From positions 3,118,879 to 3,182,878 of the forward strand of contig OZ025877.1 of the NCBI GenBank assembly GCA_964019415.1: a stretch of DNA of 64,000 bases, in the 5' to 3' direction. The notes under the pieces were generated by a model that saw only the letters and a program-made list of their open reading frames with translations, was not told the DNA's origin and made no database searches. A program made the position numbers and the translations under genes. The DNA is from Ianthella basta (taxonomy: Eukaryota > Porifera > Demospongiae > Verongiida > Ianthellidae). Below are positions 1-64,000 of the stretch, in pieces (position 1 is the first letter of the stretch; every line of letters begins with the position of its first letter).

Positions 1-1374
1 GGGTGGTACCAATGGAGCAGGGAATAACAGAAAGTAAGTCCAACTGGCTGACCATAAGGCCACTTGGTTCATTCATAATTTGGTTATGAACTTGAAAAGG
101 ACTGAATTGTAACTCTCAACGAGTCTTTTAGCAACCCATCACTATTCTGATGGATGCATTTGAATGCCGCAGATTCAGCTTTCAAATCAGATTTAGATTT
201 CAAATGCAATAATAATAATAATAACTAGGCATACGCTAAGCGCATAAGAATTGCCTCGCAGCATGAATAGTAGCTATGTGGCCAGTAGACAAGTGTAATG
301 TGATGTTACAGACTGGAGCTGTCTTAGTAGCCAAGGGCCTTGTTTGTTACTGCCAAAGCTCCTCAAGCCTGGACTGCGCTGTTCGTCCGTCGCCGACGCC
401 AGTAGCCTTGCGCCATTCTGCGAAGCTAGTCTGGCCTATCTTTGCCTGCTGCCTCCATATCAAGTCACGCGCACTGTCTTGCAGCGTGGGCCCCTCAGCG
501 TGCTGGATGCAGCCGTGTCCTTGCCATTCCCATCTGCTCTCCTTCTGTGCCCCTCTTCCGCGGGAGCATGCCGGCAAAGATGAGCGGTTGAACAGGAGCA
601 GAAGCACCCCCTGAAAGACGAGCCGTCACGTGACTGAGTCACATGTGCAGTCACGTGTCGTGCGATACAAATATCGGATATATATCGCCGAGGCTCGAAT
701 AGACAGCAATTAATGGCCTCGCTTTGCTCGCTTATGCTCACCGCTTGGCAATAATAATTGATCTTATTTAATGTGGGTAATCTTTAGCCAGAAGGCTACT
801 CTTCCAGGCACCCACAACACATACATAGTACAAGCAACACAGACACACATACAGTAAATCAGTTTGTTATTTGTTCAGTGGGGCTGTTTGTTGTCAGGCG
901 AGGGCTGCCACTGAAAACTTCTCTACCATGGCCTTGGCTTGAGCTTGAACCGGAAACATCCCATAATCATGGATCTTGAATCGTGTGCTTCCACTCCAGA
1001 CCACCAGCACCACCCCACCAATCAATTTGATTGATTGATTGATTGCATTTGAATGCCGCAGAGGGCAAACCATCCCTAATGTAATAAGAAGACACAGTTT
1101 GATCAGAATTCGGAATGGGAGACTTCACTTTTAGATGCGCATGATTGGAAGAATGTGGGTAACACACACTGCGACACAAATGGTACCCGCATAGTTTAAT
1201 TGTACAGCAAGTGCCATAAGAGAATGTACATACCCTTGCATGTACATTTTCTTTGACATATAATGTGGCCATCATGAAAGTGTATACCATATTAGAGTTT
1301 GCTATTTATGTGCACACAATAATTTTATATGCATGGAACCCATTATTTGAAATCTTGCGAATTGAAATGTTGTG
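1..1374. other. Gene-free 5' region
   Basis: No convincing coding sequence is seen. The region holds a short AAT run near 207-225, a GATT run near 1028-1047, and the 17-mer GCATTTGAATGCCGCAG twice, near 153 and 1046. Two CACGTG E-boxes and a TGACTGAGTCA AP-1-like palindrome lie between about 625 and 660. They could belong to a promoter for the large plus-strand gene to the right, but no TSS motif decides this. Confidence 0.4.
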
Positions 1375-1397
1375 ATCATCATCATCATCATCATCAT
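1375..1397 (+). repeat. (ATC)n microsatellite
   Basis: Seven to eight ATC units. On the minus strand this is a GAT run about 100 bp beyond the stop of the LINE reading frame, the position expected of a non-LTR retrotransposon tail. Confidence 0.8.
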
Positions 1398-1500
1398 TCA
1401 TAACGGCAATGTCTCCTCTGCAGGAGGTAGCCTAATGTACAATGGGTAACATAGTATATGTCTGGAAATAGTAATGTTCTATAGTCAAAGTTCTAATGGA

Positions 1501-2050
1501 TTACTTAAAATTATCAGTCCATCGCTTCCTTGGTCTTCCTCTCGGTCTCTTTCCCGTCATTTCTTCTTCATATACTTGCTTCACCAATCGATCCCCATCC
1601 ATCTCCTCCACTTTCACCTTCCACCTTCTTTGCTTCTCCTTCACAATGTCTAACACTGCTTCCTGTCCAAGAGATCTCCTCACCGCTTCATTTCTCACCC
1701 TGTCCATCCTTGTCACACCCTCCACTCTTCTTAGGAACATCATTTCACATGCCTGTATCTTACTCTCGTGTCTCTTCTGCATAGTCCATGTCTCACAGCC
1801 ATAGGTGAGTGTGGGCACTACCATAGCATTGAACACCCTCAGCTTAGTTTTCTTCAGTAGCTCTCTTCTCTCCAGCACCTCCTTTCTCATTGCTCCTACC
1901 ACTTTTGCTGCTGCCCCAACCCTCTGTTCAATTTCTTCATCACACCTCCCATCTGCACTGATCATTGCTCCTAGGTACTTCAGCTTCTTAACATCTTCAA
2001 TATCTTCACCCTCGATGCTCAATTTACATTCCTCTTCTGTCCTGCTTAGC
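1501..2050 (-). mobile_element. Non-LTR retrotransposon (LINE) remnant, RT C-terminal part
   Basis: The minus strand reads as the C-terminal end of a LINE endonuclease/reverse transcriptase polyprotein. It carries the thumb-region motif KYLGAMISADGRCDEEIE, then YGCETWTM, the FLRRVEGVTRMDRVRNEAVR segment and the RPRGRPRKRWTDNF tail typical of these elements. The catalytic FADD-type RT core and the endonuclease are missing, so this is a 5'-truncated dead copy, the usual result of incomplete target-primed reverse transcription. About 180 codons are open. A GAT-repeat tail follows at 1375-1397. The clade (RTE, CR1/L2 or other) cannot be settled from this fragment. Confidence 0.85.
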
Positions 2051-2117
2051 AAGCAGGACAGAAATGTTGTGATTGTGCAAGAAAACATCTTAGGTGCAGG
2101 GAATTGTCATCTGTCAA

Positions 2118-2134
2118 CCCCCCCCCCCCCCCCC
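2118..2134. repeat. Poly-C run
   Basis: Seventeen C residues in a row, close to the truncated end of the LINE fragment. Length is likely variable. Confidence 0.9.
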
Positions 2135-2687
2135 TTCTCCATGACCATCCCCATATGGTTCCTGTAATAGTCCCATGCACATTGCCGTTGATTGTATGCA
2201 AGTGGGGTTTGCAAACAGACAAATCTGGCTGTACACTATAGATGATGTGTGTGTGTCATTGAGAGTGTATGTATAGTAGTAATTTTTATAATAGTTGTAG
2301 TCTCATACACATAGCTGCTATTTTGTGTCTTTGCCAACTGGAAAGCTGGTCTACAGGGGAGTTATTGCCATATTATTCTGTGCTGATTCAAGGGAAGGCA
2401 GGATCAACGAAAGCTGTTTATTATGCAACCCCTATAAGGGAAGAAGGCCAGCCTAGTACTTAGCAATAGTTGTCAGTAAACAGTTATAAGGTCATTTGAC
2501 CCAATCATTCAGTGTCAATGACCTTCCTCTTTTACAATTATATGGCACACATTAGCCATTGTTGGTCCTAACTTCCTTTAACAGTTACACTCTGTCAGGA
2601 GAGAATGCAGCAAATGTAGATATATGTATTGTGTAATACAATGTCTGTACACAGCTCAATAATTGATGTGCTGTCTTATCTATACAG

Positions 2688-3545
2688 ATCGCAATGTTGG
2701 TGTCTCTCATGCTTCCATTGAGTGTGTTGTTGAAAAGAATGATTACCACTACCTGCAGAGGGCAATGAAGAAAGCTCTAAAGAATGAAAAGTTAGATTCG
2801 TGCAAGTTGATTAAGGAGCTGTATGCGAGCACTTTTGTACAAGTAGTGGACATTCTAGAGCACAATGAGAAATACTATAAGAAAATGGTGAGAGCCGTAC
2901 AAACAGTTATTAAGTTGGGTCTTGTTGAAGGAGATGCAAAGGATTTGTCAAGTGCACTCACGGTGGCAGAACTACTAGAGAGCTTAAATATCCCTATGAA
3001 GTGGGATGACACTGACATTCTACATAGGATGGTATACTGCCTTCCAGAAAGGGAAAGAGCACTGGCAATATGGCTTCTAGACAGGTATGAGATATATTTA
3101 GACGTGTACAGTGAAGCAGTTAAATTGAAAGACTCATTAAAATTGGCTCTGACTACACCAGAGGAGACCAATGCACAGGTACCAGTTGAAGTCACATTGG
3201 CAAAGGAGTTTGCTGAATTTACTCGTAAAGATTGTAAGGAGATGTTGGACCTGCTTCTCTGCATGGCGTTTAACATCCCTCGGAACAAAGTCACAGTAAT
3301 TCAGGCCCGGTCTGGTGACAGTACCACAGTTGTCTGCATTATTGACAAAGCCTTCATGCAGAACTTGATTCAATGCCCACTGAGAGCAAGTGTGCTGTGG
3401 GCCTTTCAGGAGCTTAGCGTTACCAGGATGCGAGTAGGCCTGTTTGAGGTAAACGTGTCCCAAATGCTATCTCAGCACTTCAAGGATGCACTCTGCCGTG
3501 GACTGACTAGTGGCATGGACTTTGTGGGTGCAACAAAGGTGTGTG
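2688..3545 (+). CDS. PARP14-like gene, N-terminal exon, unrecognised helical region
   Basis: This exon has 286 open codons rich in Leu, Lys and Glu, predicted mostly helical, with a YEIYLDVYSEAVKLKD stretch followed by a mixed alpha/beta part (NKVTVIQARSGDSTTVVCII). No named domain is recognised. The two halves resemble a helical death-fold-like module followed by a small ferredoxin-like module, which is a guess. The donor at 3546 (GTAAAT) leaves phase 1 and fits the next exon at 8813. The alternative donor at 3539 (GTGTGT) does not fit. It could also be a separate gene, but the phase match argues for one transcript. Confidence 0.55.
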
Positions 3546-6500
3546 GTAAATTATGAAGTGGTAGGTCTCTGATTTCTTCATTGAATCACCCTACACAGCA
3601 CAATGAGCACACTTACTGTATACAGTGGCTTGTGATGTGCTTGTTGTAAATGTCATTCAACCGACTACTCACCTCTGAACTGTGCTATGGCCTCACTTTT
3701 GCATGGTATTCGAAGTACCTGACTGGCACTAGCTAGGTACCTACACTTATGAGGGGAGTCATGGGTTGAATGACAACCATTCTGCAAATCGCTGTCTGCC
3801 AACACTATTATTGGTACTATAGCTTTCGGATGAAGGGTGCACTGGAGAACTAATAAATGGAGAGCAAAATATTGATCTCCATTAATTAGTTCCTATTTTC
3901 TCAGTGTCTTTCTGTTAGTTTGCACCTCGCTTGCCAGACCCCCTAAGAAAGGGTCTGGTCTTATTGCATAAGCCAATTTGTGCCACAGGAATGTAATCAT
4001 TACATAATTTTGGCTAACTCTTGTGCAATGTGGTAGTGCGGCAAATGAAGTATGGAGTGCCTGAATTGACATTGTTTGGCTTGTACAGCTCGTTCTTGCT
4101 TTGCTTTCAGAGTGTACTCGAGTGAAGTAACAGCACGCTCAATGATATACTTTGTCAATGAGTGAACCACGCCATGTCTTTAAATTTTGGCTGATGTCGT
4201 ATAGCAATTGGCAAATCTGATTGGCCAGCACAGGATTTTGTACTGGACACAAGTCAGTGTGTGCAATAATACCAGACCCTTCTGTAGGGGGTTTTGGCGC
4301 TCAAGACTATGTTTGCACCTGTGGCACACAAAAACAAAAACAAGGAACTCTGATTTATGGTAACCTTGGTGGTAGTGAGATTGCCTTTGCAAATTTTGTT
4401 CATGCATGTTTCTTTTGTCAAACCTACAGGTCCTCCCATACCAGGTGTATGTATTGGTTGATCTTAAGATAACAGTAAGTGTATGCATTCATTTGTGTGC
4501 ATGTGTTTTACAGTTTTAATACTATTAGTGCTGATCACAAAACCTCTAGCCACACAGTCACATAACTGAAGGTTAAATCACTAAATGCACACTTTAGTGC
4601 GCATTAAGTTGTTAATGCACACTTTTAACTACACGTTCCAGGCCTTAGATGTGTGCAGTTTGTGAGCTAAAAAAAAATTGTTTGACTTAGCTCTCTGACT
4701 GAATGACGCTCTTTCGAATAGCGTGCCAGTCAGCGCCGGCTTTTCCGCATCCGTATGGAGATCAATATCAAAGAGCAAAAGCCAACCACTGGCTTTTTTG
4801 CATCCACGCCAAAACAGACGTCCACCGCTTTGGAGATGGGCACATGGAGCAAATGGCGTCGCCTTTTGTTGTCTCAGAACAGCGAAACTGCTGGCTGGGC
4901 ACTTGGTGCTGCTCCCATAATTGGAGATGTCAGCTGGAGACGTGGCACAGTTGGTAGAATGCTTACCCTGAAGGTTAGGAAAGTCTTGGAAACTTCACAA
5001 AGAAGTCTGGTGGCTGTCCGCAGTGTTGTACTCCTTAGGACTACGAATTGAAGGAGCACTGCATCTCTTCCATTGAACTGAGCAAATACTTATGTTTCTA
5101 ACTAGCAACACGTTCGAACACAGTGCCTCTGAATCTCATTGGTTGGATGTCATGTGATCAGCATTAAAACATTTTGACCACGTAGGCAGGTGTTGCGCTG
5201 TTTAAATTTAGCACTCTTGGATGACCAATAAAAGTCACCTTCGGCTCATGCATTACGTAGCCTTGACCTTTATGGCATCATCCTCAAGTGCTAAGATTAT
5301 GCTTAACACTCTGCCAACTGTGGTCTTAATTAGTATGCTAAATTACTGACAATACTAAGTATACTATGAATTTTCTATTACAGTCCTGAATGTGGATTGT
5401 ATCTTACAGTGGTTTGGGTAATTCAGCATAGTCAGTTGTTGTGTGTATGTGTATGTTTATGCCTGTATATATCTTTGTCTTGATATCTGTGCCTGAATAT
5501 GTATTCATGCTGTATCAGCTACTGTACGTTTACTATATGTGACAATTTATGATGTGATGTGCATATGTCATGACGTGTGCCTATACCTTTGCAGAAGCAA
5601 CTACTAGTCCAAACTGTTCATCACAAAATTATGCAACCCTGGCTTGAACAAGGCAAGCTATGTTGTTTACATGTGTGCATAGAAAATGGGACTCCAACTA
5701 GTCTCGCAAACTTGTCCAAAGCCATGTGTGTATGTATCCATTTTAAATGGGTGTAATATGTGACATCAGAGTCTACTTATAAATGGACGAGTGATTTTTT
5801 GTATTGCTTCAAGCTCCGCTTTCGGTAGTATGTTGCATTTATGTAATTTTATACTAGAAATAATAAACATTTTCTACAAAAATTGTAAGGATGTAGGGAT
5901 GGCATAAAAAGGACAGAAACAAGTAAAGGCTGTTACTCAGTGGAGCATTAACCATGGTCCCTACATGCAAGAATGTTACACCTTATAGTCCTACATCCTT
6001 GAATGTAGGGACGATGGTTAATGCTTCACTGAGTAACAGCCTTTCTTGTTTCTGTCCTTTTTATGCCATCCTTGCAATTTTGTAGAAAATTTTTATTATT
6101 TCTAGTTTCTGTACTTTTCATAGTGGGCAACTAAGCTGAAGCAACACGCTTAGTCTCAACAATAGGGCATTGGTGCATTATACCTCAATTCTGTAATCCT
6201 GGAGCTCAAGGTGTGGGCTAGCACCTAGGTTCTGCGCTAATAGCCCAGCAAGAAACGGTGACTGGAAGCCAACCGTGGCAGGGTAATGCACAACCGCGAA
6301 AGTCCTTCAAACAGCACACAAGCTAACTGCTGCAGCTGCTAACAATGGCACCAGTCACTCCGGTTTCATCCAGTTTAATTACGTAATTTGAAAATGGTGT
6401 CCGTTCCTCTTGGCCAAGCAACACGGCAGGAGTGGTGGCAAGCGCTGTCTTCCACACTAGCTCGTGCCGCCTTCTAACCTACAAAAAAATGCAGCCATGG

Positions 6501-9500
6501 CAGTCAAAAATGGTGCAATATGGAGCGAGAAATATTTTCCTAGTCCCTCTGGTTTGTGCGCTACAGCTGTCAAAGAAGAAGAATAATAATATGAAGAATA
6601 AGAAGACGAAACGTGGGAAATGTTGAGGACGCTATCTACGTCTAAGCACACCTTTGCTGTGAAGTAAGGTTAGTTATGTGCACTGTTCAGTCCCCGCTTC
6701 CTCATGGTAAGCTTTGTTCGCCAGTTTTCGGTCATGTTCAGGAGTAGCGCAAATTTTTGTTTGTATTGCAGCATACAAACAACCACTGCAATCCCTACAT
6801 AGACAGCACTGCCATGCTGTCTGATATGTACATATGTATGTGCCGTAAAGGTAAAAAAAATTTGAGGTGGAAATATTTTTGCTATATTCGTGGGCACCGT
6901 TACACCAAGAAATGTAGCCTGCAAATGCAGCGCATGGTACTTGCGTATGGCCAACAGCCAGTTTGTAGAGACGATTTACCAGACGGCAAGGGGCCCTTCT
7001 CCTCAGCAATCCCAAGACTGGCCGTTGTGGAAGCCAAGAAGCAGGTGCAAGGGACTCCAGTTGTGCAGTCATTGAAGAAGAGGAGCAGTTTCACACTTCA
7101 GTCATGCCTGGTCGTATCTTGACTCGACATTGCCACCCAACGTACCACTTAACTGCAGTGTTGCCACGAAGCGCAGTGATTCCCACTCTCGTGTATTAAA
7201 CGATTTCATTAGAGCTATTTTTGCAGAGCGTGCACTGTGAGAAAATATTTCCACATGAATAATTCATCTGTGCATGCAAATGGCTCTTCCACAAAATTTA
7301 TTACCCGTGAAAATTTTTACGTTTACGGTGTATATGTGTCTATGAGGACTGCAGTTGTATAACTGTGTTTAATCTTTTGGCTCTCTCATGCTGAAAGCCT
7401 GGCTTCCAAACTTTGCTTCTTGCAGTCTGAGACCATTACGGCTTTTACACTGAGTGGATAAATTGGTTCAAAACTGACTCAGATCACCAGACTGCGTAGT
7501 GTGAACACAGTCTGAAGTGACTCAGAAGCAGTTTATCCAAACAATCTATGCCAGGTAGTTTTAAAATGGATTTGAGTCTGTTTGCTCGTCATGTGAATGT
7601 GGAATTGTCTTCAAAGTGGTTTAGCAGTGCACGATAACTGTTATGGTCAAAGCAATTGTCAAACTCTCACCCTTTTGACGACTTCTTTCCTTCGCTGCAT
7701 CTGACGTGCAGTCATACGGCCATTAACAGTGGCTAAAATATTTCCAATTGCTTGCACTAGGCCACCTTGTGAAGTACGCATGTAACTCACAGCTGCTCAG
7801 TTCTCTTTAGGCAGATTTAAGCTCTCTGTGTGGGAACATTTGCTAAGCCACTTCATTCAAATTAACTCAAAATCAAGTTTTGACCCACTTTGCTCCAGTG
7901 TAAACGGCTTATGCATCTTTTGGCCTTCAAAAGTTGTAGTACAGGCGCGCGGCTTCTTTTGTTTCCACTTGCCATTACAGTATAGCTTCTAATATAGGCG
8001 CCCTTTAAAAATAATTCCAGCGCTGAAAGGCGCTTCTTATTAGAACGGCTAAAAATATGCAATGGCCAAGGGGTGCTTCAATTAGAAAGGCGCCTAACAC
8101 TTGTATTAGAGCAGAATTGTACTTTTGAGCGCCTGCGTACAAAACAGTGTGCTGCTTTTTTTCACGGTGTACTGGCATCGACTGGATTTGGCACTTGTGG
8201 GATACTTGCAATCAGCAATTACAGGTGCCACCTGGACGTCTTCTTTGTCAGCCTGCGCCACTCAGTTCCAGTGGGTGCTTCCCTGGTCTCCCCACAGGTC
8301 GCTCAATCCACTTAACCATCTTCTTCACACGTTCTGTGGATGTGAATGAAGCAGTGACGCAGTTAAAGTAGTCCATCAGGGCCGCCACGTTGCTGTCAGC
8401 ACATGCGGTATAGTGCAAAATAATATATTCCGCTCCAATAATTTAGGCGCCGCCTTATATTTTTTCCAATGCCCAAGGGCGCTTACAATTGAAGCAGGGA
8501 AAATAGGGTATGTATGCCCTAGGAGACACTTTAATTGGGGCGGCGCCTATATTAGAAATTGTACGGTACTAAGTTTGTTTACATATGGTTATAGAGTCAA
8601 GTTACTAGCTGACACATTCTGTCCAGAGTCAGCACAATTAGGGCCAGGACCTACCTGGCTATCACATGGTTGTGGCCTGGCATGCAAGTTATATACTCTG
8701 TATAGCTATACAGAAATTTGATCTAGGCTTGAATAGTATGTACAAGGGTTCTTGTGATGATCTGTGCATTCGTTGCTGATAACATTCATTCCGTTTACTT
8801 TCCCAAATGCAGACGATCCTGTGTCCAGTACCGCAGACAGCAAAGGAGTGGAGCCTTCCCCAGAAGTAGTTAGTTATATGTGCACACTCTCGTCTTAATC
8901 ACTTTGAATTCAGCAAGTAGCTATAATATTTATTATACAACGAACTACTTTAGTCCTGTTAAATTAATTGGTGCACCCGATGATGATATAGTTACAGTTG
9001 CTATGTGCTATAAATAGCGTTTTTTCAACTTCTTTATGGAAGAAAACACCCCCATCTGCCGCAGGTCAAGGCCAGGTGTTGAAGCTAAGACATGCAGCCC
9101 ATTGTACTTTGTCACCTAGCTGGCTAGCTAATCTGCTGAGCCAACATGTCCTTGGTTAGGAGCCTAGGCTGCCCACTCGATATCCTTAGTGAATGCAAGT
9201 ACAATTCTCTTGGTTCTGTTACTTTGATCATCCAGCCACATTGACTGCTTTACAGTGTTTCAAAGTGTGCCACAGGTAATTAACACTTATCATAACAGTA
9301 ATGCCCGTATCAATATTTATTTTAGTCTCACTCATGTGTAAGTGCCTAGTTTGTGCAGTCAATCCAGCAATTGCTCTGCATCATTAGTAGCTGCATGCTT
9401 TAGTCTCACTCACGTGCATGGAAGTACTTATTTTGTGCAACCAATTCGACATTCGACTGCTAATAAACTGGTACAGTACTTCCCATTTCACTTACGTACA

Positions 9501-12500
9501 TGCACAGTCTAACAATGCTGTTGTCTTCCTTCAGGCTGATGATGCATCATGTGACGAACTGCCTTCTGTGGCACCAGAACAGGATGAGAATACAAAGGAC
9601 TTGGATCCGAAGGTAGCAAATCTTTTCATGGATAATTGTGCTCTTACGGCAAAGCTTACAGCTAGCCGGGCAGTGGAAACAGAGCAAAAGGAAATGATTA
9701 GAAACCTTGAGGAACAACTATTCCAAGCTTTGAAGGAACAGGTAAGCATAATAGTCATCTGTCAAGAGTACGTTAGAGATGTAGTTACTGTATACATTCT
9801 GTGATCGGCTTTTTCTACAAACCTGTCACATGTAGACATAGTAACAACAATAAATTCTTATTAACCCTGGGCGAATGCAACACAGGGTTACAGTACTTGG
9901 GTGTATGTGTGTGTTTGGCTTCATGTATTTCAACACAGTAACGAATCAGACAAGAAGACCTATGGATCGCCTCAGTGCTGCAAAATCTTAAATCAAAACG
10001 AGTGTTTTTGTACAACAGCCTCTTCGCAAAGCTACAGAATTCGCTTCGAAGCTACTAGCACACCTGTCAGCCATTTGTGGCTAGCACATGAGTACATTTT
10101 AATCACGTGACTAGGACGTGACTTTGCTCTCTACCACGCAGTGTTATAGTTGCCCACTTAGCCATTGTGTTTGGGTGTAGCTATATATAGTGCATGAGCG
10201 TATGGTCATCTCTGGTGGTTGCTCTACACCAGGTGGTGTTCTTTGGCCTGAAGGGAGGTATGTCCTCAGGGCAGTACTCCATTGAGTGAGGTCCTTTGTG
10301 CCTTCAAGAACCTGTTTCATTGTTTCCCTACTTCCATGCACCTGGTCATTTCACAACTTTGCCTTTCACACTCACCTTCTGGAAGTCATCAGGGCTCTCC
10401 AGTGATGAAAGTGTGCAGTTTTGGATGCAGTTGCAATATATCAGCCATCAACGATGCCACATCAAACTTAAGGTGTTGGCTCCTCTAAATATTTGCCGTG
10501 ATGTCATAATTGCTAGATTGCTGCACACTGACTGTTTGGCACCTCTAAAAATAGCATAGTGTACCATGATGTAATAATTGCTCATATTGTAGAGTCAGCA
10601 CTGTTGCCTAACCCCATTTTCACATGCGCACTCAGAATCGGTTTCATATGCGGATATGAAACCAGTTCGCGCGCTCTCAACCCCTGGTTACGTTCACATG
10701 GGCTTTTTTGCATCGAGACGCAAGCCTAATCAATGACACAAGATAAAATGGTGATGATAATGTGGATGATCGCGTCCTTAGGGCTCTAGCAACTCAGAAC
10801 ATGACAGAACGACTCCCCTAGAGGCTGCAGTAATGTGCGAGGTGACCACTGGCCCTGATCTTCGTGCGGCACTGAAACAATAGATGGTATCCTCGCTTTG
10901 CCATCTTCATTACGTTCTCCGCATTCTACCGTTTCACTCAGCAATTATCAGCTGCTACTAGTCTTGGCTCAACGTATCTCGGTATCCTTGTCTCCATCAG
11001 ACCGCGTATCGAAACTGTCCTCTGTATCCGCCATATTTTCCCGCCTCAAATACAGTTGTGCGTCCAGAACCGGTTCAAGATACAGTTGCTTACGAGGTTT
11101 TCAAACCAATTCTAGAACCGGGTTAAAGCCATTTAATCCGGGTTCAGAACCGGATAAGTTGCGCATGTGAACATGCTAAACCAATTCGTGGTGTCCATGT
11201 GAAAAGGGGGTTAATGCATGTCTGAAAATAGTATAGCTTATTACGGTGTAATAACAATTATTGCTATCATTCTCCCATGCAGTACTTTTAACTTAATACC
11301 AGCTCATAATGTAGAACCATACATTCTAATTAACATTTGATTCGGTTGACTGAAACTTTCTATACCGGGTATTTCTTATTACGCTGAGGGTTTAGCACTT
11401 TAGTGCCTTCATTTTTTGCAGCAGCAATCCTCTAAGTGGCTTTTGGCTGATTGTCCCTGCATGCTTTATCACCCATTGCCTCCTTTGTTAACCTCTTCCA
11501 GTATATCATATATGGCATACATAAGCAGTTAGCTGTAGCTAAAGGACTCACTGTTCAAGTGACTACCCTTACGTAAGTGCTTAAGAATGTTCATGTTATT
11601 ACCATGTCCACTAGTCACGTATTACTACATCATTTTAGGGTTTTTTATGCATGATGATATGCGGTTGCACTCTCTTGTGTATGTACTGTTGACATCATAG
11701 GCGTCGGAACACTTCTGAAACTGGGGGGGGGGCACAAGCAAAAAATTTTTCACGATACACTCACATCATTTGATAATTAAATGACTGTGGTTTACTGCTG
11801 CACAGGATAAATTGAAAGTCTTTACAATGGTAGTGCATAGCCATGCATGCAACAGTTAAAACCAAAAAATCATTAATGCAATGAAAATATGAATAGTTGA
11901 GAAGTTGCCAAACTACAATCTTCTTCTGTCATTTACAGTAATAAAATTATTTGCTATTTCTACCAGATCTAATTCATCAGTCCTTTCTTTATATATATGT
12001 AAGAGCATTGTGTGATTGAGTCGTGGTTGAGACATGCTGGAATGCAGAAAGGTCTTTAGCCAGCGTAGAGTGGAGAAAGTTCTTTCTGCAGTTGCAGTGG
12101 TTACAGGGATGGTAAGCACAAGCCGAAGCAAAGTCTTCTGCGCATGCTCAGTCTACTGCTGTATCTCCTAATCTCACTTAAAATCTAAGATCATTGACCA
12201 CTGTTTGATTTACAACTGTCGAAGCCTATAGTACGCGAACCGACTGTATTGCACAATTTATTAAATGGCTTCCAAGTCAGTTGCAGAATTTGGGTAGCAG
12301 CCAGATTATTTTGATTTGGCCTAGGCATTTTCAAATCAAAAGAAAAGGAGTGCTGCTGTTACTTTAGAACATTGTCACCCTTTGTTGAACTCTCCAGCTG
12401 ACAAATCCTCAGGGCACCAAGATTATGAGGGGTAAGTAAGCTGTGGGGGGCAGAGGTACACCTGGCCCCCTCTCTATAAAAACAGGGGGGTGGGGGCTGG

Positions 12501-15500
12501 CCCCCCTGGCCCCCCCGGTTCCGATGCCTATGGACATTAGATATAATATTATGCAGTTTTGCTGATACTGTTCTTTAATTATGTCGTTTGGTGCCCACAA
12601 CAGGAAGATGCTTCTCATCAGCTCTCAGTGTGCAAAGCTGAGAAGTTGCACCTGGAGGACAGAATTAAGACACTGGAGACTACAGAATCAGTTCTAGAGA
12701 TGGATTCTGAGATCGAAGAACTCACTAAAGTGAAACTTTTGAAGGAGGATGGCAAGCGTGTGGTGTCAGATGAAGCTGTAGGCACTGTATCTTCTATGGC
12801 AAAGGAGCCAGAGCTCTCCAGAAGGTACCATATTTGTTCAATCTTAGTGTTTTTAGCCATTGAAGTAGTAATCTGGCTGTTCACACTCTAGTACGTTCAT
12901 GCCTACCTATAATTATGTGCTAGGCCCTTGAGGTGTATCGAGTCATGCTACGTATGTTAGTACATTGTAAGTCTTCATGTGTGTCTACATGCATGGTGTA
13001 CATTGTGATATCTCACTCAAACCTCCACATGATATATCAATGCTATTTGTGTGTGTATACATATACATAGTTCTCCACTGTGAGTCTGTCCTGCTATGTA
13101 GAGCTCGTCACCGCTGGTGGCTGACGGCATTGAATAAAAATCATGATATAGCCATCCCCATGGATCAGTTAGAGGGCAGTTTTGAAATGGATGGCGAGGT
13201 GACGTTCAGGAGAGGCACTAAGACCAATATGACAAAGGCAGTTAGTGGCACAGAGTGGATGTGCCGGAAGAGAGCCCTGGAGATTGGCAGATGGGTGAGT
13301 ATATGTCCGAATGGGACAGTGTTTATCATGAATCGTTGTGGATGAGCTGTGTATGCCATTAGCAATAGTGTAATTGTGTGGTTCCAGGAGTCCCTTTTTT
13401 CTACACACTCTTACACTTTACACTGATTGTCTACCTGTCTTTTTCACATTGTTTCACTTATACGTATACATACTTTCTTAAAAATACTTGCAAATTGTAT
13501 GCACATCTTCAGCTCAGTCATTGCCCACTTTCCACACAGGCTGCAGCCCCTGCCCATCGTCTGCAGCGATTTAGCCATTATCATCATCAGTGGCTGGCAG
13601 ACTGCGTCCAGGAGAAGGATCGGGAGTCATGCAATCATTGGTTCTTGCATCAATCTACAAAGATGGCCACTGTGATGGAGGTGGAGGAGTACAGATCTGG
13701 AATAGTCAGACACAGATACAGCACTAGGGCAAGATTGTCTGCAAAGGTACATACACAGAGATTGGGTACACCTGAACATTTAGTTGTATACAGTTATTCT
13801 ATTGGCCAAGTTCTATAACCACTACTTCTTACATCTCCGACTGAATGGAATCATATTACCAGCCAACATTAATTAGGTATTTTGAGGGTGCATGTCTTCA
13901 ATACCAAATAGCTGCCTTAGTATTGTTGATATGACTACTCTGATCCCTATTTGCAAGTTGTGAAAAAGCATGGCTGACTAAGGCGACTGTAGGATGTACA
14001 GTAGACTTCTCTGCTGAGCTGATGGTTTCAATAGTGTACCCCCAGAAAATTGTGAAGATCATTGATCATGCCATGTACTCACAGCAACCCTTCCCCCAGC
14101 CACCTTCAGGGCAGTTTCCTACTTTTCATGAAGAAACCCATACCCCTCAAACTGGTTATGTAGCACAGCATTTTCAGGGCAGCACCGCACAGGAACTGGG
14201 ACTACAAACTGTACCACAGTATGGCATATCAACTAGACTACAGCAAGTTGGCTACAGCAGACTACAACCTGGAGACCCTGCTGGGTCACAGCTCAGTGGA
14301 TTAGACCCCAGACACTGCACTGGCAATAGTGGTCAGTCAACCCTTCCTATTGAAGAAGGCTTCAGTCCAAACCTTCCTCAAGAGTGCCCCATTTTTGCTT
14401 CCGAACCTGAGGGACCATTGCCTGCAGCAACTCAACTACATTCACTACCTTCTGATGAGGGAGGAGCAGTGGTGCAAGTCGAGGGAGTGGTAGGATTGGA
14501 CAACGATTACTTGGAATTAGCTTTTGATGATGACGACAAGGGTGGTGGTGATATTGATGAAATTGACTTGAAAGGCAAGATAGCACTCATTACATTCAAA
14601 GATGTGAAAGGTTGGTTGTGTATATTACAGAGTGTGCAGTTGTTAGTGTGGCATTACTCACCATTGAATAACAATGCACCCTCTGTAATTTTGCAGTTGC
14701 TGCGCAGGTGGCATCCAAAGGCATTTGGCCTGTAATGGGACGGAATGTGAAAGTCTCTCTTTATCAGCCAAAGCCAGATCCAGATCCACTGCAAGACATC
14801 CTAGCTCAATATACCAGAGAGAACACACTAGTGCTGAAGGAGCTACCTGCTTCGGTGAATGATACATATTTAGCCTTGTATATTGAAATGGAGACAAGAA
14901 TGTCTGAAGATAGTTTTAAGTTGGACCGCAGGGGAGACACTGCCTTGATGAAGTTATCCGGAAGTGAGTTCATAATGCAAAATTGTGATTTTAGGGTTCT
15001 ATAGCCATGCAGTTTAGTATCAGACAGCGCAGTAGTGCTGTCTATGTAGGGATGGCAGTGGTTGTTTGTATGCTGTAATACAAATGAAAAGTCACGCTAC
15101 TCCTGAACAGGGCTGAAAACCAGCAAACGAAGCTTACCATGACGAAGCGGGGACTGAACAGTGCGCATAACTAACCTTACTTCACAGCGAAGGTGCGCCT
15201 ACATGTAGAGAGCGCCCTCGACATTACCCACGTTTCGTCTTCTTATTCTTCTTATTCTTCTTCTTCTCTGACAGCTGTAGCGCACAAACCAGAGGGACCA
15301 GGAGGATACTTCTTGCACCATATGCATCAATTTTGGCTGGCTGCATTCCTTTGTAGGTTAGAAGGCGGCGCGAGTTAGTGCGGAAGACGGCACTTGCCAC
15401 GACTCCTGCCGTGTTGCTTGGTCAAGTGGGACGGACACCATTTTCAAATTACGTATTTAAACCGGATGAAACCATGACTAGTGCCATTGTTAGCAGCTGC

Positions 15501-18500
15501 AGCAGTTAACTTGCGCGCCATTTGAAGGACTTTCGCAGTCGTGCGTGCATTTCCCAGCCAATGTTGGCTTCCGGTCGCCGTTCCTCGCTGGGAACCTAGG
15601 TGCTAGCCCACACCTTGAGCTCCAGGATTACAGAAATGAGGTATAATGCCTGCACCAATGCCCTATGGTTGAGACTAAGTGACTTTGTGTTGCTTCAGCT
15701 TAGCTGTCCACTATAAAAAGTACAGAAACTAGAAATAATAAAAATTTTCTACAAAAATTGTAAGGATGTAGGGATGGCATAAAAAGGACAGAAACAAGTA
15801 AAAGCTGTTACACAGTGGAGCATAAACCATCGTCCCTACATTCAAGGATGTAGGACCATAAGGTGCAGCGTTCTTGCATGTTGGGAACAGCTTTTACTTG
15901 TTTCTGTCCTTTTTATGCCATCCCTACATCCTTACAATTTTTGTAGAAAATTTTTATTATTTCTAGTTTTAGCTGTAGCACTGGAGAGGTTGTCAATAAG
16001 TAACAGAACCTGCATGTATGACTGTATGTATCATACTTTACTGGCTTGCCTTTCAGATAATGCCCGGGATGTGTTACAAGTGCTATCTTCTTCGTCCCGT
16101 CCACTGGACAAGAAGACAAGAGCCATGCTCAAGGTGGAATTTCTGGCTCCAGTACAGACAGTTCGAATAGAAGGCATAAAGGATGACAAATGTGACGAAA
16201 GTCTGTTGGAAATGTACTTTCAGAACAAAAAGAAGTCGGGTGCAGGGGTGAATACAAATGTGGAGGTGACTGGAAGAGGACAGGCTACAATTTCATTTGA
16301 ACCTAAGGATTTAAGTGGTGAGTATGATGAATATAATTTCATGAATGTATGCATGCATGCATAAATTGTTAATCACATGAGACTATCAAACCTTCCTTCG
16401 TTACTTGCTTTCCATACGCAGTGATCAGTGGTGTGTTATCCCATGACCACTCCAAGGTGCTCGGACCTCAGGTATTAGTGAAACTCTTTCACCCCTTTCT
16501 TAGCCACTGGTTCAAAGTGGATGGAACGAATGATGGTCGTCCACAGCGTACACAATCCACACAACACCGGTGCTTTGAAGTGCCTGTCACTGCTGCCATT
16601 CAGCACCACCTAAAGAGGACTGATTTCATGGCCCCACTGAAGGAGAAACTGAAGGACACTTGTGCTAATGCCACACTCAGTGAACTGGGCATATTGGTGG
16701 ATCCAACTAGTGGTAGTGAATGGAATCAGCAGTGGGCAACTCAGTGTAAGGAAATAGTCAATAGTTTTATGACCACTATTACTGAGCTGTCCCTTGATGT
16801 GCCACCAGGTGTCATTGGCAAAGTCTATCCTGTCATCATGGCCCAGGTTCACAACCCGAATGTCACTATCTCCCCATCTGGGAGTGGAGACCAGGTAGTT
16901 ATGATTGGTAGGACCTCTGATGTAGAAGTGCTGGAGGCTAAAGTAAGGAAGGTTATCTACGAGAACCTAGACACAACAAAGAATGAAAACTTCCCAGTTC
17001 CTATTTTGGTGCTCATTGATCAGTGTGTAGGCCAGCGGCTGAAGGGAGTACATAAGAATGTGCTCTTTGAGACAGATCTTCGAAACAAAACACTTCAAGT
17101 TAGTGGTAAAGATTTGAGCTGTGATAGGTTTTTGGCAGATGTCAGAAAGCTACACCCTGAAGTAATCGACGTTCGTTTGGGAGAGGAAGCGGTTGGTCTG
17201 CTAGCCAGTGCAACTGGCAAGCCACTGCTTCTTAGCAAGATTTGTGAGCAGCCAATTGGTCACTACTTTTCAAATGCTGAAGGAGATCTGCCCTCCAGTG
17301 ATGTAGCAGTAGTCACTAGACTCCATCTTGTTGCTGAAAATAGAAGGATAGCAATCAAGTTGGCCCACAATCTGCAGAATACTATTGCAACAACCAGTAT
17401 TGATGTTCCAGAGGAACTCAAGTACACTGTACACAGAGAGGCATGGTCTGCAACTCGAAGACGAATACAGAGTAATTTCATCGCACTCTTAAATCTACAG
17501 CCAGAGAATAGGAAAATTGTTGTTGCGTGTGATTCAAGGCATGTAGAGCAGATTAAAGTTGAGCTGAAGCAGTTTGTGCAAGACGAGTGCTACATGGACA
17601 GCACCATTGAGATGGAGCGACTGCAGTGGGAGTTTATGGAGACGTACAGCAAAGGCTGGAAGGAACTCTCAGAAAAGATCAAGGGCAGTGGGTTACAGTA
17701 CTCATTCCCAGGTGCAAGTGGCCCTGCAGTGATAAAGATGAAAGGTGAAGTCCTCCGGTGATTAAGTTTACTCGTTGCATTCATGAGATTCGTGATGGGA
17801 TCAAGGTTGGAAGAAAAGTGGTGTCTAAGCCTGGAGCAGTGAAGTATTTTGAGTCAACTGTAGGAAAGAATGCTTTGAGAGGAATTGCCACTAGCCAGAA
17901 GGCTGTGGTGGATGTGTATACAGTGGAAGAAGAAGCAGACAACGTAAAAGGGGCTACCCGCTCTTTGCATCGCAAAATTTGTCGTGGTACCACTGATGAT
18001 GGCCGTATGGTTAACATTGTGCATGGTGACTTGACAGAATTTTCAGCTGATGCGATAGTGAATGCAGCCAATGAACAGCTCAACCATACTGGAGGCATTG
18101 CTGGGATCATTGCTGGAAAAGGTGGCCCCATTGTTCAGGAAGAATCAACTAAGTATGTTGAACGTGCTGGGAAGCTGAGCATAGGTGACGCTGTTCTTCT
18201 CAAAGCCGTGGGTAACTTACCCTGCAAGGCAATAGTGCATGCAGTGGGCCCTCGTTGGAAAGGAGGCCATTCCCATGAAGAGGCTTACCTTGCCAGGGCA
18301 GTTCGTAACAGCCTTGTGGAAGCATCAAAGCACAACTATACATCAATTGGTTTTCCACCCATCAGTTCAGGAATATTCGGTGTTCCTGTAGACATTTGTG
18401 CCAGGGCAATGATGAGGGGTATCAAGGATTTCTCAGCAATGGGACAGTCACCACAGCTCCATTCCATCACCATTGTGCTATTCCAGGACGAACACATTAG

Positions 18501-21500
18501 CACCTTCGCACAAGCTGCACGTGGAGCTCTGAAGACTTATTCAGATCAGCCAGGAGTTTACACAGTGCCACCTCTCTACCCCTTTGCACCGAGGCAGCTA
18601 AGTTCCACTGGACCAAGACGTCCATCAGGTGTCACATTGGTACAAGGACTGGAGCTAAAGAAAGGCTCACTCACATCCTATCAGGTGAGGCCATAGGCGG
18701 TCTACTGTGTATGCCTATAACGGACAAGCACTAGATGCTTTTAGAAATGTATAGTACACATTGCACTGTGTGTACTGTACACTATGTCACTCAAAGTTTG
18801 TGTTTAGTTTCATGGCAGATATTTGTGTTCTGTTACTGGCTGTTCATTCTCACTGCTCTGCTGTCTACATGAAGGCTGATGTTTACGTGAATGCCGCTAA
18901 CCAAATGTTGGACCTAAAACATGATGCTGTGTCTCAGAGCCTCCTCAAGGCTGGTGGCTCTACTATCCAGGATGAGTGTAACTGGGTAGTGGCCAGTAGA
19001 GGTACCATTCCGTACTGGGACATTGCTACCACTTCAGGAGGGAAGCTCCAGTGCCAGCACATTATCCACACAGTGGGAGCCAACTACAAAGGCATAGGCT
19101 GCAAGAAGGTGTGTACTTCCACAGTTGTTTGTGTACCATTATTTGCGAGGCCTACATATTTTGTACCAATTTGAAACGTAGTCTTCGTAGCACAAAATGC
19201 AAGTTTTAAAGAAGGGAGTGTTTTGTACTAAATGTTAACCCATTAGGGCCCAGTTACAAACTATGCACTTGTATGCTGTGAGCCCAACTTAAAATATGGC
19301 AGCTATGTACGAGCACCGTAGTTTGCTTTTAGTAGCTTACCTGCATGGCTTCCTTCGCACAAAATGTTGGCATGGGGTGTTGTATTCCATAGTGATGTTC
19401 CTTTGGAAGACGGCAGGACGTTTGTGGCCCAGCTCTAGAATCTTTGCAAGTGCATGCAGCTGAGACAGAAGAGAATGGTAACCGAACACTTGTTTTACTT
19501 GCCGGCAATTCTATGACCCAGGAAAAGACCTAGGAGCCACTGTAACTGTTGGCCTATTTGTTCAACTGCTGACTACATTCTTTCTAGTCACTACTAGGTA
19601 AAATCGCCTTTCTGGTCATGCAGCAAAATGGTGTGTAAATTAGCGTCTATGGGCCCTAATGGGTTAACAATTGCTATAGGGCAAGACAGATGCATTTGTT
19701 ATAATTCAGCAGGAACAAAATTTAATTATTGCACCATTTCCCTACGAAACTTACTTTATGTTTGAATCCTATGGTATCTCTCTTCATGAAGCTCAAACAG
19801 TGACTGAATAGTTTCACAGCAGCCATCATTGCAAGGACAAGGTATCTTCCTCACTTTGTTTCCTAATATGGAGGCAATAACAGATGCTGCTCTGAATCAT
19901 GGATGACTATACTGACTTATGTATGCCCTTACCACTGACATGCCAGAGGGGTCGTGGAAATTTCTGGCTCTCTCTGAAACTTAGCGCATTCAGTTAATTC
20001 CCTCACCATGCACGCAGTGCAGCTTCCCAACTTCCTTAGACACATCGGCTATCTTCTAGCTGTTTAATTGGCATAATAAGTATGTATGTAATAGTTTTTG
20101 CTAACCGAGAGGTGTCTCTGAGATTCGGAGCATGAGGCCTGCTCCAGCTCAGACGTCACACCATCTTCAAGGCCTACCAACCACCACCATTCCCTCCCAT
20201 GTTTCAACTGGATGCCAAAATAACTGTAGAAACAGAACAATGAACTCCTCAGTATAGAGTGTTCTCATGTTGTACATTACTAAAAATTATGCATATAAAT
20301 ATGGTCACGCAACTGCAGAATAGTACAAGGTGCACGGGGATGCAAGTATATCCTACATGCAAGCTTGAGGTGCCTAGTGATGCATCTGTCAGATATGCAT
20401 GCACCCCAGGAAGTTCGCAAGTGCGTATGCAAGCATGCACAAAGATAGCAATGCATTCACGTATGAACTAAATGAGTTTGGAAATTCTTGTATTGATTCT
20501 TATTGGGCAATGTGTGCGCAACATAAGATATCACATACACATAGAAGTTCGTTTTAACAGTGTGTCTGTTTTATATTCTTCTGCAGAATTTGGAGTCCAT
20601 GATTGCTAAAGTGATGCAAGAATGCAATCGTCTCAAAGCCACTTCTGTGGCCTTTCCTGCTATTGGAAGTGCTAATCTCAGATTTCCAGACGATGTAGTA
20701 GCTGAGGTAATGGTCAATACTATCTCCAACTACCTTGAACACAACCCTAGCACCACAGTGAAGAAGGTACTACTGGTGATTTCCATGGAATCCACACATA
20801 AAGCCTTCCAGCTAGTAATGCCAAGAATCCCATCTGTTCCATTTGCATCTCTTCCAGCAGAGACTGACGTGGAAGTACTTGGTGAGAATTTGAGAGCCAC
20901 TAGTGCTCCAAAGCCTCTTGAAGTATTTCCTGGCTCATCAGAAATGTTGCATTCTTTCATCTGTAACCGGGTTAATGTTGATATTGTCAACGGTGATATA
21001 TCAACTGATGACAGTGAAGGGATAGTCAATACAGCCAATAAAACACTGCAACTTCACAACTTTGGTGTGATGGGTGCATTGCTAACAAGGGGGGGTCAGG
21101 AGCTACAGGATGACTGCAATGCTGCGGTAGCTAGGCATGGTAAGTTGGACTACTCGAAGGTAATAGTGACTGGTCCCGGAAGGCCCGGTGGTCTCAAGTG
21201 TCGAAAGGTTATTCATGTCTTAGCCCCAGCTAGTCCTGGTGGTTTAGTAGAGACAGTAAAGACATGCTTGAATCAAGCTGACAAAGATGGTTTGAAATCA
21301 ATTGCACTTCCTGCAATTGGGATTGGACAGCACAATTTCACACCTGTAGAAGCAGCAGCTGCAATTGCAGAGGGCATTGTTCAATTCAGCAAGAGCTCCC
21401 ACAATCACGTTTCACATATTAAGGTGGTAATCTTCCAGAGGAAGCTTTTTGATAGTTTTTTGGCAAGTTTTACTGAAGCTGGAAACATGAAAGGGCTTGT

Positions 21501-24500
21501 GAGGAGAACCTTAGACATAGTGGGTGGTGCTTGGAATTCAGTAAAGGCATTGTTTGAGCCATCACCTAAGCCGCCTCCAATGCCCATGCTGTATTCTGGG
21601 TCAACACCTTTTGTGGAAGGCAGGGTTCTCTGCATTAAAGCGTATGCAGAAAGCCAAATTGCCATTGATACTATTTTCAGGGAGGTGGAGAAGGCAATTG
21701 ATGAGACCATACAGGAGGAGTGTATCAAGGATGTCAGAGTTGATAAGCTAGGACTTGAAGCGGTGGCATCTCTTGAAAGGCATGCAGCTGCTCTGCAGGT
21801 GAAGATAACTGTTGACAGGAGTCCCCTGAATCAGGTGTGCCTGAAGGGTGACAGAGCAGACGTTGCTAGAATGACAAATGAAGTACGGGAGCAACTCCAT
21901 GCAATTGAGCGTCAGGAGAATCGTGAAAAGGAAGCGGAACTCCTTACTAGCAGGTTTCAGTGGCAGTGGAAGGATGTTAAAGGAGAGTTCCAGAATTACA
22001 AAGCAATGACAAATCTTGAGATTGAGGAGGCATATGGCAAACGAGAACAATCTGTTATGATTCGTACAGAAGTGGGACCAAGAATCATCGACTTCACCGT
22101 ACTGCATGAATCTAATGTACGACCACCTTTCAACTCCACCATTGTGAGGAGAAGGGACTTTGAACTGGAGAGGAAGGAAGGAGAGCACCCATCATACTGG
22201 GACCCCATGCCGAAGGACCCTGGTACTGGTAAGGAGGTAGAGTGCCACGTTGTCAAGCTCTCTTCTCGTAGCAAGGAATATAAGGATATTGCTGCTCAGT
22301 TCAACCGCACAATGGTGGGTGGAGTGCAGCCCATAGTAGCACCCTTGACCCTGGGGACAGTTGGTGTAGGTAGGGCTAATCAGGGAAGAATACTGAAGAT
22401 TGAACGCATTCAAAATACCAAGTTATATGCACAGTACATTGCCAGGAAGAAGGTAATGGACAAGGCCAATGCAGGGCATCAGAATGAAAGACAGCTGTTT
22501 CATGGCTGCAGTTATAATGCTGTTGATGCTATAAACCATGGGGGATTCAACAGGAGCTATGCAGGACAGCATGGTGAGTGCATGGCTATTGGTTTTAATT
22601 ATAGAATACCAATGGTCTTGTGGAAATATCTCCAGACCCTGCTCAGTGAAGGGCTGAGTTACGTACGTATATAGCTAGAGCAAATTGGAAATCTGGCTAT
22701 GTAAAAGTATGTGCATGGTGAATACATGTATACAAGTACGTATCCTATTTTTATATTGATTGCCTATAGCTAACTATACATGTGAAGCCCTGGGCAGAAA
22801 TCCCTTAATTTAATGGTGCATGGTGCTGTTGCAGTGAAACTTCAAAGGGTGTAATGAAAAACGCAGCGCACTTGTAGCGACCTTGAGATCCGCATCCTAA
22901 CTGGCTACCATGTCTGTTTGCCACCATGAACAATTAGGGGCTTGCTCAGGCACTCCCACACTTACATGATCAATGGATACCTCTAGAATCACCATAAACG
23001 CTTCCAACCGCAGTCTAATCCAATGAAAAGAGGAACTACTGTCCAATCAACAACCATATCGGGCAACTAGAGAGTGTATACAGTGGAACCTGTCTAAGAT
23101 GGTCACTGTGTTAGGCAGCCACCTCTCTAAAACAGCCAGCCTCCCTGGCCCCAAAATTAATAAAAACATTGCAATCTACCTCTGTAGGATAGCCACCTCT
23201 CTATAAAGGTCAGTTAGAACTGGCCCACAGGTGGCTGTCGCAGACAGGTTGCACTGTATCCTTAATCCTTAATCTTACCACCAATATATACCGTCAGTAA
23301 CTTCCTACTGGAAATGGCACTGGATGGCCTGCGCCACCCAGCCTTTGATGCGTGCGAGGCGCGGCCGAAGGCCGGTCTATGCATCCATTTGTATGTTCGT
23401 GTGCGTGGCATTAATAGCAGGCATCTGATTGGCCTATGCTAGCATGTGTCTGCAAACTTGGTCACTCTGGCCATTTGTGTATGTGCCTAGCAGCTGCAAG
23501 CAGTCTCTAAAACAGTCAGCGTTCCTTAGGTTAAGTCTCAGAAGTGACTCACGCTTACGTGGCAGCTTGCTGTTATTTATTCATGCCAGCTATAGGGAGC
23601 TACTCTGGCTGCCCACATGCGGGTACGTATTTTGCTTCGCTATGACTATGTGTATTTTGGCTTCCGCGTTCTGGGCTGGTGAAGGCCCTCTCTCTATGTG
23701 AAGCTATTGTGTTGGACAGCATTCTTGGCTGCACTTGCTGTGGTGCTACCTTCAAGACAGGTGCTTCTGTTGCCAGATAGTACACTATCTCATTGCTTGC
23801 AACGCTGTGTTCCTCCTTGCATGCTGCTACTTCTGGCCCACTGGCCATAATTTCATCCAGTGCACATACACACTGCATCAGCTTGTCCTCACAATGTTGT
23901 GCATTTGCCTATATGGAAACATACAGTATGTAGGATAGATTTACCCTGTGGATTGACAAACATGTCCTATTGTAGAGTCTGGCAATTGTGAAACTGGAAC
24001 ACTGGTAGGGCTTGCCTGGGTTATCTCATACCCAGTCCCTATTTCCATTTCAGCTCTGGAGTGGAAGTCAGAATGGAAATATAGACTGGTAAATGTTCCC
24101 ACTGCCCAGTGGATTGGGACCACACAAGAGTGGTGCATCACACATTGTCATGCACTTCCATTCCAACAGCTTTTCCCCTTACCCAAGTGTATTTTTATAC
24201 AAGTGCTAAGCATCACTCCTCTATCTCTGTCACTGATGCTTCTTTGTCTATGCCACTGATGACAACAGCTGTACATATAGCTGCAAGACATTTGGTACGT
24301 AGATAACTGTACAGGTTCTAACTAAAATTATTTTTATTCTTATATTATTGGGGCGAGCCTGAGCGAGCCCCACACTGATGCAGTTGCTGGCGATTTTGTT
24401 GCAGATTGAGGCCATACGCTGCGGCGATCGCTGGCTCGTGGCGTCTCGCGCACACTTGGCACCAGTGACCACAATCGACTTTGTCGCTCGTGTTCACAGA

Positions 24501-25490
24501 AAGTTAAGTTTATAGGTGCTGCTACTTCAGAGACTGACGAGGGCAGGCAGCACAGATAGGCAAACAGGTGCATTCACAATAGAACTAAGAAAGCGGCACA
24601 AACTATGGAGCAGCGTGAGGCCAGACTCTAGCAGCTTTGCACTAACCCACGTGACAGACGGGGTGCAGAAACTGCAGAGCAGTGAGCAGCCTGACTTCAG
24701 CAGCTCATTGCTAACCAGTGGGACAGACTAACTGCAGAAACTTTGCACATTCTTCACTAATTTCCTATACCATAGACACCTGTTGTCACATAATTTCACT
24801 CTTTGTGTACCATATAGACACCCATCACAACAGATTTGCAATGCAGCCACACATTCTACCCAGGTGCATAGGGCTTCCCAACATGGTAGCTGCAACCAAG
24901 CCACTACTACTGGAGTATACTTATGTTTGCATGCATCACTTTACATAGCCCTGCATACCCTAACTATGTTTGGTCTTGTTGCACATAATTATATGCATGC
25001 AGCTCAGGCTCGCTCACATTGTCTTGCATTTGCCTAGTATAGGTTTCGTTCACCAATGTTCAACATTTATAATGATCTTTGTCATCCCCGGTGATAGTGG
25101 TTGTATATACTGTGGTGTGTGTGAGTGCCTGCATGATGTACCTTCCATCTGTCTTTGTACATGGCCATGACTTATGACAATGTACTCTTTGTCCCACTGA
25201 CAGGCACTCAATATGGTAGAGGTTCCTACTTTACTAGATATGCCTCCCATGCTGCAAATGCCATGTATGCTGCCCCTGATCTCAACGGCCACCAGCACAT
25301 GTATTTGGTTCGTGTTTTGACTGGGGAGTATACCACAGGGCAAAGCAGTTTTCTCGTGCCTCCTCCAAAAGACCCCAACAACCCGGCAGTTTTGTATGAC
25401 TCAGTAGTGGATAATGTTCAAAATCCTAGAATTTTTGTAATCTTTTATGACCCTCAGGCGTACCCTGAGTACCTCATTGAGTTTTGTTGA
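2688..25490 (+). CDS. PARP14: PARP14-like multi-macrodomain mono-ADP-ribosyltransferase (whole gene)
   Basis: Predicted exons: 2688-3545, 8813-8865, 9535-9741, 12604-12824, 13102-13294, 13540-13746, 14046-14610, 14697-14963, 16057-16317, 16422-18684, 18875-19108, 20587-22573, 25204-25490. Every junction is GT-AG and the phases agree, giving about 2,530 codons. The order is helical N-terminus, coiled coil, RRM/KH-like repeats, three macro domains, WWE, PARP catalytic domain, as in vertebrate PARP14. The family transfers single ADP-ribose units to proteins and reads or removes ADP-ribose through macro domains, in cytosol and nucleus. The true 5' exon and start codon are not visible: the first exon opens with an acceptor-like CTATACAG. 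A frame break lies near 17750. Introns carry many transposons. Confidence 0.88.
3927..4304. mobile_element. MITE with ~38-bp terminal inverted repeats
   Basis: The left end (GCTTGCCAGACCCCCTAAGA, then AGGGTCTGGTCTTATTGCA) is matched as reverse complement by the right end (TGCAATAATACCAGACCCTT and on to GGCGC). About 378 bp, no coding capacity, inside the first PARP14-like intron. Confidence 0.55.
5852..6835 (+). repeat. ~0.95 kb fold-back element, copy 1
   Basis: Begins with a strong internal palindrome: the arm ACTAGAAATAATAAACATTT at about 5855 is mirrored near 6095-6115, both arms running through TTGTAAGGATGTAGGGATGG and GGACAGAAACAAGTAAA-type sequence. A non-palindromic body follows and ends near a second small hairpin (AGACAGC/GCTGTCT). 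The whole unit recurs in inverted orientation at 15016-15968. No transposase is seen, so it looks like a non-autonomous element. Confidence 0.7.
7439..7908. mobile_element. MITE, ~470 bp
   Basis: Imperfect terminal inverted repeats: GGCTTTTACACTGAGTGGAT at the left, and CACTTTGCTCCAGTGTAAAC at the right as its reverse-complement partner. The match extends inward to TTGGTTCAAAACT against AGTTTTGACCCA. Non-coding, intronic. Confidence 0.5.
7974..8571. mobile_element. MITE, ~600 bp, TIR TTCTAATATAGGCGCC
   Basis: The left end has CTTCTAATATAGGCGCC and the right end GGCGCCTATATTAGAA. Outside these lie ACAGTA and TACGGTA, which are also near-complementary. Several internal GGCGCC/AGCGC and TATTAGA motifs repeat the end sequence. 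Short ORFs inside are not protein-like. Confidence 0.6.
8813..8865 (+). CDS. PARP14-like gene, small acidic linker exon
   Basis: A 53-nt exon between acceptor CCCAAATGCAG and donor GTAGTT. Read in the phase left by the 3545 donor, it encodes DDPVSSTADSKGVEPSPE and leaves phase 0 for the exon at 9535. It was too short for an ORF scan. The phase match at both ends is the main support. Confidence 0.5.
9535..9741 (+). CDS. PARP14-like gene, coiled-coil exon 1
   Basis: 69 codons bounded by acceptor CTTCCTTCAG and donor GTAAGC, phase 0 at both ends. The second half (VANLFMDNCALTAKLTAS through IRNLEEQLFQALKEQ) has heptad-like Leu/Ala spacing and is probably a coiled coil that continues in the 12604 exon. 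Confidence 0.7.
10608..11215. mobile_element. MITE, ~610 bp, TIR TAACCCC..TTTTCACATG
   Basis: The left TIR CTAACCCCATTTTCACATG and right TIR CATGTGAAAAGGGGGTTA are near-perfect inverse partners. GCGCA...CATG and CGGTTT/AACCAATTCG motifs continue the symmetry inward. It is slightly more GC-rich than its surroundings. Non-coding. Confidence 0.65.
11696..12532 (-). mobile_element. Degenerate hAT transposon with TIRs and transposase C-terminus
   Basis: Terminal repeats CATAGGCGTCGGAAC (left) and GGTTCCGATGCCTATG (right) face each other, with G-rich/C-rich subterminal runs. Inside, 11913-12131 on the minus strand encodes the hAT dimerisation domain: TATAERTFSTLRWLKTFL, then SQPRLNHTMLLHIYKERTDE. 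The catalytic core is gone, so this is an internally deleted, dead copy. GACAT lies just outside both ends and may be part of a degraded 8-bp target duplication. It sits directly before a PARP14-like exon. Confidence 0.8.
12604..12824 (+). CDS. PARP14-like gene, coiled-coil exon 2
   Basis: Acceptor CCCACAACAG and donor GTACCA; enters in phase 0, leaves two bases. HQLSVCKAEKLHLEDRIKTL followed by EIEELTKVKLL gives regular hydrophobic spacing, and this continues the coiled coil from the 9535 exon. Confidence 0.7.
13102..13746 (+). CDS. PARP14-like gene, two exons with WWE-like or unknown fold
   Basis: Exons 13102-13294 and 13540-13746 join in phase 0 (GRW to AAAPAHRLQ). The first starts with ARHRWWLTALNK and contains EGSFEMDGEVTFRRGTK; the second contains HHQWLADCVQ and NHWFLHQSTKM. 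The Trp pairs and charged strands recall a WWE-like module, but key spacing is unclear, so the fold is left open. Confidence 0.55.
14046..14610 (+). CDS. PARP14-like gene, Gln/Pro-rich linker exon
   Basis: Acceptor TGTACCCCCAG, donor GTTGGT, entry in phase 0, exit phase 1. The first 120 codons are rich in Gln, Pro, Gly and Ser and probably disordered. An acidic stretch (FDDDDKGGGDIDEID) leads into an RRM-type beta strand, GKIALITFKDVK, which continues in the next exon. Confidence 0.65.
14697..16317 (+). CDS. PARP14-like gene, RRM-like exons
   Basis: Exons 14697-14963 and 16057-16317. The first finishes one RRM-like unit (AAQVASKGIWPVMGRNVKVS) and starts a second (LVLKELPASVNDTYLALYIE). The second exon carries a third with the PARP10/14-type signature VRIEGIKDDKCDESLLEMYF followed by KKKSGAG and ATISFEPKD. 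RRM-like repeats of this form precede the KH-like region in PARP14 and may bind RNA or have lost that ability. The 1.09-kb intron between them holds fold-back element copy 2. Confidence 0.75.
15016..15968 (-). repeat. ~0.95 kb fold-back element, copy 2 (inverted)
   Basis: Inverse copy of 5852-6835, with the same palindromic arm pair (about 15727-15800 and 15895-15968) and the same terminal AGACAGC/GCTGTCT hairpin. Two copies about 9 kb apart in introns of one gene, facing each other, could pair in the pre-mRNA. Confidence 0.7.
16422..18684 (+). CDS. PARP14-like gene, KH-like repeats and macro domain 1
   Basis: Acceptor TCCATACGCAG, donor GTGAGG. Codons up to about 17750 form KH-like repeats (LSELGILVDPTSGSEWNQQW, then PVIMAQVHNPNVTISPSG). 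The frame then breaks: frame 1 stops at 17759-17761, while homologous protein continues in the other frame from about 17752. From about 18010 comes macro domain 1 with an intact ADP-ribose site: VHGDLTEFSADAIVNAANEQ, GGIAGIIAGKGG and SSGIFGVP. The KH-like part may bind nucleic acid; macro 1 should bind or hydrolyse ADP-ribose. Confidence 0.85.
18875..22573 (+). CDS. PARP14-like gene, macro domains 2 and 3, linker, WWE, start of catalytic domain
   Basis: Exons 18875-19108 and 20587-22573, joined in phase 0 (GIGCKK to NLESMIAK). Macro 2 begins in the previous exon (VTLVQGLELKKGSLTSYQ), has ADVYVNAANQML, but its second loop is altered (AIGSANLRFPDD). Macro 3 spans about 20960-21480 (VDIVNGDISTDDSEGIVNTA, LPAIGIGQHNFTP) and has also lost the canonical SSG-I-G loop, so both may only bind ligand, or not even that. 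A KH-like linker follows. The WWE domain lies near 21955-22160 (FQWQWKDVKGEFQNY, IIDFTVLHE). The exon ends inside the PARP fold after ERQLFHGC, whose His is the first residue of the triad. Confidence 0.9.
19234..19668. mobile_element. MITE, 435 bp, TIR GTTAACCCATTAGGGCCCA
   Basis: Perfect 19-bp terminal inverted repeats (GTTAACCCATTAGGGCCCA and TGGGCCCTAATGGGTTAAC). Non-coding, in the intron that splits macro domain 2. A half-copy of the end (CCTAATGGGTTAAC) occurs near 35910. Confidence 0.85.
23079..23259. mobile_element. Small MITE, 181 bp, TIR TACAGTGGAACCTGTCT
   Basis: Ends TACAGTGGAACCTGTCT and AGACAGGTTGCACTGTA are inverse partners. The interior repeats CCACCTCTCTA and CAGCC motifs. 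A related copy is at 51976-52130. Confidence 0.8.
24340..25150. other. Intronic region without recognised genes
   Basis: Part of the last PARP14-like intron (22574-25203). It starts with GGGCGAGCCTGAGCGAGCCC, a near-direct repeat of GCGAGCC, followed by a CpG-richer stretch to about 24480. Reading frames here are not protein-like. Confidence 0.3.
25204..25490 (+). CDS. PARP14-like gene, last exon, C-terminal half of PARP catalytic domain
   Basis: Acceptor CCCACTGACAG; joins the 22573 donor as QHGTQYGRGSYF. It carries the second triad residue (Tyr in GRGSYFTRYAS), then NGHQHMYLVRVLTGEYTTGQ, the YDSVVDNVQNPRIFVIFYD core and AYPEYLIEF, whose Leu is the third residue. H-Y-L instead of H-Y-E predicts mono- rather than poly-ADP-ribosylation. 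The stop is at 25488-25490. Confidence 0.95.
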
Positions 25491-25624
25491 AAGGCATTTA
25501 ATTATTGTGTAGATAGAATCTGATATAGTGTTCTGTGTGATATATGTATCATTACATGTACAGCTACGTACTGCTACAATGTGATTAATAATGTGGTAGA
25601 GGCTCATGCTACGTTGTCTAGCAG

Positions 25625-25828
25625 GTTTATGAGCCGTTGGTGAGCATTCACGTAGCTAAAAAGGATCGATGGTTCAAGTAAAACGTTTCGACCACGAGGG
25701 TCTTCATCAGTTACAAAACTGTGTAAAACAGTTTTGTAACTGATATCGATGAAGACCCTCATGGTCAAAACGTTTTACTTGAACCATCCTTTTTAGTTAC
25801 GTGAATGCTCATCAACGCCTCATAAATG
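25625..25828. repeat. 204-bp imperfect palindrome (fold-back)
   Basis: The left arm from TTTATGAGCCGTTGGTGAGC is mirrored by the right arm ending GCTCATCAACGCCTCATAAA, centred near 25727, with few mismatches. Each arm includes GAAGACCCTC..GGTC..AAACGTTTTACTTGAACC on one strand. It lies just after the PARP14-like stop codon and may fall in its 3' UTR. Confidence 0.85.
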
Positions 25829-26059
25829 TCATTAATATTATAATTTCATGACGTGTGTAATTATGTGTATGTATACTACGTATACGTAATTAGAATTGTA
25901 CATATAATCATTAATTTGCAATTGCATGGATTGATATCGATACCGTGTTCACTCTAAAAGCTGCATGACAAATATATATTTCCTGTCTCTCTAATTTCCG
26001 CCACTTGCAATTGGCTCTAATTATTCATGGACATTTTCGTCGGAAATGATTGCAATATG

Positions 26060-26235
26060 GCCACACCAGTGTTGTGGTAATGGTAATGAGTATGTAATTG
26101 TAATTGACAGTAATAAATTATATACACGTTTTCAGTAATCTTATATAATTTAATTGAAATTGAGTAATAATTATAATGGTAGTTGATTACATCCTTGTAA
26201 TTGATACCTAATTACACAATTACACGCAATTTCAA
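26060..26235. repeat. TAATTG-rich low-complexity DNA
   Basis: Dense TAATTG, TGTAATTG and AATTACA words. The same composition returns at about 27060-27290, flanking the hAT-derived repeats between them. Confidence 0.6.
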
Positions 26236-27060
26236 TTCTTTCCCTTGGCTACCAAAACACTAGTACTAGACTGTTGGAAGAAATATCTAAAGATTACCCT
26301 ACTGTTCAAACCTATAGCTAACACGTCAAGTATTCTTGAGCTCAGTACCAGCTTAGAGCACCTAACAAACTTCACTGCAGCTGGGAATATGGCACCCCCG
26401 GCCCCATGCAGTGGTTTAGGCATCCCCCGGGAACTTAGTCTTCCCCAGGCATTCAGGTATTCCCCCAGTGAACTTAGCCATCCAGGGATCCAGGTATTCC
26501 CCAGGGATTTAGGCATCCCCCGGGGATTTAGGCACCCCCTGGAAATATGGGGCCAATGGCACTAAATTCCTGCACGCTAATTGCACACAATTACATTCCT
26601 CCTCATTGGCTACCAGAACACTAGCTATAGACTGCTGAATAAAAAATCTAAAGATTACCCTACTGTTCAAATCTATGTAGCTCGTCAAGTAATCTCCGTA
26701 CCAGCTTGGAGTACCAAACAAATTTCACTGGGAATATGGCACCCCCCAGCTGCAGGGACTTAGGCATCACCTGGAAACATGGGGCCAATGGCACTAAATC
26801 CCTGCACACAAATTACACGCAATTACATTCCTCCTTATTGCAATTGGCTACCAAAACACTAGACTGCTGGATGAAAAATCTAAAGATTACCCTACAGTTC
26901 CAACCTAGCTCGTCAAGTATTCTCCGTACCAGCTATGTCTGCACTAGTTGAGCACACATTCAGTCGGATTGGCAAGACTTTGAATCTACTAAGATGCCAT
27001 TGCATGCTTCCAAGAGAACTTGAAGCACTGCTATTTCTTAAGATGAACTCCCAGTTAATG
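26224..27060 (+). mobile_element. Degenerate hAT transposase fragments in three tandem partial repeats
   Basis: Three diverged copies (about 26240-26395, 26590-26740, 26830-26935) each contain TTGGCTACCA-AACACTAG and ATCTAAAGATTACCCTAC-type sequence. In one frame they read as the transposase stretch KKSKDYPTVQIYVARQVISVPA. Only the third continues into the hAT dimerisation motif: SALVEHTFSRIGKTLNLLRC then LPRELEALLFLKMN (about 26935-27056). Frameshifts and missing N-terminal parts make it a relic. It differs from the hAT copy at 11696-12532. Confidence 0.65.
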
Positions 27061-27767
27061 CAACTTTAATGTAATTGTAATCATAATTGTAATTGCCTTC
27101 AAGTAGCTGTAATGGGAATTAAATACTTGTAATATTAAATTAAGTAATGGTCTTAAAATAGCCAAGTAATAGTTCTGGGTGCCTTGTGAAGTAGCCTCAT
27201 GGCTAAAGGCTTCCCCAGGTGAAATAAGATATCCATATATATACCATACCAATTGTAATCGTAATTAATTACCAGTAAACTGTAATTACCACATCACTGG
27301 GCCACGCATTATATTGTTTATGCGACAGTACACGGACTTCAATGGTAATCTCCAACTGCTCTTTGCAAGGTCATAATGACATTTTGAAGCGACCATTTCA
27401 GTGAGGACCTCTGATTCCAGTATAAATTATATGCACAGATGAAGTGCACTCTAGTGATTCGAATTCGCCTTGAATCCATATAATGGTTCATCCAAAAACT
27501 CTAACTATTCATCACCTTTAATTTGACAGCCTTTGTCAATTGGCCTGCTTCGATCGAATTCTATAGCTATTGCTCTACGTGCAGGAAAGCCAAGATCATT
27601 TATGATATATATCATAGCACTACAGTACAGACACATGCATATGCAACTACATGTATGTATGTCACAACCATACCAGTTGTATCAAATAGTTAAACATCCA
27701 CGTACACAGTGGACATGTTGGCAAGGTGTCATACACAGATATGATAAAGAGCACAGTCAGCAAGTTA

Positions 27768-27842
27768 GTGACCCCCTCCTTTCTGCTCTAGAGATTCACG
27801 AATCTTCTTCGCTTCCTCTTTCTTTTTCAGCTTGTCTGTATA
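27768..27842 (-). CDS. Possible terminal exon of a small minus-strand gene
   Basis: On the minus strand, acceptor CTCCTCTATACAG is followed by about 24 codons reading DKLKKKEEAKKIRESLEQKG and then a TAA stop, if entered with one base left over. A possible first exon of the same gene reads MATERT before a GTGAGT donor near 28331. No middle exon was found and the family is not recognised. A chance exon is a real alternative. Confidence 0.25.
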
Positions 27843-27997
27843 GAGGAGTTAGAGGGACAGGTGGAGCATGGTTAGTTTTGAATTTAGCAGAACCCTGAAA
27901 ATGTTAGCCTACCAACCACTGAAACTAATACACATAATATGCACATTGATATATGGAAGGACTGAGTGGAATCACAGCAGGGAGGAGTCAGACATAT

Positions 27998-28153
27998 GGG
28001 ACTTTAAATGGTCATTACTCTATTAGCGATTGCATCAAATTAAAGACACAATCTGGGTTGTTACTGTCCGTTTCAGAGGACTACGGATAACAACAACCCA
28101 CATTATATCCTTGATTAGATACAATTCAGCACGTAATGACCATTTGGAATCCC
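27998..28153. mobile_element. Small fold-back MITE, 156 bp
   Basis: Ends GGGACTTTAAATGGTCATTA and TAATGACCATTTGGAATCCC pair, and the interior (TGGGTTGTTACTGTCCGT with ACTACGGATAACAACAACCC) also pairs, so the whole unit can fold on itself. Confidence 0.75.
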
Positions 28154-28586
28154 TTCCAGCATCGGACAGCACCGCTGTAGCGGGTTGTTGCACATGGCAG
28201 GGGATTATGAGACCTGGATTCAGACATGCAATCAAATTGTCGCCTGTACGGCAGCTACACACATGCGGCAGAGCACCGCAGCTTCTCCATTTTCCCAGTG
28301 TAGTGAGAACTCACTGTTCTTTCTGTAGCCATAGACGATGCCAACACTGAGCGCTGCATAGCGGGAAAACTACGAACAGGAAGAAACGGAACCTCAAACC
28401 CACAAGCCCATTTGTATTTTTCATTCCTGTAGCACAAGCTAAAGCCTATAAATACCTTTATCAAAGGAGAAACAGGCATCGCTCGCAGGAGTGTCCTTCA
28501 CAAGCGGGGCAGAAATTATTTAGGCCACACCTCCTGGTTATGGTAGGGTTTTCCTCCTTAGCAGTGCAGCCTTAATTTTCCGTAGC

Positions 28587-30020
28587 ATGAAAGCGGCCAA
28601 AGTTAAGAGGAAGATTCGTATGAGCGTGGAAGAGGTGAAGTCGGAATTTGAGGAGGTTTTTGATCACCACGTAGCCAAGATGAACAGACCTGGGCCGCCC
28701 ATGGACCCCACAACCATCGTCCTCGGTGCACTGCCCCATTTGGTGGTGGTTGCATTCACTGTTTTCATAGTGTGGATCGCGCGACCAGGCAGCAGTGAGT
28801 GATCGTCCATGCACCTGTTCGTGTTCCTCTCTTTTGCACGTGTAACGGTAGTAGTCAGCAGCACGCCCAGGATTTGTTGTTTGGGGCTTGGTTTGGTGTG
28901 TATGTGGAGTGTATACTTGTATGCATGTTTCTGACAAACTCGAGGCATGGGATTCAGTAGTATTGCTGCGGTCTTGTTGCATGCTCTATGCACTTTGGGA
29001 TAGTGTGAAGGGGGTGGGCTGTGATTGATGGCAGAATGCGTGCCAGTGGTGTATGTCTGTGTGTGTATGTGTGTTTATGTACAGTATGTGTGGGTGTTTG
29101 TGTGGATGGGTGTTAGTGCAACTACATTTTAGGCATTAGTGTGTGTGCTAACAGGTTCACTTGCTTTACTACATCTCTTTGGAATATTTACAGTCATTCA
29201 ATGTATACCAGTACGCCTCTACCCTCTCCTCCCTCCCTCACCCTGCCCTCCACAGGTCTCTTCTCATGGCATCCCACACTCATGATTACAGCAGTGAGTC
29301 CACACCACATCTACATGTATGGGGATACATGTTTGCTGGTCTGCCATGTTGCTAGCACTGACACTGCATGCATTAAGTATGTATGTACATCCATATATTA
29401 CACACTCTCATCGTAGGCGTCTGTCTATACATGACTCTTGTGGCGAACTGAAGTTGCTGAGAATTGAAGCAAGTCATTGTATAAACTGTTTACATCTCTG
29501 CTGTTTGCCCATTCTACAGTTCATCCTTGTCATGACAGAGGCCATCTACCTCTTCTCCCGCTGGTCCTCACCCATCCCGAAGGCCTCACGCCCAGTGAAG
29601 ACCTATTGGCACTGGATCCTTCAGCTCATCTGCACAATTGTGGCCTTCACTGGGCTAGCAGCCATTGTTTCTAACAAGATGATTGTTCAGAAGCAGCACT
29701 TTACAACGTGGCATGGAACCATTGGAATTGTGGCATGCATATCTCTTGTAATGCAGCTCACTGGAGGCGTGTTACATCTCTATCCAGATATAATGAAGAA
29801 GTACATTCCACTGCGGCTGGTCACGATGAAGAGAATACATGCCTTCTTTGGTACTGCAACATACAGTCTTGGGCTGACTGCAGTGCTGCTTGCTACGCGT
29901 TCCACGTGGTTCTTGAATAACATCTATGATGAGTTGGTTATGATGAGTTGTGCTGCATGCCCAATCATTCTCTTTTCAGTGCAGATCTTTCAGTTTGTCC
30001 AGAACTGGGTTTTCCGATAA
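28587..30020 (+). CDS. CYB561D2: Cytochrome b561 domain-containing protein (CYB561D1/D2-like)
   Basis: Exons 28587-28794, 29256-29293 and 29520-30020, GT-AG with matching phases, about 249 codons, close to the family's 220-230 plus a longer N-terminus. CYB561D proteins are six-helix di-heme membrane proteins that pass electrons from cytosolic ascorbate across the membrane and act as ferric reductases. The heme-ligand histidines are visible in FSWHPTLM, KTYWHWILQL, HFTTWHGTIG and MKRIHAFFG. The MTEA motif after the first heme His (LVMTEAIYLFSR) is also present. The tiny 38-nt second exon splits the FSWHPTLM region from LVMTEA. About six hydrophobic segments are present. Confidence 0.92.
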
Positions 30021-30773
30021 TTTTCATGCATGAATTTTAGTCGAATGAGCTGCACTTCATTTGCACTTCATTCATTTTCCTTTGTGTTCTTTTTGGTTTG
30101 CTCATTCTTTAGTGAAGAATGGTGATGTTGCCGCACAGATTACCACTTGTTGTAAGTGATATAAGACTGATGACACATGTAGGGCAAATACTTGCAACCA
30201 GCGACTGGGCATTGTAGGAGTTTGTCAAAATGTAGCTATAGTCAGAGCTAAATAATAGAGCACTTATTCACTAGCCTATTGTGCATGCATGCACGTGCAC
30301 ACTCACTCACAGACACACATGAACATCTGCACTCGTCCAAACCATGACACACATGAAGGCATGCCAACTGGTAGATTAACATGCACACGAAAACCTAGGC
30401 AGCTGCAGGCTAATATAATCAATGGGCACTACAGTGCCTATCACCGTTTCTATCTGTTTAACACCTACAGCCATTCACTGTACTAATCTCGAGCTCGTAC
30501 CAAGTCCAATTCAATGATTAATTTCCATTCCTACGGAATGACGGGACGAGGCTATCACTGTACATGCATGCATACAACCTGCTTATAATGACATTCATCG
30601 AAATTACACCGCAAGATCTGTTGCTTAGTAACAGTGAACGCGGGCTAGTTTGAAACAATCAGCGACTTGCTTGCTCAATCACGAAACATAGCAGGCACGA
30701 TCAAACACAGTTTTAGGGAATGACCGGCTAACGGTGGACGATTGAGAGTGATTCTGGTGCCGATTTCTTTCAA
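30021..30773. other. Intergenic, no recognised gene
   Basis: 3' flank of the cytochrome b561 gene and 5' flank of the ASPM-like gene. Short CACACA and GCATGCATGCA words only. No repeat with clear ends. Confidence 0.4.
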
Positions 30774-33316
30774 ATGGAAAGCAAGAATACCTCGGAAGCT
30801 TCTGTGAGTGAAATTGAGTCTCCTAATATCAGACTGGCTGGGAAGTTGACATGTGAAGGGTGTACCGCGGGGCTGGTACTGTTGATTCTCCTCTTCTTGT
30901 AGAGACGGGAGACAGTTGTAGTAAGGAATGCGCTCGGGGAATCAAACTCAGATGAGGTATGAAGAGATTAGTGGCAATGCCTTCAAGCTATTGAGCATTC
31001 TCTGCTATTGCTCTCTGTGTGGTCATTTGTAATCGACTCTGCATCTTCTGCCTGCTACAGAGGAGAAAGACATATCTCGTGAAGAGAAGCAGTTCAAAGA
31101 CGGCTCCTTCCAGCAAGGAGAATAGCAGTGTAGGGGGCAGTAAGGTCCGTAAGATAGAGGGACAGAAGAAGGGAGGGAAGGTGGTGGGTGTTGCTCAGCG
31201 GAAGCTTTGTCTGAAGAAACCAGTTGTAAAAGGTACAAGCGTTGACTGTGTGTGTATGTACACATGTGTTGGCTCTAGAAATGGCTGTAAGTTTTGGTTT
31301 CAGTAGTAAGCTAGTATCAGGGGTGCATTAAGGGGGGGAGGGGGGGAAAATTTGACAGCATGGTATTGCCCTCTCACTTCTTGCATTAATTCTTGAAACC
31401 TAAGTTTCACCCTCCTGAAGCATTATCCAAGTATAGCACAGTAATGTTGCATAATGACATATTTACCCAAACCTTTACGCTAACCATTGCAATTTCCAGA
31501 TTAAGCATCCACACTCATGTCATTTCCCTGTTACCCTGTCTGTGTAGCTGCTGCCCCTTCAGTGGGTGAGGTCCGCAACTATCTCCCCACGGCCTCAAAG
31601 ACCTTCCTTTACGATGACCACTGGGCCTCCAAACAGGAGAGAGGTATGCTGGTTATGTAGAACACAAGGAACATTACTGCTCAGGAGTCTACTTGTGTGT
31701 ACTTGTGTACAACTCATACGCCATATCCCATACTGTGTGATGTCTTAGAAATGGTATGGTGTTTATGTACAGGTACATAGACACCATGGAAATTTGCACA
31801 GCCTTTCATGCTCCAGACCCCTATACATGGACTTGTCTCTGGGATTACTGTATTGTACACTGTGCATAGTTGTGTCTGTAGGATGGATGTGTCACTGTAG
31901 ACCTACCCGCTGGGTTTGCATTTACCTCATTTTTACACAAACGGTGCCCCATTGTTGTGTGCTGTTCTACATTGTGCAGGGTTCACGAAATGGCTTAACT
32001 TCATCCTGGCGCCCACAGACTCTCTTGGTCACACTCTCCCCAACACTGGACGCAAAGGTGTGTTTATGTACACACTTGTAGCATCAACCTGTCATCCCCT
32101 CACAACATTGCCTTTGACTCTGTTGACAGTTGTGTACAGATGATTTCAGTTCAGAGTGTGAGGTGTTGCCTTGTTTATTTTTAGTAATCTGTACCACCTC
32201 CTCCCTCTACAATATGGCTTCATTGTACTTCTAATGGTAGTGGAGTTTCACACCTACCCTTCTCATGTTTGCCTAATTATGCTGTGGAGCTTATGCCTCA
32301 CAAGTAACTTCACCCCTCTTTTGTCTGCCACTTGTTGCTGTACATCTCATCTCCGTCTCTTCCAGTCACTGACATGGGCTCCCTGCAGATGCTTACTAGC
32401 AGTGACAGTACGGTGAAATCAACCAAGTCCATTTCTGGTTTGTTTGTGCACTTGGTGCTCATGTTGCTGTCTGTGTGCGACCACAGTTGTGACTTGTCAT
32501 GCTAGCACATACATACGTACATTTGTAGGTATGTACTGTATGTAGTGACTGATGAAGTACATGCATCCCCTGCAAACGTTGGGCATCTGTTGCCCTAGTG
32601 AACTTCACCGGGGAATATGGCATCCCCTGCAACACAGAGTACCTAACGGTACAATTAAAATGCACAAATGGCATACTTAGTTTGAGAATGTCCTCCCATT
32701 GTACACAACATATATACCATCAGGCTTAGCTGTCTCCGTTGGGGGGCATGCCACTGTAGTATGACTGTTTCTATTAGGAGCTGCACTGTACATTCATATT
32801 GTGCCTTCCTGTGACAATGTTATGTAGATGAGATGTGTACATGTAGGATCAGTGGTGGTTGAAATAGTGGTGGTCACCAGTCAATTTCTGTACTTTTCTC
32901 AGATAACACAATTCAATATACGTATGTATGTAGGCAGTTACAGTGTACAATTGCATGAATTGATTGACCACTCAACAATGCTACAGCACAACCATTAAAT
33001 CCTCATTTTGATCTCTGTAAGAAGATCCACAGTTATCCTCCATCGGTATCTCCTTGCTGTTGGTATCCTCCCTTCAGGTACATCACGTGAGTGGCGTAAG
33101 AGGGAGTCTCGCTGGAGGCGTGCAGGAGTGTTGCTCTACCAGTCAGAGGCAACTGTGTGTGTGCTGGAAAGACTGGAAGTTGAGATTGAAGCCGGTCGGT
33201 TGGGCGTGCGCAAGGACTGCTGTGTGGAGTCGGACGTTGGACTGAGGCAGCGGCTGCTGGACATGCTCTTCTGTTACAACCCAGTCTGGCTAAAGCTTGG
33301 ACTTGAGGTGCGCTAA
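30774..33316 (+). CDS. ASPM: Truncated ASPM-like protein
   Basis: Exons 30774-30803, 30903-30956, 31061-31232, 31548-31643, 31980-32057, 32366-32437, 33078-33316. All phases agree, about 246 codons. ASPM organises spindle poles through an N-terminal region, CH domains and many IQ calmodulin-binding repeats. Here only the part before the CH domains is seen: LYDDHWASKQERGFTKWLNF, then REWRKRESRWRRAGVLLYQS, LERLEVEIEAGRLGVRKD and LLDMLFCYNPVWLKLGLE. The last exon has a donor-like GTGCGC at 33308; reading through gives two more residues and a stop. No CH or IQ exon follows before the opposite-strand array. It may be a short stand-alone paralogue, a duplicated fragment or the edge of a rearrangement. 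Confidence 0.8.
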
Positions 33317-33874
33317 GTTGTCTGTGATGGGGTTAATTGCCACTTCCACTAGTGTAGCATAGTGTATGCATGTACTTGCTGGCTATTGGGCCAAAACTGG
33401 CCCTGGGAGGGTCAGTGGTTGCACTGTGCCTTCGCTCAATAGGCACTCTGCAATGAGGTAAGTAGAGAAGTAATGCTGAGTCTTCAAATATCTTGTGATA
33501 CTCTACAGTTTCGTCAGTAAGTGCGTATGTAGTATAGGTCAACTGCCTTAAAATAATGTGCTCTAATTTTCATGGGGTTTATACTGCATTTTACACATTT
33601 TGCGTATTAAATTTGGCGATACTGAATTCTGTACAATGTGTACGTACCTACTAATGTCTAAGTATTTGCGGGTAAACGTTTTGCAGTAGTCACTGATCCT
33701 CAAACAACACTGTACATTATTTATTATTCTGTACATACAGAAAAATTACAAAACATAGTGTCAAAAGGTGTTCTCTATAAATTCACAATTAGCAGAAGCG
33801 AATACATAGTTATACATAGATTATAGACTGCTCATTGTATACTAAAAAGCAGATTTTAACAAGTTGAGTAATGG

Positions 33875-34679
33875 TTAGTAGCGAGCATAAGGCCCCCACA
33901 TGGCAGCAAGGATCACTCCTATCAGCAGCACAGGGTAGGAGGCGGCAAACACCACCTGCAGGACAAGACTTATTGTGCCAAACATCTTTGCCTCAGACGG
34001 CTTGTTGTCTTCCTTCTTGCTAACAGCCTGTTAAGAGGAAGAGAAGCTATGGGTGTCCAGTATGTGTGTGTGTTGGTGTGTTTTGGGGGCAGCATAGCAC
34101 AAGATGACCACTTACGGTTGCTTAATGTGGCTGTGTGATACTCACCACTATTCCCAAGATCATGGCCGGCACAAGGCAGAGCATTCCTGGAAGCCACATC
34201 AAAACTGTACAAGTCACCAAAATGACTATACTGGAGATGAGGGTGCCTTCAGGGAGATAGGTGCAGTTAGTAGAGCCTTCTGGTTGTACCAGTATTGCAG
34301 TAGGGTGGGCTTGAGGCTGTGCGAACACAACTCCTTGCGACTGAAGAAGACAAGCAAGAAGAATTAGTTTTACATTTAATATTGGCGGTTTAAAATAAGA
34401 TTGAAAGCTTGATTGAACAAAACTACAACTCTCTACTCAACACTCCACTGCGCTAGAACCAGTCCAGTCGCCGCTCCTGTAGGCTAGACTCACGGGGTAA
34501 GGCTGTGTGTAGTACTGTACTCCTGTCTGAGGTGGTGGTGGTTGGGCCTGAATGGGAACTGGCTGATGGAGAGGGAGCTGTTCTGGAGCGGGCTGCTGAG
34601 GAGATGGCTCGTCCCCCTCATCTTCGTTACGCAGAGGACTGTAGGAAGCGTTACTAGCCGGAGGATCACCCGAAGCCAT
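33875..34679 (-). CDS. CD225/IFITM-like array, gene A
   Basis: Exons (5' to 3'): 34494-34679, 34146-34340, 33875-34027, all phase 0, about 177 residues. The cytosolic N-terminus begins MASGDPPASNASYSPLRNED; YSPL is a YxxL-type endocytic signal. The first hydrophobic segment is ISSIVILVTCTVLMWLPGML then CLVPA; the second is TISLVLQVVFAASYPVLLIG. The tail is short (WGPYARY), without the Tyr-rich run of other copies, and exon 2 has lost LPKYAFVTS. It is the most diverged and outermost copy, transcribed towards the ASPM-like gene (tail-to-tail). TTTATT near 33718 may be the poly(A) signal on the minus strand. Confidence 0.75.
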
Positions 34680-34744
34680 GTCTTCCGTCGATGATCGATA
34701 GATTGAGAGAAACTCAACTACCAGCGCGAAGGAGTTTACGTGGC

Positions 34745-34765
34745 TGTAAACAGGAAGTCACGTGA
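34745..34765. promoter_or_regulatory. ETS/E-box composite upstream of gene A
   Basis: AGGAAGTCACGTGACC places an ETS-type GGAAG next to a TCACGTGA E-box, about 70 bp upstream of the gene A start codon. Such composites are common in core promoters. No TATA box is seen. Confidence 0.35.
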
Positions 34766-34769
34766 CCTG

Positions 34770-36000
34770 TGGAACCTCCTGTATAGGCCAGCGCTGTGGG
34801 CATGCAATGGACGCTCTACCCCCACGCATTGCAACTAACCATTGGAAGATGGCAGAGTTGTGCTACCTTCTGAAATGCTGGATTTGGCAACCATGCATGT
34901 GGCAACCAACTGTTGCTCAGGCAGAAGCCTTGACAAGGAAACCAGGGTGGAAAGCTGTGTCATGCTTACACAGTCACTCCATACGACATGAATTATATGT
35001 TGTATGGGACAGATTTTGCCACCCCATTGCTCCAAAGTTGTGTGCTGTAGTTGTATTGATCCTGTTGACGCCTACACCTGCTTTCTGTCCTCAAACAGTT
35101 GGTGACAGTATAGCTAGTGACACAATGGCTCTTGAGGTGTATGCTGTACAGCCTATACAGAAATGTGTTGCACATTGGGCTAGTAGGATAGGCTCAAGTG
35201 ATGAAATTGAATGTATGTGGGTAAAGTAATGCTGAGGACGTCATTATGCAAGTGGCCCACACAATGATTTGGTTGCATGTACATACATGTGTATGTATGT
35301 ATAGGGAATTTTCTATAGCCACATAGGTATGGCTGGTTATAAACGAATGTGAATGCAGAGTATTGTTGTACTGAATGTGTCTTTGGTTTGAGTGAGGATC
35401 ACAGATGTATTGGCTCTGTCTGTCCCTGTAGCCATTGTAATCCTCCGTGCTCTTTTCACTATCAGTTACTATCGTGGCCTGCTCCATTGTGTAAACTACA
35501 CATCACCTGATGTACATAGTACGAGGCAGTTATATAGGGGCTTCAGTGAAGTAGTGTTTGTATACTAGCAGTCCAGAGCGTCCATACTCTGTAGGCTTAC
35601 CTGCCTCGTCACAGCATACACTAGCTAGTACGTGATAGCTAAAGCAGAGATGGGAGGTACCTGCTATGACAATGACAACTGAAATTTGATTGTTGGAGCT
35701 CTGTTGTTTGTAATCCTTGAGACTTATTTACGTATGTAAGTGAATCAAGCAGGATACAATATGGTGGTGGACTCAGGTGTGCTGATATTTATATACGTAC
35801 ATACACATTCCATACCATAACATGCATACATATGTATGTACTACACATGTCATAACAGTTACTACATACATGTACATGTACGAACATTATAAAGTTACAT
35901 GAACTGAGTCCTAATGGGTTAACATGTTTGTGGGATGCATCAATCTATGCTTCTACACGTGAGGTCCTGAAGTGTTGCATTACAATGTTAGTTGCCATTT
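34770..36000. other. Spacer between genes A and B
   Basis: A plus-strand open frame at 34762-35229 (155 codons) has no recognisable motif and no paralogue elsewhere in the array, so it is not called. The rest is rich in TACATA/TACGTA words. A fragment CCTAATGGGTTAAC near 35910 matches the end of the 19234-19668 MITE. Confidence 0.35.
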
Positions 36001-36013
36001 GTCAAGCAAAGCT

Positions 36014-36249
36014 TCAACCACAGACACTGGGCCTGTATTTATAGTAATAAACACCGTTGTACTGTACTACTCTTGTGGAATAGTCGCAAATGTAGCCAAA
36101 CACACTACCAACGATCACTCCAGTGACCAAGATGGGGTAGGAGATGGCAAATATCAGCATGAAGATGAAGCTGATGATGCTGTACCGTTTGGCTTCTTTG
36201 AGTCTGTTGCCCTCCTTTTTGGTAATGGCCTGGAGAGGGAGGGGATGAG

Positions 36250-36343
<94 letters not shown>

Positions 36344-36831
36344 TGCACTCACCACCATACTAAGTATTACAGCTGGTACAAGACAGACAAACCCTGGCAG
36401 CCAACACAATGCTGTGAAGACCATGGTAGTCACCACACTGGTCACAAAGGCATACTTGGGGAGCCTGATGGAAGTGTCCGTAGATCTTGTGGCTGTTCTC
36501 TGCTGTGGCACCAACCTTGGCTGCTGAGGCTGGCCCAAGGCCACTTGTGGCTGCACACAAGTGGAGAAGAATAACGAATGATCCACGCAAGTTTGTATTG
36601 CTGTATGTTAATGCTTCCACTTACAGCAGGGTAGGGCTGTAGGTGGTATTGTACTCCTGTCTGAGGTGGTGGTTGTGGCTGAGTAGCAGCAGGTTGGGGC
36701 TGTTGGTATATGGGCTGTGCAGGAGCTGACGGCTGGAGCAACGGGCACGCTGCATCTTGATCGCATAAAAGTGTATACGTGTAGTTGGTTGATGGAACGG
36801 AGTCAGCCTGTCCGTGTTCCAGTGTAGCCAT
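36014..36831 (-). CDS. CD225/IFITM-like array, gene B
   Basis: Exons 36625-36831, 36353-36550, 36014-36229, all phase 0, about 206 residues. The N-terminus (MATLEHGQADSVPSTNYTYT) is unlike all other copies, but the QTGVQYHLQPYPA end of exon 1 and LPKYAFVTSVVTTMVFTALC are conserved. The second segment reads YSIISFIFMLIFAISYPILV and the tail YICDYSTRVVQYNGVYYYKY. The 74-nt first intron is the shortest of the set; the second contains a 90-bp TG/CA repeat. YNGV-type Tyr motifs occur in the tail. Confidence 0.78.
36252..36342. repeat. (TG)n microsatellite, about 45 units
   Basis: Uninterrupted TG run in intron 2 of gene B, (CA)n on the coding strand, beginning a few bases from the 5' splice site. 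Confidence 0.98.
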
Positions 36832-37397
36832 GTTCTCTGTCACGCACTTAGAGTAACGAGTCACTTTGGGAAACTGTGCCGCAATGCTGCTACTGGGTGT
36901 GTGTTGTGGTGTGAGCTCCAATGTAGGACTAAAACCGAAACAACTGCACAATTGTATGTGTGTATGTACTTGAAAATGCTGTATTATCTCAATGACACCC
37001 CCTACCCCCATTACTATTTGTGGAGTATAAGCATGACACAATAGTCATGCTTATTTATAATGATGTGAAAATGGCGTCATTCAGATTTCTAACTTGTATG
37101 TGGGCTATATGGCTGCACTTGGTACGTATGTACACGTGCATACATGAGAAGGATAAGGTCATTGTATGCACGCGTTACCATAGCCTCCTCCCACTTTATT
37201 CATTGTGAAGCAAGTTACAATCCAATGTAGCAGTTGGTCACCATGCATGACAAATATCACAAAACAGTGTACAATTCAAAGTTGATATATTGATATACAA
37301 ATGTAGTGTATGGTGAAATTCTGAACAATCCACTGTTCTGCTTATTTTACTTAAGATGGGCTGTTCTTCTGTGTACCCACATACATGTAGCTGTAGC

Positions 37398-38272
37398 TCA
37401 GTTGCAGAGCAGTGGCCCTTGGGGACCAGGTAGTTGTAGACTGTCTCTGGAGCTATAACCACATATATAGCCAAAGTTTGCGGCAACAATCAGTGTGGAT
37501 ACCAAGATGGGATAGGAAATGATGAATATCAGCACCAGTGCAAAACTGATGATACTGAACTTTTTGGCCTCCTTCAGTTTATGTTCATCCTTTTTTCTGA
37601 GAGCCTGTGTGAAGGCAGAGGGGAAGTGTGTATGCGTGCGTGTGTGTGTTTGTGTTTACTCACCACTATGCTGGTGATGATGGCTGGTACCAGACAGAGG
37701 TATCCTGGCAGCCAAAACAGCACAGTGAAGATGACTGTCATCACCAAACTGGTCATGATCGCGTACTTGGGGAGATTGGTGGTAGCTTCTTCTGGTTCTG
37801 TGTCGGTGTGCTGTGTTGTCTCCAGATCAGGCTGCTGTGGTTGGGCCAGACCTACCTGAGGCTGGGACAGTGAGTCAGTGGAGGTGTTTGTTACCAGTGG
37901 TAGGGGAGGCTTATTCACATTTTACTTACAAGAGTGAAATGTTGTGTGTAATGGTTTGTTTCTATCTCGGCCCGAGGGGGTAGGGGTTGTGTCTGGACCA
38001 CCTGTGGCTGTAGAGGTGTGAGGGGAGGGGTAGTGAGAGTGTGAATGGTAAAAGTCTCCACTTCACTGTATCTACCAGTTCCCACTTACAGCAGGATAGG
38101 GCTGTGTGTAGTACTGTACTCCTGTCTGAGGTGGTGGTGGTTGGGCCTGAACTGGGAGCTCAGGAGCTGATGGTTGTGGAGGTGGCTGGCCTTGTTCATG
38201 TCCAGGGATGTATGAAAGGCTGTAGGGCGGAGGGGCTTTGGTGTCCTCCTGGGCCATCTCTTCTGCTTCCAT
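37398..38272 (-). CDS. CD225/IFITM-like array, gene C (four exons)
   Basis: Exons 38090-38272, 37930-38007, 37664-37861, 37398-37604, all phase 0, about 216 residues. The N-terminus contains KAPPPYSLSYIPGHEQ: PPPY fits a WW-domain (NEDD4-type) ligand, as in IFITM3. The extra 78-nt exon begins PQVVQTQPLPPRAEIE, so it copies the start of a standard exon 2, and an independent exon 2 (PQVGLAQPQQ, NLPKYAIMTSLVMTVIFTVL) follows. This looks like partial exon duplication. The C-terminal tail (GYSSRDSLQLPGPQGPLLCN) is not Tyr-rich. Confidence 0.75.
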
Positions 38273-38945
38273 CTTCTCCCTTCTTTAGCACAAATTTCTC
38301 TGCACTTGAGTGAATTTGTGGGGTAGAATTACTGACTCCTGACTGTTGATCGATTCTTGGTTTGCTATGCAGTTCACTCTATTCCTTGTGACTTTGAGGG
38401 CTGGAGGAAGACGCCATCTTTCCCTACACTCACTGTTTAGTTACAGAGTTGGAGTCTGTAGTTGCTGTAAATGCAGCACATTCTAACACCTCGAGTTTTA
38501 GTGGAATGCTCATGTTGTGATTGTGGCTTCTCTTCCTGGGTTGCCATATTTGTGGCACTGTGGCCGTTAAAGCTGATAATCTGCTGTCCGGTGCATTCCC
38601 CAACCTACACCCTACTCCATACATGTGCAATGCATTTCTCATAGGCACAAGATATCACTTAGGCGTGGCTTAATGTACACGTGTGTGCTGCATGGTTGTC
38701 ATTCCACATAGGTACATGTATATGTACACACCTCATACTCATGTATCCACTAACTTTTGCACTCAAATACATGCATGTTGCTTTTACCTAAACTTCAGCC
38801 CAGCAGCCTATTCTGTGTACTTCAGTTGGGTAATCATTTTAGTATGGAATGTGGTGTAACAAAGCAGGGAATAATGCTGTGCCGTACATACATTCATACA
38901 TACTGTACGTACGTTAAATGGTCGGTACTCTAGTATAGACCACAG
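38273..38945. other. Spacer between genes C and D
   Basis: No gene is supported. TACATGTATATGTACA-type words near 38710 and ordinary unique sequence otherwise. Confidence 0.35.
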
Positions 38946-39856
38946 TCAAGCACAATAATTTGGTCGTACTTCACGTGCTAAAATTGTGTTACTGCTGAGG
39001 AACTGTGTCTGTCTTGGCTGGTAGTCACACAGGTAGCCGAGTGTTGAGGCAAGGATAACTGCAGCAAGCAAGATGGGGTAGGAGACAGCGAATATTAGTA
39101 CAAGGACAAAACTGATGATGCTGAACTGTCTGGCCTCTGTCAAATTTTTGTCTTCCTTCTTACTGATGGCCTGTGGGATATGGGAGAAGATGTACTGTGT
39201 GTGTGTGTGTGTGTTCATGTGTTAGTGTGGTCATATCGTGTGTTGTGCTCACCATTATACTCATGACAATGGCTGGTACAAGGCAGAAGAGTCCTGGCAC
39301 CCAGCAGAATATTATGGAGACAATGGAAAATAAGAAACTAGTCACAAATGCGTACTTTGGAAGGTGTTTAGCTCTCTCCTTAGCCCCTGATTCTGTGCCT
39401 TGTGTCTCCTCTGTGACAGGCTGTTGAGGCTGGGTCAGAACCACCTGTGATTTGTGATGGTTTGGTGATGGAACTGTGTGCGGGGCAGGGTGTGTAGTAG
39501 TGCACTTACGTACAACACGATGGGGTGGTGTGTAATACTGGTAACCTGACTGAGGTGGTGGTGCTGGTTGAGCCTCGACTGTCTGTGGCTTTAGAAGTGG
39601 TAGGGAGAGGGGAGGGGTAGTGAGAGTGTGAATGGTGAGTCTCCACTTCACTGTATCTACCAGTTCCACTTACAGCAGGGTAGGGCTGTGTGTAGTACTG
39701 TACTCCTGTCTGAGGTGGTGGTGGTTGGGCCTGAACTGGGAGCTCAGGAGCTGATGGTTGTGGAGGTGGCTGGCCTTGTTCATGTCCAGGGATGTATGAA
39801 AGGCTGTAGGGCGGAGGAACTTTGGTGTCCTCCTGGGCCTTCTCCACTTCTGCCAT
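38946..39856 (-). CDS. CD225/IFITM-like array, gene D (four exons)
   Basis: Exons 39674-39856, 39510-39588, 39253-39473, 38946-39170, about 235 residues, the longest of the family. Exon 1 is nearly the same as in gene C (KVPPPYSLSYIPGHEQ). An extra exon (PQTVEAQPAPPPQSGYQYYT) is a second-generation copy mixing exon 2 start and exon 1 end. It leaves phase 1, and the following exon has moved its acceptor upstream (LPSPNHHKSQVVLTQ) to enter in phase 1. The membrane parts are LPKYAFVTSFLFSIVSIIFC and FSIISFVLVLIFAVSYPILL. The tail ends REVRPNYCA. Confidence 0.75.
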
Positions 39857-40104
39857 GCCTTCTCTTTCTTGCTGAAAGATGAGCCTCTAACAACCACTCT
39901 ACACCTGTGCAAACTAGGACTCCACTTCCACTACTGGACACCATTTACACTGATTCCAGCTATTTGGTGTGAGCAAATCAAAGATGATCTATGAATAATC
40001 TATCATTCCTCTATGAATATGCTGTAGAATGGCTGCCCTGTGGAATTGCTTCACAAAACTTCCGTGTGTGCGTGTGTTTGTGTGTGTGTATGTACGTACA
40101 TGTA

Positions 40105-40300
40105 TGTTACCAATGTACTGGTGACGATGGCTGGTACAGGACAACTGATCACAAAGGCATACTTGGGCAGTTTGTTGTCTTGCAGACCAGACTGTTGTGC
40201 AGTGCCTCATGGGGAGGTCTGGAGGTGCGGCATGGCTTTCTATGGCACGAAGTGGCCAGGATCTTTGCCAGCCAATCAGATCGAAGTGTAGCCAATTAAA
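40105..40300 (-). pseudogene. Relic exon 2 with deleted membrane segment
   Basis: The minus strand contains KLPKYAFVIS directly followed by CPVPAIVTS and a GTAACA donor-like site. The bases for most of the first hydrophobic segment are missing. The upstream flank (CTGTTGTGCAGTGCC, TGGGGAGGTCTGG) recurs at 48795-48960, so the relic was copied together with genes E/I. Confidence 0.6.
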
Positions 40301-40968
40301 GTATTCCAGTTCACACCTAGTGGCTATCCCACCTAATTGAGTGCGCTGTGTCCGTCTGGGAGTTTATAGTCTGTTGGTTGTGGGAAGTTATGTACATCTT
40401 CCTGTGCACAGTGCGGTACCTGAATACAGTAAGAGCCTCATCACACAGTGTGCAGTGCCTACAAATTAATCCTGCCTGCACCACACGATTAGTGGTACTT
40501 GTGAAGAAGGGTACTGTGCCACGTTTGTAGCCTCAAGAGGGTTCTTAAGGTAGCTAGACATGGATTCTATACCCTTCGGGTACAACCTATAGATACATGT
40601 AGAGCAAGGCTAGTTTTGTGTGTTCTCCTCAAATAATACTGTACATTTGTACATACAGTACGTATTTATATATATATCTGTGGTCTACACCTTTGTAAAC
40701 CTTTGATCTGTATGTTATAAGGAATGTACATTATTATTTTGGATACATTCCTTCTGCAAACATGTACAGTACAAAGTTGCTTTGTAATAACTTGGCACTC
40801 TGCATATCTTGGCACACCAGTAAAAGTGAAGCATGTGGGAGTGAAGAGTAACTGAAATTGAATATATGCTTGCTTGTGATTGTAGAGTTACAGTAAATGA
40901 TTCTGCTAATGTATCAGACAGCATTGCACTGCATCACACAGTAACTACTAAGGTGCAACACGTCACTT

Positions 40969-41299
40969 TTACCCACAGGCATAGGACCTGATGTAGTAAC
41001 CGTAGCCATAGTATGCACTCTCTCTGGGCAAATAGTCACACCTGTAGCCAAACACAGAGGCCAGGATGACCATGGTAACCAAGATGGGGTAGGAGATGGC
41101 GAATATCATAACAAGGACAAAACTGATGATGCTGAATTGTTTTGCCTCCTTCAGTTTGTCGTCTTCCTTCTTGCTGAGGGCCTGTGTGTGAGAAGAGACA
41201 AGTGTACGTACTCTCTTGTCTTTAGAACACATGCCCTTTGGTACCCTATAGACACCCCTACACTGTCCATTTGTACTGAAAATCCTGAATGAGAGGCTC

Positions 41300-41338
<39 letters not shown>

Positions 41339-42804
41339 CATCATCGCCAAAATGGCTGCCACTAGGTCTCAAGTGTTAGTGGACAGTCCAGTTTGCTTGA
41401 AGTTTGCATCTGAGAGACGCTCAGTTTGTACCTACAGGTACAGAACAGTCGTACAGGCAGCACTGGATGTGGAAGCTACAGCCCCACAAAGGAAGTAGAG
41501 GAGAAATGGCAACCTGTTCGAAGTGCAAGCTTTGGCCATCTACTGTAACAGTGAATGGAATGGAGACATGTCCTCGATGATCATTGAAATAGGCAACTAT
41601 CACAACGCATTGGTCTGTCGGGCATACCAAAGACCTGACTCGGAGCTGGCAGGCCTTCGACAGGTGAATGATGGACAAGCGTCCCCACCTGCTGACGGAT
41701 GGAAGAGGGAATTACTCCTTATGGGCCCCCTGCTGCTTCAACACTACAGAATCAACTGGAGAGCAGAGCTCAAGCAGTGCTACCAATGTTGGTAAGCTGG
41801 CCTGGCACAAAAGTCCCAGCAACAGCAGCACAGTGGATCTGTTGGTGACGTACACAACCAGGGAGCGGCACCACAGCATCAAGACACTTTTGACTTGCCA
41901 GTTGACACTGTCACAGGCACACAGACACACACAACTCCTTATATATATTATCTATATGCATGCACACAACCCCTCCCCCCCTCCCCCCCTATGCATACAC
42001 AACTTTTGGCACTACTCCAAAACCCTACCAAGAGTCATTGACAGTTTTGAATTGTCAATCACTGTTTTTCCGATAACGCCATTTCCTTATTTTCATAATG
42101 TTTTAATAAGGAAATGTTTTGTCCAATGTGTGCGTGTGTGTATGTGTGTGTGTGTGTGAGTGTAGTGTGTGTGCGTGTGTGTGTGTGAGTGTAGTGTGTG
42201 TGCGTGTGTGTGAGTGTAGTGTGTGTGTGTGTGTGTGTGTGTGTTGAGTGTAGTGTGTGTATGTGTGTGTGTCTGTGTGTTACCATAGATACTCTATTAC
42301 TCACCATTATACTGAAGATTGTGGCTGGCACAAGACAGAGGAATCCTGGTACCCAACACAGCACTGTGAAGATGATTGTAACCACTACACTGGTCACAAA
42401 GGCATACTTGGGGAGTTTAGTGTCTGTGGGAGTTGTGAAAGTCTGCTGTGTGGCCACAATGGGCATCTGAGGTTGGGCTAGGACTGCCTGTGGCTGTAGA
42501 GGTGTGAGGGGAGGGGTAGTGAGAGTGTGAATGGTGAGTTTCCACTTCACTGTATCTACCAGTTCCCACTTACAGCAGGGTAGGGCTGTGTGTAGTACTG
42601 TACTCCTGTCTGAGGTGGTGGTGGTTGGGCCTGAACTGGGAGGGGCTGCTGAGGAGGAGGCTGTGTTTGTTGATTGAAGGGCTGTCCTGGGATAGGAGTA
42701 GGCTGTGGCTGTCCAGGATCTGACTGTAGGGGAGCAAGTTCATGTCCCTCATCTACATTGCGTAGAGGTATGTAGGAATGGTTGTGGGGATAGTTGTCAG
42801 CCAT
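40969..42804 (-). CDS. CD225/IFITM-like array, gene E
   Basis: Exons 42574-42804, 42305-42493, 40969-41181, all phase 0, about 210 residues. The N-terminus MADNYPHNHSYIPLRNVDEG has YIPL, a YxxL sorting-type motif; Gln/Pro-rich sequence follows to QPYPA. Exon 2 has PKYAFVTSVVVTIIFTVLCW; exon 3 has FSIISFVLVMIFAISYPILV and the tail CDYLPRESAYYGYGYY. Intron 2 is long (1.12 kb) with TG repeats at 41302-41337 and 42129-42290. Gene I is its sister copy with the same long intron. Confidence 0.78.
41302..41337. repeat. (TG)n microsatellite
   Basis: Eighteen TG units in intron 2 of gene E. Confidence 0.97.
42129..42282. repeat. Compound TG/GAGTGTAG repeat
   Basis: TG tracts interrupted at regular spacing by GAGTGTAGTG, giving a minisatellite-like higher-order pattern close to the 5' splice site of intron 2 of gene E. 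Confidence 0.85.
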
Positions 42805-43906
42805 CTCTCGGGTTGACCTCTATGTGACCCTTGCTTCTGTTAAGGGGTTCAATATGGCAGGCCTTATGGTGTTAACAGGAAATGCTACTAGTTGTAATGA
42901 TATTCATGCAACCATTGAATATTGTTACCAATTGCCTTATTTATTCACCCCATGAATGATGTTACACAGTACATGTGTGATGGTGTGGCCTGCTCACTAT
43001 GCTATGGAGATGCAGTAGTTTGTCTTGTGAGATACAGTATAGTGCGTCACTTGTTATGTGAAGTTTTAGTTTACCATTGGTATGTAGGTGACAGTTTTGG
43101 GACATGAATTGATGTCTGCAAGTGCTCTGTGAATCTCATGCGACTACAAGATGAATCTTTAATCCTCTAGAGCAAGTTACTCGTTTTTTTCAAGTTCATC
43201 AATTCGTGGATTGTAAATAGTTGACCTGAAGCACAATGACATTGGTTCGCAACTCATTACAAACTTTAAAGTCAGTACAGTGTACATGTTATTTACATGA
43301 GACAGTTATGTATATGTACAGTACAATAATATCTCAGTGAGCTATTGTCTCTTAATGGTACTACTTGTTGCGTGAGTTGTTTAAGTGTGACTGTAAGTGA
43401 TACAGTATATACATTACATTCTCAACCTCTGCATACAGCTGGCTTGTAGTAGTTGTGTGGAGATAGTGGTAGTAGGGGCCCAGTTGTAGGGGGGGGGGGG
43501 GGGCAATTGTACAGTAGATCCTCTGCCCATGGTTGTAGTCACAGAGGAGGTCAAATGCAGGATAGATGTTGAATTGGTATAAATCCAGGATAACTGTTTA
43601 TGCTATTACAACAAAGGGAGTTGCTCTATGTACATACATAGTTACTAAACGCACCTGCGTACGTACTATTTATTTAGTTTTCTAGGCAGTCAGCTACAAA
43701 CAGTAAATGTTTATTTGTAGTGACACATTGTTGAAGTGAGATAAATGTTACAACACTTCTACAGCACAGTGGTGAGATAATGAAGGGATATTTTTGCCAA
43801 ATGTATGCAAATCCCCATAATTATGAGGAGTTCACCTACGTGCATATGTACTTTTGAAATGTAGTAGTGCTCTACAGTAGCCTTAGGTGGTGTACATAGG
43901 TAGACT
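42805..43906. other. Spacer between genes E and F
   Basis: The first ~300 bp (promoter side of gene E) is shared with 47672-47985 and in part with 51220-51560. Poly-G of 15 bases at 43489-43503. No other gene is supported. Confidence 0.5.
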
Positions 43907-44640
43907 TTACCTACTGTATGTACTTGCAGTACATGATAGAATGAGAAAAATACCAAATGCCTTATCCTTGATTCCACAACCATATATCGACGCAAGGATC
44001 ACCGCAGTAACCAAGATGGGGTAGGAGATGGCGAAAATCGATAGACAGATGAAGCTGATGATGCTGAGCTGTTTGGCCTCCTTTCTTTTGTTGTCATCTT
44101 CCTTGCTCAGGGCCTGAGTGAGGGGAGAAGAGTGTGTGTGTGTATGTGTGTGTACACGTGCATGGGTGTATGCTACTCACCACTATACTCAAGACCGTGG
44201 CTGGTACAAGGCAGACGAGTCCTGGTATCCACAAGAACGCTGTACAAAGCAATATTGTAATCACACTGGTCACAAAGGCATATCTTGTGAGTAAGGTGTA
44301 ATTCTCTGTAGGTCTTGAAAAAGCCTGCTGTATGCCTCCAGTGGGCATCTGAGGTTGGGCTAGGATAACCTGTGACTGTTGAGGTGTAAGGGGAGGGATA
44401 GTGAGAGTGTGAATGGTACAAGTCTGCACTTCACTGTATCTATCAGTTCCCACTTACAGCAGGGTAGGGCTGTGTGTAGTACTCTACTCCTGTCTGAGGT
44501 GGTGGTGGTTGGGCCAGAACTGTGAGGGGCTGCTGAGGAGGAGGCTGCGTTTGTTGATTGAAGGGCTGTCCTGGGGTAGGATTAGGGAAGCTGTAAGGAG
44601 GGGCACCTGTGGCCCCTTGGGTCTTCTCCATTTCTGCCAT
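43907..44640 (-). CDS. CD225/IFITM-like array, gene F
   Basis: Exons 44458-44640, 44181-44375, 43907-44113, all phase 0, about 194 residues. The N-terminus is of the MAEMEKTQGATGAPPYSFPN type. Exon 2 is diverged (LLTRYAFVTSVITILLCTAF, GLVCLVPA), and its acceptor uses TCACAG in place of the common CCACAG start. Exon 3 reads LSIISFICLSIFAISYPILV, but the normal Tyr-rich tail is replaced by a hydrophobic one (KAFGIFLILSCTAS), possibly a third membrane segment or drift after loss of the usual stop. Confidence 0.72.
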
Positions 44641-45058
44641 CTCTCTTCTCTGGCAATAGAGAAATCTTCAATTAGTCTACACTCGAACGAATCCAACGCG
44701 GCTCTTAAGGGGGCGGGTGCACCTAATTATCTCACTATTTATTCATGATGTCATAATTGTATTAATATCGCAGCAGGAAATATGGTCGTCGACAAGGTTA
44801 ACTACATATGCAGCCTAGAATTCGCCGTTCGTGACAGCGGCAAGACTACAACGTTCCAACGAGCTTTCAGCCAAGTGTGCCCAATTGGCTAAGAAGAAGT
44901 GAGGAAGACTCAGGGCCACTCGATCGCAAGCATTTCCAGTGATTGCGCAATGTTCCTTTTGCGATTGCGATAATAAAACTGTATTTATTACGCTTTATTC
45001 AATCAACTTTCAAGTTGGACTTCTGAAACTTTCTAGCACACATTACCACGTAGTCCAT

Positions 45059-45633
45059 TAGTCAGGTGTCGCGTGACCCCTCCTCACGGAAGGGTCAGGA
45101 TAAGTCTATTAATACATTGACTTGTCCACGCGGAATGCAATTATGCGCTGTGGAATGTAATTATTGCGCAACATTACGCCTCGCTTGTGGCCACAACTAC
45201 GTGCAACAGCTCGCGACACTTACCTGATCTTTCATAATAGCCGTCAAAGGAGCAACAGCAAGGACTATCGATGTCCCTTCGACCGGCAACACCAGGCGAA
45301 CACTGTCGGCGAGCACGCGTAGCACAGGCTCTCGCCGAAGTCGGTCGGCCAAACAACGAAAACATCCCTCCTAGAAACGATGCCAGACACGACCTGAAGT
45401 TGCTCTGGCTTCATGGTAGAATAACCAAGGCGCTGTATGGCTTCCGTCGCAGCGTATACCACTCTCTGATCCATGCTCTGGTCTGCTGCCATTTGCGGAC
45501 ACGCGAGCAATAAATATTTCACACCTTTCCTGCAATCTGATTGGGCACACAACCATTGTGGCGTGCTGCACAAGTCAATGTATTAGACTTAACCTAACCC
45601 TTCCGCGAGGAGGGGTCATGCGACCCCTGACTA
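45059..45633. mobile_element. Nested transposon, 575 bp, with 9-bp target duplication
   Basis: Long terminal inverted repeats: left TAGTCAGGTGTCGCGTGACC, right GGTCATGCGACCCCTGACTA, continuing inward through GGAAGGGT and AAGTCTA...ATACATTGACTT. GTAGTCCAT flanks it on both sides (45050-45058, 45634-45642). The empty site with a single GTAGTCCAT (minus strand) is preserved at 56237-56245. It carries RecQ-like coding sequence. Confidence 0.88.
45265..45573 (-). pseudogene. RecQ-helicase-like N-terminal fragment inside nested transposon
   Basis: The minus strand reads EAIQRLGYSTMKPEQLQVVS, then GRDVFV-like RRDVFVVWPTDFGESLCYAC. This matches the start of RecQ-type helicases: the Q-motif/KPEQ region and motif I (Walker A, normally PTGFGKS). 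Here the G and K of motif I are replaced (PTDFGES), so ATP binding should be lost. The rest of the helicase is absent. It is a dead or captured fragment. Its terminal inverted repeats suggest a deletion derivative of a larger helicase-bearing element. Confidence 0.7.
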
Positions 45634-46139
45634 GTAGTCCATGCATGTACGTGAGGATTTGTGGATATTATTGGTGTAACGGCCGCAATGGGCAAATTCT
45701 GCACAAATTCGTGAGACATGAAATTGGTTTTTGCACTTCCTGGTCGAAATCAGAAAATCCCCCATGTACGATCATGTACTCTATGTAGAAACGTCTATTA
45801 TATGCGAAAGCACAAGGTCGTAGATGCAAATTACAAGGAAACAGGCATAATAAACATGGTTTAGGTGATCGTCAGCAAAACTGTCCCTATCAGCTACCTC
45901 AACTAGCCAAAGAGGCAGCCTTCCTGCTACTGCTACTTCAGGTATAGTAGAAACAGTGTAAATGGTAAGAAGTAGCTAGTAGATACACTGCAAACGTTAT
46001 ATGGGTAGTAATGTCTCCATGTTTTTTGCTAAAACGATGCACCCGCCCCCTTAATGTGCTATTTCTACTACATGCTTTAATGTAGTTATGTACACTGTAC
46101 ATATGTATCTCATGTGTATTATCTGGGGTAGAGGAAATT

Positions 46140-46859
46140 ATGTGGGTGTGTTGTTACACGCATGAACAAGTCTTGGTATGGGGTTTAACCTTGTACACTA
46201 TGCACACAGGATTTCTGGCTGGTGTCGTGCTTGGCACAGCAGTTATTCTGGGCACTGCAGAAGTTCAAATGGTTTCTGTCACTAGTTATGTGACCTGGAT
46301 ATCCTGTAGTATTGTGTGTTTGCTGTCGACTCAGTAGACAGCTGTGCTGTGTGTGACTGTGTTGTCAAAGGACTTGTAGTCTAATCCAGTTGAAGATTGT
46401 ACCCAGCTGAAGGATGAGGCAATTATTAGTGTATGTACGTATGTACGTATGTACATGGTATAATTATAGTGTACTACTGTGTGACCTCATCTGTTTTGTA
46501 AGCCAAGGAGTTGTCTCTTCCGTGTATTGTCTTCACTGGTACAATAGCCGGGGAGTTGCTCCAGTTACCATACAAGTATTGTGCAAGTGGTTTCGGTTTC
46601 CATGCAATCAACTCTAGTAGTCAGCCTATTGTCCTATTTTGTGTACACATTGTTACAGCTGGTTGAATAATAATATGAACACTACTGAAGTGAAGTGTGA
46701 TCAGATAATAAATGAATGTTTTGCTCTCTCTCACTACACCTAAATCCAAGAAAGATGTAAGTCTGTGTGAAGAGTTTACCTGCATTCAATAGTGTCTGCA
46801 TATGTATTGCATGTAGTTCTACTCCTTCCAGTTGAATGCTGTAACTTGTGCAGGTGTAT
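46140..46859. other. 3' spacer module of gene G
   Basis: Contains a block (GGAGTTGCTCCAGTTACCAT, then TTCCATGCAATCAACTCTAG) that recurs 3' of genes L (56860-57000), M (58490-58570), N (60300-60375) and relic O (61910-61985). Non-coding; it marks the duplication unit. Confidence 0.65.
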
Positions 46860-47671
46860 TTACCTAGCACAATAGGAGGGCCTGTAGTAGTAGTAGCCGT
46901 AGTAGTTGTAGTTGTATCCTCCATACTGGTAGTTACAAATGTAGCCGAATACAGTAGCAAGGATCACCGTGGTAACCAAGATGGGGTAGGAGACAGTGAA
47001 TATCAGAACAAGGACAAAACTGATGATGCTGAACTGTCTGGCCTCCTTCACTTTGTTGCTCTCCTTCTTACTGAGGGCCTGTGGGAATGGGGATGGGAGA
47101 TGTGTGTGTGCTTGTCTGTATCTTCTGTGTGGGAAGTGTGAGGGTTGAGTGTGTCTGGGTGTGATACTCACCATGATACTCAAGATGGTGGCTGGCACAA
47201 GGCAGAAGAATCCTGGCAGCCAAAACAGCACTGTGAAGATGATTGTAACCACCATACTGGTCACAAAGGCATACTTGGGGAGCATTGTGTCTGTGGGTGT
47301 TGTGAGTGTCTGCTGTGTTGCCACAACGGGCATCTCGGGCTGGGTCATAACCACTTGTGGCTGTAGAGGTGTGAGGGGAGGGGTAGTGAGAGTGTGAATG
47401 GTGAGTCTCCACTTCACTGTATCTACCAGTTTCCACTTACAGCAGGGTAGGGCTGTGTGTAGTACTGTACTCCTGTCTGAGGTGGTGGTGGTTGGTCTTG
47501 AACTGGGAGGGGCTGCTGAGGAAGAGGCTGTGTTTGTTGATTGAAGGGCTGTCCTGGGGTAGGAGTAGGCTGTGGCTGTCCAGGATCTGACTGTAGGGAA
47601 GCAAGTTCATGTCCCTCATCTACATTGCGTAGTGGCATGTAGGAATGGTTGTGGGGATAGTTGTCAGCCAT
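46860..47671 (-). CDS. CD225/IFITM-like array, gene G
   Basis: Exons 47441-47671, 47172-47360, 46860-47078, all phase 0, about 212 residues. N-terminus MADNYPHNHSYMPLRNVDEG with YMPL (YxxL-type). First segment PKYAFVTSMVVTIIFTVLFW then CLVPA; second FSIISFVLVLIFTVSYPILV. The tail is strongly Tyr-rich (YGGYNYNYYGYYYYRPSYCA), encoded by TAC-type triplet runs. The 80-nt first intron and a short second intron (93 nt) make it the most compact copy. Confidence 0.8.
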
Positions 47672-48063
47672 CTCTCAGGTTGAAACTTCGCCTCTCTTCT
47701 GTAACAGAGCCCAATATGACAGGTCTTATGATGTTTACAGGAAACTCACTGTATTAAGTCATATGGGGCCCCTAGTAGTTGTAATCATATTCCTGCAACC
47801 AATGAATATTGTTACCACTTACGTAGTAGCAATCTTATTCATGCACCCCATGAATGATGTTACACAGTACATGTGTGATGGTGTGGCCTGCTCACTATGC
47901 TATGGAGATGCAGTAGTTTGTCTTGTGAGATGTAGTGCATTAGCATACCATTGATATGTAGGTGACAGTTTTAGGACATGAATTAGAATGGTGAATGGTG
48001 GAGGGATAGTGAGAGTGTGAATGGTGAGTCTCCACTTCACTGTATCTACCAGTTCCCACTTAC

Positions 48064-48243
48064 AGCAGGGTAGGGCTGTGTGTAGTACTGTACTCCTGTC
48101 TGAGGTGGTGGTTGGGCTTGAACTGTGAGGAGCTGCTGAGGAGGAGACTGTGTTTGCTGATTGAAGGGCTGTCCTGGTGTGGGAGTGGGAGAGCTGTAAG
48201 GAGGGGCACCTGTGGCCTCTTGGGTCTTCTCCACCTCAGCCAT
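48064..48243 (-). pseudogene. Solitary exon 1 (gene H relic)
   Basis: An intact exon 1 (MAEVEKTQEATGAPPYSSPT to QPYPA) with its GTAAGT donor and the first part of intron 1. The homology stops near 47990. The next sequence is the 5' flank of gene G, so exons 2 and 3 are missing. Likely product of unequal crossing-over. It could be spliced to exon 2 of gene G only if gene G's own exon 1 were skipped. Confidence 0.75.
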
Positions 48244-48794
48244 CTTTCCTCTCAGGTGATAGAGGAATGTTTAGTTTACACTTGAACAAATCTCACACGT
48301 CTACGCCTTTACCTACTCGGCTTTAATGTGGCGGTGTACATGGTATGTATGTTAATTATATGAGTAAGGGTAATTTGTGTTGGTACATATACTGAATGCT
48401 TGAACCAATCCTGTTACGGTTTTACCCCAGTACACTGTCCGTAGAAATTTTGTTGGATGGGATGTTTGGCCCAACTGGCCTTTCTTTGAGTTTATTTATA
48501 AGTGTAGTCAAGCAAACTCTTCTGACTTAATGTGTATGCGTACTACATGCCTGTGGTGTTAGGTCAGTTGTAGTCTCGCATCCAGCGCCCCTGTTTTTCT
48601 GCAAACTTATGAGGAACATCTGACGCACGGGGCTACGTAGGTCAGTTGCCTGTAACTGTCTAATGTAGGCACTGAAGATTTGGAAATTCCTACCTTGGAA
48701 GAGGTGCACATCAACCTACATACAGGATACACATAATATTAATGTTTAGGCAAATGTCTCCATTTATGGAGTGTGCAGACATAATACGATACGA

Positions 48795-48960
48795 TAATAC
48801 GTACTTGGGCAGTTTGTTGTCTTGCAGACCAGACTGTTGTGCAGTGCCCCATGGGGAGGTCTGGTGGTGCAGCATGGCTTTCCATGGTACAAGGTGGCCA
48901 GAATGTTTGCCAGCCAATCAGATCGGAGAATAGGTATTCCAGTTCACACCTAGCAACTAT
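48795..48960 (-). pseudogene. Relic exon 2 fragment, partner of 40105-40300
   Basis: The minus strand has GTAQQSGLQDNKLPKY, equivalent to the ATQQTF..TKLPKY start of exon 2, after which homology ends. The same flank and breakpoint lie beside gene E. Confidence 0.6.
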
Positions 48961-49572
48961 CCCACCTAATGGAGTGCGCTGTGGCCGTCTGGGGGGTTGT
49001 GGTCCATTGGTTCTGGGAAGTTACGTACCTCTTCCTGTGCACAGTGCAGTACCTGAATGCAGTAAGAGCCTCATCACACAGTGTGTAGTGCCTACTGTAC
49101 AAATACTGCCTGCACCACACGATTAGTGGTACTTGTGAAGAAGGGTACTGTGCCACGTTTGTAGCCTCAAGAGGGTTCTTAAGGTAGCTAGACATGGATT
49201 CTGTACCCTTCACGTACAACTTATAGATAGAGCAAGGCTAGTGTTGTGTGTTGTCCTTCTTAAATAGTACTGTACATATATACATTTACATTTAAATCTG
49301 TGGTCTACACCTTTGTAAACCTTTGATCTGTATGTTATAAAGAATGTACATTATCATTTTGGATAAATTTCTTCTGCAAACATGTACAAAGTTGCTTTGT
49401 AAAAACTTGGCACACCAGTAAAAGTGAAGCATGTGGGAGTGAAGAGTAGCTGAAATTGAATAATTTTATATGCTTGATTGCGATTGTTGGATTACAGTAA
49501 ATGATTCTGCTAATGTATCAGACAGCATTGCGCTGCATCACACAGTAACCACTTAGGTGCAACACGTCACTT

Positions 49573-50034
49573 TTACCCACAGGCATAGGGCCTAATGTAG
49601 TAACTGTAGCCATAGTACGCACTCTCTCTGGGCAAATAGTCACACATGTAGCCAAACACAGAGGCCAGGATGACCGTGGTAACCAAGATGGGGTAGGAGA
49701 TGGCGAATATTAGAACAAGGATAAAACTGATGATGCTGAACCGTTTAGCCTCCTTCAGTTTGTCGTCCTCCTTGCTGAGGGCCTGCGTGTGAGCAGAGAC
49801 AAGTGTTAGGACACATGCCCTTTGGTACCCTATAGACACCACTTCATGCTACCTACAACAGTCAATGCACACTAATCTATTTGGAGAAGCCACTGAGCTG
49901 TCCTTCCTGCATCCTGCAGCATATAGACAATAACTGTTTTCCCGATGATGCCATTTCCCTATAATTGTACTGTTGTTTTAATAAGGAAATGTTTTGACTT
50001 GTATGTATGTGTGTGTACGTGTGTGTCTGTGTGT

Positions 50035-50091
<57 letters not shown>

Positions 50092-51219
50092 CGTGCCATG
50101 CGTGTGTGTGTGTGTCTGTGTGTTACCATACACGAGCTGAATGCCCGCCCTACGGGCAGGTTCCAGCTTATCGCAAGCCAGTGAGTCGGTACCTTGCCAG
50201 TTTTGAACTATCTGCACAGGTAGCAACGGAGGCTAGTTGCTATAACGACGGTAGTGTTTAATTCGAACGTTTGGCGACAACGAATAAGATTTTCCGTAAC
50301 CGGAAGTCCCAGAAACCAATAATTAAAAATGGCGTCTCGGCCCGCGGGAAAAAAGGAAGCGCTTTCTTCGGCTGCAGGGTAGCTAGGTGAACGACACCCC
50401 TCTAAACTCATGTCCTCCCACTCCCTTAACTGGCATGGCTCGTATCAAGTACGCCAATGGCCGGTAGTGGAAGGGCCGGTCGATAATATTAAAAATGGCG
50501 TGTCGGCCCGCGGAGAATTGACGAAGGACGTCTCCCTTTTCGGCCGCAAGGCAGCTAGGCGAACGGCACTCCGTTACGAACATGTCCCCCGAGTTCACCA
50601 ACAGGAACGGAGCGTCTCGAGCCCATTCCCGGCAAGGCGCCGATTTTATGGCTGAACAAACATACGTCCAAATTCTAGATCCCGTGAATTATAGTAGGAT
50701 ACTCTGATACTCACCATTATACTCAAGACCGTAGCTGGTACAAGACAGAGGAGTCCTGGCAGCCAGCAGAGCAGTGTGAAGATGATTGTAGCTACCACAC
50801 TGGTCACAAAGGCGTACTTCGGAAGTTTAGTGGAGGTGTCTTTTGGCCCAGTGACAGTCTGCTGTGTGGCCACAATGGGCATCTGAGGTTGTGTCTGGAC
50901 CACCTGTGGCTGTAGAGGTGTGAGGGGAGGGGTAGTGAGGGTGTGAATGGTGAGTCTCCACTTCACTGTATCTACCAGTTCCACTTACAGCAGGGTAGGG
51001 CTGTGTGTAGTACTGTACTCCTGTCTGAGGTGGTGGTGGTTGGGCCTGAACTGTGAGGGGCTGCTGAGGAGGAGGCTGTGTTTGCTGATTGAAGGGCTGT
51101 CCTGTTGTAGGATTAGGCTGTGGCTGTTTAGGATCTGACTGTAGGGGAGCAAGTTCATCTCCCTCATCTACATTGCGTAGAGGTATGTAGGAGTGGTTGT
51201 AGGGAGAGTTGTCAGCCAT
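49573..51219 (-). CDS. CD225/IFITM-like array, gene I
   Basis: Exons 50989-51219, 50715-50909, 49573-49782, all phase 0, about 211 residues. N-terminus MADNSPYNHSYIPLRNVDEG with YIPL. Exon 2 carries STKLPKYAFVTSVVATIIFT and CWLPGLLCLVPA; exon 3 FSIISFILVLIFAISYPILV and CDYLPRESAYYGYSYY. It is sister to gene E by its long intron 2, C-terminal tail and flanks. Intron 2 (932 nt) contains a TG repeat and a CpG-rich duplicated block at 50300-50600. Confidence 0.8.
50010..50125. repeat. (TG)n compound microsatellite
   Basis: TG run with TGTC and TGCG interruptions in intron 2 of gene I. Confidence 0.95.
50275..50600. repeat. CpG-rich tandem duplicated block with AAAAATGGCGT motif
   Basis: Two units share ATTAAAAATGGCGTCTCGGC (second unit GTGTCGGC), CCCGCGG, and then TAGCTAGG(T/C)GAACG. 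They start near 50323 and 50490. Composition is much richer in CG dinucleotides than the rest of the array. AATGGCG resembles a YY1-type site. Confidence 0.65.
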
Positions 51220-51655
51220 CTCTCGGGTTGAACCTTCTCTTTGTGCGCCTCACTTCTGTTAAGGGGTTCAATATGGCAGGCCTTATGGTGTAACAGGAAA
51301 TGCACTGTACGTATTGTATGAATCTAACAAGTCTGTCCTGTTTCCTACTATTACGAATCTACAAATTGGTTAACGTGTGTACCTACCCCTGAATTTGTGT
51401 GGGTGTGTTTATAAGACAAATGGTGTTGGCAAAGAATAATTAAAGGCCATGGATAGGCCTTATGGTGTTAACTGGAAATGCACTGTATTAAGTCGCTTTG
51501 GGCCCTAATAGCTGTAATCATATTCATGCAACCAATGAATATTGTTGTGTCAAGTCTAATGAAAGTCACAACTCGAAAGAATTGTAGGAAAGAAATGGAA
51601 AATTGGCACCAGCCAGCATCTGAACCCAAGACAACTTATGTCCTTTTGCAGGGTT

Positions 51656-51731
51656 TCAGCAGCCCAAACCAACCAAACCAGCCGGCCAGGGCGAATTGTT
51701 CTGGCCTGGTTGGTTGGCTTGGGCTGCTAGA
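51656..51731. repeat. Hairpin, arms ~30 bp
   Basis: CAGCAGCCCAAACCAACCAA and TTGGTTGGCTTGGGCTGCTA pair across a short loop near 51690-51700. Probably the centre or end of a fold-back element. Confidence 0.75.
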
Positions 51732-51777
51732 ACCCCACGATAGGGCCTAAGTTGCGTAGGTTGCAACATAAGTTAAG

Positions 51778-51912
51778 TAGTTACAAATGTAGCCAAATAT
51801 AGAACTGATGCAAGGATCACCGTGGTAACCAAGATGGAGTAGGAGATGGTGAATATCAGTACATGGACAAAACTGATGATGCTGAACTGTTTGGCCTCCT
51901 TCAGTTTGTTGT
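51778..51912 (-). pseudogene. Solitary exon 3 relic
   Basis: The minus strand matches exon 3 from KLKEAKQFSIISFV to TTVILAS, then ends in a short insertion before YIC. Both the ALSKKE start with its acceptor and the C-terminal tail are missing. No exon 1 or 2 belongs to it. Confidence 0.75.
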
Positions 51913-51975
51913 TAACTACAAGGATGTATCAGTCTGAAGTGACTAGCAGATATATAGGAGGTGGCAGAATGTATA

Positions 51976-52130
51976 TACAGTGACACTTGTCTAAGACAGC
52001 CACCAGTGGGCCAGTTACAATTATCTGTACTGTTTTGGTGCTGTTAGTGGTATTATGGCCCAGAGAGACTAACTGTTTTACAGAGGTGGCTATCTTATAC
52101 AGTGACCATCTTAGGTAGGTTCCAGCTGTA
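51976..52130. mobile_element. Small MITE, 155 bp, related to 23079-23259
   Basis: Ends TACAGTGACACTTGTCTAAG and CTTAGGTAGGTTCCAGCTGTA are imperfect inverse partners and match the ends of the PARP14-intron copy. Confidence 0.7.
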
Positions 52131-52549
52131 CGTATCAGCACGTAGAGTAGATGTGTTATCAGTGAGTAGGTGTTAGTATTGTGTAGTTAGTATTGTGTAC
52201 ATAACAGACTACGCTAATAGGTCTCAGGTGCATATACGTATAGGTGTTGGTGATATGACTGTACACATGTACAGAACACACTGACAAGTGTGCGTAATTG
52301 GTGTGTCCTGCACTGGCAATTAGTAGGCAATTAGTGCTCTTTCCATAATCTGAGTGCTTAGGGGACTATGTACATAGCTTCTAGAACACTCTACTACTGA
52401 TATACGTTCCTCCCTACATCAAAAACAAGAAACGTTGTAAGCCTGTCTAAAATGTTTATGTACGTTCTTACATATGATTGTGTTATAGTGCGATGCAGTT
52501 CTAATCCTTCCAGTTTGAATGCTGTAAATTTGCTTGCGTAGGAACACTT

Positions 52550-53280
52550 TTACCTAGCACAGTAGGAGGGCCTGTAGTAGTAGTAGCTGTAGTAGTTGTA
52601 TCCTCCATACTGGTAGTTACAAATGTAGCCAAATACAGATGCAAGGATCACCGTGGTAACCAAGATGGGGTAGGAGATGACGAATATCAGAACAAGGATG
52701 AAACTGATGATGCTGAACTGTTTGGCCTCCTTCAGTTTGTTGCTCTCTTTCATGCTGAGAGCCTGTGGAAAGGAAGGGGGAGGTGTGTGTGTGTGTGTGT
52801 GTGTGTGTTTTTGTGTGTCTGTGTGTGTATTTCTCACCACTATACTCAAGATGGTGGCTGGGACAAGGCAGAAGAATCCTGGCAGCCAAAACAGCATTGT
52901 GAAGATGATTGTAACCACCACACTGGTCACAAAGGCATACTTGGGGAGTTTAGTGTCTGTGGGTGTTGTGAATGTCTGCTGAGTGGCCACAATGGGCATT
53001 TGAGGTTGTGTCTGGACCACCTGTGGCTGTAGAGGTGTGATGGGAGGGGTAGTGAGAGTGTGAATGGTGAGTCTCCACTTCACTGTATCTACCAGTTCCC
53101 ACTTACAGCAGGATAGGGCTGTGTGTAGTACTGTACTCCTGTCTGAGGTGGTGGTGGTTGGGCCTGAACTGGGAGGAGCTGCTGAGGAGGAGGCTGTGTT
53201 TGTTGATTGAAGGGCTGTCCTGGTTTAGGATATGGAGAGCTGTAAGGAAGGGCACCTGTGGCAACTTCCATTTCTGCCAT
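52550..53280 (-). CDS. CD225/IFITM-like array, gene J
   Basis: Exons 53107-53280, 52838-53026, 52550-52762, all phase 0, about 191 residues. The start at MAEMEVATGALPYSSP (53280) is chosen by homology; an in-frame ATG at 53334 would add 18 residues not seen in sister copies. Membrane parts PKYAFVTSVVVTIIFTMLFW and FSIISFILVLIFVISYPILV; tail YGGYNYYSYYYYRPSYCAR. The second intron starts with GTGAGAAATAC and holds a TG tract near 52784-52830. Confidence 0.8.
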
Positions 53281-54023
53281 CTCGTTTCTCTGGTGATATA
53301 GGATCTTCTTTAGTCTACGCTTGCTTTCTAGCACGTCTTCATGCGCTACTTCGTACTACTTTCCTACGTTATCAGTAGGTGTGTGTTAGTCATGTATTTA
53401 CTAATAATAAGTAGACTTTACACTTATAGGTCTCAGGTGCGTAGGTGTTGGTAATGTAACTGTACACATGTGCATGTGAAGAACACACTCACAAGTGTGC
53501 GTAATTGGTGTGTGTCCTGCACTGGCAATTAGTAGGCAATTAGTGCTCTTTACTCAATCTGGTTGCTTAAGCGGCTACTTAGCTTCAAGAGCACTCTGCC
53601 ACTGCTATACCTCCCTCCCACTCTCTCTCTCTCCTGAGCTGCTGAGAGTCTCAAGTAGTCTTTGTACACTTTGTAGGTATCGATTCAGCATTGAGCCATC
53701 TGCATGCACGTACATAGCTGAAATGAAGCAGAAATTATGTTTGCTCCACAACTCATCGCATTGCATTTGATTCATGATTTATACACAAGTCAGCTACACT
53801 AATGGTGGAGTGCTACATGGTGTCACTCTAGTTAAAAAAAAAAAAAATATGTATACTGAAAGTTGTTTACTGTATGTGAATCTAATTCCACATACATGTA
53901 AGTGCGTGCGAGTTCCTGTTGTGGTGAAGGGTTGTGGGCTAATGTCAATTGAAATACTAAACCTTGTGTGAGTTGTGGTGGAAGCAAATGTGACTGTAAG
54001 TGGTACGTAAGTACAGTACGGTC

Positions 54024-54300
54024 TCAGCTTCCGCATACAGCAGGCTTGCTGTAGTAGTAGGGATAGTAGTATGAGTTGTAGTAGTTGTTTCTGTAGTAGT
54101 AGGGATTGTAGCTGCTCAGCCTCTCTCTGGGCTGGTAGTCACAAATGTAGCCAAATACAGATGCAAGGATCACCGTGACAACCAAGATGGGGTAGGAGAT
54201 GGCAAAGATCAGGACCAGGACAAAACTGATGATGCTGAACCGTTTGGCCTCTTTCAGTTCGTTCTTTTCCTTCTTGTTGAGGGCCTGTGGGAAAAGAGAG

Positions 54301-54364
<64 letters not shown>

Positions 54365-54845
54365 GTGTGGGTTTGTATTTCGCACCACTATACTCAAGAC
54401 CGTAGCTGGTACTAGACAGGCGAGTCCTGGCAGCCAGCAGAGCACTGTGAAGATGATTGTAGCCACCACGCTGGTCACAAAGGCGTACTTCGGAAGTTTA
54501 GCAGAGATGTCTTTGGGCCTTGTGACAGTCTGCTCTGTGGCCTCAATGGGCATCTGAGGTTGTGTCTGGACCACATGTGGCTGTAGAGGTGTGAGGGGAG
54601 GGATAGTGAGAGTGTGTATGATACAAGTCTCCACTTCACTGTATCTACCAGTTCCCACTTACAGCAGGGTAGGGCTGTGTGTAGTACTCTACTCCTGTCT
54701 GAGGTGGTGGTGGTTGGGCCTGAACTGTGAGGGGCTGCTGAGGAGGAAGCCGTTTTTGTTGATTGAAGGGCTGTCCTGGTGTAGGATAAGGAGAGCTGTA
54801 AGGAGGGGCACCTGTGGCCACTTGGGTCTTCTTCACTTCAGTCAT
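54024..54845 (-). CDS. CD225/IFITM-like array, gene K
   Basis: Exons 54663-54845, 54386-54580, 54024-54284, all phase 0, about 212 residues. N-terminus MTEVKKTQVATGAPPYSSPY. Exon 2 has AKLPKYAFVTSVVATIIFTV and its donor is GTGCGA rather than GTGAGT. Exon 3 starts ALNKKEKNELKEAKRFSIIS, has SYPILVVTVILASVFGYICD and the longest Tyr-rich tail (about 35 residues: SSYNPYYYRNNYYNSYYYPY). It lacks a Met, so an ATG-based search misses this exon. A 58-bp TG repeat occupies intron 2. Confidence 0.78.
54303..54360. repeat. (TG)n microsatellite
   Basis: Uninterrupted TG run in intron 2 of gene K. Confidence 0.97.
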
Positions 54846-55828
54846 CTCTCCTCTCTTGTGCTAGAAGAACCTTCCTTCGTCTTTATGCACATCTGAATTT
54901 CAGAGTGAATCTAACACATGTCAACTATGATCTACTACATTCGCATTATTTTACATTATGCTGTAATGTTTGGCTATTTGTGAAAATTGTGTGTGGTTAT
55001 GTATGAAAATTGTGTGTGGAAGTGGAAATTGAGTGGGCCTATATTGAATGTATAAACAAGCCTTGTCATATGGGGTTACCCTTGTGTACATAGGAATTCT
55101 GCTAGGCCTGTTTCTGTAACTATTGGTGATGCTCCCTTTAGCAGGCCTGTGACGTGTGTGCTCTGCTGCTGTTTGCACCTTAGCATCTTCCTGCTTTATC
55201 TTGATACAAGGCATGAAATCATCAATGATTAGATTTGAGTTAATTTTACACTAGGTTTGCTGTCTCTGCTCAGGTAACCTAGAGGCCTGTACTGTGTGTG
55301 TACTCTGTCGCCTCAGTATACGGCTGGGCTGTGTGTTGAGTCTAAGAGCTTGTTGAAGGCTATGTCGAGGTGGAGGTTGAGCAAACTGTCAGTGTGTGCT
55401 TTCATACGTACGTGGCAGTCTACTACAGCTGGCCTCTTGTCCGTCTTCTCTTTTCCCAACCAAGAAGAGTTTTCTTCCATGTTTAACCAAAGTACGTACA
55501 ACAGCAAAGGAAATTGCTCTAATTAGTATTTATATACTATCATTTTGCAAGGGCAGTCAGCTACAACCCAGCAAAATCAATGTTTATTTTGTAGTGACAT
55601 TATATATTGTTGCAGCTGGATGTTGAATTGCTACTACAGAAATGTGTAGACAGATAATGAAGGGATGTACTAACACGCTTTCCTGCACTACTTCCTACTA
55701 TATGCTTGGTTTAATGTACATATGTAAACTTTATGTATCTCATTTGTACTATCTGAGGTAGGGGAATTTGTGCGGTTGTGTTGTTGAATACACAAACAAA
55801 TCTTGATACATATATACATGTGTGGGGT
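54846..55828. other. Spacer between gene K and the inverted MITE
   Basis: No coding region recognised. Local direct repeat GAAAATTGTGTGTGG near 54980-55020. Confidence 0.35.
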
Positions 55829-56605
55829 TTAAGGGGGTGGGTGCACCTGTTTTGTGAGAAACATGGAGACTTTGTTACCCGCATAACTTTTGCAGTGTAT
55901 CTACTAGCTACTTCTTACTTTCTACACTGTTTCTACTGTACCTGAAGTAGAAGTTGCGCTGCATGCCTCTTTGGCTAGTTGAGGTAGCTGATAAGGACAG
56001 TTTTGCTGACGATCACTTAGACCATGTTTATTACGCCTGTTTCCTTGTAATTTGCGGCTACAACATCACGCTTTCGCATATAGATGTTTCTTGATAGAGT
56101 AAATGTTCGTAAGTGGGGGATTTTCTGATTTCGACCAGGAAGTGCAAAACCCATTTTTCCTGTCTCACGAATTTGTGTAGAATTTGCCCATTGCGGCCAC
56201 TACACCAATAATATTTACAAATCCTCGCGTACATGCATGGACTACGTGGTAATAATGTGTGCTAGAAAGTTTCAGAAGTCTAACTTGAAAGATGATTGAA
56301 TAAAGCGTAATAAATGAAGTTTTATTATTGCAACGCAACAGGGATATTGCGCAATCACCGGAAATGCTTGCGATAGAGTGGCCCTGAGTCTTCCTCACTT
56401 CTCCTTCATTAATTGGGCACATTTGGCGAAAGAATTGTTACTATGCCTAGTTGGAACTTTGTAGTCTTGGCACTGTCACGAACAGCGAATTCTAGGCTGC
56501 GTACGTAGGTAGCCTTGTCGACGACCATACTTCATGCTGTGCTATGAATACAATTATGACATCATGAATAAATAATGAGATAATTAGGTGCACCTGCCAC
56601 CTTAA
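55829..56605. mobile_element. MITE-like element, 777 bp, inverted sister of 44705-46054
   Basis: Ends TTAAGGGGGTGGGTGCACCT and AGGTGCACCTGCCACCTTAA. The interior aligns with the flanks of the nested insertion in the sister copy. The pre-insertion site ATGGACTAC (56237-56245) is intact. Confidence 0.82.
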
Positions 56606-57232
56606 CCTTCTGGTGGGGGTGCAATTGTCTCCTGTTGCTGGTTAGTTGACCTGGAGACCCTGTAGCACATGTAATTTACTCTGTCACCTAAGTAGATGAC
56701 TGGCTGTGTGTGACTGTGTTGTCAAAGGACCTGTAGGATTGTCCAGTTGAAAGATGAGCTCACCTGGAGGATGAGCCAATTGACAGTTTACAATACAGTA
56801 TGTACATATTATGGTATGCAGTCTACTACTGTGTGGCCTCTTCATCTTCTAAGCAAAGGAGTTATCTCTTCCATGTATTGTCTTCACTGGGATGTACAAC
56901 AACGGGGGGAGTTGCTCCAATTGCCATACAAGCATTGTACAAACAGTTTCAGCTTCCATGCAGTCAACTCTAGAAGTCAACCTACTGTCCTATTGTATGC
57001 GCATATTGTTACAGCGGGTTGAGTAATATATGAACACTACTAAAGTGAAGTGTGATCAGATAATGAATGGATGTTTTGTCAGCTCTCACTACGCCAAAAA
57101 CTAAGAAAATGCAACTCTGTGTAAAGAGTTTATCTACATTCAATAGTGTGTATGTATGTACTGTATGTATTGTGTTATAGTGTGATGTAGTACTCCTTTC
57201 GTTGTTGTAGCTTTGGCTTGTTTGTGTGCACT

Positions 57233-57976
57233 TTACCTAGCACAATAGGATGGCCTGTAGTAGTAGTAGCTGTATCCTCTATACTGGTAGCTACAATTGT
57301 AGCCAAATACAGTTGCAAGGATCACCGTAGTAACCAAGATGGGGTAGGAGACAGCGAAAACCAGTACAAGGATAAAGCTGATGATGCTGAACTTTCTGGC
57401 TTCCTTCAGTTTGTTGCTCTCCTTCTTACTGAGGGCCTGTGGGAATGGGGATGGGAGATGTGTGTGTGTGCTTATCTGCATCTTCTGTGTGGGAGTGTGG
57501 TTGTGCAGTGGGTGGGTGTGATACTCGCCATGATGCTCAAGATGGTGGCTGGCACAAGGCAGAGGAATCCTGGCAGCCAAAACAGCACTGTGAAGATGAT
57601 TGTAACCACCACACTGGTCACAAAGGCATACTTGGGGAGTTTAGTGTCTGTGGGCCTTGGGAAAGTCTGCTGTGTGACAATGGGCATCTGAGGTTGGGCT
57701 AGGACCACCTGTGGCTGTAGAGGTGTGAGGGGAGGGGTAGTGAGAGTGTGAATGGTAAAAGTCTCCACTTCACTGTATCTACCAGTTTCCACTTACAGCA
57801 GGATAGGGCTGTGTGTAGTACTGTACTCCTGTCTGAGGTGGTGGTGGTTGGGCCTGAACTGGGAGGAACTGCTGAGGAGGCTGTGTTTGTTGATTGAAGG
57901 GCTGTCCTGGTGTAGGATTAGGAGAGCTGTAAGGAGGGGCACCTGTGGCCTCTTGGGTCTTCTCCACTTCTGCCAT
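57233..57976 (-). CDS. CD225/IFITM-like array, gene L
   Basis: Exons 57797-57976, 57529-57714, 57233-57436, all phase 0, about 189 residues. N-terminus MAEVEKTQEATGAPPYSSPN; PKYAFVTSVVVTIIFTVLFW; FSIISFILVLVFAVSYPILV; tail YQYRGYSYYYYRPSYCAR. The second intron begins ATG|GCGAGT where sister genes have ATG|GTGAGT, so either a GC-AG intron is used or splicing is weakened. One codon is deleted in the VATQQTF region (VTQQTF). Confidence 0.75.
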
Positions 57977-58817
57977 CTCTCCTCTCTTGCAATAAAGAGA
58001 TCTTCTTCAGTCTGCACTTGAGTAAATCTAACAAGTCTGTCCTGTTTCCTTCTACCTAGGCTGTTATGGGGTTGTGTCTGTACTCTGACCTTGTAATTGT
58101 ATGAGGTACAGGAATGCAGGTAATTATTCGGTATTCAATTACTGGTCATGCATGCTCAGGCATAGCTGGCCTAGCTGGCCTTCCTTAGGAATGTCTCTGG
58201 ATTCTTTAGGAATGTGCTACCAAACAAACAAACAAACAAACTCTGTTGACCATACTGTTTGGTCAGTTCGTTTTACCTGTCTGCAGTGATCACTTTCTGT
58301 CGCACTCTTAAGCTGAACATTCCTTTTATGGAGAGTGTGACAAATATCACATGCTGTTATTTGGACCCCGGCAGCAAATAGATGCATTACTCTGAAGATG
58401 AACAGACATAGCCACAACTGTTTGGCCACTTATGTCTGGTCTTGTATTGAAAGGAAACATCTCTGTCTTGTGTTCATACTAGTACAAGACCAAGGGGAGT
58501 CGATCCAGCTACTATGCAATCATTGTAGAAATGCTTCCAGTCTTCATACAGTTAAGCTATTAGAGTCAAAAACCAATATTGATGTTGTGCCGACACTGTT
58601 ACAACTGGTTCAATGTCTCCACTGCTACAGAAGTGTGTGCATGGTCAGAAATAAAGGGATGTTTGTGCCTGCTCTAACTGCATCGAAAATCATGGAAAAG
58701 TTACAGGTCTGTATAAAGGGGGTTTGCCTACATTCAATAGAGTGTCATGAGTTGTAATGTGATGCGGTAGCACTACTTCCGGTCGGAGGCTGCTTGAGGC
58801 TGAGTTGGTATCCTTCT

Positions 58818-59553
58818 TTAGTATGTGCAAGAGTAGTAAGAATAATAGTATCTGTATCCCCCATAGCGGCTGCCACAACCAAATACAGTTGCAAGGATCA
58901 CCGTGGTAACCAAGATGGGGTAGGAGACAGCAAATATCAGTACAAGGACAAAACTGATGATGCTAAACTGTTTGGCTTCCTTCAGTTTGTTACTCTCCTT
59001 CTTACTGAGGGCCTGTGGAAAGTGAGGGTGGGATATGTGTGTGGGCTTGTCTGTATCTAGCGTGTGTGAGTGTGTAGTGAGTGGGTGAGGTGTGATACTC
59101 ACCACTATACTCAATATTGTGGCTGGGACAAGGCAGAGGAATCCTGGTACCCAACACAGCACTGTGAAGATGATTGTAACCACCACACTGGTCACAAAGG
59201 CATACTTGGGGAGTTTAGTGTCTGTGGGTGTTGTAAATGTTTGCTGTGTGGCCACAATGGGCATTTGAGGTTGGGCTAGGACCACCTGTGGCTGTAGAGG
59301 TGTGAGGGGAGGGGTAGTGAGAGTGTGAATGGTGAGTCTCCACTTCACTGTATCTACCAGTTCCACTTACAGCAGGGTAGGGCTGTGTGTAGTACTGTAC
59401 TCCTGTCTGAGGTGGTGGTGGTTGGGCCTGAACTGGGAGGGGCTGCTGAGGAGGAGGTTGTGTTTGTTGATTGAACGACTGTCCTGCTGTAGGATTAGGA
59501 GAGCTGTAAGGAGGGGCACCTGTGGCCTCTTGGGTCCTCTCCACTTCTGCCAT
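58818..59553 (-). CDS. CD225/IFITM-like array, gene M
   Basis: Exons 59371-59553, 59103-59291, 58818-59012, all phase 0, about 188 residues. N-terminus MAEVERTQEATGAPPYSSPN; PKYAFVTSVVVTIIFTVLCW; FSIISFVLVLIFAVSYPILV. The tail after the second segment differs (FGCGSRYGGYRYYYSYYSCT): the YIC motif is replaced by GCGS. Its 3' half and 3' flank were copied to relic O. Confidence 0.8.
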
Positions 59554-60606
59554 CTCTCCTCACTTGCAATAAAGGAATTTTCTTCAGTCTACACCTGAAG
59601 GAATCTACTAGGTCTGCGCTGTTTCCTATTACTACGAATCCTTTAATGTGGTCAGCATGTGTGCCTATATAAATTGTATGAGGTAGAGGAATTTGTGTGG
59701 TTGTGTATTGGATTTCATATACCAGTCTTGGTGTCGCGTACCTTTGAACAAACAGGAAGATTGCTGGGTGTGTTTAATTACCTGTTAAAATTTGTTATGC
59801 TTTGTTCAGCAAACTGAGGTAATGTGGGGGTTTAGTCAAGGAACCCTTTCTGATATAGGTAGGTGCCCTTCCCTGCACTTGTCTATTGTAAGCACTGATG
59901 AACTGAAACAACTCTTTTGTTGTTTTAAACAACTTATTCAAATGTGCAATAGAGCCAATCTTTGGTTAAAGTTTCAAACTGTTTGGAGTGAGACCGAACT
60001 ACACGTGTGTTGTGCTACTGTTTTTACTCTAACATCTTTTCACCGATACAATGTACGTATGACATTAGTACACAGCACCTCTGTGTGCACTGTAAGTGTC
60101 ACTGTTCTGACACCTCAGTAGACGGCTGGGCTGTACAGTGTGTGTGTTGTCAAAGAACTTATTGCAGGATAGGTGGGGGATGAGCCCATTAATGTACACA
60201 TGTACATGTGTACATACATGGCAGTCTACTACTGCCTCTCCTTCTCTTCACCGAAGGAGATGTCCTTACTACGTATGTGTAGTCTACACTTGTACAACAA
60301 AAAGGGGAGTTGCTCCAGTTACATTAGAATCATTCTGCAAGCAATTTTCGGTTTCCTAGCCAGTCAACTATAGATGTCAAATACAACTTTCATGTGTGGC
60401 AACTTGTTGAATATTACAACACTAGTACAGATGATGAATGGATGTTTGTGCCTGCTGTCACTACACCAAAAACCAAGAAATGATGCAAGTCTGTATAAAG
60501 AGTTTATCTACATTCAATACTGTGTGTACATATGTATGTGCTATAGTGTGATGCGGTACTACTCTTTCCAGTTCAACACTGTAACTTCAGCTTGTGCAGG
60601 TACACT

Positions 60607-61413
60607 TTACCTAGCACAGTAGGAGGGCCTGTAGTAGTAGTAGTAGCTGTAGTAGCTGTATCCTCCATACTGGTAGTTACAAATGTAGCCAAATACAGTT
60701 GCAAGGATCACCGTGGTAACCAAGATGGGGTAGGAGACAGCAAATATCAGTACAAGGATGAAACTGATGATGCTGAACCGTTTGGCCTCCTTCAGTTTGT
60801 TACTCTCCTTCTTGCTGAGGGCCTGTGGGAATGGATTGGGAGATGTGTGAGTGTGCGTGTGCGTGTCTGTACCTTGTGTGTAAAGTGTGTGTGTGTGTGT
60901 GTGTGTGTGTCTGTGTGTGTGTGTGTCGTGCCTGTGTGTGTCTGTGTGTGTATTTCTCACCACTATACTCAAGACGGTGGCTGGGACAAGGCAGAGGAAT
61001 CCTGGCAGCCAAAACAGCACTGTGAAGATGATTGTAACCACCACACTGGTCACAAAGGCATACTTGGGGAGTTTGGTGTCTGTGGGAGTTGTGAAAGTCT
61101 GCTGTGTGGCCACAATGGGCATCTGAGGTTGGGCTAGGACCACCTGTGGCTGTAGAGGTGTGAGGGGAGGGATAGTGAGAGTGTGAATGGTAAAAGTTTC
61201 CACTTCACTGTATCTACCAGTTCCACTTACAGCAGGGTAGGGCTGTGTGTAGTACTGTACTCCTGTCTGAGGTGGTGGTGGTTGGGCCTGAACTGTGAGG
61301 AGCTGCTGAGGAGGAGGCTGTGTTTGTTGATTGAAGGGCTGTCCTGCTGTAGGATTAGGGAAGCTATAAGGAGGGGCACCTGTGGCCTCTTGGATCTTCT
61401 CCACTTCAGTCAT
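60607..61413 (-). CDS. CD225/IFITM-like array, gene N
   Basis: Exons 61231-61413, 60961-61149, 60607-60822, all phase 0, about 195 residues. N-terminus MTEVEKIQEATGAPPYSFPN; PKYAFVTSVVVTIIFTVLFW; FSIISFILVLIFAVSYPILV; tail YGGYSYYSYYYYYRPSYCAR with five Tyr in a row. The second intron is so rich in CA that one minus-strand frame stays open through it (NTHTDTHRH and on). It is read here as intron because donor GTGAGAAAT and acceptor CCCACAG are conserved. Confidence 0.8.
   Translation of the reverse strand: MTEVEKIQEATGAPPYSFPNPTAGQPFNQQTQPPPQQLLTVQAQPPPPQTGVQYYTQPYPAVSGTGRYSEVETFTIHTLTIPPLTPLQPQVVLAQPQMPIVATQQTFTTPTDTKLPKYAFVTSVVVTIIFTVLFWLPGFLCLVPATVLSIVVRNTHTDTHRHDTHTHRHTHTHTHTLYTQGTDTHTHTHTSPNPFPQALSKKESNKLKEAKRFSIISFILVLIFAVSYPILVTTVILATVFGYICNYQYGGYSYYSYYYYYRPSYCAR
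60885..60952. repeat. (TG)n compound microsatellite
   Basis: TG runs with TGTC interruptions in intron 2 of gene N. Confidence 0.92.
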
Positions 61414-62237
61414 CTCTCTTCTCTGGCAATAGAGGGATCTTCTTCAGTCTACACTTGAGCAAATCTAACAAGTCTTTCCTGTTTCCTTCTACGTAGGCTG
61501 TTATGGGGTTGTGTCTGTACTCTGACCTTGTAATTGTATTAGGTACAGGAATGCGGGTAATTATTCAGTATTCAATTACTGGTCATGCATGCTCAGGCAT
61601 ACCTGGCCTTCCTTAGGAATGTCTATGGATTCTTTAGGAATGTGCAACCAAACAAACAAACTCTGTTGACCATACTGTTTGGTCAGTTCGTTTTACCTGT
61701 CTGCAGTGATCACTTTCTGTTGCACTCTTTAAGCTGAACAGTCCTTTTATGGAAAGTGTGACAGATAACACATGCTGTTATTTGGACCCCGGCAGCAAAT
61801 AGATGCATTGCTCTGTGAAGATGAACAGACATAGCCGCAACTGTTTGGCCACTTATGTCTGGTCTTGTATTGAAAGGAAACATCTCTGTCTTGTGTTCAT
61901 ACTAGTACAAGACCAAGGGGAGTTGATCCAGCTACTATGCAATCATTGTAGAAGTGCTTCCAGTCTTCATGCAGTTAAGCTATTGTAGTCAAACCAATAT
62001 TGATGTTGTGCCGACACTGTTACAACTGGTTCAATGTCTCCACTGCTACAGAAGTGTGTGCATGGTCAGATAATAAAGGGATGTTTGTGCCTGCTCTAAC
62101 TGCATCGAAAATCATGGAAAAGTTACAGGTCTGTATAAAGGGGGTTTGCCTACATTCAATAGAGTGTCGTGAGTTGTAATGTGATGCGGTAGCACTACTT
62201 CCGGTCGGAGGCTGCTTGAGGCTGAGTTGGTATCCTT

Positions 62238-62431
62238 CTTTAGTATGTGCAAGAGTAGTAAGAATAATAGTATCTGTATCCCCCATAGCGGCTGCCACAA
62301 CCAAATACAGTGGCAAGGATCACCGTGGTAACCAAGATGGGGTAGGAGACAGCAAATATCAGTACAAGGACAAAATGCTGATGATGCTGAAACTTTTGTC
62401 CTCCTTTAGTTTATTGTCCTCCTTACTAATG
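62238..62431 (-). pseudogene. Broken exon 3 (gene O relic)
   Basis: Close copy of gene M exon 3 (same GCGSRYGGYRYYYSYY tail), but with a 2-base insertion at about 62375 (ACAAAATGCTGATG for ACAAAACTGATG). The acceptor is also lost: GGCCCATAAG replaces GGCCTGTGG. Homology ends at about 62460 in a CG run. No exon 1 or 2 follows. Confidence 0.8.
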
Positions 62432-62463
62432 GCCCATAAGAATGGAGAGAGGGAGATGTGTGT

Positions 62464-62482
62464 GTGCGCGCGCGCGCGCACG
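62464..62482. repeat. (CG)n tract
   Basis: GCGCGCGCGCGCGCACGC, a Z-DNA-prone run at the breakpoint of relic O. Confidence 0.9.
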
Positions 62483-62520
62483 CATACATGCACCACTCGT
62501 CACTATTATTGAGTTGCTTG

Positions 62521-62739
62521 AAATCTTGACAAGACACTATTCAAAAAGAACTTGATTTATACGTTCATCAGTAATAATTTACGCATACAGGCACTACTGT
62601 ATAAATACAGGATGGATGACAGATGGTGACAGGTCACGTGAGGTAAGGGTGAGGCGCAAACACAAAGGTGAAAGTATTCAAAGAGAACCAAAACGTCTAC
62701 ATAAATCAAGTTCTTTTTGGTAGTGTCTCATCAAGATTT
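62521..62739. mobile_element. MITE, ~220 bp
   Basis: Ends AAATCTTGACAAGACACTAT and TAGTGTCTCATCAAGATTT, continuing AAAAAGAACTTGATTTATA with ATAAATCAAGTTCTTTTTGG, are inverse partners of about 40 bp. It sits at the end of the truncated relic O. Confidence 0.82.
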
Positions 62740-63261
62740 CAAACATGAATCAGTTCCCTAGCCACTCGGGAAATTACAATGTTATTGAATTCATATACAA
62801 GTCTTGGTGTTACGCACCTTTGAACATGCAGGAAGATTGGTGGTGCGTTTAATTATCTGTTAAATTTGTTAAGTTTTGCTCAACAAACTGAGGTAATGTG
62901 GGGGTTTGGTCAAGAGACCCCTTCTGATATAGGTAGGCACCCTTCCCTGCACTTGTCTGAATGTAACATAGATATGCCTGAATGTGATCAAGCATGTGTG
63001 TACCCTGACCTTGTGGTACAGTACGTATGCTGTATAAATTGTATGAGGTAGAGGAAGGTGGGTACTTGTTTATTCATTTACTAGTCATGCTTGGGCTCAG
63101 TTGGTCTACATACTAAGTCTTGAGGACACAGTCGAGTTTCTGTACATTCGATAGTGCATGTGTTGTAATGTACTACATTACATTACACACTGCTTCCAGT
63201 TTGACAGCTGTTTGTTGAGTTTTGTGTAGACACTCTTTTCCTACCTAGCACAATATTGGTA

Positions 63262-64000
63262 TCAGGGTATGGAGGGACCGTATCCAGTGTGGTAGTACCT
63301 CCTAAACTGGTAGTGAACGTTGTAGCTGAATACAGATGCAAGGATCACCGTGGCAACCAAGATGGGGTAGGAGATGGTGAATATCAGTACAAGGACAAAA
63401 CTGATGATGCTGAACTGTCTGGCCTCCTTCACTTTGTTACTCTCCTTCTTACTGAGGGCCTGTGGAAAGGGTGGGGGAGGTGTGTGTGTGTGTGTGTGTG
63501 TATGTATTTACATGCATATGTGTGATGCTCACCATTATACTCAAGATTGTGGCTGGTACAAGACAGAATAGTCCTGGTACCCAACACAGCACTGTAAATA
63601 TCAGTATAGCCACCACACTGGTCACAAAGGCGTACTTGGGGATGTTGGTGTCTGTGGGTGTTGTGAAAGTCAATGGGCATCTGAGGTTGTGTCTGGACCA
63701 CCTGTGGCTGTAGAGGTGTGAGGGGAGGGATAGTGAGAGTGTGTATGATACAAGTCTCCACTTCACTGTATCTACCAGTTCCACTTACAGCAGGGTAGGG
63801 CTGTGTGTAGTACTGTACTCCTGTCTGAGGTGGTGGTTGGGCCTGAACTGGGAGGGGCTGCTGAGGAGGAAGCTGTGTTTGTTGATTGAAGTGCTGTCCT
63901 GGTGTAGGAGTAGGCTGGGGCTGAGTTGGTAAGCGGGATGATGGCTTTTGGCTGAAGGCCTGTCCTGGATCTGACTGGATGAGAAGTTCCATCTCCCTCA
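63262..64000 (-). pseudogene. CD225/IFITM-like array, gene P, frameshifted, cut by window edge
   Basis: Exon 3 63262-63459 is intact (KEARQFSIISFVLVLIFTIS, tail RYYHTGYGPSIP). Exon 2 63533-63707 is 175 nt instead of 189: 14 bases of the IVATQQTF coding stretch are missing, shifting PQVVQTQPQMPI out of frame with TPTDTNIPKYAFVTS. Exon 1 runs from 63789 towards the window end. Relative to genes E/G/I its EGDELAPLQSDP region is also shifted; a Met at 63992 could still open the QSDPGQ frame. The deletion should inactivate the protein unless splicing changes. Confidence 0.7.

What the first reader, a model, noticed from the sequence alone, without database searches (positions are those of the whole stretch)
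33875..64000. Tandem expansion of a CD225/IFITM-like membrane protein family, at least 13 copies, all one strand
Twelve copies with intact frames, a frameshifted copy and several relics lie head to tail in 30 kb. Seen directly: conserved LPKYAFVTS, W(V/L)PG.LCLVPA, LKEAK.FSIISF and SYPILVT, two hydrophobic segments, and an intron between them. Established for CD225 proteins: a first membrane-associated segment with Cys, a short polar loop, a second segment, and in IFITM genes an intron at the equivalent place. The Pro/Gln-rich 60-77-residue N-terminus with a Tyr-rich C-tail is not a form I recognise from vertebrates. A restriction-factor or membrane-fusion role is inference.
Basis: partly seen in the sequence, partly recalled or inferred. 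Interest (0 to 1): 0.9.

Follow-up and report, generated by a model that had tools for sequence, protein, structure and literature searches.

The report
Tandem array of divergent dispanin-like membrane proteins
In an animal genome (probably a sponge) about twenty head-to-tail copies of a small membrane-protein gene form an offshoot of the CD225/IFITM family that has kept the family's gene layout but lost its signature amino acids; it may be a repertoire for controlling membrane traffic or fusion, which is untested.

Summary
The array is real. I find 13 intact three-exon copies on the minus strand in the window, plus one frameshifted copy, one lone first exon and three exon relics. Six more copies with three open exons lie just beyond the window. 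Exons 2 and 3 are under purifying selection (median dN/dS 0.29 and 0.27).

CD225 membership fails the usual tests: 0 of 13 pass Pfam's cut-off (best 18.0 bits against 27.1), and the G-D pair, A-x6-A, CC, GxxxG and central Arg are absent.

Descent from CD225 is nevertheless well supported. The loop intron is phase 0 and sits where this genome's own CD225 genes have it. A gapless CD225 profile fits best exactly there in 13 of 13 copies; 0 of 2000 column permutations do as well.

So this is a divergent dispanin branch in a genome that also carries canonical CD225 arrays. A trafficking or fusion-modulating role is inference. An antiviral role is weaker: IFITM3's key residues are missing and promoter elements are not clearly enriched.

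The parts
33875..34679 (-). copy c1, 177 aa, exons 34679-34494, 34340-34146, 34027-33875 (longest branch among the copies; N-terminal YSPL; no Tyr-rich tail)
36014..36831 (-). copy c2, 206 aa, exons 36831-36625, 36550-36353, 36229-36014
37398..38272 (-). copy c3, 195 aa, exons 38272-38090, 37861-37664, 37604-37398 (PPPY in N-terminus)
38946..39856 (-). copy c4, 199 aa, exons 39856-39674, 39444-39253, 39170-38946 (best CD225 score; PPPY)
40969..42804 (-). copy c5, 210 aa, exons 42804-42574, 42493-42305, 41181-40969 (long second intron; N-terminal YIPL)
43907..44640 (-). copy c6, 192 aa, exons 44640-44458, 44369-44181, 44113-43907
46860..47671 (-). copy c7, 212 aa, exons 47671-47441, 47360-47172, 47078-46860 (N-terminal YMPL)
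48064..48243 (-). c8: lone exon 1 with intact donor, no exon 2 or 3 found
49573..51219 (-). copy c9, 211 aa, exons 51219-50989, 50909-50715, 49782-49573 (long second intron; N-terminal YIPL)
52550..53280 (-). copy c10, 191 aa, exons 53280-53107, 53026-52838, 52762-52550
54024..54845 (-). copy c11, 212 aa, exons 54845-54663, 54580-54386, 54284-54024 (second donor GTGCGA)
57233..57976 (-). copy c12, 189 aa, exons 57976-57797, 57714-57529, 57436-57233 (second intron with GC donor)
58818..59553 (-). copy c13, 188 aa, exons 59553-59371, 59291-59103, 59012-58818
60607..61413 (-). copy c14, 195 aa, exons 61413-61231, 61149-60961, 60822-60607 (used as type copy)
63244..63929 (-). c15: copy with frameshifted exon 2
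40120..40179 (-). exon 2 relic
51777..51913 (-). exon 3 relic (two frames)
62255..62424 (-). exon 3 relic (frameshifted)

Best explanation
A tandem, birth-and-death array of a divergent dispanin (CD225-descended) gene. SHOWN: three coding exons joined in phase 0; the loop splice site is the one used by this genome's CD225 genes; a gapless CD225 block matches best at that site; the coding exons are under purifying selection; broken copies and relics lie among intact ones. INFERRED: the Pro/Gln-rich N-terminus is cytosolic and carries sorting or adaptor signals (SYxPL in 7 of 19 intact copies, PPPY in 2 of the 13 in the window). The first hydrophobic stretch, about 35 residues broken at W-(L/V/I)-P-G, dips into the cytosolic leaflet as a re-entrant hairpin. 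The positively charged loop stays cytosolic, the second stretch crosses the membrane, and the often Tyr-rich tail is luminal or extracellular. Oligomers would then alter membrane order or curvature, or engage fusion machinery, and so tune endosomal or secretory fusion, with copies specialised by N-terminus and tail. Confidence in CD225 descent about 0.85; in the trafficking or fusion mechanism about 0.4.
For: Gene models: with splice junctions matched by intronless P0003. CD225 descent: a gapless CD225 PSSM (-8 to +22 around the intron, 103 usable rows of 106 CD225 homologues) ranks first at the intron in 13 of 13 copies, in P0003, and in 2 of 4 distant relatives. A hydrophobicity-class-only version ranks first there in 0 of 18, and 0 of 2000 local column permutations reach the real mean (8.84 against -9.89, sd 4.8). 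Four block lengths give rank 1 in 51 of 52 tests. Ala at +13 after the intron: 9 of 10 distinct CD225 pattern matches and 12 of 13 window copies. In 27 of 27 CD225 TM1 exons examined an in-frame donor follows A-x3-S-x2, and 17 of 27 start cag|VV, 15 of them VVxxQP (only in-frame sites were searched); the window's exon 2 starts with VVxxQP in 9 of 13 and with one V changed in 4. hhalign P 0.0011; 2 of 100 local shuffles score higher. Selection: median pairwise dN/dS 0.48, 0.29, 0.27 for exons 1, 2, 3. Loop net charge +1 to +4 and Cys at -11, each in 13 of 13. Loop splice site and topology of dispanins: PMC3282796 and PMC7665892 (passages).
Against: Pfam CD225: 0 of 13 above cut-off, 4 of 13 any match at E<=10; weak DUF4190 (10 of 13) and Pox_A14 (12 of 13) matches are commoner. 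hhalign probability only 20%. Shuffles of the family reach 22.4 bits against the CD225 HMM where the best real sequence has 23.5. The gapless block was chosen after I had seen the alignment by eye, its zero point rests on placing P0029 against the genome's CD225 exons by eye, and the copies are not independent. It fails at the intron in 2 of 4 distant relatives (g8 rank 2, g9b rank 6). G-D, A-x6-A, CC, GxxxG and the R-SNARE-like Arg are absent in all 13; a Gly in the second segment occurs in 1 of 13. No structure model could be made. No functional or expression data.
Confidence: 0.55

Rival explanations
1. An antiviral restriction array: IFITM-like proteins blocking virus entry, expanded under viral pressure and sitting near a PARP14-like gene.
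For: Tandem turnover of copies. A PARP14-like gene (KH of PARP14 type, Macro, WWE, PARP) ends 8.4 kb from the array, with a cytochrome b561 gene between; PARP14 as an interferon-stimulated gene is recalled. YxxPhi-type N-terminal motifs in a subset. Short IRF-type elements in 6 of 13 upstream regions, null mean 2.6.
Against: F75/F78, R85 and G95, whose mutation abolishes IFITM3 activity in PMC11730294 (passages), are not conserved at the aligned positions in any of 13 (alignment to IFITM3 numbering partly recalled). Pairwise dN/dS is below 1 in every usable pair of exons 2 and 3 and above 1 in 1 of 75 for exon 1, so no diversifying selection shows at this coarse level. Full ISRE in 1 of 13 upstream regions, and the short IRF element count (6) lies within the shuffle range (mean 3.1, maximum 7).
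Confidence: 0.15
2. An unrelated membrane-shaping hairpin family (reticulon, PRA1 or caveolin-like) that resembles dispanins by convergence.
For: Both hydrophobic stretches are long (about 35 and 30 residues) with a central Pro (W-x-PG and SYP). Sub-threshold PRA1 matches in 3 of 13.
Against: The intron-anchored gapless CD225 match, which hydrophobicity alone does not place, the shared phase-0 splice site and the shared exon start.
Confidence: 0.15
3. A surface adhesive role: the Tyr-rich tail faces outside and the array supplies matrix or adhesion proteins.
For: The C-tail of several copies is Tyr-rich (up to 12 Tyr in the last 30 residues).
Against: Tyr are few in c1, c3, c4 and c6 (2-3 in the last 30 residues), while the membrane segments and loop are the conserved part.
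Confidence: 0.08

Closest known systems
CD225/dispanin family (Pfam PF04505): IFITM, PRRT1/2, SynDIG, TUSC5
   Same: Two hydrophobic segments around a short basic loop; Pro-rich N-terminus in its own exon (an extra N-terminal exon is reported for DSPC and DSPD1); splice site in the loop at the same residue and phase as this genome's CD225 genes; Cys in the first segment
   Different: Below the Pfam cut-off; no CC, G-D, A-x6-A or GxxxG; first segment about 7-8 residues longer with an invariant W-x-P-G; second segment starts earlier; longer, often Tyr-rich C-tail
Canonical CD225 arrays of the same genome (contig C13 1.85-2.11 Mb and 2.71 Mb; others on C8, C7, C12, C6)
   Same: TM1 exon often starting VVxxQP (15 of 27); phase-0 loop intron; Ala at -7 and +13
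   Different: Three joined examples score E 8.3e-22 or better; 23 of 27 TM1 exons keep CC and the second exons found keep the loop Gly and A-x6-A; the window family does not
DUF4190 (PF13828) and other small two-segment families (MpPF26, Pox_A14)
   Same: Weak sub-threshold matches over the first segment or both
   Different: Matches seen in full are below their cut-offs; gene structure not compared

Membership tests
CD225/dispanin | Pfam PF04505 score above the curated cut-off (27.1 bits) | tested here: not met
   0 of 13; best c4, 18.0 bits, E 0.0032
CD225/dispanin | splice site in the loop separating the two segments (reported as conserved in eukaryotic dispanins, PMC3282796 passages) | tested here: met
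   13 of 13, phase 0; Ala at -7 in 13 of 13, Ser at -3 in 12 of 13, Ala at +13 in 12 of 13, as in the genome's CD225 genes
CD225/dispanin | profile similarity above chance around that site | tested here: met
   gapless block best at the intron in 13 of 13; 0 of 2000 permutations; gapped profile comparison only marginal
CD225/dispanin | double Cys in the first segment | tested here: not met
   0 of 13; one distant relative at C10:7.28 Mb has CC
CD225/dispanin | G-D and A-x6-A motifs in the loop | tested here: not met
   0 of 13 for G-D; first Ala kept at +13 in 12 of 13 (c9 at +12), second Ala absent in 13 of 13
CD225/dispanin | basic loop | tested here: met
   net charge +1 to +4 in 13 of 13
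CD225/dispanin | conserved Gly in the second segment | tested here: not met
   a Gly in 1 of 13
IFITM3-type activity | GxxxG and R-SNARE-like central Arg | tested here: not met
   0 of 13 at the aligned positions; IFITM3 numbering relative to its exon junction is recalled. Some human CD225 proteins also lack them (PMC7665892, PMC11730294, passages)
CD225/dispanin | re-entrant first segment, single spanning second segment | not testable with these tools
   structure prediction switched off; only charge and hydropathy examined

The most novel reading that the evidence does not exclude
A lineage-specific multigene repertoire in which one conserved, re-engineered dispanin membrane module (W-x-P-G hairpin, no GxxxG or SNARE-like Arg) is paired with interchangeable N-terminal cassettes (SYxPL, PPPY or neither) to place fusion modulators in different compartments, used in early animals for microbe or virus handling near a PARP14-like gene.
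Probability: 0.18. Interest if true: 0.8.

Novelty: new variant of a known kind. Interest (0 to 1): 0.52.

Why it matters
It shows a branch of the IFITM/PRRT family that kept the gene skeleton but changed nearly every residue held to be important, and then multiplied, in a genome that also keeps canonical CD225 arrays. If it still modulates fusion, GxxxG and the SNARE-like Arg are not the only way a dispanin works. If it does not, it marks a new use of the fold. It also offers a testable case of membrane-protein array evolution near an immunity-type gene in a non-vertebrate. On whether it is in print: 'Porifera' with 'CD225' is held in no paper of the library; of the titles listed for dispanin/sponge/CD225 (20 of 39) and Amphimedon/CD225/IFITM (15 of 1,865) none describes it. 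Only open-licence PMC papers are held.

Tried and rejected
Plain CD225 membership: rejected on the Pfam test. Poxvirus A14 as a relative: sub-threshold in 12 of 13 (best E 0.0013), not followed further. A prokaryotic or viral source: scans of genome contigs and viral contigs with two peptide patterns each gave 42 and 10 pattern hits and no confirmed relative. Interferon-type promoter: full ISRE in 1 of 13, short IRF element in 6 of 13 (null mean 2.6 copies), NF-kB-like 1 of 13, no clear enrichment. N-terminal cassette swapping: the SYxPL label needs 5 changes on the membrane-domain tree against 5.9 for shuffled labels, but 0 of 16 inner branches is well supported, so undecided. Organism naming: not achieved; two rRNA searches did not complete. 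The sponge guess rests on genome size and on hits in unnamed contigs that look like host DNA in environmental samples. First hhalign run had two copies wrongly cut by my script and is superseded. RNA families and tRNAs in the window: none (ARAGORN with the bacterial code).
Full report
WHAT IS THERE. Thirteen intact three-exon genes, all on the minus strand, occupy 33875-61413 of the window. With them lie one frameshifted copy, one lone first exon and three exon relics. Exon 1 encodes 58-77 residues rich in Pro and Gln. Exon 2 (62-66 aa) begins at or two to three residues before VVxxQP (9 of 13 copies; the other 4 have one V changed, QP is invariant) and ends with the first hydrophobic segment. 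Exon 3 (50-86 aa) holds a basic loop, the second hydrophobic segment and a variable, often Tyr-rich tail. Both introns are phase 0. The first donor is GTAAGT in 12 and GTGAGT in 1 of 13; the second is mostly GTGAGT, with GTGCGA in c11 and a GC donor in c12. A public 875-nt contig (P0003) encodes the spliced form without introns, which matches both junctions. ATG-to-ATG spacing between intact copies is 1.4-3.5 kb.

EXTENT. The array continues past the window with six further copies whose three exons are open (for four of them the exon 2 acceptor is not pinned) and one broken copy, to about 3196.8 kb of contig C10: at least 19 intact copies in about 44 kb. Distant relatives lie at C8:4554 kb, C10:7276 kb, C10:7234 kb (one exon seen) and C9:5175-5177 kb (two, on opposite strands). 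The family profile returns 28 proteins (only the 8000 best candidates were scored) and a wider alignment 28, overlapping sets. None carries a Pfam domain or a name; two are the window's own (P0001, P0027), and some match this genome's own relatives closely enough to be the same or a near species. Pattern scans of the prokaryote genome collection and of viral contigs gave no confirmed relative.

SELECTION. Pairwise dN/dS among the 13 copies has median 0.48, 0.29 and 0.27 for exons 1, 2 and 3 (75, 77 and 73 usable pairs of 78). No usable pair exceeds 1 in exons 2 and 3, and 1 of 75 does in exon 1. The membrane module is therefore maintained as protein; nothing here shows diversifying selection, though pairwise averages are a blunt test.

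IS IT CD225? By the standard test, no. None of 13 passes Pfam's cut-off. The best is c4 with 18.0 bits, and only 4 of 13 give any CD225 match at E<=10, against 12 of 13 for Pox_A14 and 10 of 13 for DUF4190. Those other matches seen in full are also below cut-off. The same genome holds real CD225 genes: 52 exon matches on C13, C8, C7, C12 and C6, 51 over the cut-off, and three joined examples score 8.3e-22 to 2.5e-23. Motifs listed as conserved in the dispanin paper (PMC3282796, passages and abstract read) are missing: no CC, no G-D and no A-x6-A in any of 13, and a Gly in the second segment in only 1. The genome's own CD225 genes keep CC in 23 of 27 TM1 exons, and their loops have Gly followed by D, N, Q or R.

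IS IT DESCENDED FROM CD225? Probably yes. [quoted passage not shown] Of the 52 CD225 matches I fetched 30 loci, 27 with a first-segment exon. In 27 of 27 an in-frame donor follows the pattern A-x3-S-x2, and 17 of 27 start cag|VV, 15 of these VVxxQP (only in-frame sites were looked for, so phase 0 is assumed and found consistent rather than tested against other phases). Nine of ten distinct CD225 second-exon pattern matches have Ala at +13; the tenth gave no credible acceptor. The window family has Ala at -7 in 13 of 13, Ser at -3 in 12 of 13 and Ala at +13 in 12 of 13. I then built a gapless profile of CD225 positions -8 to +22 around that intron from 106 CD225 homologues (103 rows usable) and slid it along each protein. 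The block was chosen after the match had been noticed by eye, and its zero point comes from placing one homologue (P0029) against the genome's CD225 exons by eye. It scores best exactly at the intron in 13 of 13 copies, in P0003, and in two of four distant relatives (g9a, and g10 with a score near zero; g8 rank 2, g9b rank 6). A version keeping only the hydrophobic or polar class places none of 18 there, and 0 of 2000 local column permutations reach the real mean (other block lengths included, rank 1 in 51 of 52 tests). Gapped comparisons agree but weakly: hhalign P 0.0011, probability 20%, 2 of 100 local shuffles higher; own CD225 HMM at 16 bits or more for 6 of 22 sequences against 13 of 2200 shuffles, though the best shuffle reached 22.4 bits and the best real sequence 23.5. 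The copies are related to one another, so these are not 13 independent tests. The difference from CD225 is an extra 7-8 residues in the first segment, around the invariant W-x-P-G, and an earlier start of the second segment (read by eye).

HOW IT MIGHT WORK. By charge, the loop (+1 to +4 in 13 of 13) should be cytosolic, and the Pro/Gln-rich N-terminus with its sorting-like motifs also suits the cytosol. That leaves the first segment as a re-entrant hairpin, as described for IFITM3 (PMC7665892, passages; the older dispanin paper, PMC3282796, instead drew both ends outside), broken here at W-x-P-G. An invariant Cys at -11 is a candidate palmitoylation site. Seven of 19 intact copies carry SYxPL near the N-terminus and c3 and c4 carry PPPY; that such motifs act as sorting or ubiquitin-ligase signals is recalled knowledge, not tested. 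The residues whose mutation kills IFITM3 activity and weakens syntaxin-7 binding (F75/F78, R85, G95; PMC11730294, passages) are not conserved, so an IFITM3-like mechanism through those residues is unlikely. I favour a trafficking or fusion-modulating role at endosomal or secretory membranes, at about 0.4.

SURROUNDINGS. A PARP14-like gene lies on the plus strand at 13.9-25.5 kb: KH_PARP14_2, Macro (in two frames), WWE and one PARP piece pass their cut-offs, RRM_PARP14_3 and another PARP piece do not. A cytochrome b561 gene lies at 29.3-30.0 kb. The neighbourhood is suggestive of immunity but is one genome only. Upstream regions show no clear interferon-type enrichment: ISRE in 1 of 13 (null mean 0.1), short IRF element in 6 of 13 (null mean 2.6; total count within the shuffle range).

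PRIOR WORK. PMC7653359 (passages) reports that a sponge, O. carmela, may have kept a dispanin C1; PMC3499546 (passages) says vertebrate IFITM genes have two exons. Other papers were seen only as search listings.

LIMITS. No structure prediction was possible. No expression data. The tree of copies is unresolved.

Noticed in passing
window 13947-25490, plus strand: PARP14-like gene: KH_PARP14_2, Macro, WWE and one PARP catalytic piece pass Pfam cut-offs, RRM_PARP14_3 and another PARP piece fall short.
   Followed up: partly
window 29301-30020, plus strand: Eukaryotic cytochrome b561 domain, E 1.4e-22.
   Followed up: no
G000 contig C13 1.85-2.11 Mb and 2.71 Mb; C8 4.26 Mb: Separate clusters of canonical CD225 genes in the same genome, nearly all on one strand within the 1.85-2.11 Mb array, some exons with stops.
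   Followed up: partly
window 39582-39520, minus strand: Inside the first intron of copy c4, an open stretch resembling the end of exon 1 (TVEAQPAPPPQSGYQYYTPPH), possibly an extra or duplicated exon.
   Followed up: no
window 58.3-59.0 kb and 61.8-62.4 kb; also 40.1 and 48.8 kb: Closely similar stretches recur between copies, probably marks of segmental duplication within the array (read by eye from the ORF list).
   Followed up: no
second introns of several copies, e.g. c2, c11, c14: CA-type repeats fill much of the second intron of several copies.
   Followed up: no
window 1501-2106, minus strand: Open frame that looks like the end of a non-LTR reverse transcriptase (recalled look; Pfam gave no match).
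   Followed up: partly
A1, 12 of 13 members: Recurrent sub-threshold matches to Pox_A14, a small poxvirus envelope protein family (best E 0.0013; P0003 E 0.00031); perhaps a shared hydrophobic pattern, untested.
   Followed up: no
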